Assembly: GCF_000284415.1 (NCBI RefSeq)
Contig: NC_017059.1
Span: 3,218,200 to 3,253,163 of the forward strand
Direction of reading: 5' to 3'
Length of the DNA: 34,964 nt
From: Pararhodospirillum photometricum DSM 122
GTDB lineage: Bacteria; Pseudomonadota; Alphaproteobacteria; Rhodospirillales; Rhodospirillaceae
Made by a program: the position numbers and the translations under genes. Below the pieces are notes generated by a model. That model was not told the DNA's origin and did not search any database. It saw only the letters and a program-made list of their open reading frames with translations. Positions 1 through 34,964 of the stretch are shown here, one piece after another; the first letter of the stretch is position 1, and every line of letters starts with the position of its first letter.

Positions 1-160
1 GGGCCGGGCAGGCGGCGGCCAAACTCGGTAGCCAGCCCGGGCCCAGGGACAGCACCGCGTCCGGGGGCGTGGCGATGACCAGGGGGCGGCGCTGGGCGAG
101 GCGGGCTGCCAGGGTGAAGGCGGTCTTGGTGGTGATCAGGAGCCAAGGGGGCTCGGTCAT
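1..160 (-). CDS. Unknown protein, 5' part only (runs off the left edge)
   Basis: An open frame on the minus strand starts with ATG at 160 and runs for 53 codons without a stop to the window edge. The visible N-terminus reads MTEPPWLLITTKTAFTLAAR and is followed by a hydrophobic beta-strand-like segment (LVIATPPDA) and SLGPGWLPSLAAA. No signal peptide or catalytic motif is visible. Third codon positions are strongly G/C, as in a real gene of this genome. I do not recognise the family. The gene lies downstream of the transporter gene on the same strand, but a terminator-like hairpin separates the two, so it is probably transcribed separately. Confidence 0.5.
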   Translation of the reverse strand, partial: MTEPPWLLITTKTAFTLAARLAQRRPLVIATPPDAVLSLGPGWLPSLAAACPA

Positions 161-182
161 GCCATAAAAACCCGAAAGCAAA

Positions 183-225
183 AGGAAGGCTGGGGAGGCG
201 GGCCTCCCCAGCCCCCTCGGTCCTT
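183..225 (-). terminator. Palindromic repeat copy 1, probable terminator of the transporter gene
   Basis: A perfect 12-bp inverted repeat, GGCTGGGGAGGC (188-199) and GCCTCCCCAGCC (202-213), lies just after the stop codon of the minus-strand transporter gene. Read on the minus strand it is followed by TTCCTTTTGC, which resembles an intrinsic terminator tail. It is one of about eleven copies of the same element in this window, and it carries the typical CCTCGGTCCTTG extension on the other side. Confidence 0.75.
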
Positions 226-232
226 GGGAGGA

Positions 233-1231
233 TTATTCGGGGGCGAACAGGTGGCCGCGCATTAGTTCGACGCTGGTCCTGACAAAAACCGAGCCGATGA
301 TCAAGGTCGTGACGCCCAGCAGGCCCCAGGCCAGCACGGCGACCCCGGGGTGGTTCAAGTGGTGCTGGTATTCCAGGGTCGCGATGGTGATCGCCGCCAT
401 GGGGAAGGTATAGGCCCACCACGACACGAAGAACGGCAGTTTCAGGAATTGCCGCACCATGCTGAAGTTGAGCAAGGTGATGAACAGGCCACTATAGAGC
501 AGAACCCGGGTAAAGACGTCGATCTGTCCCCCGGTCAGCGCCAGATACGACACCGTTCCCACCCCCGGCGGGGCAATCAGGATGAACAAGGTCGGCAAGA
601 AGCGCGTCGCCAGCGGGTTGTGAAAGACGATGCGGTAAAACACGATCGTGAACAGCACGATCCAAAACACCAAGCCAATCGCGAAAAAGAACCACGAGAT
701 CTCGGTGAAGCCCAGCTTGGTTCCGGCAATCGGCACGATGATATTGCCGACCACTGGAATGAACCACGCCGGATTGATCATGGTGATCTCGTGCGCCCGG
801 GTGATCCAGCGCCCGATCAGGTACACCGTGGCCATCAGGTGCAGCAGCGCCCCCAGGCCCCACACCCCGAGCGCCAGCGACTCGCTATAGGGCAGGGCGG
901 CAATCGACAACAGCAGCAAGCTGATGCTCACGGTTGGGAAAAAATTCACTCGGATCGGGTTGTTGAATTCGGCCCGAACCTCGGGAAAATGGCGCAGGGC
1001 CTTGGTGGCGTAGAGCAGGGCCAGCCCCACGAACAAGGTCGCGGCGAGGCCCAGGAGGCCCTCTCCCACCTGACCCGGCACGCCCAGCACAGAGGCCGCC
1101 TTGCGCCACGCCAGCCCCAGGCCGGTCAGGCCCATGATCATGGCGAACAGGGGAATCGGCACGTGCATCAACCAGTGGGCGGTGCCCGCTTCGTGCGGCG
1201 GGGACAGGGGGGCGGTGGCGGTCTCGGCCAT
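233..1231 (-). CDS. SLAC1/TehA (TDT) family transporter
   Basis: A 332-residue integral membrane protein with about ten hydrophobic segments, starting near MHVPIPLFAMIMGLTGLGLA and ending with a short tail, FVRTSVELMRGHLFAPE. The opening P-I-P-x-F-A-M-x-x-G-x-x-G pattern and later motifs (NPAWFIPVVGNIIVPIAG, FFPTVSISLLLLS) are typical of the tellurite-resistance/dicarboxylate transporter family, which also includes SLAC1 anion channels. The substrate cannot be read from sequence; members move tellurite-related ions, C4-dicarboxylates, sulfite or chloride/nitrate. The frame is open upstream to 1360, but ATG at 1231 is preferred because GAGGG lies just before it and the extension lacks transporter character. 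It is divergent from phnW. Confidence 0.85.
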   Translation of the reverse strand: MAETATAPLSPPHEAGTAHWLMHVPIPLFAMIMGLTGLGLAWRKAASVLGVPGQVGEGLLGLAATLFVGLALLYATKALRHFPEVRAEFNNPIRVNFFPTVSISLLLLSIAALPYSESLALGVWGLGALLHLMATVYLIGRWITRAHEITMINPAWFIPVVGNIIVPIAGTKLGFTEISWFFFAIGLVFWIVLFTIVFYRIVFHNPLATRFLPTLFILIAPPGVGTVSYLALTGGQIDVFTRVLLYSGLFITLLNFSMVRQFLKLPFFVSWWAYTFPMAAITIATLEYQHHLNHPGVAVLAWGLLGVTTLIIGSVFVRTSVELMRGHLFAPE

Positions 1232-1298
1232 TGGGGGTTCCCTCTGGGCAGAAAGGTGGATGGGCGGGTCCCGACAGGCGGTACCTTCATACATTAGG

Positions 1299-1316
1299 GT
1301 GTTATAATATTCTGCC
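1299..1316. promoter_or_regulatory. AT-rich promoter-like core between divergent genes
   Basis: In an otherwise GC-rich intergenic region the stretch around 1301-1312 (GTTATAATATTC) contains TATAAT on the plus strand (1303-1308) and TATAAC/TATTAT on the minus strand. It lies 70-80 bases upstream of the transporter start, so it most likely serves that gene. No convincing -35 box is visible on either strand. Confidence 0.3.
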
Positions 1317-1373
1317 CTGCAAGGGAAGCCCCTTCTGGTCAGGGCCATCACCGCGTCCAAAGGACCAAAGCGA

Positions 1374-1416
1374 TCGAGGGGTCTGGGGAGGCCGCGCCTC
1401 CCCGGCCTTTTCTGTC
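1374..1416 (+). repeat. Palindromic repeat copy 2, between divergent genes
   Basis: Arms GGGGAGGC (1385-1392) and GCCTCCCC (1396-1403), preceded by GAGGGGTCT and followed by GGCCTTTTCTGTCCCTTTCTT. It lies 100 bases upstream of phnW and more than 140 bases upstream of the divergent transporter start, so it does not follow any gene. It could attenuate a phnW leader transcript, or simply be an inserted copy of the repeat family. Confidence 0.7.
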
Positions 1417-1506
1417 CCTTTCTTCGGCAGACGGGGCGCTCTTTACATTGACTACAAAACCAGACCGCGCCACCCTGAAGCCGTGGCCTGCTGGAAGGAG
1501 ACCCCC

Positions 1507-2676
1507 ATGTCCTCCCTTTACCCGACCCTTGCGCCGCTTCCCGATCCGGCAGAAGCGCCGGCTGCCCCGTCCCATTGGCTGCTGACCCCGGGGCCGCTGA
1601 CCACGACGGCCACGGTCAAGCGCGCCATGCTGCATGACTGGGGATCGTGGGACGGTGATTTTCGTGCCCTGACCGCCTCGCTGCGTCGGCGCTTGCTTGA
1701 GATCGCCGGGGTGGGCGAGGGCTATAGCGTGGTGCCCTTGCAAGGCAGCGGGACCTTTGCGTTAGAAGCGGCCCTGCTCAGTCTGGCCCAACGGAACAGT
1801 CGGGTCCTGATCATCGTCAACGGCGCCTATGGCCAGCGCATGGTCGAGATTTCCCGGCGCATTGGTCTTGGCCATGCGGTCTTGGATCTGGCCGAAACCG
1901 AGGCGCCCTCGCCCGACGCCCTGGCCCAGCGGCTGGCGGCGGCCCCCGACCTGACCCATGTGGCGGTCGCCCAGGTCGAGACGTCGACCGGCCTGCTGAA
2001 CCCCGTGGAGGCCCTGGCCCAGGTGACAGCGGCGGCCGGTCGCAAGCTTTTGGTCGATGCGGTGAGCGCCTTTGGCGCCTTGTGGCTGGATCCGGCCCGG
2101 GTGCCGTTCGAGACGCTGATCTTTTCGACCAACAAGTGCCTGGAAGGGGTGCCGGGGATGGGCTTTGTCCTGACCCGGATCGAGGCGCTGGAAGAAGCCC
2201 GCGCCTGCGGACCCGCCCCCTCCCTGGCCCTCGACCTTGCCGACCAGTGGGCCTACATGGAGCGCACCGGCCTGTTTCGCTTTACGCCGCCCACCCACGT
2301 CCTGGCCGCCTTCCGCCAAGCCCTCGACGAATACGATGCCGAGGGGGGGCGCACCGCCCGCTTGGCCCGGTATCGCCGCAATCACGATGCCCTGGTCGCC
2401 GGGATGGGCTGGGCCGGACTGCGGCCGTTGCTGCCCGAGGCGCTGCGCTCGCCGATCATCGTCACCTTCCTGGCGCCCGAGGATCCGGCCTACCACTTCA
2501 CTACTTTTTATGAGGTGATGAAGCGGCGAGGTTTTATTATTTATCCGGGCAAGATGACCGAGGTGGAGAGTTTCCGTTTGGGCTGTATTGGCGCCGTGGA
2601 TGTGCCGGTCATGGAGGATTGTGCCCGGGCTTGCGAGGCGGCTTTTAAGGAGTTGGGGGTCGCGTTGCCCGACTAA
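1507..2676 (+). CDS. phnW: 2-aminoethylphosphonate--pyruvate transaminase
   Basis: This PLP-dependent class V aminotransferase converts 2-aminoethylphosphonate plus pyruvate to phosphonoacetaldehyde plus alanine, the first step of AEP degradation, in the cytoplasm. The 389-residue product has the PhnW hallmarks: LLTPGPLTTTATVKRAML near the N-terminus, LQGSGTFALEA (cofactor phosphate region), VETSTGLLNP, LLVDAVSAFG with the Asp that contacts the pyridine nitrogen, the Schiff-base lysine K210 in FSTNKCLEGVPG, then RFTPPTHV, SPIIVTF, FIIYPGKM and a final GCIG. The start at 1507 is supported by GGAAGGAG eight bases upstream. The next enzyme, PhnX or PhnA/PhnY, is not in the window. A related class V enzyme with another amino donor is the main alternative, but motif agreement is strong. 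Confidence 0.9.
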   Translation: MSSLYPTLAPLPDPAEAPAAPSHWLLTPGPLTTTATVKRAMLHDWGSWDGDFRALTASLRRRLLEIAGVGEGYSVVPLQGSGTFALEAALLSLAQRNSRVLIIVNGAYGQRMVEISRRIGLGHAVLDLAETEAPSPDALAQRLAAAPDLTHVAVAQVETSTGLLNPVEALAQVTAAAGRKLLVDAVSAFGALWLDPARVPFETLIFSTNKCLEGVPGMGFVLTRIEALEEARACGPAPSLALDLADQWAYMERTGLFRFTPPTHVLAAFRQALDEYDAEGGRTARLARYRRNHDALVAGMGWAGLRPLLPEALRSPIIVTFLAPEDPAYHFTTFYEVMKRRGFIIYPGKMTEVESFRLGCIGAVDVPVMEDCARACEAAFKELGVALPD

Positions 2677-2680
2677 AATA

Positions 2681-2722
2681 AAGGAAGGCTGGGGAGGCGA
2701 GCCTCCCCAGACCCCTGCATCC
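2681..2722 (-). terminator. Palindromic repeat copy 3, shared terminator between convergent phnW and ilvD
   Basis: Arms CTGGGGAGGC (2689-2698) and GCCTCCCCAG (2701-2710) separated by GA. On the minus strand they are followed by CTTCCTTTATTTTAG, a reasonable uridine-rich tail for ilvD. On the plus strand the hairpin would also sit directly behind phnW (stop at 2676). Confidence 0.75.
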
Positions 2723-2724
2723 CT

Positions 2725-4578
2725 TTACCGGCCAATCTGTGACAAGTCGCGCACGGCGCCCCGGTCGGCGCTGGTGGTCATCGCGGCATAGGCCTTGAGG
2801 GCGGTCGAGACATGCCGGGCGCGCGGTTTGGTCGGCGTCCAGGCGTCCTTGCCGCGTGCCTCTTGGGCCTGCCGGCGCTCGGCCAGCACCGCATCCGACA
2901 GGTCAACCCGGATCACCCGCTGGGGAATGTCGATCACCAGGGTGTCCCCTTCCTCCAGAAGGCCGATCGGGCCACCAGACGCTGCCTCGGGGGAGACGTG
3001 GCCAATTGACAGGCCCGAACTGCCCCCCGAGAACCGGCCATCGGTCACCAGGGCGCAGGCCTTGCCCAGACCGCGCGACTTCAGATAACTCGTGGGATAG
3101 AGCATTTCCTGCATGCCGGGACCGCCCTTGGGGCCTTCGTAGCGCACCAGCACCACGTCGCCGGCCTTGATGTCGCCGCCCAGAATGCGCGACACCGCCT
3201 CGTCCTGGCTTTCGCACACCCGCACCGTGCCCGTGAAGGTCAGGATCGAGGCATCCACCCCGGCCGTCTTCACGATGCAGCCGTTGGGCGCCACGTTGCC
3301 GGTCAGGACAGCCAAGCCGCCGTCTTGCGAGAAGGCGTGGGCCTTGTTGCGGATCACGCCGGCAGCGCGGTCGAGATCCAGGCTCCAGGTTCGCGTCGAG
3401 GTGAAGGGCAGGACGGTGCGCACGCCGCCGGGTGCGGCCGCAAACAAGGTGCGGGCCGCGTCGCTGGCCGTGGGCGAGACAAGGTCCCAGCGGGCCAGGG
3501 CGTCGGCCAGGGTTGGAGCATGGACGGTGCCCACCGAGGTATCAAGCAGCCCGGCGCGGTCCAGTTCGCCCAGAATGCCGAAAATGCCGCCGGCCCGGTG
3601 CACGTCCTCGATGTGGACCACCGCCGAGCTGGGCGCCACCTTGCACAAATGCGGCACGCGGCGCGACAGACGGTCGATGTCCGTCATGGTGAAGTCCACC
3701 TCGCCCTCTTGGGCGGCGGCCAGCAGGTGCAGCACCGTGTTGGTCGAGCCGCCCATGGCGATGTCGAGTGTCATGGCATTCTCGAACGCCGCCTTGGTGG
3801 CGATGCTGCGTGGCAGGACCGAGGCGTCGTCGTGTTCGTAGTAGCGCTTGGCCAAGTCCACGATGGTGCGGCCCGCCGCCTTGAACAGGTCCTCGCGCTG
3901 GGCGTGGGTGGCGATCAAGGTGCCATTGCCGGGCAGCGACAGGCCCAAGGCCTCGGTCAGGCAGTTCATGGAATTGGCGGTGAACATGCCCGAGCACGAA
4001 CCGCAGGTCGGGCAGGCCGATCGCTCGACCGCCGCCACCGTGTCGTCGCTCACTTGGTTGTTGCCGGCCATGATCATGACATCGATCAGGTCCAGCGACC
4101 GGTCCTCGCCGTCCACCTGGGCCTTGCCGGCCTCCATGGGGCCGCCCGAGACGAACACCACGGGAATGTTGAGGCGCAGCGCCGCCATCATCATCCCCGG
4201 GGTGATTTTGTCGCAGTTGGACAGGCACACCAGGGCGTCGGCGCAATGGGCGTTGACCATGTACTCGACGCTATCGGCGATCAGGTCGCGCGACGGCAGG
4301 CTGTAGAGCATGCCGTCATGCCCCATGGCGATGCCGTCGTCGATGGCGATGGTATCGAACTCGCGGGCCACGCCGCCCGCTTCTGCCACCGCGCGGGCCA
4401 CGAGCTGGCCCAGGTCCTTGAGGTGGACATGGCCGGGGACGAACTGGGTGAACGAGTTGGCAATGGCGATAATGGGCTTGCCGAAGTCCGCGTCCGTCAT
4501 GCCGGTCGCCCGCCACAGGGCGCGCGCGCCGGCCATGGTACGACCGTGGGTAGAGGTGCGGGAACGGTAAGCGGGCAT
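2725..4578 (-). CDS. ilvD: Dihydroxy-acid dehydratase
   Basis: Catalyses dehydration of 2,3-dihydroxy-3-methylvalerate and -isovalerate to the 2-keto acids, the third step of isoleucine and valine synthesis (also supplying leucine and pantothenate). The 617 residues align nearly end to end with the long, E. coli-like IlvD class. Visible signatures are [18 protein letters not shown], the Fe-S cysteine C122 in [11 protein letters not shown], the second cluster in [17 protein letters not shown] (C195), [33 protein letters not shown] and [18 protein letters not shown] at 4578 (MPAYRSRT) is chosen over an ATG seven codons earlier because family members start this way and AAAGGCG precedes it. A TTGACC/TACAGT promoter lies about 40 bases upstream. 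Confidence 0.96.
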
Positions 4579-4617
4579 GACAACGCCTTTCAGGCTCAAG
4601 GGACGGGAAAGGTGTGA

Positions 4618-4645
4618 ACTGTACTCCGGTGCCGCCTCAGGTCAA
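4618..4645 (-). promoter_or_regulatory. Predicted sigma-70 type promoter of ilvD
   Basis: On the minus strand, TTGACC (4645-4640) and TACAGT (4623-4618) are separated by 16 bases and end 40 bases upstream of the ilvD start. Five of six -35 bases match the TTGACA consensus and four of six -10 bases match TATAAT. Confidence 0.5.
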
Positions 4646-4980
4646 GAAAGCTGGGGCGGCTGCGCAGGGCAATCGGACGCGAGGAGGGGGAGAGCAGGCC
4701 AGCCTTCTCTTTTGCCTGGCCTAGCCGGCCCCCCAGTCCCTTGATGCCCCTGGCAGGCCGTGCCGCTCCAGGACGGCTTGTTCGCTCATGCGGCAGGCGC
4801 AGGGCTGCCCCAGGGCAAACGCCGGGAAGATGCCCCAAAACAGCCATGCTTGATGCCAACACTTTCTTCTGGGGAATACCCTTAAAAGGATTTTTTCTCA
4901 TTAAGTTCCCTTTTATTTTCGCCTGACCGCCGTACCTTTGTATCCATTAACGTGTAAAAATATAGATATTCGGACGGGGA
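4646..4980. other. Gene-free stretch between ilvD and the chemoreceptor gene
   Basis: No convincing gene is visible. The left part is GC-rich, with a weak inverted repeat AGGCCAG...CTGGCCT around 4696-4722. The right part, from about 4850, becomes markedly AT-rich (runs such as AAAAGGATTTTTTCTC), which fits a promoter-upstream region for the receptor gene. Short open frames here have no ribosome binding site and no protein-like composition. Confidence 0.5.
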
Positions 4981-5009
4981 TTGTTACGAAAAATAGTTTT
5001 TGCTAAAAT
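4981..5009 (+). promoter_or_regulatory. Predicted sigma-70 type promoter of the chemoreceptor gene
   Basis: TTGTTA (4981-4986) and TAAAAT (5004-5009) are separated by exactly 17 bases, inside an AT-rich island 75 bases upstream of the start codon. Both hexamers are close to consensus. No sigma-28 (flagellar class 3) pattern is evident. Confidence 0.55.
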
Positions 5010-5083
5010 TGCATGTAATTTTTGAAGCCGTGGCCCCTTGCAAGATCTCTCCCGAAGAGAGCGGATGAAGGAAGAACCGATCC

Positions 5084-6772
5084 ATGCGGACCCTGACGAT
5101 ACGCCAGCAAATCTTTCTGATCCCGGTTCTTTCCGCGTTGGCGGTCTGTCTGGTCGCCCTGTTTGCCGCACGCATCGTTTATGACCGGATCGACGAAACC
5201 CACCGCCTGCAAATCAAAAGCGCAACCGAGGTTGCCGTCGCCGTGGTAGGCGCCCTGGATGCCCAGGTCAGCAAGGGAGGCCTCACCCAAGAGCAGGCCC
5301 AAAGCTTGGCCAAGGACGCCCTGCGCGCCATTCGCTTTGCCGGCCAGGAATACTTTTATGTCTACGATTACGAGGGAAAGCTCCTGGCTCATCCGGTGCG
5401 CTCCGACCTGGAAGGGACCTACAAGCTCAAGGAAACCCGCGATGCCAACGGTGTTCTCACCATTGAGGAGCTGATCAAGCAGGCCCGGGCCGGGGGGGGC
5501 TTTGTTCCCTTCCTGTGGCCCAAGCCCGGGCAGGATACCACGCCCGTCGCCAAGTTGGGCTATGCCGCCGGCTATCAGCCTTGGTCCTGGATGATCGGGA
5601 CCGGCGTGTATGTGGACGACGTCGAGGCAGAGACCTGGAAGGCCCTGCTCCAGTTGGGCCTGGGGGGGGGCTTGGCCCTGGCGGTGGTGGGGGTGGCCGG
5701 GGTCTGGGTCACGCGCCGTTTGGGCGAGCGGGTCCAGCGCCAGTCAGAGCGCATGCTGGCCCTGGCCGAGGGCGATCTGTCGCCTACTCCCGACACCGCC
5801 AGCGGCGACGACGAGCTGGGCCGCATGGCCCAGGCTTTGGAAGTCTTTCGTCAGCGCATGATCGAAAACCGCGACATGAGTGCCCAGCGCGAGGCCGAGC
5901 AGGAAAAGCGCGCTCGCGAGGCCCAGCGCATCGGTGAACTGGCGCGTTCCTTTGATCAAGCCGCCGCTTCTGCCCTCGATGTGGTCGCTGCCGCCGCCCA
6001 CGACCTAGAGCGCGACGCCGTCGATATGACCATGTCGGCCGACGCCACCGCCGAGCGCTCCGTCACCGTGGCGTCGGCCGCCGAGCAGGCCTCGGCTCAT
6101 GTTCAGACCGTGGCCGCCGCCACCGAGGAACTGAGCGCCTCTATCGGGGAAATTGCCCGTCAGGTCTCAATGTCGGCCTCCATCGCCGTGGCCGCCGCCA
6201 CCGAGGCCGAGCAGACCAGCGCCCATGTCCGTGGGCTGGCCGATGCCGCCCAGCGGATTGGCGCCGTGGTCAACCTCATCACCGATATCGCCTCCCAAAC
6301 CAACCTGTTGGCTCTCAACGCCACCATTGAGGCGGCCCGGGCCGGGGAGGCCGGCAAGGGGTTTGCCGTGGTCGCCGGCGAGGTCAAGAATCTGGCCACC
6401 CAGACCGCCCGGGCTACCGAGGAAATCGGCGAGCAAATCGGCGCCATCCAACAGGCCACCGGCGTTGCCGTTCAGGCCATCGGCGGGATCGCCGCCATCA
6501 TCACCCAGATTCGCGATACCACCACCTCGATCGCCTCGGCGGTCGAGCAACAAGGCGCCGCCACCCGCGAAATCACCAGCAGCGTGCACGACGCCGCGGC
6601 CGGGACGACCATGGTCAGCAGAACCATCGCCGAAGTGACCGCCACCATCGATACCACCCGGACCACCTCAGGCAACGTCTTGGAAGCCGCCGGCCAGCTG
6701 CGCGGCGAGTGCGACAGCCTGCGCGGACAGGTGCAGGGATTCCTGAAGGACGTCGGCGCGAAGCAGGCGTGA
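5084..6772 (+). CDS. Methyl-accepting chemotaxis protein with single Cache sensor
   Basis: A 562-residue membrane receptor that would bind a small ligand outside the cell and control CheA. Order: transmembrane helix 1 (about 9-29); periplasmic sCache-type domain (about 35-185) with the typical [15 protein letters not shown] strand and [17 protein letters not shown] end; transmembrane helix 2 (about 187-209); HAMP (about 210-262); then a long coiled coil with the conserved signalling tip (about 402-440, [20 protein letters not shown] and [13 protein letters not shown]). The C-terminus ([10 protein letters not shown]) lacks the NWETF-like pentapeptide used to tether CheR/CheB. GAAGGAAG precedes the ATG. 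No che genes are adjacent, so it is a stand-alone receptor. The gene holds G8 and G9 runs (about 5491-5499 and 5662-5670), and a G13 run follows the stop. Confidence 0.93.
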
Positions 6773-6777
6773 GACTC

Positions 6778-6790
6778 GGGGGGGGGGGGG
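6778..6790. repeat. Homopolymer tract of 13 G
   Basis: Thirteen consecutive G residues begin six bases after the chemoreceptor stop codon and lie 20 bases beyond the 3' end of the minus-strand gene. Such a run is prone to slippage, and also to assembly error. It lies outside both reading frames, so length changes would not alter either protein. Confidence 0.9.
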
Positions 6791-6810
6791 CTCGGTGACG
6801 CGGGGCCCCC

Positions 6811-7131
6811 TCAATACCGCTCGATGCGCAAGACGCAGCCGGGCAGGGCAGGGGAGAGGGTCAGGGTGAGGGCGTCGGCGCCCAGGGGCCGGGGGAGGGT
6901 AAGGCTGGGGAAGGGGCGGCCGACCCAAACGAGACTCCGGTCGTTGCCGGGAAGGGTGGCCTTGAGGACCTCGATGTCGGCGTTGAGGGCGATCACGACG
7001 AGTCCCGCACGGCCGTTAAAATCGATGGTCGTTGTCCCGCCTTCGATACAATCAGCGCGAGCAGTTGAGAACCAAGACCCCAGGGCGGCCGCGAGGCAAA
7101 GCGCCAGGGGGGTAGGGGGCGGCAAGCGCAA
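6811..7131 (-). CDS. Small predicted secreted protein, function unknown
   Basis: The frame gives a plausible exported protein: a short basic N-terminus, the hydrophobic core LALCLAAALGSWF, a cleavage-like STARA, then a mature part of about 80 residues (DCIEGGTTTIDFNGRAGLVV..., ending GCVLRIERY) with two cysteines that could pair. The start is uncertain. TTG at 7131 gives 106 residues, is preceded by GGGAG at good spacing and puts the signal peptide at the N-terminus. ATGs at 7236 or 7284 would add about 35-51 residues in front of the signal sequence, which is less likely. The gene is convergent with the chemoreceptor gene and divergent from nuoA. I do not recognise the family. Confidence 0.5.
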   Translation of the reverse strand: MRLPPPTPLALCLAAALGSWFSTARADCIEGGTTTIDFNGRAGLVVIALNADIEVLKATLPGNDRSLVWVGRPFPSLTLPRPLGADALTLTLSPALPGCVLRIERY

Positions 7132-7506
7132 GGGGATCTCCCGCCACGAGGGAAGGGCGCCGAGGCCGACGCCCGGGGAACTGAGCCGCTTTCGGTTTTG
7201 GGAGAGTTTCGGCCCGAACGCAAGGGCTCTGTTCATTTGTTTCCCAATTCGCCCCCGTGCTGTTTCTCTTGTTGCGTCGCACACTTAGGCGGCTCTATGC
7301 TACGGGGGCACCCGGTTCGATACCCGAGTCCCGCGCATGGTGGCCCCGCGAAACGGCGAGCCCGGCGCAAGGGGCGGAAATCACGGGCGCTGGCGGCTTG
7401 ACTTGGGCGTGGTGCGCGGGCTACATGACCAAAGACCTCTGGTTTTGGCCCCGGCGCTCCCCCCGGTCGGGCCTGTCGTCCCCTCCTCAGGCAAGGAGCG
7501 TCGCGC
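7132..7506. other. Intergenic region upstream of nuoA
   Basis: About 375 bases between the divergent small secreted-protein gene and nuoA. A candidate promoter for the nuo operon lies at 7272-7301, leaving a 5' leader of roughly 200 bases. The leader is GC-rich and I see no recognisable riboswitch. AAGGAG at 7493-7498 is the nuoA ribosome binding site. No other gene is supported. Confidence 0.5.
7272..7301 (+). promoter_or_regulatory. Candidate promoter of the nuo operon
   Basis: TTGCGT (7272-7277) and TATGCT (7296-7301) are separated by 18 bases, about 205 bases upstream of nuoA. It is the best sigma-70-like pair in the intergenic region, but neither box is perfect. Confidence 0.35.
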
Positions 7507-7872
7507 ATGCAAGCCATGCTGCTGGACTATCTGCCGATCCTGGTCTTCCTCGTCATTGCGACGCTGGTCGCGGCGGGGTCAATCGGGGCTTCGTATGTTG
7601 TGACGCCGCAGGCGCCCGACACCGAAAAGGAATCCGCCTATGAATGCGGGTTCGAGGCTTTTGACGACGCGCGCTCGCGCTTTCAGGTGCGATTTTACCT
7701 CGTCGCCATCCTCTTCATCATCTTCGATCTGGAAGTGGCCTTCCTGTTTCCCTGGGCCTTGGGGCTGGGCGGGCTGGGCGCGTTTGGCTTCTGGTCGATG
7801 ATGGTGTTCCTCGGCATCTTGACCGTTGGCTTCATCTACGAATGGAAGAAGGGAGCGCTGGAATGGGAGTAA
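7507..7872 (+). CDS. nuoA: NADH-quinone oxidoreductase subunit A
   Basis: Small membrane subunit of complex I (121 residues) located at the interface of the membrane and peripheral arms. Three hydrophobic helices are visible: about 7-29, 62-82 and 92-110. The family signature [20 protein letters not shown] lies in the first loop, with the conserved Cys that becomes exposed in the deactive state of some complexes, followed by [26 protein letters not shown] precedes the ATG. The gene opens the fourteen-gene nuo operon and its 3' end overlaps nuoB by ten bases, implying translational coupling. Confidence 0.96.
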
Positions 7873-8408
7873 ACTCCTCCCTCCCGGCAGGCCTCGTGCC
7901 GCCGGGGCCCGATCAGGACGCCATCTTGGGCGCAGTGAACGCCCAGATCGAGGAGAAGGGCTTCGTTCTTGCCAACGTTGACAATCTGGTCAACTGGGCT
8001 CGCTCAGGGTCCTTGTGGCCCATGACCTTCGGTCTCGCCTGTTGCGCCCTGGAGATGATCCACTGCGCGTGCGCGCGCTATGATCTGGACCGCTTTGGCG
8101 TGGTGTTCCGGCCCAGTCCGCGCAGCTCCGACGTGATGATCGTCGCGGGTACCCTTACAAATAAGATGGCGCCGGCGTTGCGCAAGGTCTACGACCAGAT
8201 GGCCGAGCCACGTTGGGTAATTTCCATGGGGAGTTGTGCCAACGGCGGGGGGTACTACCATTACTCCTATTCCGTCGTGCGGGGCTGCGACCGTGTGGTG
8301 CCCGTTGACGTCTACGTGCCCGGCTGTCCGCCCACGGCGGAGGCTTTGCTGTACGGCGTGCTTCAACTGCAAAAGAAGATTCAGCGCACCGGCGCGCTGT
8401 ATCGCTAG
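7863..8408 (+). CDS. nuoB: NADH-quinone oxidoreductase subunit B
   Basis: Peripheral-arm subunit carrying the terminal [4Fe-4S] cluster N2 that passes electrons to ubiquinone. Ligands are visible as the adjacent pair C60-C61 in [11 protein letters not shown]125 in MGSCANGGG and C155 in YVPGCPP. The 181-residue length and the run [20 protein letters not shown] are typical of the family. The chosen ATG at 7863 sits inside the last codons of nuoA and has GGGAG upstream. An in-frame ATG seven codons earlier is less likely because it would lie deeper within nuoA. An additional HCAC at 67-70, just after the cluster pair, adds two cysteines not usually found there. Confidence 0.96.
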
Positions 8409-8434
8409 AGCCCCGCACACGGATATCCCGCCCC

Positions 8435-9076
8435 ATGATGACGACACTCAAGGAACGGATGGAGAGCCTGACCGAGTTGGGGGCTCGCATCGAGGCCGCC
8501 CTGCCCACCGATGTGGTGCGCGTGGGGCTGGAAAAGGACGAACTGGTGGTGATGGCCCATCGGCCGTCCATCGTGCGCGTGCTGACCTTCCTGCGCGATG
8601 ACAGCGCTTGCTTGTTCAAGCAACTGGTGGACCTGTGCGCAGTAGACTATCCCGAGCGCGAGGAGCGCTTCGAGGTGGTCTATAACCTGCTGTCGATCCA
8701 CCACAACCACCGCGTCCGCGTGAAGATCCCGGCCTCCGAGGACAGCCCGGTGCCGTCCGTCACCCGCGTGTTCTCGACCGCCAACTGGTTCGAGCGCGAG
8801 GCGTGGGACATGTACGGCGTCTTGTTCGCCGACCATCCCGACCTGCGGCGCATCCTGACCGATTATGGCTTCGAGGGGCATCCGCAGCGCAAAGACTTCC
8901 CGCTGTCGGGCTACAAGGAAATCCGCTACGACGAGACCGAGAAGCGGGTGGTCTACGAGCCCGTGCGCTTGGTGCAGGATTTCCGCACCTTTGACTTCCA
9001 GAGCCCCTGGGAGACCCTCGACACCCAGATCGCCCGCCTCCTGCCCGGAGACGAGAAGGCCGGAGGGAACGCCTGA
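8435..9076 (+). CDS. nuoC: NADH-quinone oxidoreductase subunit C
   Basis: The 30-kDa type subunit of the complex I Q-module, 213 residues, with no cofactor of its own. The diagnostic segment [20 protein letters not shown] and the following [20 protein letters not shown] are present at about residues 115-150. The protein is a separate polypeptide, not the NuoCD fusion found in enterobacteria. The start has two tandem ATG codons (8435, 8438) and only a weak ribosome binding site. It lies 26 bases after nuoB and two bases before nuoD. Confidence 0.95.
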
Positions 9077-9078
9077 CC

Positions 9079-10254
9079 ATGCAAACCGAAATCAAGTCCT
9101 ACACCATGAACTTCGGGCCGCAGCATCCGGCGGCCCACGGGGTGCTGCGTCTGGTGCTGGAGCTGTCGGGCGAGATCGTCGAGCGGGCCGACCCTCATAT
9201 CGGCCTCTTGCACCGGGGGACCGAAAAACTCATCGAACACAAGTCGTATGTCCAGGCCATTCCCTATTTCGACCGCCTGGACTACGCCTGCCCCCTGAAC
9301 CAGGAACACGCCTTCGTGCTGGCGGTCGAGAAGCTCCTGGGGATCGAGGTGCCGCCGCGCGCCCAGTACCTGCGCACGCTGTTCAACGAGATCACCCGCA
9401 TCATCAACCACATCATGAACACCACCTCGATGGCGCTTGATGTGGGGGCGATGACGCCGCTGCTCTATGGCTTCGAGCAGCGCGAGCACCTGCTGGAGTT
9501 TTCCGAGCGGGCATCGGGGGCGCGCATGCACGCGGCTTGGTTCCGTCCGGGCGGGGTGGCGCGCGACGTGCCCACCGATCTGCTCGACGACATCTTAAAG
9601 TTCTGCGACGGCTTCCCCGCCTATCTCGACGATGTGGAAGCGCTGCTCGACGACAACCGGATTTTCAAGCAGCGCACCGTCGATATCGGCAAGGTCACGG
9701 TGGAACAGGCGCTGGACTGGGGCTTCACCGGCCCGGTGTTGCGCGGCTGCGGCGTGCCCTGGGACCTGCGCAAGGCCCAGCCCTACGACGCCTATGCCGA
9801 CATGGATTTTGACATCCCCACCGGGGCCAATGGCGACTGTTACGACCGCTATCTGGTGCGTATGGCCGAGCAGCGCCAGTCGCTGCGCATCATCCGCCAG
9901 TGTATCGAAAAGATGCCGGACGGTCCGGTCAAGACCCAAGACCACAAGGTGACGCCGCCGCCGCGCGCCGCCATGAAGAACTCGATGGAAGCGCTGATCC
10001 ATCATTTCAAGCTGTTTACCGAGGGCGTGCGCGTTCCGGCCGGCGAAACCTATACCGCCGTCGAGGCTGCGACCGGCGAGTTCGGCGTGTTTCTGGTCTC
10101 CGATGGGTCCAGCAAGCCCTATCGCTGCAAAATCCGCTCGCCTGGCTATGTCCACCTCCAGGGGCTCGATCTGATGAGCCGGGGCCACATGCTGGCCGAC
10201 GTGGTGGCCAACATCGGATCCATTGACGTGGTGTTTGGAGAAATCGACCGATGA
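9079..10254 (+). CDS. nuoD: NADH-quinone oxidoreductase subunit D
   Basis: The 49-kDa type subunit (391 residues), related to the large subunit of NiFe hydrogenases but without the metal ligands. Together with NuoB it forms the ubiquinone-binding pocket. Motifs seen: [20 protein letters not shown] at the N-terminus (with the quinone-pocket His), [38 protein letters not shown], the middle segment [20 protein letters not shown], and the C-terminal [16 protein letters not shown] and DVVFGEIDR. The full-length frame shows no anomaly. Its stop overlaps the nuoE start in ATGA. Confidence 0.97.
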
Positions 10255-10847
10255 GCGCTCCGTCCGGCGTCGGGACCTTTCAGTTTTCGCCCGAGAACGA
10301 GGAAAAGGCCCGCGCGATTCTGGCCAAATATCCCAAGGGCCGCGAGCGCTCGGGAGTGCTGCCCCTGCTCGATCTGGCCCAGCGCCAGCAAGGCTGGATC
10401 GACCGCGCGGTGATCGAGACCGTGGCGACCTGGACCCAGACCCCACCCCTGCGGGTGCTGGAGGCCGCCAGCTTCTACACCATGTTCCGCGACAAGAAGG
10501 TGGGGCATCACCACGTCGAGGTGTGCACCAACATCTCGTGCTGGCTGCGCGGCTCCGACGAGATCCTGCGCGCCCTCAAGGACGAACTGGGCCTCGACAT
10601 CGGCCAGATGACCGCCGATGGCCTGTTCTCGGTCGCCGAGGCCGAATGCCTGGGGGCGTGCGTCAATGCCCCCATGGTGCAGATCGGCGACCACTACTAC
10701 GAAGACCTGACCTATGAGTCGGCCCGAGCCCTGATCCAGAAGCTCAAGGCCGGTGAACCGGTGACGCCGGGCTCCCAGAGCGGGCGCCAAGGGGCCTGTC
10801 CGGCCACCGGACCGACCACGCTCACCCGCTTGGCGGTGGAGGGGTAA
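10251..10847 (+). CDS. nuoE: NADH-quinone oxidoreductase subunit E
   Basis: The 24-kDa type subunit holding [2Fe-2S] cluster N1a in a thioredoxin-like fold. The four ligands are visible in CTNISC (about residues 92-97) and CLGAC (about 133-137). The product is 198 residues, somewhat shorter than many alphaproteobacterial NuoE proteins, with a short C-terminal tail after the last helix. It overlaps nuoD by four bases, and its TAA is directly followed by the nuoF ATG with no gap. Confidence 0.95.
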
Positions 10848-12134
10848 ATGCTCCACGATCGCGATCGCATCTTCACCAACCTCTACGGCTTCCACGACTG
10901 GCGTCTGGCCGGGGCGCGGGCCCGCGGCGACTGGGACAACACGGCGGCCATTCTGGCACGCGGGCGCGACGGCATCATTGCCGAGATGAAGGCCTCGGGC
11001 CTGCGCGGGCGCGGCGGTGCCGGCTTCTCGACCGGCCTCAAGTGGTCGTTCATGCCGCGTGAGATCGGCGAGCGGCCGCATTATCTGGTGGTCAACGCCG
11101 ACGAGGGCGAACCCGGGACCTGCAAGGACCGGGATATCATGCGCTTCGATCCGCACAAGCTGATCGAGGGTTGCTTGATCGCTGGTTTTGCCATCGGCGC
11201 CCATGTGGCCTACATCTACATCCGGGGCGAGTTTGTTCAGGAGGCTCACCACCTGGAAACCGCCATCGCCGAGGCGCGCGAGGCCGGGTTCTTGGGGCCC
11301 GATGCCTGCGGGTCCGGCTGGGCCATGGAGGTGTATGTCCACCGCGGCGCCGGCGCCTATGTGTGCGGCGAGGAAACCGCCCTGATCCAGTCCCTGGAGG
11401 GCAAGAAGGGCCAGCCGCGCCTCAAGCCGCCGTTCCCGGCTGGGGTGGGGCTCTATGGCTGTCCGACCACGGTCAACAACGTGGAAAGCATTGCCGTCGC
11501 CCCCACCATCTTGCGTCGGGGTGGGGCTTGGTTCGCCGGCCTCGGTCGAGAGAACAACACGGGCACCAAGGTGTTCTGTATTTCCGGCCACGTGAACACG
11601 CCGTGTAACGTGGAAGAGGAAATGGGCATTCCGCTGCGCGAGTTGATCGAGAAGCATGCGGGCGGCGTGCGCGGCGGCTGGGACAACCTGCTGGCCGTGA
11701 TCCCCGGGGGCTCCTCGGTTCCCGTGCTGCCCAAGGAAATCTGCGACACCGTGCGCATGGATTTCGATGCCCTGCGCGAGGTGCGCTCGGGCTTGGGCAC
11801 GGCGGCGGTGATTGTCATGGACAAGTCCACCGACATCGTCAAAGCCATCGCCCGCCTGTCGCGCTTTTACATGCACGAAAGCTGCGGTCAGTGCACGCCG
11901 TGCCGCGAAGGGACCGGCTGGCTGTCGCGGGTCATGCAGCGGCTGGTGACCGGCGAGGCCCGCCTCGAGGAAATCGACATTTTGGAGCAGGTGACCCGCC
12001 AGATCGAGGGGCATACCATCTGCGCCCTGGGCGACGCGGCGGCGTGGCCGATCCAGGGCTTGATCCGGCACTTCCGGCCGGAAATCGTCAAGCGGATCAA
12101 GGCTCGCGAGGGCCTGGGCCGCGCGGCCGAGTAG
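10848..12134 (+). CDS. nuoF: NADH-quinone oxidoreductase subunit F (NADH- and FMN-binding)
   Basis: The 51-kDa type subunit that oxidises NADH through FMN and passes electrons via [4Fe-4S] cluster N3. The glycine-rich nucleotide motif [18 protein letters not shown] (about 51-68), the FMN region [16 protein letters not shown] and [13 protein letters not shown] are present. Cluster ligands are in [15 protein letters not shown] and [13 protein letters not shown] near the C-terminus. The protein has 428 residues, the standard size. It starts immediately after nuoE. Confidence 0.97.
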
Positions 12135-12147
12135 GGGAGGGGGAAGC

Positions 12148-14217
12148 ATGCCCAAGTTGACCATCGACGGGATCGAGGTCGAGGTCCCTGCCGGCACCAC
12201 GGTTTTGCAGGCAGCCGAGAGCATCGGGATCGAGATTCCGCGATTCTGCTACCACGAGCGACTGTCGATCGCCGGCAATTGCCGCATGTGTCTGGTCGAG
12301 GTGAAGCCGGGACCGCCCAAACCGGCCGCCTCGTGCGCCCTGCCGGTGGCCGACGGCATGGAAGTGCGCACCGATTCTGAAATGGCGCGCAAGGCGCGGC
12401 GCGGGGTGCTGGAGTTCTTGCTCATCAACCACCCGCTGGACTGCCCGATCTGCGACCAGGGCGGCGAGTGCGATCTGCAAGATCAGGCCATGACCTTTGG
12501 CACCGACCGCTCGCGCTTTTGCGAGGCCAAGCGGGCGGTGCCGGAGAAGAACCTGGGGCCCCTGATTCGCACGGCGATGACCCGCTGCATTCAGTGCACC
12601 CGCTGCGTGCGCTTCTCCACCGAGATCGCCGGCGTGCCGGACCTCGGCATGCTGGGGCGCGGCGAGCATGCCGAGATCACGCCGTATCTCGACGGGATCT
12701 TGGGCAGCGAACTCTCGGGCAATCTGGTGGATGTTTGCCCGGTCGGCGCCCTGACCAACGCTGCCTATGCCTTCAGCGCCCGGCCCTGGGAACTGAGCCA
12801 TACCGAGAGCATCGACGTGCTCGATGCGGTGGGCGCGGCCATCCGCGTCGATACCCGGGGCGCCCAGGTGATGCGGGTCCTGCCCCGGCTCAACGAAGCG
12901 GTCAACGAGGAATGGCTGGGCGACAAGTCGCGCTACGCCATCGACGGCCTGCGCGTCCAGCGCCTGGATACCCCGTGGGTTCGGCGCGACGGCAGCTTGA
13001 AGCCGGCGACCTGGGACGAGGCCTTTGCGGTCATCGCCCAGCGGCTGAAGGGCGTGGCCGGTTCCAAGATCGCCGCCCTGGCCGGCGATCTGGCCGACGC
13101 CGAGAGCGTGGTGCTGCTCAAGGACCTGATGACGGCCCTGGGCTCGCCCCATCGTGATTGCCGCCTTGACGGCGCGGCCCTCGACGCTTCGGTGCGCGCC
13201 TCCTACCTGTTCAACACCACCATCGCCGGTATCGAGCAGGCTGATGCCCTGTTGCTGATCGGCACCGATCCGCGCCACGAGGCAACGCTGATCAATGCCC
13301 GGATCCTCAAGCGGGCCCGGCGTGGCGGCTTCCCGATCGGCCGGGTCGGGCTCACCGGCCGCGACCTCACCTATCCGGTCAACGACCTGGGCGAAGACCT
13401 TGGCCTGCTGAACGAAATCGCCGAGGGACGCCATCCGTTCGCCCAGATCCTCAAGCAGGCCAAGCGGCCCATGCTGATCATCGGCCAGGGCGCCTTGACC
13501 CGCCCCGATGGGTCAGCGGTGCTGGCGGCGGCCCGGGCGATCGCCGAGGCCTTTGGTCTGGTGGGCGAGGGTTGGAACGGCTTCAACGTGCTGCACACCG
13601 CCGCCGGTCGGGTGGGCGCCTTGGATGTCGGCTTCGTGCCGGCCGAGGGCGGCCTTGAGGCGGCAGGCATTCTGGCGGCGGCGCGGTCGGGCGCCCTGGA
13701 GGTTCTGTACCTGCTGGGGGCGGACAGCGTCGATCTTTCCGGTCTGGGGCAGACCTTCGTCATCTACCAGGGCTCGCACGGCGATGCCGGGGCGGCAGTG
13801 GCCGATGTCATCCTGCCCGGCGCCGCCTGGACCGAAAAAGACGCGACCTACGTCAACACCGAGGGCCGGGTCCAGCGGACCAACCGCGCCGTGCTGCCGC
13901 CGGGCGAGGCCAAGGAAGACTGGCGGGTGCTGCGCGCCCTGGCCGGCTGCCTGGGGATTTCGGTGGGCGTTGAGACCCTGGACGCCGTGCGCGCCCGTCT
14001 GGCGGCGGTCAATCCGGTGTTCGCCAAGACCGATGTTGTGACCCCGGCGCCGTGGGCCACCTTTGGCACTCCGGGACCGCTGGCCGGACCCCCGGTGACA
14101 CCGGCTGTGGCCAGCTATTACATGACCTGCCCGATCACCCGGGCCTCGCCGACCATGGCCGCCTGCGTGCGGGCTTTCGTCAACGGCAATCTGAAGCGGA
14201 CGGGAACCGATGGCTGA
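12148..14217 (+). CDS. nuoG: NADH-quinone oxidoreductase subunit G
   Basis: The 75-kDa type subunit, 689 residues, the usual size for mitochondria-like alphaproteobacterial enzymes. An N-terminal ferredoxin domain has the [2Fe-2S] ligands in [18 protein letters not shown] and the later ASCALP. Next comes the His-ligated [4Fe-4S] cluster N5 ([18 protein letters not shown]), then N4 ([10 protein letters not shown] and DVCPVGALT). The rest is a molybdopterin-oxidoreductase-like domain without cofactor. The extra N7 cluster motif of E. coli-type NuoG is not seen. GGGGAGGGGG precedes the ATG, and the end overlaps nuoH by eight bases. Confidence 0.97.
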
Positions 14218-15232
14218 GTTCTGGACGGGCACGCTGTGGCCCCTGATCCTGATCATTGTGCAATGCGTGGCCATCGTTGCCCCGGTGTTTCTGGCGGTGG
14301 CTTACCTGACCTATGCCGAGCGCCGGGTTATTGGCGCCATCCAGCTTCGCAAGGGACCCAACGTGGTCGGGCCCTTTGGTCTGTTGCAGCCGATTGCCGA
14401 CGGTCTCAAGCTGATGGTCAAGGAGACCATCATCCCGACCGGCGCCGACCGGGTGGTGTTTTTGCTGGCGCCGATCCTGACCTTGATGCTGGCGCTGGTA
14501 GCCTGGGCGGTCATTCCCTTTGACGAGGGCTGGGTGCTGGCCGACATCAACGTCGGCGTGCTCTACCTGTTTGCCGTCTCGGGGCTTGGGGTGTACGGGA
14601 TCATCATGGCCGGCTGGGCCTCCAACTCCAAGTACGCCTTCTTGGGGGGCCTGCGCTCGGCGGCGCAGATGGTGTCCTACGAGGTCGCCATGGGCTTGAT
14701 CATCGTCTCGGTCATCCTCACGGCCGGCTCGATGAACCTGAGCGACATCGTGCGCGCCCAGCAAGACAGCGTGTGGTACGTGATTCCCCACTTCCCCATG
14801 TTTGTCATGTTCGTGATCTCGATCCTGGCCGAGACCAACCGCGCCCCCTTCGACCTGCCGGAAGCCGAAGCCGAACTGGTGGCGGGCTATAACGTCGAGT
14901 ACTCGGCCATGCCGTTTGCCCTGTTCTTCCTGGGCGAATACGGCAACATGATCTTGATGAGCAGCCTGTGCGTGGTCTTGTTCCTGGGCGGCTGGCTGCC
15001 GCCTCTCGACATCGCGCCCTTCAATGCCTTGCCCGGGATTTTGTGGTTTGCCCTCAAGGTTTGCGCCATTTTGTTCGTGTTCTTGTGGGTGCGCGCCACG
15101 TTCCCCCGCTATCGTTATGACCAGTTGATGCGCTTGGGCTGGAAGATCTTCCTGCCCGCCTCCCTGCTCTGGGTGGTGCTGACCGCTGGCTTCTTGATGC
15201 TGTTCGGCCTGCTGCCGGGCCAGGGCTCGTGA
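14210..15232 (+). CDS. nuoH: NADH-quinone oxidoreductase subunit H
   Basis: Membrane subunit that docks the peripheral arm and forms the entrance to the quinone chamber; 340 residues with about eight or nine hydrophobic helices. Conserved cytoplasmic loops are clear: [20 protein letters not shown] then [18 protein letters not shown] near the N-terminus, and [20 protein letters not shown] then NVEYS in the middle, with the acidic residues linked to proton pumping. The C-terminal helix region includes [17 protein letters not shown]. It is translationally coupled to nuoG by overlap. Confidence 0.97.
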
Positions 15233-15250
15233 GAGGGGGGAGAGACCAGG

Positions 15251-15739
15251 ATGTTTGATCTCGCACGCACGCTACGCTCCTTCGCCTTGACGGAGCTGGT
15301 GTCGGGCATGGCGCTGACCTTCCGCTACATGCTGCGGCCCAAGGTCACCCTCAATTATCCTTACGAAAAGGGGTTTCTCTCCCATCGCTTTCGCGGGGAA
15401 CATGCCCTGCGCCGCTACCCCAATGGGGAAGAGCGCTGCATTGCCTGCAAGCTCTGCGAGGCCATTTGCCCGGCCCAGGCCATCACCATTGAGGCCGAGC
15501 CGCGCGAGGATGGCTCGCGGCGGACCACCCGCTATGACATCGACATGACCAAGTGCATCTACTGCGGTTTCTGCGAGGAAGCCTGTCCGGTGGATGCCAT
15601 CGTCGAGGGGCCCAACTTCGAATTCGCGACCGAAACCCGCGAGGAACTCCTCTACGACAAGAAAAAATTGCTGGGCAACGGCGATCGCTGGGAAAGCGAA
15701 TTGGCCCTGCGTTTGCAAAAGGATGCGCCGTACCGCTAG
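15251..15739 (+). CDS. nuoI: NADH-quinone oxidoreductase subunit I
   Basis: The 23-kDa type subunit with two [4Fe-4S] clusters (N6a and N6b) bridging NuoG to NuoB. Both ferredoxin motifs are visible: [16 protein letters not shown] (about 60-75) and [16 protein letters not shown] (about 99-114). The N-terminal amphipathic segment with [16 protein letters not shown] and the C-terminal [18 protein letters not shown] are typical. The protein has 162 residues. GAGAGGGGGGAGAG lies upstream of the ATG. An unusually long gap of 189 bases follows before nuoJ. Confidence 0.97.
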
Positions 15740-15928
15740 ATCGGGCCCGCCCCTTCGGGGGCGGTTCCGTTGTGGGGAAAAACTGACAGGGGCCCCCCGT
15801 TGGACGAGGGATTCCCCCCGTCGTTGGCTTTGAATTCCCGGGTCACCATGGCCCGGAGAGGGGGATAAAGGAACCATGACGCGCTGCCCGCACGCCACAG
15901 GGCCCGGACCGGCCGGGAAGGGGGAGGA
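15740..15928 (+). promoter_or_regulatory. Intra-operon gap with a UUCG tetraloop hairpin
   Basis: This 189-base gap is the largest inside the nuo operon. It starts with a perfect 7-bp stem, CCGCCCC (15747-15753) and GGGGCGG (15758-15764), closed by a TTCG tetraloop. No uridine tract follows, so it is not a standard terminator. It may stabilise the 3' end of a processed nuoA-I transcript or cause partial attenuation. GGGAAGGGGGAGGA at 15915-15928 is the nuoJ ribosome binding site. Confidence 0.6.
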
Positions 15929-16546
15929 ATGATCGCACAGACCCTCATCTTCTACATGCTTGCCTCCATCCTGGTGGGGGCGGCCTTCATGGTCGTGGTG
16001 TCCCGCAACCCGGTCCACTCCGTGCTGTGGCTCATCTTGGCCTTCGTCAACGCGGCTGGCTTGTTCATCCTGGCCGGCGCCGAGTTCCTGGCCATGGTGC
16101 TGGTCGTGGTCTACGTCGGCGCGGTGGCGGTGCTGTTCTTGTTCGTCGTGATGATGCTCAACCTCAACCTCTTGGGGCGGCGGGAAGGCTTCCAGAAAGC
16201 CATGCCACTGGGCATCGCGGTGGCTGTGGTGATCTTTACCGAGATCGTGGTCATGGTCGGCGGCTGGCAAAGCGCTCCCGAGGCCGCGGCCCAGCGTCAG
16301 GCGCCCACCCCCGATCTGGCCAGCGTGACCAATACCGAGGCCTTGGCGCAGTATCTCTACACCCACTACTTCTTTTTGTTTCAAACCGCGGGCCTGATCT
16401 TGTTGGTGGCCATGGTCGGCGCCATCTTGCTGACCCATCGCCGGCATCCGGGCGTGCGTCGCCAGTCCATCGCCCAGCAGATCGCGCGGCGCAAGGAAGA
16501 CACCTTGTCCCTGCATAAGGTGCCCACCGGGAAGGGGATCTCGTGA
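15929..16546 (+). CDS. nuoJ: NADH-quinone oxidoreductase subunit J
   Basis: Membrane subunit of complex I, 205 residues, with five predicted helices. The conserved N-terminal region reads [20 protein letters not shown] and is followed by [20 protein letters not shown], which contains the pi-bulge helix characteristic of ND6/NuoJ. Helix 5 ([17 protein letters not shown]) is followed by a basic tail with [14 protein letters not shown]. The end overlaps the nuoK start by one base (TGATG). Confidence 0.95.
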
Positions 16547-16854
16547 TGGGCGTTTCCCTGATCCACTATCTGACCGTTTCGGCGATCTTGCTGACGCTGG
16601 GGGTCTTCGGCATTTTCGCCAACCGCAAGAACGTCGTCGTCATCTTGATGTGCGTCGAGCTGATCTTGCTCGCGGTGAACCTCAATCTGGTGGCCTTCTC
16701 GGCACATCTCAACGACATGGCGGGGCAGGTCTTCACCATGTTCGTCCTGACCGTGGCCGCCGCCGAGGCCGGTATTGGCCTTGCGATCATCGTCGCGTTC
16801 TTCCGCAATCGCGGGTCGATCAGCGTTGATGACATCAACCAGATGAAGGGGTAG
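16546..16854 (+). CDS. nuoK: NADH-quinone oxidoreductase subunit K
   Basis: Small membrane subunit (102 residues, three helices) with two buried glutamates important in proton translocation, visible in [20 protein letters not shown] and [18 protein letters not shown]. It ends with the family-typical [17 protein letters not shown] at 16546 is preferred to the in-frame GTG at 16543 because it gives the standard N-terminus ([11 protein letters not shown]) and a good distance to GGGAAGGGG upstream. nuoL begins six bases after its stop. Confidence 0.95.
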
Positions 16855-16860
16855 GGGCTC

Positions 16861-18792
16861 ATGCTTGCTTTTGCCGCCGTCTTCCTGCCCCTGGCCGGGG
16901 CGCTGGTCGCCGGGTTCAAGGGGCGAACGTTGGGCGACCACAAGGCCCAACTGGTGACCTGTGGCGCCATGGGGGCCTCGGCCCTGCTGTCGTGGCTGCT
17001 GTTTTTCCTGACCGTGCCCGGGGGCGAGGCGACCACCGTGACCTTGTTCACCTGGGTCGCCTCGGGCGATCTGGTGTTTGACTGGGCCTTGCGCATTGAC
17101 CCCCTGTCCACGGTCATGCTCATGACCGTGACCACCGTGTCCTTCCTGGTGCATGTCTACTCGATTGGCTACATGCACCATGATCCCGGCGTGCCGCGCT
17201 TCATGGCCTACTTGTCGTTGTTCACCTTTTTCATGCTGATGCTGGTGACCGCCGACAATCTGGTTCAGCTCTTCTTTGGTTGGGAAGGGGTGGGCGTTGC
17301 CTCTTACCTGTTGATCGGGTTCTGGTACGAGCGCCCGAGCGCCAATGCAGCGGCGATCAAGGCCTTTGTCGTCAACCGGGTCGGCGACTTCGGCTTTGCG
17401 CTGGGCATTTTCGGCGTGTTCATGGTCTTCGGTACCGTTGATTTTGACACGATCTTCGCGGCCGCGCCGTCCAAGGCCGACGCCACCTTGTCCTTCCTGG
17501 GCATCGAGTGGCACGCCATGACCATCTGCTGCTTGCTGCTGTTCATCGGCGCCATGGGCAAATCGGCCCAATTGGGCCTGCATACGTGGCTACCCGACGC
17601 CATGGAAGGCCCGACCCCGGTCTCGGCCCTGATCCACGCCGCGACCATGGTGACGGCCGGTGTGTTCATGGTCGCGCGCCTTTCGCCTTTGTTCGTGCTC
17701 TCCGACACCGCCATGGGGGTGGTCACCCTGGTGGGCGCCGCCACGGCTTTCTTTGCCGCGACCATCGGCTGCACCCAGACCGACATTAAGCGGGTGATCG
17801 CCTACTCGACGTGTTCTCAGTTGGGCTACATGTTCTTCGCGCTGGGCGTGGGGGCGTTTGGCGCCGGTATCTTCCACCTGATGACCCACGCCTTTTTCAA
17901 GGCGCTGTTGTTCCTGGGCGCCGGCTCGGTGATCCACGCCATGTCCGACGAGCAGGACATCCGGCGCATGGGGGGGCTGTGGAAGCTCATTCCCGTGACC
18001 TACGTCTTGATGTGGATCGGTTCCCTGGCCCTGATGGGCGTGCCGCCCTTTGCCGGCTTCTTCTCCAAGGACATGATCTTGGAGGTGGCCTTCGGCTCCT
18101 ATTCCTTCACCGGGTTCATCGCCTTCGTGCTGGGCCTGGGCGCGGCGGGCATGACGGCCTTTTACTCCACCCGCCTGTTGCTCCTCACCTTCCATGGCAA
18201 GCCGCGGGCCGACGAGCGGGTGATGGCTCATGTTCATGAGTCCCCGCGCATCATGATCCTGCCCTTGGTTGCCTTGGCTACGGGGGCGGTGTTTGCCGGA
18301 GGCCTGGGCTACGATGCCTTCGTCGGCGAGGGCCGGCTGGCCTTCTGGGGAACCTCCCTGGTGCAAGACGCCCACGACGTGACGGCCGAGGCTCACCACG
18401 TGCCCGGGATCGTCAAGCTGCTGCCTCTGGTCGCGACCGCGCTGGGCGTGGCGTTGGCCTGGGTCATGTATGTGGCCCGGCCCGCTTTGCCGGGACAAGT
18501 GGTCAGCCGCTTCCCCCAAGTATACCGCTTTGTTCACAACAAGTGGTTCTTCGACGAGCTCTATGATCGCCTCTTCGTCCAGCCGGCGTTTCGCATCGGC
18601 CGGGGCCTGTGGCTCAAGGGCGACGGCGCGCTGATCGACGGCCTGGGGCCCGATGGGGTAGCAGCCGCGTCGCGGGGGTTGGCCAGACTGCTGGGGCGGG
18701 TCCAGACCGGCTACCTCTATCACTATGCCTTCGTGATGATTATCGGCTTGGCCGCGATCGTCACGTGGTTCCTGCTGACCTCCGCCCGCTAG
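16861..18792 (+). CDS. nuoL: NADH-quinone oxidoreductase subunit L
   Basis: The distal antiporter-like subunit (643 residues), with about fourteen core helices plus the C-terminal lateral helix and anchoring helix. Signatures include [20 protein letters not shown] with the conserved glutamate, [16 protein letters not shown], and [20 protein letters not shown] then [12 protein letters not shown] with the channel lysine and histidines. The C-terminal [20 protein letters not shown] is typical of NuoL. It starts six bases after nuoK and ends ten bases before nuoM. Confidence 0.97.
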
Positions 18793-18802
18793 AGAGGCTT
18801 CG

Positions 18803-20293
18803 ATGAGCGACTTTCCGCTTCTTTCGATCATCACCTTTCTGCCGTTGGTCGGGGCGGTGTTTATCGTCACGATCCGCGGCGACGAGGCGGTGGTGGCACG
18901 CAACACGCGCCACGTGGCCCTGCTGACCACGGTTTTTACCTTTTTGTTGTCCCTCAAGCTGTGGATCGGTTTTGATCAGACGCAGCAAGGCTTCCAGTTC
19001 GTCGAGCGCGACGTGTGGCTGCCGTCGTACAACATCGCCTATCACATGGGCGTGGACGGCATTTCCGTGTTGTTTGTCCTGCTCTCGACCTTTCTCTCGG
19101 TGATCTGCGTTCTGGCCTCGTGGGAGTCGATCCAGAAGCATATCAAGGAGTACATGATCGCCTTCCTCGTCTTGGAGACGATGATGGTGGGCATGTTCTG
19201 CGCCCTGGACTTCGTGCTCTTCTACATCTTCTTTGAAGGTGTACTGATCCCGATGTTCCTGATCATCGGCATCTGGGGGGGCGTGCGCCGGGTTTATGCC
19301 GCGTTCAAGTTTTTTCTCTATACCCTGCTGGGCTCGGTGCTGATGCTCCTGGCGATGCTGACCATGTATTTCCAGGCCGGCACCACCGACATCCCCAGCT
19401 TGATGACCCACGCTTTCCCCGCGGGTCTCCAGACCTGGCTGTGGTTGGCCATGTTCGCGAGCTTTGCCGTCAAGGTCCCCATGTGGCCCGTGCACACGTG
19501 GTTGCCCGATGCCCACGTGGAGGCGCCCACGGCGGGATCGGTTATCCTGGCTGGCGTGCTCTTGAAGATGGGCGCCTATGGCTTCTTGCGCTTCTCTATT
19601 CCCATGCTGCCCCTGGCCTCGGCCGACTTCCAGCCGCTGGTCTACCTGCTCTCGATCGTCGCGGTGATTTACACCTCCTTGGTCGCCTTGGCCCAGGAGG
19701 ACATGAAGAAGCTGATCGCCTATTCGTCCATCGCCCACATGGGGTTTGTCACCGCCGGCATTTTCGCCATGACCCCTCAGGCGGTCGAGGGAGCGTTGTT
19801 CCAGATGCTCTCGCACGGGGTGGTCTCGGGCGCCTTGTTCTTGTGCGTAGGCGTCGTCTACGACCGGCTGCATACCCGCGAGATCAATCGCTACGGCGGT
19901 CTGGCGAGCACCATGCCGCGCTACGCCCTGGTGTTCATGCTGTTCATGATGGCCTCGGTCGGTCTGCCCGGCACCTCGGGCTTCGTCGGCGAGTTCATGA
20001 TCATGCTGGGCGTGTTCCGCGACTCCACCTTGGTGGCGGCGCTGATCTCAACCGGCTTGGTCTTGGGAGCGGCCTATATGCTCTATTTGTACCGGCGGGT
20101 CCTGTTCGGCAAGCTGGAGAAGGAAGACCTCAGGGGCCTGCTCGACCTTAGCCCGCGCGAGGTGGCGGTGTTTGCCCCGCTGGTTGCCTTGGTTCTGTGG
20201 ATGGGCATTGTGCCCTCGGCCTTCCTCGACTTCATGCATGGGTCGGTCGCCGACCTGATCGCCAACTATGATGCCGCGCTGGCCCAGCGCTGA
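18803..20293 (+). CDS. nuoM: NADH-quinone oxidoreductase subunit M
   Basis: Antiporter-like membrane subunit (496 residues, about fourteen helices). The NuoM-specific [20 protein letters not shown] contains the key glutamate of helix 5, and the helix 7-8 region reads [20 protein letters not shown] then [20 protein letters not shown]. The conserved [14 protein letters not shown] and [14 protein letters not shown] follow. Length and motif order are standard. It lies in the tight spacing of the operon, 18 bases before nuoN. Confidence 0.97.
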
Positions 20294-20311
20294 TCCCAGG
20301 GGACCTGCCCG

Positions 20312-21820
20312 ATGATGACTGATCCTTTGGCCCTGATGCCCGCCTTGCCGGAGGTCTTGATGGCCTTCCTGGGCATGGGGCTTCTGATGGTCGGGGTCTT
20401 CCGCAAGGGAGATACCGCGCCTTATGTCTGCCGCGCCGTCTTGGTGGGCCTTGCCTTGGTCGCCGCGCTCGTCGTCAGCCAACCCGGCTGGCGCGAGCCG
20501 ATGCTGGCCTTTGGCGGTCTGTTCATTAATGATGGCTTCGCCCGCTTCGCCAAGCTGCTGACCCTGGCCGGGGCCGCTGCCACCTTGCTGTTGGCGCTGG
20601 GCTGGTTGCAGCGGGAAAAGGACCTGCGCTTCGAGTTTCCGATTTTGGTCGTCTTTGCCACCTTGGGCATGATGATCATGATCTCGGCCCACGACCTGAT
20701 GACCTTGTATTTGGGCGTGGAACTCCAGTCGCTGGCCCTTTATGTCATCGCCGCCTATCAGCGCGACAACACCCGCTCGACCGAAGCCGGCGTGAAGTAC
20801 TTCGTGCTGGGCGCGCTGGCGTCGGGGCTGCTGCTCTATGGCATGACCTTGGTCTATGGCTTTGCCGGCACCACCAACTTCGATGGTCTGGCCGAGGTCG
20901 CCAAGGCGGGGCCGGCCTCCATGGGGGTGGTCATCGGCCTTGTGTTCATCATCGCCGGTCTGGCCTTTAAGGTGTCGGCCGTGCCCTTTCATATGTGGAC
21001 GCCCGACGTGTACGAGGGCGCGCCGACCCCGGTCACGGCTTTCTTTGCCGTGGCCCCCAAGGTGGCGGCCCTGGCCTTGTTCGCCCGCGTCTTGATGGAT
21101 CCGTTTGGCGCCTATGTCGCCGACTGGCAGCGCATTTTGGTGCTGATCGCCCTCTTGTCCATGGGCCTGGGCTCCTTTGCCGCCATTGCCCAGACCAACA
21201 TCAAGCGCATGATGGCCTACAGCTCGATTGGTCACGTGGGCTTTGCCTTGGTTGGTCTTGCTGCCGGCACCACCGAGGGCATTCGGGGTCTCTTGATTTA
21301 TCTGGGCATTTACGTGGTCATGAACGTGGGCACCTTCGCCCTTATCGTGTCCATGCGCCGCCAGGGCCAGATGGTCGAGTCCATCAACGACCTCAAGGGC
21401 TTGGCCCGCACCCAGCCGCTCAACGCCTTGGCCATGAGCCTCTTCATGTTCTCGATGGCGGGTATTCCGCCGCTGGCCGGGTTCTTTGGCAAGTTTTATG
21501 TGTTTATGGCGGCGATCAACAGCGGGCTCTATACCCTGGCCATTCTGGGCGTTTTGGCGAGCGTGGTCGGGGCGTTCTATTACCTGCGCATCGTCAAGCT
21601 GATGTACTTCGACGAGGTGGTGGAGCCTCTCGACGTTATTACCGGTGTCGTGCCCCGTTCCATGATTTTGGGAGGTGCGACCGCTATGCTGCTGTTCTTC
21701 CTGGTTCCCAATATCTTGTTGGCCGGGGCCCAGAGGGCGGCAGAGGTGTTGACCGGGGTGGAAGCGATTGACATGCGCGGTCTGGCGGCGGGCTCCGTTT
21801 CGGGTCTGGGCGGCCGGTGA
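20312..21820 (+). CDS. nuoN: NADH-quinone oxidoreductase subunit N
   Basis: Third antiporter-like subunit (502 residues), next to NuoK in the membrane arm. Motifs: DLMTLYLGVELQSLALYVIA with the conserved glutamate, STEAGVKYFVLGALASGLLL, and FKVSAVPFHMWTPDVYEGAP then TPVTAFFAVAPKVAAL. NIKRMMAYSSIGHVGFALVG and AGIPPLAGFFGKFYVF follow. Two tandem ATG codons (20312, 20315) could serve as start. Its stop TGA overlaps the GTG start of birA (GTGA), so biotin ligase synthesis is coupled to the end of the nuo message. Confidence 0.97.
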   Translation: MMTDPLALMPALPEVLMAFLGMGLLMVGVFRKGDTAPYVCRAVLVGLALVAALVVSQPGWREPMLAFGGLFINDGFARFAKLLTLAGAAATLLLALGWLQREKDLRFEFPILVVFATLGMMIMISAHDLMTLYLGVELQSLALYVIAAYQRDNTRSTEAGVKYFVLGALASGLLLYGMTLVYGFAGTTNFDGLAEVAKAGPASMGVVIGLVFIIAGLAFKVSAVPFHMWTPDVYEGAPTPVTAFFAVAPKVAALALFARVLMDPFGAYVADWQRILVLIALLSMGLGSFAAIAQTNIKRMMAYSSIGHVGFALVGLAAGTTEGIRGLLIYLGIYVVMNVGTFALIVSMRRQGQMVESINDLKGLARTQPLNALAMSLFMFSMAGIPPLAGFFGKFYVFMAAINSGLYTLAILGVLASVVGAFYYLRIVKLMYFDEVVEPLDVITGVVPRSMILGGATAMLLFFLVPNILLAGAQRAAEVLTGVEAIDMRGLAAGSVSGLGGR

Positions 21821-22614
21821 GCGTTTGTCCGCTCCCAGGACCGACCGCCGGGGCCGTCACCCTGCCGATGGGGTGGCGGCTTATCGCCCACGACGCCGTG
21901 GATAGCACCAACGCGGTGGCCCGCGCCTTGATCACCAAGGGGGCCGCCGAGGAGGGCACCGTGGTTTGGGCCCGCGAGCAGACCGGGGGCCGGGGACGCC
22001 AGGGCCGGGTGTGGCATAGCCCGCCCGGCAACTTGTACCATTCCTACGTCCTACGGCCCGACGTGCCTTTGGCCGAGGCGGCCCGTCTGTCTTTCGGGGC
22101 GGCTCTGGCCGTTGCCGAGGCCCTTGAGGCTTTGTGCCCCATCGCCGATCCCCGGTGCAAATGGCCCAACGACATCGTGTGTCATGGCGGCAAGGTCGCC
22201 GGCATGCTGATGGAAACGGTGTCGGCGGCGAGCGGGCCGCCCTGGCTGGTGTTGGGGATCGGGGTGAATCTTAAGACCGCGCCCATCACCGGGGCTTTGT
22301 TTCCTGCTCTGGCCATGGAAGATTTGGGCTGCCCCGTGGGCCTTGAGGATCTGCTCTCAGGCATCGCCCAGCGCTTGGCCTATTGGCTGGCCAAATGGCG
22401 CCAGGATGGTTTTGCCCCGGTGCGCGCCGCGTGGCTGGAGCGGGCCCTTGGCGTGGGCAAGCCGGTGGAGGTTCGTCTGGGGCCCCACAGGACCCAACGA
22501 GGGATTTTTCAGGGCCTCGACGAGGCCGGCTGTCTGGTGCTGGCCGAGGAGGACGGTATGGTCCGTCTGATCTCTGCCGGCGACGTGTTCTTTCCCCCCC
22601 AGGAGGGAGCTTGA
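21817..22614 (+). CDS. birA: Biotin--[acetyl-CoA-carboxylase] ligase
   Basis: Activates biotin to biotinyl-AMP and transfers it to the lysine of biotin carboxyl carrier proteins. The 265-residue protein has the catalytic core: DSTNAVA, the biotin/ATP loop GGRGRQGRVWHSPPGNLYHS, KWPNDIVCHGGKVAGMLMET with the catalytic lysines, and IGVNLKTAP. The small C-terminal domain (about 218-262) follows. There is no N-terminal winged helix, so this is a monofunctional ligase and not a biotin-operon repressor. It starts with GTG inside the nuoN stop. Placement after nuoN and before coaX is a recurrent alphaproteobacterial arrangement. Confidence 0.93.
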   Translation: MSVCPLPGPTAGAVTLPMGWRLIAHDAVDSTNAVARALITKGAAEEGTVVWAREQTGGRGRQGRVWHSPPGNLYHSYVLRPDVPLAEAARLSFGAALAVAEALEALCPIADPRCKWPNDIVCHGGKVAGMLMETVSAASGPPWLVLGIGVNLKTAPITGALFPALAMEDLGCPVGLEDLLSGIAQRLAYWLAKWRQDGFAPVRAAWLERALGVGKPVEVRLGPHRTQRGIFQGLDEAGCLVLAEEDGMVRLISAGDVFFPPQEGA

Positions 22615-22618
22615 GCGA

Positions 22619-23404
22619 ATGCTGCTGACGATCGATTCCGGCAACACCAACACCGTGTTCGCCGTGTTCGACGGTGAGGAAAAACGGGGCGAATGGCGGG
22701 CCGCCACCAACGTGAACACCACCGCCGATGAAATGGGCGTGTGGCTGCTTCAGTTGATGGCGCTGGCCGGTATTGACCGCACCCAGGTGACAGCCTGCGT
22801 CGTCGCCTCGGTGGTGCCCGCCACGGTGTTCAATTTGCGTCAGTTGGCGCACCGTTACTTCCACTGCGCTCCCATGGTGGTGGGCGATCCCGACGTGGAC
22901 TTAGGCATCGGTCTGCTGGTGGACCATCCCGACGAGGTCGGCGCCGACCGTCTGGTCAATGCGGTGGCTGGCCATGTCAGCTACGGCGGTCCCTTGATTG
23001 TCGTCGATTTCGGCACGGCCACCACGTTCGACGTGGTGGATGGCCAGGGCAATTACTGTGGCGGGGCCATTGCGCCGGGCGTCAATCTTTCGCTTGAATC
23101 CCTGCACCGCGCCTCGGCCCAGTTGCCCCGGGTGGCCATCGGGCGGCCGCGCTCGGTGATTGGCAAGTCCACCGTGCCGGCCATGCGCTCGGGCATTTAC
23201 TTGGGCTACCTTGGCTTGATTGAAGGCTTGGTGCGTCGCATATCGGAAGAGTTCGGCGCGCCGATGCGCGTGGTTGCCACCGGTGGTCTCGCCCCCTTGT
23301 TTGCCGAGGCCACCGACGTGATCGAGGCTGTGGACCTGGATCTGACCTTGCGAGGGCTGGTGATCATCCATCAGCGGACCCTGGCCCGGCGCGGCCAAGC
23401 GTAA
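22619..23404 (+). CDS. coaX: Type III pantothenate kinase
   Basis: Phosphorylates pantothenate in the first committed step of coenzyme A synthesis. The 261-residue protein has the ASKHA-fold motifs of CoaX: LTIDSGNTNTVFAVFDGEEK at the N-terminus, DEVGADRLVNAVAG, the catalytic VVDFGTATTFDVVD and GNYCGGAIAPGVNLSLESLH, and a C-terminal VVATGGLAPLF. It begins four bases after birA with GGAGGGAG as ribosome binding site. Type III enzymes are known to be insensitive to CoA feedback, unlike CoaA. Confidence 0.94.
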   Translation: MLLTIDSGNTNTVFAVFDGEEKRGEWRAATNVNTTADEMGVWLLQLMALAGIDRTQVTACVVASVVPATVFNLRQLAHRYFHCAPMVVGDPDVDLGIGLLVDHPDEVGADRLVNAVAGHVSYGGPLIVVDFGTATTFDVVDGQGNYCGGAIAPGVNLSLESLHRASAQLPRVAIGRPRSVIGKSTVPAMRSGIYLGYLGLIEGLVRRISEEFGAPMRVVATGGLAPLFAEATDVIEAVDLDLTLRGLVIIHQRTLARRGQA

Positions 23405-23491
23405 AAGGGGACAGACCGGGCTTGCGCCGGGTCGCGTTTCCTGGTTTCACCTACCTTTCTTGTCCCCATCGCTGATTGGAATCCCCCGCCC
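23405..23491 (+). other. Short intergenic region with inverted repeats before the RNase J gene
   Basis: GGGGACA (23407-23413) and TGTCCCC (23461-23467) are complementary arms enclosing a smaller GC-rich inverted repeat around 23416-23436. The structure lies just upstream of the RNase J start, which has no clear Shine-Dalgarno sequence. It might be a site for RNase J autoregulation, but that is speculation. Confidence 0.35.
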
Positions 23492-25174
23492 ATGGCCGAA
23501 CCCGCCCCGCCGTCTCCGCCCCGCTTCGAGGAGGATGCCCTCTACTTCGTACCCTTAGGCGGGGCGGGGGAAATCGGCATGAACCTTTCGCTGTATGGGT
23601 ATCGCGGCCGTTGGCTGATGGTCGATCTGGGCATCACCTTTGGCAACGATACGACCCCCGGCGTCGAGGTCATCGTTCCCGATCCGTCGTTCATCGAGGA
23701 ACGGCGCGACGATCTTCTGGGCCTCGTCATCACCCATGCCCACGAGGACCATCTGGGGGCCGTGCCCTATCTGTGGCCGTTCCTGGAGTGTCCCGTTTAT
23801 GCCACTCCCTTTGCCGCCGAGTTCCTGCGCCACAAGCTGCGCGAAGAGGGGCTGAACGGGGATGTGGAGCTGACCGAGGTTCGCCACGGGGAGCGTTTCA
23901 CCCTGGGGCCGTTTGATCTCGAGCTGATCGCTACCCCCCACTCCATCCCGGAAGCCAGTCATCTGGTGGTGCGTACCGAGGCCGGCACGGTGTTCCACAC
24001 CGCCGACTGGAAGCACGATCCCGAGCCCCTGGTTGGCGCCCCGGCCGACGAAGACCGCCTGCGACGCTTGGGCGACGAGGGCGTGCTGGCCGTGGTCGGT
24101 GACAGCACCAATATCTTCAACAAGGACCACACCGGGTCTGAAGGCGAGGTGCGTCGCTCCTTGGTCGAGGTGTTTGCCCAGCAGACCGGGCGGATTGCCG
24201 TGGCCTGCTTTGCCTCCAATATCGCTCGTCTGGAGAGTATTGCTCTCGCCGCCAAAGCCTGCGGTCGCGACGTCGCCCTGGTCGGGCGCTCGTTGTGGCG
24301 CATGCACGATACGGCCAAGGCCTGCGGCTATCTCACCGAGGCCCCGCGCTTCCTCACCGACGAGGAAGGCGCCTATCTGCCTCGCGACAAGGTGGTGTAC
24401 GTCTGCACCGGGTCCCAGGGCGAGCCCCGCGCCGCCTTGCGCCGGATTGCCTTTGACACCCACCCCCATGTCACGCTGGGCAAGGGGGACGTGGTGATCT
24501 TTTCCAGCCGCATCATTCCCGGCAACGAACGCCCTGTTCTCGAGGTGCAAAACCGGCTGGCCTCGTTGGGGGTCTCCATGATCACCCCGCGCGAGGCCCT
24601 GGTCCATGTCTCGGGCCACCCGGGCGCCCAGGATGTGCGCAACCTCTATGGCTGGATCCGCCCCTCGGTGGTTCTGCCGGTCCACGGCGAGCGCATGCAT
24701 CTTGATGAGCACGCCATCGAGGCCCGCGCGCTTGGCATCCCCACCGTGCTGACTGCCATCAATGGGCAGGTGGTCCGGCTTGATGGCGCCGAGGCCGGGG
24801 TGGTGGGCAGCGTGTCGGTCGGCCGGCTGGCCGTTGATGGCGAACGCCTGATCCCCTTGGATAGCGAAGTCGTGCGCGATCGGCGGCGCATGGCGCTGGG
24901 TGGCGCTGTTGTGGTGTCTGCCGCCCTTGACGACAAGGGCCGGGTGGTCGGCGATCCCCGGGTGGCCGCGCGCGGCCTGCTTGACCCCAAGGAAGACGCC
25001 GAGGACATTGAGGAAATCCTGGAAATCGTGCGCGGTACCGTGGCCGGGTTGCGCCCGCCCGAGCGGCTGCGTGACGAGGCGGTCGAGGAAGCCATCCGGG
25101 TTTCCGTGCGGCGTTTCTTCCGGCAAAGCCAGGGCCGGCGTCCCGTGACCGATGTTCATGTTCTTCGTGTTTGA
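23492..25174 (+). CDS. rnj: Ribonuclease J
   Basis: A metallo-beta-lactamase/beta-CASP nuclease with 5'-to-3' exonuclease and endonuclease activity, acting in rRNA 5' maturation and mRNA decay. The zinc motif is ITHAHEDHLGAVPYL, with H82, H84, D86 and H87. Later metal or CASP motifs are FHTADWKHD, GDSTNIF, SEGEVRRSL, CTGSQGEPRAALRRIA, HVSGHPGAQDVRNLYGW and VLPVHGERMHLDEHA. The C-terminal domain (about 450-560) is typical. The 560-residue length fits alphaproteobacterial RNase J. The bacterium therefore probably combines RNase J with RNase E, as many alphaproteobacteria do. Confidence 0.95.
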   Translation: MAEPAPPSPPRFEEDALYFVPLGGAGEIGMNLSLYGYRGRWLMVDLGITFGNDTTPGVEVIVPDPSFIEERRDDLLGLVITHAHEDHLGAVPYLWPFLECPVYATPFAAEFLRHKLREEGLNGDVELTEVRHGERFTLGPFDLELIATPHSIPEASHLVVRTEAGTVFHTADWKHDPEPLVGAPADEDRLRRLGDEGVLAVVGDSTNIFNKDHTGSEGEVRRSLVEVFAQQTGRIAVACFASNIARLESIALAAKACGRDVALVGRSLWRMHDTAKACGYLTEAPRFLTDEEGAYLPRDKVVYVCTGSQGEPRAALRRIAFDTHPHVTLGKGDVVIFSSRIIPGNERPVLEVQNRLASLGVSMITPREALVHVSGHPGAQDVRNLYGWIRPSVVLPVHGERMHLDEHAIEARALGIPTVLTAINGQVVRLDGAEAGVVGSVSVGRLAVDGERLIPLDSEVVRDRRRMALGGAVVVSAALDDKGRVVGDPRVAARGLLDPKEDAEDIEEILEIVRGTVAGLRPPERLRDEAVEEAIRVSVRRFFRQSQGRRPVTDVHVLRV

Positions 25175-25225
25175 CGGGCGTTGGCCTGTTCTTTCCCTTT
25201 TGCGATTTCGCCGCAGGAGCCTTGC

Positions 25226-25630
25226 ATGATCGGCCGTTTGAACCACGTCGCCATTGCCGTTCCCGACCTCGACGCCGCGACTCGGATGTACCGCGATACC
25301 CTGGGGGCCCAAGTCTCCGAGCCCTTGCCCCAGCCGGCCCACGGCGTGACCGTGGTGTTCATTACCCTGCCCAATACCAAGATTGAGTTGCTTCATCCGC
25401 TGGGTGAAAAATCCACCATTGCGGGTTTCCTGGAAAAGAACCCGGCGGGCGGTATCCACCACGTGTGCTACGAGGTCGAGGATATCCTGGCCGCCCGTGA
25501 CCAGCTCAAGGCCCAGGGTTTGCGGGTGTTGGGCGACGGCGAGCCCCGCTTGGGGGCGCACGACAAGCCGGTGCTGTTCTTACATCCCAAGGACTGCTAC
25601 GGCACCTTGGTGGAGTTGGAGCAGGCCTAA
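25226..25630 (+). CDS. mce: Methylmalonyl-CoA epimerase
   Basis: Interconverts (R)- and (S)-methylmalonyl-CoA in the propionyl-CoA to succinyl-CoA route. The 134-residue protein has two VOC-type beta-alpha-beta units: RLNHVAIAVPDLDAATRMYR (first metal His) and GGIHHVCYEVEDILAARDQL (second His), with a C-terminal Glu in FLHPKDCYGTLVELEQ. The substrate-pocket segment IELLHPLGEKSTIAGFLEKN matches the family. ATG at 25226 follows CAGGAG at good spacing; an in-frame ATG 15 codons earlier is rejected. The gene usually follows rnj in this group of bacteria. Confidence 0.92.
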   Translation: MIGRLNHVAIAVPDLDAATRMYRDTLGAQVSEPLPQPAHGVTVVFITLPNTKIELLHPLGEKSTIAGFLEKNPAGGIHHVCYEVEDILAARDQLKAQGLRVLGDGEPRLGAHDKPVLFLHPKDCYGTLVELEQA

Positions 25631-25641
25631 GGCCGGCAAGA

Positions 25642-25684
25642 ACAAGGCTGGGGAGGCGGGCCACCCCTCGGTCCCTTGAGGGGT
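25642..25684 (+). repeat. Palindromic repeat copy 4, with right arm deleted
   Basis: AAGGCTGGGGAGGCGGGCC is followed directly by ACCCCTCGGTCCCTTGAGG. Compared with complete copies, the seven bases TCCCCAG of the right arm are missing, so the hairpin cannot form fully. The flanking extension CCTCGGTCCCTTGAGG is kept, which shows that the conserved unit is longer than the palindrome. It lies between mce and the AIM24 gene, both on the plus strand. Confidence 0.7.
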
Positions 25685-25719
25685 GTCTCCGTCGCTCCTG
25701 TTCCAAGAGAGACGCTTCC

Positions 25720-26517
25720 ATGACCGATCCTGTTGTTACCGAGCATCACGAAATCCCCGGCCTTGGTATTGAAGTCCTGGAGTGGCGCACCCTGGGCGGC
25801 ATGACCCAGCCGGCTGGGTTGTTGGCGCTGGCCCTGGTGCGTCAGGCCGGGTTGCCGGTGCGCCAAGTCCGCCTGACCTTGAACAACAGTGCGGTGATTC
25901 TGGAAGCCGGGGCCTTGCAGGCGTGGTGGGGGCGGCTGGAAGTCGAGAACTCCCTGCCGGCCGGCAAGGTTCTGGGCCGTTTGTTTGGCGCGGCCATGAG
26001 TGGCGAAACTATTTTTCGTCCGCGCTATACCGGGACGGGGGTGGTGCTCACCGAGCCGTCGTTCCAATGCGTGGTCCTGGTTGGCCTGGATCATGAATCG
26101 GTGATCGTGGACCAGGGCCTGTTTTTGGCCTGTTCCGGTGAGATCGAGGTCGGGGCCGAGATCCAACGCAGTGCCAGCGCCTTGGTGTTTGGCGGCGAGG
26201 GGCTGGTGCAGACCCGCTTGACGGGGACCGGCATTGCCGTTTTGCAATCGCCCGTGCCCGACGCCGAATTGATCAAGGTCACGCTGGCGGCCGGCGAGAC
26301 CATGGCGGTGGATGGGCCGTTTGCCGTGCTGCGCTCCGATACGGTGCGCTTTACCGTGGGCAAAAGCTCCAAGTCGTGGATCGGCACCGCGGTATCGGGC
26401 GAGGGCTTGATGCAGACCTTCCAAGGGCCGGGCGATGTGTGGCTGTCGCCGCTCCACCCCGTCTATGCCGGCTTCCCCACCTTGATGCCGCCCCTGGTCC
26501 CGCCTGCGGGGGGATGA
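25720..26517 (+). CDS. AIM24 family (TIGR00266-like) protein
   Basis: A 265-residue soluble protein of beta-strand-rich repeats, matching the AIM24/DUF124 family. Recognisable segments are GRLFGAAMSGETIFRPRYTG, the valine- and glycine-rich strands of the trimeric jelly-roll, and a late GEGLMQTFQGPGDVWLSPLH. The biochemical function is unknown; the mitochondrial relative is linked to inner-membrane organisation. The start at 25720 follows AAGAGAGACG. It is separated from mce and from the glycosylase gene by copies of the palindromic repeat, so it may be its own transcription unit. Confidence 0.82.
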   Translation: MTDPVVTEHHEIPGLGIEVLEWRTLGGMTQPAGLLALALVRQAGLPVRQVRLTLNNSAVILEAGALQAWWGRLEVENSLPAGKVLGRLFGAAMSGETIFRPRYTGTGVVLTEPSFQCVVLVGLDHESVIVDQGLFLACSGEIEVGAEIQRSASALVFGGEGLVQTRLTGTGIAVLQSPVPDAELIKVTLAAGETMAVDGPFAVLRSDTVRFTVGKSSKSWIGTAVSGEGLMQTFQGPGDVWLSPLHPVYAGFPTLMPPLVPPAGG

Positions 26518-26552
26518 GGGGGCTGGGGAAGCGAGCCTCCCCTGCCTTTTCT
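26518..26552 (+). terminator. Palindromic repeat copy 5, probable terminator of the AIM24 gene
   Basis: GGGGAAGC (26525-26532) and GCCTCCCC (26535-26542) pair with one A-C mismatch and are followed by TGCCTTTTCTTC. It starts right behind the AIM24 stop codon. The downstream tag gene begins 15 bases after the tail, with AAGGAC as its weak ribosome binding site, so read-through is possible. Confidence 0.65.
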
Positions 26553-26566
26553 TCAAGGACCCTGCC

Positions 26567-27100
26567 ATGAGTGCCTATTGCGACAGCGCTCCCGGCCACC
26601 CGCTGCACGGCCCCTACCACGACACCGAATACGGCGTGCCGCAGACCGACGAGACCGTGTTATTCGAGCGTCTGTGTTTGGAGATCTTCCAGGCGGGTCT
26701 GTCCTGGGAACTGATCTTGAAGCGCCGGGCCGGCCTGGGGGAGGCCCTGGCCGGTTTTGATGTGGACACCCTGGCCGGCTGGGGCGAGGCCGATGTGGAG
26801 CGCCTTGTGACCGACCCTCGGCTGATCCGCAACCGCCGCAAGATTGCAGCCCTCTTGGAAAACGCCCGGCGCGTACAGGCTCTGCGCCTCAGCCATGGGC
26901 ACTTCGCCGGCTGGATTCGCGCTCACCATCCCTTGCCACTCGCCGATTGGGTGCGCTTGTTTCGCCGCACGTTTTTGTTCACGGGGCCCGAGGTGGTCAA
27001 CGAGTTCCTGATGAGCCTGGGCGTGCTGCCTGGAGCACACCGGGACGACTGCCCCGTGGCCCGCCATCTGGCGACCCTGCCTTCCCCATGGGAGACCTGA
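26567..27100 (+). CDS. tag: DNA-3-methyladenine glycosylase I
   Basis: Removes 3-methyladenine from alkylated DNA in base-excision repair. The 177-residue protein keeps the Tag zinc site: C5 and H18 near the N-terminus (in GPYHDTEYGVPQTDE) and H158 and C162 in the C-terminal HRDDC. The base-binding region LCLEIFQAGLSWELILKRR with E39 is present, as is a helix-hairpin-helix-like region DVERLVTDPRLIRNRRKI. The N-terminus has a glycine/proline/histidine insertion (SAPGHPLHG) compared with E. coli Tag, and the middle segment is slightly shorter. Substrate range may differ from classical Tag, but the family assignment is firm. Confidence 0.88.
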   Translation: MSAYCDSAPGHPLHGPYHDTEYGVPQTDETVLFERLCLEIFQAGLSWELILKRRAGLGEALAGFDVDTLAGWGEADVERLVTDPRLIRNRRKIAALLENARRVQALRLSHGHFAGWIRAHHPLPLADWVRLFRRTFLFTGPEVVNEFLMSLGVLPGAHRDDCPVARHLATLPSPWET

Positions 27101-27188
27101 CCCGGCCCCAAAAGGAAAAGAGGGCAAGACCAGCAGCCTTGCCCCCCCCTTGTGCCGGTCCCAACCGACGCCACCCCTGTTTTTTTAA

Positions 27189-27240
27189 GGGGTCGGCCGG
27201 ATCCCAACACCCATCGGTATCCTTCCGCCCCGTTTTTTTT
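27189..27240 (+). terminator. Imperfect terminator-like hairpin with T8 tail
   Basis: GGGGTCGG...CCGGAT on the left can pair with ATCC...CCGCCCC on the right, leaving a loop of about 16 bases and an internal mismatch. Eight T follow (27233-27240). It lies about 90 bases after the tag stop. Confidence 0.5.
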
Positions 27241-27282
27241 ATGCTGTCAGGGTTGGGGATGCCCCCTCCCTTCTTTTTAGTG

Positions 27283-27308
27283 CCGGCCCTTTTGGCCGGA
27301 TTTTTTTC
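27283..27308 (+). terminator. Strong intrinsic terminator
   Basis: Perfect stem CCGGCC (27283-27288) and GGCCGG (27294-27299) with a CTTTT loop, followed by ATTTTTTTC. This is the cleanest rho-independent terminator in the window. No gene ends nearby; tag ends about 180 bases upstream, behind another T8 hairpin. Confidence 0.8.
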
Positions 27309-27567
27309 TGGCAACGATGCCGCCGTTGATCGGCGATCTCCTCCCAAAACTCGGGCTTTTCGCCAAAATCCCTCGTCGTCCGGAGACCCCGGGCGCCGGC
27401 GGATCTTTTTGCCGCCCCCCCTTTCTTCAGGGGTGGATTGCACTATACGCATGCCCCGGGGGGCTGTCACGCGAAATCGGCCCCGTTGTACCGAAAATCT
27501 GTCGGAACAGTTGTGCGCCGCCGAACCCGGAGCTGCGGGATGGCTGGTCTATCTCCTTCTGGCGGTG

Positions 27568-27596
27568 TTCTTTCGGGGGACAGGGCGTGATACACT
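27568..27596 (+). promoter_or_regulatory. Candidate promoter of the proline-rich secreted protein gene
   Basis: TTCTTT (27568-27573) and TACACT (27591-27596) are spaced by 17 bases, about 40 bases upstream of the start codon. The -10 box is acceptable and the -35 box is weak. Confidence 0.35.
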
Positions 27597-27636
27597 GGAC
27601 GAAAGCCAGGGGGTGGCCCCAAAAGGAGAGACGGTC

Positions 27637-28332
27637 ATGCGACACACCGCGATCATGCTGGGGCTCCTCCTGGGCTTGGGCGGCGCCGAGGCCGCGCTGG
27701 CGGTGACGGGAGTCGCGCCAGTGGTCGGCGAGAGGGGGGCGCTCATCCCCGTGCGCCAGCCCCAAGCTCCCATGGCCTATCCGCCGGAAACCTACGCGCC
27801 GCCCGGTGTGGAAGACACCGCGCCCTCTGGGGTGTATGTGGTGCCGCCCGGGGTTTACGTCGTGCCCTCGCCTCAGCGCCCCTCGGTCACGCCGTCGTCG
27901 CCGTTTCCCAGCGAGGCCCCGGCCCGGCCGCCGCGCTCCTATACCCCGTCATCGCCGTTTCCCTCGGAGTCGCGTCAGGAACCGGCCTATCGTCCGGCGC
28001 CGTCGTTTCCGGTCGCGCCCCCAGTTAGTTCCCAGCCCGTGATGGTGCAGCCCTGGCCAGTGCGCGTGTCCGTGGTGGACTGCCGGGCTTTGCTGCCGTC
28101 CTCCATGATGCCGGGCGAGGTGCGGGGATCCCGCGAGGCCTCGTTCACCCTGACCCTGTCCGTGGATCCGGGGGCCGGCGGCGGGCGGCCCGGTCGCACC
28201 ACGCCGCCCCGGGTGCCCGTGGGCCTTGATGTGGGGTCGGGAGGCTATCTCGCGGTCGAGGGGATCCCCCTGGACAGTGGAGAAGTCAGGCGTGTGGTGA
28301 ATGCGTGCCGGGCATTTTTGGCGGGGCGCTAG
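27637..28332 (+). CDS. Proline-rich predicted secreted protein, function unknown
   Basis: A 231-residue protein with a clear signal peptide (MRHTAIMLGLLLGLGGAEA, cleavage near AEA-A). A central low-complexity region (about 40-140) is rich in Pro, Ser, Tyr and Val and contains internal repeats: GVYVVPPGVYVVP, and TPSSPFPSE twice. The C-terminal part (about 145-231) is more globular, with two cysteines (VVDCRALLP and VVNACRAFL) and a glycine-rich middle. The ATG is supported by AAAAGGAGAG. The frame is open far upstream across tag, but that part is not coding. It is probably periplasmic or surface-exposed; the neighbouring cell-wall hydrolase hints at an envelope role. I do not recognise a named family. 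Confidence 0.7.
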   Translation: MRHTAIMLGLLLGLGGAEAALAVTGVAPVVGERGALIPVRQPQAPMAYPPETYAPPGVEDTAPSGVYVVPPGVYVVPSPQRPSVTPSSPFPSEAPARPPRSYTPSSPFPSESRQEPAYRPAPSFPVAPPVSSQPVMVQPWPVRVSVVDCRALLPSSMMPGEVRGSREASFTLTLSVDPGAGGGRPGRTTPPRVPVGLDVGSGGYLAVEGIPLDSGEVRRVVNACRAFLAGR

Positions 28333-28398
28333 AGGGAAAGACTCTCCCTCCGGCCCTTTGGCGTGGCGACAGGCAGCGGCTGGCAAACGGAGGCGAGG

Positions 28399-28653
28399 AT
28401 GAACTGGGCCTTGGTGATGGTGTGGGGGGCGGTGGTCGCGGCCGCCGTAGCCCTGGGCGTTCACTGGGAGGGGCAAAAAAACCCGCCGGCCCCGGCGCCG
28501 GCCTATCCCTTGCCGGCCCAGCCCCCCGGACGCCTGCCCCTTTTATGGCGTCGCTTCCCCGCAAGGCCCGGGGGGATCTTCCGCGCCGACTCGGGCGACG
28601 CGGGGCCGGTCCAGGCAGGTCGGCAGGGGGGCTGGCCATTTCAGGTTATTTAA
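28399..28653 (+). CDS. Small predicted membrane-anchored protein, function unknown
   Basis: An 84-residue frame starting at ATG 28399 behind a good GGAGG (28388-28392). The N-terminus MNWALVMVWGAVVAAAVALG forms one hydrophobic helix or uncleaved signal anchor. It is followed by a proline-rich linker (NPPAPAPAYPLPAQPP) and a basic tail with arginines and glycines. It sits 66 bases after the proline-rich secreted protein gene on the same strand and may be co-transcribed. There is no known family, and the short length leaves real doubt. Confidence 0.4.
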   Translation: MNWALVMVWGAVVAAAVALGVHWEGQKNPPAPAPAYPLPAQPPGRLPLLWRRFPARPGGIFRADSGDAGPVQAGRQGGWPFQVI

Positions 28654-29233
28654 TTTATTTTAAACCCGATATGAGGGTGATGCGGCTTTTTCTTGACGAT
28701 CCTGACGGCCTCTGATCGTCTGATGGCGCGATCGGCTCGAAACGGGCGGTGTTTCAATAAGATGACCACTTCCCGCCGAGGAGGTGGTGTTGGCCCGGTG
28801 TGTTGTTCGAGCAACAGTTGGTCCAAAACGGTGATGGCCGCGTCCACACACCCATTGAGCTTCCCGCCCCTTCTCATGAAACTTTTGCCACCCCGGCCCT
28901 TCTTAAGTCCCGGGGCCGTGACCTGGGCAGTGGTCACGGGACCACCTCTTTTTTCGGACCCTGCCGCGTGTGCGGCGATCCCGGGCTTTCCAGGAAGCAG
29001 GGATCCAATCCGGAACCGGCGCCCCGGGGGCGGGACGCTGGACCCACCTTGAGAACCGAGCGAGGGATCGACCCCGGCAACGGACCGGGATCCTTTGAGA
29101 GCTTTTTTTGGTCGCGATGCCCAACGCGGGTATCCCGGCGGGAAAGCCAGTCGGACAGAAACGAAAAGAGCCGCGTGGCCTCGGGCCCCGACCAACGGTC
29201 GGGCAGGGGGAAAGCGAGGCAAGGAGACAGCCG
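28654..29233. other. Gene-free stretch upstream of the cell-wall hydrolase gene
   Basis: About 580 bases without a well-supported gene. The left edge is AT-rich. A small hairpin, TGTTG/CAACA with loop TTCGAG, lies at 28801-28816. On the minus strand a 75-codon frame (28877 to 28650) has a protein-like stretch (NGCVDAAITVLDQLLLEQ, then REVVILLKHRPFRADRAI). It lacks a ribosome binding site, and its codon usage is less GC-rich at third positions than true genes here, so it could be a gene remnant. AAGGAGAC at 29221-29228 belongs to the next gene. Confidence 0.35.
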
Positions 29234-29950
29234 ATGAGACTTATCCTGACCGCGCTGATGGCGTTGGTACCAGTGGTGACGATGATGGGATCCGCACAGG
29301 CGGCGACACCACTGATCGACATGATCCGGGGCGGGCGGGCGGAGTTGCCGCAAGACATCCGCATCGCCCCGGGATCGCTGGTCGTGTCGCGCCAGGACAT
29401 GTTGTGCCTGGCCCTCAACGATTACTGGGAGGCTCGCGGCGAATCGCTGCGTGGCCGGGTGGCGGTGGCCCAGGTGGTCTTGAACCGCGCCCGTGACCCC
29501 CGGTTCCCCAAGACGCTCTGCGAGGTGATCGCCGATGAGCGGGGAAGCGGGCTGCATGGATGCCAGTTTTCCTGGTTTTGCGACGGCAGATCCGACGTGC
29601 CCACCGACACCGCCGCGTGGCGATCTTCGGTGCTTCTGGCCTTGTCGGTCCTCAGGCGTGACAACGCCATCAACGATCCCTCGGGCGGGGCCATCTGGTA
29701 TCACAACACCAAGGTCCGGCCCGACTGGTCCCGGCGCGTCGAGCGAACCGTGCGCATCGGCGGCCACATCTTTTACAAGGATCCCCTGGACGCGGGCGCG
29801 ACGCAGGCCGCCCAACGACCACTGGCGTCCGAAACGGATCTGGTGGCGGAGACCAAACCCGTGCCGACGACCTTTGCCGACTGGATCGACGGCTCCCGTC
29901 AAGGCCCCCGCCCCGGGCTTAAACCGTATTACCTAGCAGGCAAGCGATGA
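29234..29950 (+). CDS. Cell-wall hydrolase, SleB/CwlJ (Hydrolase_2) family
   Basis: Predicted lytic-transglycosylase-like enzyme acting on peptidoglycan in the periplasm. The 238-residue protein begins with a signal peptide (MRLILTALMALVPVVTMMGS then AQA). The Hydrolase_2 domain covers about 55-185: YWEARGESLRGRVAVAQVVL has the catalytic glutamate, then NRARDPRFPKTLCEVI, GCQFSWFCDGRSD, and a late AIWYHNTKVRPDW and IGGHIFYK. A polar tail of about 50 residues follows. The start is fixed by AAGGAG. In non-sporulating alphaproteobacteria such proteins are linked to cell-wall remodelling or division. Confidence 0.88.
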   Translation: MRLILTALMALVPVVTMMGSAQAATPLIDMIRGGRAELPQDIRIAPGSLVVSRQDMLCLALNDYWEARGESLRGRVAVAQVVLNRARDPRFPKTLCEVIADERGSGLHGCQFSWFCDGRSDVPTDTAAWRSSVLLALSVLRRDNAINDPSGGAIWYHNTKVRPDWSRRVERTVRIGGHIFYKDPLDAGATQAAQRPLASETDLVAETKPVPTTFADWIDGSRQGPRPGLKPYYLAGKR

Positions 29951-29984
29951 GGCCGGGTCCTTGCCGTTTTTCTCCTCCCCCGGC

Positions 29985-30035
29985 CTGAGGGCTCTGGGGA
30001 GGCTGTGCTTCCCCACCCTTCCTTTTTTCTTCTTT
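29985..30035 (+). terminator. Palindromic repeat copy 6, probable terminator of the hydrolase gene
   Basis: TGGGGAGGC (29995-30003) and GCTTCCCCA (30007-30015) with a TGT loop and one mismatch, followed by CCCTTCCTTTTTTCTTCTTTT. It lies 45 bases downstream of the hydrolase stop. It is a diverged copy of the repeat family with the best T-rich tail of all copies. Confidence 0.75.
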
Positions 30036-30081
30036 TGTGGCCCCCCGGCCCAGGATTGTCGCCTTCTTCCCGAGCCTCCCC

Positions 30082-30110
30082 TTGATCGGGCGCCCCGCGC
30101 GCGGTAGCCT
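30082..30110 (+). promoter_or_regulatory. Candidate promoter of asd
   Basis: TTGATC (30082-30087) and TAGCCT (30105-30110) are separated by 17 bases, about 60 bases upstream of asd. A GAGGCC/GGCCTC hairpin (30125-30140) lies in the presumed leader. Confidence 0.35.
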
Positions 30111-30168
30111 CATGCCCTTTTTGAGAGGCCTGCCGGCCTCGTGACGGGTGGACTGGGAACAAAGTGTC

Positions 30169-31209
30169 ATGGCAATGAGAGCAGACGGATACCGCGTGGC
30201 GGTGGTCGGGGCAACGGGCAACGTCGGCCGCGAAATGCTGACCATCCTCGACGAGCGCGCCTTTCCGGTGAAGGAAGTGGTCGCGCTGGCGTCGTCGCGG
30301 TCTGTCGGACGCGAGGTGTCGTTCGGGGAAGACGCGGTGCTCAAGGTGCGCGACCTCGCGACCTTCGACTTCACCGGGGTCGATATCGCCCTCAGTTCGC
30401 CGGGCGCCAAGGTGTCGGCGGCGTTCGCCCCCCGGGCGGCGGCGGCGGGCTGCGTGGTGATCGACAACACCAGCCACTTTCGCATGGATCCCGATGTGCC
30501 GCTGGTGGTGCCCGAGGTCAATCCCGAGGCCATCGCCCGCTTTCGCAAGCGCCACATCATCGCCAACCCGAATTGCTCGACCATCCAGATGGTGGTGGCT
30601 CTCAAGCCCTTGCATGACGCCTTCAAGATCAAGCGGGTCGTGGTCAGCACGTATCAATCCGTATCGGGCGCCGGCAAGGAGGCGATGGACGAGCTGTTCA
30701 ATCAGACCAAGGGAATCTACGTGAACCAGCCGGCCACCGATTTCCAGGAGATCTTTACCAAGCAGATCGCCTTCAACGTCATTCCCCACATCGACGTCTT
30801 CATGGACGACGGCGCGACTAAGGAAGAGTGGAAGATGGCGGTCGAGACCAACAAGATTCTCGATCCCGATATTCGGGTGCACGCCAACTGTGCCCGCGTG
30901 CCGGTGTTCTGCGGCCACTCGGAATATGTGAGCATCGAGACGGAACAGCCGATCACCGACGCCGCCGCCCGGAAGGTGCTCCAAAACGCGCCCGGCATCG
31001 TGGTCGTCGATCACCGCGCCAACGAAGGCTATGTCACCCCCGTGGAATGTGCCGGCGAGGATGCGGTGTATGTGTCGCGTCTGCGCAAGGATCGCACCGT
31101 GGACAATGGCCTGTCGTTCTGGTGCGTGGCCGATAACCTGCGCAAGGGCGCCGCGCTCAACGCGGTGCAGATCGCCGAGGTTCTGGCGCGCGATTATCTC
31201 GACGCCTGA
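30169..31209 (+). CDS. asd: Aspartate-semialdehyde dehydrogenase
   Basis: Reduces aspartyl phosphate to aspartate semialdehyde with NADPH, the branch-point step to lysine, diaminopimelate, methionine and threonine. The 346-residue protein has the Rossmann motif VAVVGATGNVGREML (10-24), SSPGAKVS, VIDNTSHFRMDPDVPLVVPE, the catalytic C136 in NPNCSTIQMVVALKP, VVVSTYQSVSGAGKEAMDEL and a late CGHSEYVSIE. ATG at 30169 is chosen; a second ATG at 30175 and an upstream GTG at 30148 are possible, and the ribosome binding site is weak for all of them. It is convergent with gpt, with a palindromic repeat in the 43-base gap. Confidence 0.94.
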   Translation: MAMRADGYRVAVVGATGNVGREMLTILDERAFPVKEVVALASSRSVGREVSFGEDAVLKVRDLATFDFTGVDIALSSPGAKVSAAFAPRAAAAGCVVIDNTSHFRMDPDVPLVVPEVNPEAIARFRKRHIIANPNCSTIQMVVALKPLHDAFKIKRVVVSTYQSVSGAGKEAMDELFNQTKGIYVNQPATDFQEIFTKQIAFNVIPHIDVFMDDGATKEEWKMAVETNKILDPDIRVHANCARVPVFCGHSEYVSIETEQPITDAAARKVLQNAPGIVVVDHRANEGYVTPVECAGEDAVYVSRLRKDRTVDNGLSFWCVADNLRKGAALNAVQIAEVLARDYLDA

Positions 31210-31216
31210 TTGACAA

Positions 31217-31252
31217 AAGAAGGCTGGGGAGGCGGGCCTCCCCAGACCCCTG
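31217..31252 (-). terminator. Palindromic repeat copy 7, terminator between convergent asd and gpt
   Basis: Perfect arms CTGGGGAGGC (31224-31233) and GCCTCCCCAG (31236-31245). On the minus strand they are followed by CCTTCTTTTGTC, fitting a terminator for gpt. It fills nearly the whole 43-base gap between the two stop codons. Confidence 0.8.
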
Positions 31253-31789
31253 TTACAGGTCCAAGTGGCGCTCGGCCGGGGCCGGGCCAAGGTCTTTTTG
31301 CTGGCGGACCAGTGGTTCGTTGGGCTGAAGGTCGGCGTCCCAGGGGAAGAGCAGCCACACATCCTGGCGCACCGCCACGACAAAGCTGTCCACCTCGGCT
31401 TGGCCCTCGGGCTTGGCATACACGGTGGCCATGTGCGCCTTGGGCAGCATCTTGCGCACCGCTCGGGCGGTGACGCCGCTGTCCACAAGGTCGTCAATGA
31501 CCAGCCATCCCTCCCCGTCGCCGACCAGGGCGCGGTTGAGGTCCTTCAGGACTTTGACCTCGCCTTGGGAGCGGTCGTCGTAGGAGGCGACGCCGACGCT
31601 CTCCACAACGCGGATGTCGAGTTCGCGGGCAATGATCGAGCTGGGGATCAGGCCGCCGCGGGTCACGGCGACGATGCCCTTGAAGGGGCCGCGGCTCATC
31701 AGGCGGTGGGCCAGCGCGCGGGAGTCGCGATGGAACAATTCCCAGGCGATGGGAATGTAAAGGGCGCTGGTATAGTCCCTGGTCTGCAT
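31253..31789 (-). CDS. gpt: Xanthine phosphoribosyltransferase
   Basis: Salvages xanthine and guanine to their nucleotides using PRPP. The 178-residue protein matches Gpt: an N-terminal YIPIAWELFHRDSRALAHRL, GIVAVTRGGLIPSSIIAREL, SYDDRSQGEVKVLKDL, the PRPP loop WLVIDDLVDSGVTARAVRKM, and a late AKPEGQAEVDSFVV with QDVWLLFPWD. It is about 25 residues longer than E. coli Gpt, mostly a C-terminal tail. ATG at 31789 (MQTRDYTS) is chosen because upstream codons run into the palindromic repeat and look non-coding. The ribosome binding site is weak. Confidence 0.9.
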   Translation of the reverse strand: MQTRDYTSALYIPIAWELFHRDSRALAHRLMSRGPFKGIVAVTRGGLIPSSIIARELDIRVVESVGVASYDDRSQGEVKVLKDLNRALVGDGEGWLVIDDLVDSGVTARAVRKMLPKAHMATVYAKPEGQAEVDSFVVAVRQDVWLLFPWDADLQPNEPLVRQQKDLGPAPAERHLDL

Positions 31790-31868
31790 GGTGGGGTCCG
31801 TCTGTGCGTGGAAACGGGGGCGAGCAATCTTTCTTTTTAGCCCGATCCCTTGCTGGGGGGGAATAAAA

Positions 31869-31985
31869 AAGGGAAGGCTGGGGAGGCGGGCCTCCCCAGA
31901 CCCCACGGTCCCGCTGGCCCTTCACCTTGAGGGAGGCCCCAGGATTGGAGGGGTCTGGGGAGGCCCGCCTCCCCAGCCTTCCCTT
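31869..31985. repeat. Two palindromic repeat copies (8 and 9) in perfect inverted arrangement
   Basis: The 36 bases 31869-31904 and the 36 bases 31950-31985 are exact reverse complements. Each contains the full CTGGGGAGGC / GCCTCCCCAG core (31878-31899 and 31955-31976) with its purine or pyrimidine side facing outward. They flank 45 bases (31905-31949). The block lies between divergent gpt (start 31789) and the gamma-glutamyltranspeptidase-like gene (start 32093). Each outward face ends in a T-rich tail pointing at the nearby gene start, so neither copy is at a gene end. The pair could form one large cruciform or two separate hairpins. Confidence 0.9.
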
Positions 31986-32092
31986 CCCCTTCATTACTCA
32001 CTGGAAACCCCGCGAAAGACTGGACGCGCTCGGGCCGCTCGGAGACACTCGGCGCCAAGACAAAGGCGAGCAAGGAGGGAGAAAATGCGACC

Positions 32093-33715
32093 ATGCTGAC
32101 CTCCAGGGTGTCACGGCGGGGCTTGGTGACGGCCCCCCATCATCTGGCGGCCCAGGCGGGCCTCGCGGTGCTGCGCGAGGGGGGCAACGCCATCGAGGCG
32201 GCGGTGGCCGCTGCGGCCACGGCGGCGGTGGTGTGTCCGCATCGCGCCAGCCTGGGGGGGGATGGTGTCTGGATGATCCATGAGCCCGGACGGCCCCCGG
32301 TGTCCATTGATGCCGGCGGCGCCGCCGGAGCCGGCGTGACCGCCGCCGCCCTGCGGGCCCGGGGCTTGACCCGGATTCCCGCTCAAGGCCCCGATGCCGG
32401 CTGTACCGTCGCCGGCTGTCTCTCAGGCTGGCAATCGGCCCTTGATCTCTCGTCGCGCTGGGGGGGCACCTTGCCGCTGGCCCGCTTGTTGGCCGAGGCT
32501 ATCGACCACGCCCAGGGGGGCGTGCCCGTGGCCCCCGAGCAGGAACGCTGCTTGCGGCGCATGCTGGGCGGGTTGAAGGATCAGCCGGGGTTTTGTCCGC
32601 GCTTCCTGGATGCCGAGGGCCGAGTGCCCCGGGCCGGAAGTCTGGTGAGCCAGCCGGCCCTGGCCCGCACCTTGGAAAGCCTGGCGGGCGAGGGACTGGA
32701 CGGGTTTTATCGCGGCAGCCTGGGCCAGCGGGTGGCCGCTGATCTGCGAACCTGTGGGGCGTTGGTCGGGGCGGGGGACTTGGCACGCCATCGCCCGGTG
32801 CGCCGCCGGCCGCTCGCCCTGGCCTTGGGGATCGACGGTCCCGTGGTCTGGGTCCCGCCGCCCCCCACTCAGGGGTTGGCCACCTTGATCTTGCTGGGCA
32901 TCTTTCAGCGCGCCCAGGGGCGGGGGCCGGACGATCCGGCCTTCGTCCAGTCCTTGAGCAACGCCGCCTTGATTGCCGCGCGCATCCGCGACACCCGCCT
33001 GGGCGATCCCCGGGCCATGGGCGTCCACGCCTCCACCTATCTCTCGGCGCGCATTTTGGATGATTTCGCCCTGGGCTTGGATCCCACGTCGCCCGGGGTC
33101 TTGCTCACCGGAGAGGGCGAGGGCACGCGAGGTGTTCTCCCAGAGGGCGAAGGCTTCTGGATTGGCGCCGCCGATCGGGAGGGCCGGGTGGTCAGTTACA
33201 CCCAAGGCCTGGGCCGGGGGTTCGGCTCGGGGCTGGTCCTGCCCGAGACCGGGCTGGTCTGGCATGGGCATGGCGCCGCCTTTACCCTCGGCGACGAGGG
33301 GCCCACCGCCCTGGCGCCCGGCCGCAAGCCGCTCCACCCCCTGACCCCGACCCTGGCCCGCCTGCGAGATGGTCGGGTCCTGGCGCTGGGGGCCATGGGC
33401 GGATTGGCGCAGCCCCTGATCTTGGCCGGCGTGTTCGCCCGGGCGGTCTTGTTCGGCCAGGACCTGCAAGCCGCGATCACCGCGCCGCGCTGGCGGCTCG
33501 ATGGCCCGGGGCCGGGACGTGGCGTCAGTCTGTTTGGCGAAAACCGCCTGTCGCCGGCCATGGTCGCCGGCCTGCGAACGATGGGATACACCGTGACCTT
33601 GGGCGATCCGTTCGACGAAGGGGTCGGGCAGGCCGGCGGCCTCATCGCGCACCCGGACGGGACCTTGGAGGGCGCCATGGATCCCCGAGGCGATGGCACT
33701 GTGGCGACGTGGTGA
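32093..33715 (+). CDS. Gamma-glutamyltranspeptidase-like protein, probably lacking the catalytic threonine
   Basis: A 540-residue member of the GGT/Ntn-hydrolase family covering both subunit regions: AVLREGGNAIEAAVAAAATA and LGGDGVWMIHEPGRPPVSID at the N-terminus, VAGCLSGWQSALDLS, PPPPTQGLATLILLG, and in the second half VSYTQGLGRGFGSGLVLPET, PGRKPLHPLTPTLA and DPRGDGTVATW. In active enzymes a Thr (TTH motif) begins the small subunit just before V-V-D-x-x-G. Here that region reads EGEGFWIGAADREGRVVSY, with G354 at the expected place. The usual substrate arginine (D-F-R-E) is also replaced (SIDAGGAAG). There is no signal peptide. It may be an unprocessed pseudoenzyme or have an altered role. 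Confidence 0.82.
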   Translation: MLTSRVSRRGLVTAPHHLAAQAGLAVLREGGNAIEAAVAAAATAAVVCPHRASLGGDGVWMIHEPGRPPVSIDAGGAAGAGVTAAALRARGLTRIPAQGPDAGCTVAGCLSGWQSALDLSSRWGGTLPLARLLAEAIDHAQGGVPVAPEQERCLRRMLGGLKDQPGFCPRFLDAEGRVPRAGSLVSQPALARTLESLAGEGLDGFYRGSLGQRVAADLRTCGALVGAGDLARHRPVRRRPLALALGIDGPVVWVPPPPTQGLATLILLGIFQRAQGRGPDDPAFVQSLSNAALIAARIRDTRLGDPRAMGVHASTYLSARILDDFALGLDPTSPGVLLTGEGEGTRGVLPEGEGFWIGAADREGRVVSYTQGLGRGFGSGLVLPETGLVWHGHGAAFTLGDEGPTALAPGRKPLHPLTPTLARLRDGRVLALGAMGGLAQPLILAGVFARAVLFGQDLQAAITAPRWRLDGPGPGRGVSLFGENRLSPAMVAGLRTMGYTVTLGDPFDEGVGQAGGLIAHPDGTLEGAMDPRGDGTVATW

Positions 33716-33743
33716 TGGCGCCGCGGCGTCGTGGCAAAGGTCC

Positions 33744-33758
33744 GAGGGGTCTGGGGAG
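33744..33758 (+). repeat. Palindromic repeat copy 10, truncated
   Basis: GAGGGGTCTGGGGAG matches the left 15 bases of plus-oriented copies and then stops abruptly at a sequence beginning TTGTATAGACCGG. The missing right half is not found nearby in the right orientation. Its place, 28 bases after the GGT-like gene stop, is where other genes carry a complete copy as terminator. Confidence 0.75.
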
Positions 33759-33910
33759 TTGTATAGACCGGAGATATCTCTGACAGGTGTACGAAGACAT
33801 GTCTGACACTTTCGGCAAACCGATACGGGAGCATTGCGATGCCGTAGCAATCAAGCCGTGGGGGGCGCTGGTCGTAAAAGGCACCGAACTGATCACCGCA
33901 TCGTGCCCCG
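33759..33910. mobile_element. Remnant resembling an insertion-sequence end (IS481-like, tentative)
   Basis: Directly after the truncated repeat comes a sequence unlike its neighbours, with two 16-base direct repeats 23 bases apart: GGAGATATCTCTGACA (33770-33785) and GAAGACATGTCTGACA (33793-33808). They match at 13 of 16 positions and each contains a small palindrome. Paired sites of this kind near an end are typical of transposase binding sites, and the sequence style recalls IS481-family ends. No transposase gene remains, and the minus-strand frames through it are not recognisable. An operator for a regulator is the alternative. Confidence 0.35.
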
Positions 33911-34081
33911 TCACCAGGGCGGCCCCGGCGCTTCACGCACAGCCAGCGCCCAGCGGATCACCGGGTCACTCTCAACCCGGTAGGAGGCCACCGCCCCCAC
34001 CACCGCCCCCGGCGTCGCCGCAATCGCACCGGCATGCGTCTCGCTGAACTGATCCGTCAGCAAAAACTCATCAAGGATCAT
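33911..34081 (-). pseudogene. Short ORF, probably a 3'-truncated gene
   Basis: A 56-codon minus-strand frame starting MILDEFLLTDQFSETHAGAI and ending REAPGPPW. It has GC-rich codon usage like real genes here. Its style recalls the N-terminus of a longer family (D-E-F-L, then x-H-A-x-x-I-A-A-x-P, D-P-V-I-R), but I cannot name it with certainty. It stops next to the presumed insertion-sequence remnant, as expected for a gene cut by an insertion. AGGAGG (34125-34120) lies too far from the ATG but five bases before an in-frame CTG, which would add ten residues (VTDTHRAGRP), so translation may start at CTG 34114. Confidence 0.4.
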
Positions 34082-34147
34082 GGGGCGCCCCGCTCTGTGG
34101 GTGTCTGTGACCAGGGAAACCTCCTGAAGAAGCCGAAAAAAAAGAGA

Positions 34148-34190
34148 AAGAAAGGCCGGGGAGGCTCGCCTCCCCAGACCCCTCGTTCCG
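34148..34190 (-). repeat. Palindromic repeat copy 11
   Basis: GGGGAGGC (34158-34165) and GCCTCCCC (34168-34175) with a TC loop and the ACCCCTCG extension. On the minus strand the hairpin is followed by TTTCTTTCTCTTTTTTTTC, an excellent terminator tail, placed just upstream of the truncated ORF. It could therefore stop transcription that comes leftwards from the CRISPR array. Confidence 0.8.
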
Positions 34191-34281
34191 TTTGGTTCTT
34201 CAGGCCCGGCCGAGCCGCATACAAAAAGGAGGCAGAGGGCGTCTCCGTCACAACACCCGGACCGCAGACCATCCCCGTTTC

Positions 34282-34615
34282 AGGTTCATCCCTGCGCATG
34301 CAGGGGATACGGGGCGAAGGGGACCAAGACGATGTCCGACAGGGGTTCATCCCTGCGCATGCAGGGGATACGTGTGATAGCCATATCCAATACCCCCTAT
34401 TAGGGGTTCATCCCTGCGCATGCAGGGGATACGCTGCGGCATACCCTGGGGGGCGCACCCCCGAGGGTTCATCCCTGCGCATGCAGGGGATACATTGCTT
34501 GGTTCCCCGAGACCAGGGCCGCAGAGGGTTCATCCCTGCGCATGCAGGGGATACCAGACGCGACCACGCCGTCGCCGCCGTCGCAGCGGTTCATCCCTGC
34601 GCATGCAGGGGATAC
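34282..34615 (-). CRISPR. CRISPR array, six repeats and five spacers, type I-E-like repeat
   Basis: Six identical 28-base repeats lie at 34283-34310, 34344-34371, 34405-34432, 34466-34493, 34527-34554 and 34588-34615, with a strict 61-base period and five different 33-base spacers. If one more base is counted on the left (A, G, G, G, G, C), the layout becomes the I-E standard of 29-base repeats and 32-base spacers. The stem is CCCTGC/GCAGGG around GCAT. Read on the minus strand the repeat begins GTATCCCC and ends GGGATGAACC, close to the E. coli-type handle GGGATAAACC, so I assign minus-strand transcription with the newest spacer on the right. No cas gene is in the window. All repeats are intact, suggesting a short and rather recent array. 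Confidence 0.95.
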
Positions 34616-34760
34616 CCTCATTGTAAGGGATTGACCCGAATGAGGGATTGCATCAAGGACTTTCAGCGTTCTTGGGGGGTGTTGTCAAGGGGGCAATGGT
34701 GAGGTGTTTTACAAAGGGGGGAAAGGGGGAAGGAAAGGATCGGGAGGGAGTGCTGCGCGT
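34616..34760 (-). promoter_or_regulatory. Presumed CRISPR leader
   Basis: If the array is read on the minus strand, the leader is this segment. On that strand it holds a perfect TTGACA (34688-34683), about 70 bases before the first repeat, with only a weak -10 (GAAAGT/TGAAAG around 34665-34659). Next to the first repeat there is a short inverted repeat, CCCTCATTCGGG / CAATGAGG (34616-34649). Pyrimidine-rich and C-rich runs dominate further right. The opposite flank (34191-34281) lacks a comparable promoter. Confidence 0.4.
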
Positions 34761-34871
34761 TTATTTTATAGGATATCCTGCGCCATATCTTGAGCGGCAA
34801 GCGGCCTTTGAGTGTCTGAAGGCGCTGGAGTGAGCTGGTGGGGGAACAGCTTGCGGCATCCCTCCCTTAAC
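34761..34871. other. Short AT-rich stretch right of the CRISPR leader
   Basis: Contains TTTATTTTATAGGATATCC around 34759-34779 and a GGATATCC palindrome. No gene with a ribosome binding site is visible on either strand up to the next palindromic repeat. Confidence 0.4.
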
Positions 34872-34925
34872 AGACCGAGGGGTCTGGGGAGGCCGCGCCT
34901 CCCCAGCCTTTCCTTCTTCCCCTTC
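34872..34925 (+). repeat. Palindromic repeat copy 12, near the right edge
   Basis: Perfect arms CTGGGGAGGC (34884-34893) and GCCTCCCCAG (34897-34906) with a CGC loop, preceded by GACCGAGGGGT and followed by CCTTTCCTTCTTCC on the plus strand. No gene is seen on either side within the window; it may terminate a gene beyond the right edge on one strand or be a free copy. Confidence 0.75.
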
Positions 34926-34964
34926 CCTTCCCCTTCCCCTCTCCAGGCGCTGGCACGGCTTGAC

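Follow-up and report, generated by a model that had tools for sequence, protein, structure and literature searches.

The question raised by this locus is what kind of sequence the short palindrome recurring between its genes represents, and how it came to be there. The first-pass annotation of the window (the whole stretch of 34,964 nt that was analysed) had described about a dozen dispersed palindromic copies. A covariance model (R1; 61 aligned rows, 55 from the 177 eligible host copies, some of them from the window, and six from a relative) combined with sequence inspection bore this out, giving 10 clear copies at 45-70 bits, one degenerate copy at 22 bits and, at 33744, the left half of a copy only (Table 1). 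The absence of copies described for the region from 2.8 to 25.6 kb was also borne out, as the sole R1 match between about 2.73 and 25.63 kb was at chance level (16.6 bits at 4670). With at most one mismatch, CTGGGGAGGC occurred 24 times in the window, compared to a mean of 7.3 and a maximum of 14 in 100 shuffles. Each exact CTGGGGAGGC of the window falls inside a listed copy, which, for the window, argues against a DNA uptake sequence, since single core copies of such sequences occur also within genes. No Rfam matches at the gathering score were detected in the window.

Table 1. Repeat copies and insertion-sequence end in the window. The strand given for each copy is the one that reads flank, stem-loop and T-tail.
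Feature	Position	Strand	R1 score (bits)	Context
Copy 1	177..229	-	68.9	21 nt beyond the stop codon of gene 233-1231 (- strand)
Copy 2	1365..1418	+	64.8	in divergent gap 1231-1507
Copy 3	2676..2728	-	64.3	occupies a 48-nt convergent gap
Copy 4 (degenerate)	25635..25680	-	22.1	3/20 stem bases changed; antisense to neighbour genes
Copy 5	26505..26557	+	45.4	sense with neighbour genes
Copy 6	29976..30029	+	51.2	sense with neighbour genes
Copy 7	31215..31250	-	50.7 (model 14-50)	occupies a 43-nt convergent gap
Copy 8	31865..31917	-	67.7	left member of inverted pair with copy 9
Copy 9	31937..31989	+	68.3	right member of inverted pair
Half copy	33735..33759	+		flank plus CTGGGGAG only; cut by insertion-sequence end (match from 33760)
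End of decayed IS481-family element	33760..33860	+		inserted in stem of half copy
Copy 10	34143..34195	-	67.6	left of CRISPR-like array
Copy 11	34866..34919	+	69.8	right of CRISPR-like array

Copies 8 and 9 have complementary loops. Copy 8 is located at the start of a phosphoribosyltransferase-like gene (Pfam), the called start of which (31906, uncertain) overlaps the copy, and copy 9 lies upstream of a gamma-glutamyltranspeptidase gene (Pfam).

In the genome, the repeat is a lineage-specific, non-coding, dispersed intergenic sequence amplified to hundreds of copies. Exact occurrences of the hairpin numbered 597 and 591 on the two strands, largely at the same places, which corresponds to approximately 640 places as estimated from the strand overlap seen in a sample; the reversed-pattern controls had zero occurrences each. 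A sample of 21.5% of the genome contained 190 copies, extrapolating to about 880. These were retained from 211 elements with up to four stem mismatches after 21 had been dropped (19 with four mismatches and two near the end of a stretch). Genes were called with a purpose-made codon-usage caller, and their start codons are therefore approximate; 178 of the 190 copies were positioned between called genes, and 12 lay outside called gaps, some of the genes in question being probably miscalled. No strand bias was found in the sample (90 copies on the plus and 100 on the minus strand). The repeat unit of about 54 nt consists of a G-rich flank, a stem-loop and a T-rich tail, reading CCCAAGGAACC-GAGGGG-T-CTGGGGAGGC-(2-3 nt)-GCCTCCCCAG-CCTTCCTTTTT on the informative strand. 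The claimed conservation past the hairpin is real, since in the 190 copies it extends roughly between positions -18 and +12 relative to the stem, with 1.30-1.45 bits at each of the positions -2 to -6. In the broad sense of the term, i.e., a palindrome outside genes with a copy number above 100, the repeat is a REP. Moreover, in Pararhodospirillum oryzae, the single same-genus genome compared, it was absent at 17 of 17 orthologous gaps. The hundreds of near-identical copies, the empty controls and these vacant gaps uphold the earlier view of a dispersed REP-like family spread by copying. The P. oryzae stretches searched for copies came mostly from contigs with earlier matches, and the copy density obtained from them is therefore biased upward.

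The flank GAGGGG repeats the stem purines GGGGAG in mirrored order, an arrangement that is the hallmark of an intrastrand purine-motif triplex and that accounts for the strongest conservation outside the hairpin. The first-pass annotation had not noticed this relation. Mirror runs of at least 6 nt between the stem arm and the G-rich flank, counted by our own procedure and not by the program of Holder et al., were present in 133 of the 190 copies; on the other side there were none (0/190). Two stem arms, a third block of at least 6 nt mirroring the purine arm and short loops are what defines an intrastrand triplex motif, and the copies combine them with the intergenic location, the lack of strand bias and the occurrence above chance described above. 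Against the triplex reading, the GGGG flank is also able to pair with CCTT in RNA, and a triplex does not require a T-rich tail.

The relation between stem and flank was also evaluated in relatives. In one of them (G018), 37 hairpins were picked blind to the flank by a GGGG arm plus a T-rich tail; 24 of these form three stem classes, and the 13 others were set aside. The stems GGGGGAGG, GGGGGACG and CGAGGGG(C) pair with the flanks GAGGGGG, GCAGGGGG or GCTGGGGG, and CGGGGAGC, respectively, and the mirror sum with the own flanks was 151, compared to a mean of 121 and a maximum of 141 in 5000 permutations. Because the hairpins are related within classes, this amounts to three class-level agreements and not to 24 independent ones. 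Two of the three stem classes differ little. In the host genome, stem-flank compensation was found neither at the level of copies (own sum 1175, permuted mean 1165, 82 of 1000 permutations as high) nor in variant stems (n = 30; the own sum was reached in 895 of 1000 permutations), and the upkeep of a triplex copy by copy is therefore unsupported. The permutation test was flat in G012 alone (9 observed, mean 9.0), and G020 alone had one mirror arrangement versus 0.6. The arrangement was not enriched around the asd gene in 80 other genomes (2 cases versus 0.9 expected) or in P. oryzae (4 versus 2.1 expected), and was seen once in G002, G003, G005 and G007 together (0.4 expected); a general feature of the Rhodospirillales was thus not found in these asd loci or these four genomes. 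A mirror run of at least 6 nt was also seen in 8 of 280 further T-tailed host hairpins (1.8 expected, maximum of 5 in 200 permutations), an excess that we do not count as support because at least three of them look like mutated copies of the repeat.

The location of the copies could suggest that the repeat is a preferred intrinsic terminator, selection for ending the upstream transcript having caused gene ends to converge on, or to copy, one T-tailed hairpin. Indeed, the G/C hairpin is followed by a terminator-like T-tail on one strand in 125 of the 190 copies (on the other in two), the stop codon is the nearest gene end, within 60 nt, for 82 of the 111 copies in co-directional gaps (41 expected under uniform placement), and the pairs between flank and tail are G.U-compatible. 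However, the orientation ignores the genes, as the T-tailed strand had the same direction in 47 and the opposite direction in 64 of these 111 copies (two-sided P = 0.13). The first-pass annotation had recorded at least five gene-end copies with a T-tail on the expected strand, which is correct within the window (183, 2681, 26518, 29985 and 31217) but does not extend to an orientation rule in the genome sample; of the proposed recruitment as terminator, the one-stranded tail stands and the dependence on gene direction does not. In addition, 22 of the 178 gap copies sit between divergent genes, so that the family is not confined to gene 3' ends, and the flank is conserved more than a terminator needs. 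A strand-specific RNA stem was rejected as well: the wobble pairs (42 G.U versus 29 A.C) were driven by stem position 2 (20 versus 2), and without this position there was no wobble excess on the T-tailed strand. Taken as the explanation of the whole family, a preferred terminator appears improbable. We also find it unlikely that the repeat is a selected bidirectional boundary element, i.e., a triplex or hairpin retained at the borders of transcription units, where it would block read-through and antisense transcription both ways. A copy was present in 20 of the 26 convergent gaps of 35-59 nt, the T-tails face outward in 3 of 3 pairs in called divergent gaps, and no aligned block of P. oryzae overlaps the repeat (6 of the 17 gaps contain alignable sequence, one block being outside the gap itself), all of which is consistent with such a role, but P. 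oryzae lacks the repeat at every orthologous gap compared and the decay of individual copies is uncompensated.

The mode of spread could be sought in a REPIN, i.e., REP doublets mobilised by a RAYT (Y1 tyrosine transposase). Besides the hundreds of extragenic palindromes, this is suggested by the close pairs: those less than 120 nt apart were always inverted (24/24), and loops were identical in 14 of the 24, compared to 3.2 expected and 0 of 10,000 random draws. However, the RAYT-type Y1 transposase gene envisaged by the first-pass annotation did not turn up, as a search with PF01797 at E ≤ 0.001 was negative for the genome but positive for 5 of 14 control genomes. Furthermore, singlets prevail, with 48 of the 190 copies paired, whereas 17 of 20 REP classes tied to clade I RAYTs are mostly doublets according to the available part of PMC3116915. 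A REPIN is thus very unlikely. From the earlier designation as REP/MITE-like, the REP-like dispersal remains, but target-site duplications as in a MITE were not evident: flanking direct repeats, compared with 50 permutations, were at chance level for k=5 (80; permuted mean 72.5, maximum 84), k=7 (10; 7.4, 14), k=8 (2; 2.4, 6) and k=9 (2; 0.9, 4), and borderline for k=6 (34; 25.1, 34).

The repeat is itself a site of insertion. The insertion-sequence end in the half copy aligns with the left end of the intact element (103 positions, 89% identity), the transposase of which matches NF033577, and at 3 of 3 recognisable sites the IS481-family element was located in the repeat stem. REPs are known targets of insertion sequences (PMC1525189), and the present insertions would bring the IS481 family into the list of repeat-seeking elements given in the available part of that source.

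We consider it probable that the host repeat is an amplified intergenic element of the intrastrand-triplex kind (BoxC/PIT/TM-like), which spreads like a parasite and hinders polymerases regardless of gene direction. Since the flank mirrors the stem purines, one strand could fold into a hairpin plus a third strand: the stem arms would pair, and GAGGGG would join them as an antiparallel purine third strand, giving G.GC and A.AT triads. Such a parasite-like sequence may have spread via a copying machinery, its copies being tolerated where they are presumably least harmful, i.e., just outside genes and mostly no more than 60 nt past stop codons. Within the cell, strand separation would permit the hairpin or triplex to form and to hinder polymerases, whatever the direction of the gene. 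Terminator use of copies is possible, in that transcripts reading the T-tailed strand could end at a copy as at an intrinsic terminator. A more far-reaching reading, which we regard as rather doubtful, is that selection acts on the three-stranded fold of this self-spreading repeat, which would be an orientation-independent transcription border and a landing site for the IS481 family; selection could be invoked because different G018 stems carry their own mirrored third block, which neither a duplex nor an RNA stem would require. Given its hundreds of near-identical copies, which occur in both orientations at post-stop and divergent sites, the repeat offers a far better test bed than the 23-copy repeat of MG1655 for the possible folding or activity of natural intrastrand triplex motifs in cells, and relatives with stems and flanks changed together add to this value.

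Bidirectional intrinsic terminators are characterised by a hairpin, a T-tail and short convergent gaps. The host repeat has all three, but its T-tail is one-stranded (125 versus 2 of 190) and its orientation is unlinked to gene direction. With REP, BIME and REPIN sequences, as described in the available parts of PMC3116915 and PMC1525189, it shares the hundreds of extragenic palindromes, the inverted doublets and the targeting by insertion sequences, and differs from them in that no RAYT gene was found, singlets dominate and the flank is a mirror repeat. Because of this flank, we place the repeat with the BoxC/PIT/"TM" triplex repeats. R. photometricum DSM 122, the inferred host, is listed by Holder et al. 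(2015; PMC4666352) as a genome with >500 triplexes, the repeat itself being undescribed in the available portion of that paper, from which the remaining data on the E. coli repeat (TM_ECO) are also taken. There, no stable triplex was reported in double-stranded DNA or by in-cell footprinting, and terminator activity had not been found. The TM_ECO/BoxC core CCCTCNCCC N3-6 GGGNGAGGG had no exact match in the window, and among 272 loci it matched only L210, L231 and L236, all from other species. Features that the host repeat shares with BoxC, PIT and TM_ECO are its small size and intergenic position, a G/C-rich purine/pyrimidine hairpin accompanied by a mirrored third block, the absence of strand bias, close inverted pairs and very different numbers among related strains. 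The sequence is different from the TM_ECO pattern CCCTCNCCC..GGGNGAGGG..GGGNGAGGG, and the third block follows the purine arm on its 3' side in TM_ECO (class II) but precedes it on the 5' side in the host repeat. The resulting succession of third strand, purine arm and pyrimidine arm corresponds, in our reading, to class I of Holder et al. Finally, TM_ECO, which has 23 copies in MG1655 and no more than 143 in any genome, is more often upstream of genes, whereas the host repeat mostly follows stop codons, carries a conserved T-rich tail and is present in hundreds of copies.

The dispersed palindromic repeat that the first-pass annotation had recognised in the window proved to be real, as its core CTGGGGAGGC (at most one mismatch) occurred there 24 times vs 7.3 in shuffled sequences (shuffle maximum 14). 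Of the dozen copies then listed, ten scored 45-70 bits with the covariance model and one was degenerate, but the copy at 33744 is only the left part of the repeat, cut by the end of an insertion sequence. A genome-wide search, which the annotation had proposed, was conducted on the single 3,876,289-base contig that includes the window (bases 3,218,200-3,253,163) and revealed hundreds of copies: the exact hairpin gave 597 and 591 matches on the two strands, and a 26-base repeat pattern with up to three mismatches gave 360 and 368, with none for its reversed control. Since the hairpin is nearly palindromic, the strand matches mostly represent the same places. The window and 40 evenly spaced stretches of 20 kb each (835 kb together) served as a sample; in it, 119 and 114 exact matches corresponded to 128 places, which implies about 640 exact-hairpin places genome-wide. 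The directional pattern of exact flank plus hairpin was found 419 times (230 + 189), and extrapolation from the 190 sample copies retained (no more than 3/20 stem mismatches, full flanks) gave about 880 copies.

The consensus of the oriented copies reads CCCAAGGAACC-GAGGGG-T-CTGGGGAGGC-loop-GCCTCCCCAG-CCTTCCTTTTT, and the information content is at background outside about -18 to +12 (190 copies). Loops are split almost evenly between 2 nt (92/190) and 3 nt (89/190). Because the stem is palindromic, the orientation of a copy can be read from the flanks and tail only. When reversed, GAGGGG becomes GGGGAG, which is the run of purines in the stem; a mirror run of at least 6 was present on the flank side in 133 of the 190 host copies and on the opposite side in none. 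No stem-flank compensation was found among the copies inside the host genome. One host copy (G000:C1:672285-672304) carries five Gs in flank and stem alike (CGAGGGGGTCTGGGGGAGGC), possibly a single case of both changing together.

In the sample, 178 of the 190 copies were located in called gaps between genes: 111 in co-directional, 45 in convergent and 22 in divergent gaps, i.e. 1.61, 4.08 and 0.89 copies per kb of gap, respectively. In co-directional gaps the nearest gene end was a stop codon within 60 nt for 82/111 copies vs 41 expected, and 20 of the 26 convergent gaps of 35-59 nt contained a copy. A terminator-like tail was detected on the T-tailed strand of 125/190 copies and on the other strand of 2/190, and it is plausible that some copies act as terminators. 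The T-tailed strand had the same sense as the co-directional genes in 47 cases and the opposite sense in 64 (p 0.13). Thus, the impression of sense terminators gained from the window cannot be generalised to the genome, and the placement of the copies is not ordered by terminator action.

The 24 pairs of copies less than 120 nt apart had their T-tails either outward (15 pairs, 12-57 nt apart) or inward (9 pairs, 17-24 nt), and none had the same orientation. Loops were identical in 14 of these pairs vs 3.2 expected (0 of 10,000 draws as high); thus, the partners are of common origin or have been kept alike.

Some copies of the repeat are themselves interrupted by insertion sequences. The intact element comprises 1,276 bases with an open 397-residue IS481-family transposase (NF033577, 289 bits), and the break points in the window half copy and in L271 lie no more than 2 bases from where this intact element is inserted. 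IS481-family sequences were found in the repeat stem at 3/3 sites with a recognisable end, although three sites are few. The REP-seeking insertion sequences in the accessible text of PMC1525189 are members of the IS3, IS110, IS4, IS256 and IS5 families. In addition, a CRISPR-like array at 34282-34640 of the window (six repeats of GGTTCATCCCTGCGCATGCAGGGGATAC, 61-nt period) sits between two copies of the repeat (34143-34195 and 34866-34919).

IS481-family sequences within copies of the repeat (L numbers denote individual DNA stretches)
Feature	Position	Situation
Intact IS481-family element	G000:C1:2516535-2517810 (L269)	inside a copy of the repeat, GCCTCC on both sides
IS481-family remnant	window 33760-33860	half copy broken after CTGGGGAG
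IS481-family remnant	L271	repeat broken after CTAGGGAGG, read by eye

Pararhodospirillum has three named species, and the same-genus comparison was made with one genome, P. oryzae NBRC 107573. At the orthologous sites, a check suggested by the annotation, P. oryzae was without the repeat at all 17 host-occupied syntenic gaps, which contained no hairpin within 4/20 stem mismatches (fewest mismatches 5); in the 6 gaps with any block alignable to P. oryzae (one block outside the gap) no block overlapped the repeat. A further 68 syntenic gaps are empty in the host; the repeat was likewise absent from the 41 of them whose P. oryzae counterpart is at least 22 nt long. In 1.09 Mb of P. oryzae ten covariance-model matches exceeded 40 bits, all within one 714 kb set of stretches partly chosen for matches, and four of them form two outward pairs; the other 372 kb had no match above 40 bits (best 22.9). 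A de novo search of the first 332 kb uncovered no repeated hairpin besides a CRISPR-like repeat. The latter (containing GTTTCTATCCACGCCCCCGCGTGGGGGGCGAC; L044-L063; about 33-35 copies in the stretches covered) dominates the hairpin statistics of P. oryzae. In a family survey of 73 genomes with up to 79 candidates scored per genome, at least 12 genomes (host included) and at least 7 of 23 genera had a match. Direct repeats flanking the copies, as target-site duplications would be, were no more frequent than expected by chance except for a borderline value at 6 nt, and a search of the host genome for the RAYT-type Y1 transposase proposed earlier found none.

In the relative G018, 37 hairpins were chosen because one arm had GGGG and the tail was rich in T, with the flank disregarded; three stem classes were recognised among them. 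Class 1 combines stem GGGGGAGG with flank GAGGGGG, class 2 stem GGGGGACG with GCAGGGGG or GCTGGGGG (2/4 each), and class 3 stem CGAGGGG(C) with CGGGGAGC or near variants. For the 24 hairpins in these classes (the other 13, in no class, were excluded) the own-flank mirror sum was 151 vs a permuted mean of 121 and a maximum of 141 in 5000 permutations, which amounts to three class-level agreements because copies within a class are related. By eye, class 3 has no flank-tail pairs able to lengthen an RNA stem; therefore what the classes have in common is the mirror rather than a longer duplex. The class cores (at most one mismatch) occurred 10, 8 and 60 times in G018, in class order; among 98 genomes, the class-1 core was found 12 times in G012 and the class-3 core 9 times in G030, with at most two occurrences of each core per genome in the rest, one control in these counts being void. 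Counting against the mirror, besides the lack of compensation among the host copies, the test was flat in G012 alone and the order as a whole does not show the arrangement. In G020, from another genus, hairpins CCGGGGAGGC..GCCTCCCCGG with flanking GGCGGGGT (L102, L113, L123, L266), also flanked by a second hairpin (e.g., GGGGCGCTGCCCC) in L102, L113 and L123, form a REP-like composite in which the mirror is shorter.

Overall, the repeat is an abundant, lineage-specific, intergenic sequence of the triplex type, and at gene borders it behaves as a tolerated mobile sequence would. Judged by sequence, its two arms and mirrored flank define a potential intrastrand purine-motif triplex. The accessible text of Holder et al. 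2015 (PMC4666352) places Rhodospirillum photometricum DSM 122 among the genomes with >500 potential triplexes, which in such genomes consist almost exclusively of G and C; we found no description of the DSM 122 repeat in this text, nor any recognisable treatment of it in the accessible parts of further literature (mostly without subscription journals; PMC12306157 and PMC7015867 included). According to the same text of Holder et al., the E. coli element TM_ECO (BoxC, PIT) is always intergenic, favours neither strand and forms closely spaced inverted pairs. The host repeat shares all three features, but its sequence is different and its block order opposite, and its identification as TM_ECO was rejected on these grounds. 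Therefore, it represents the same kind of triplex repeat as TM_ECO without being a TM_ECO itself.
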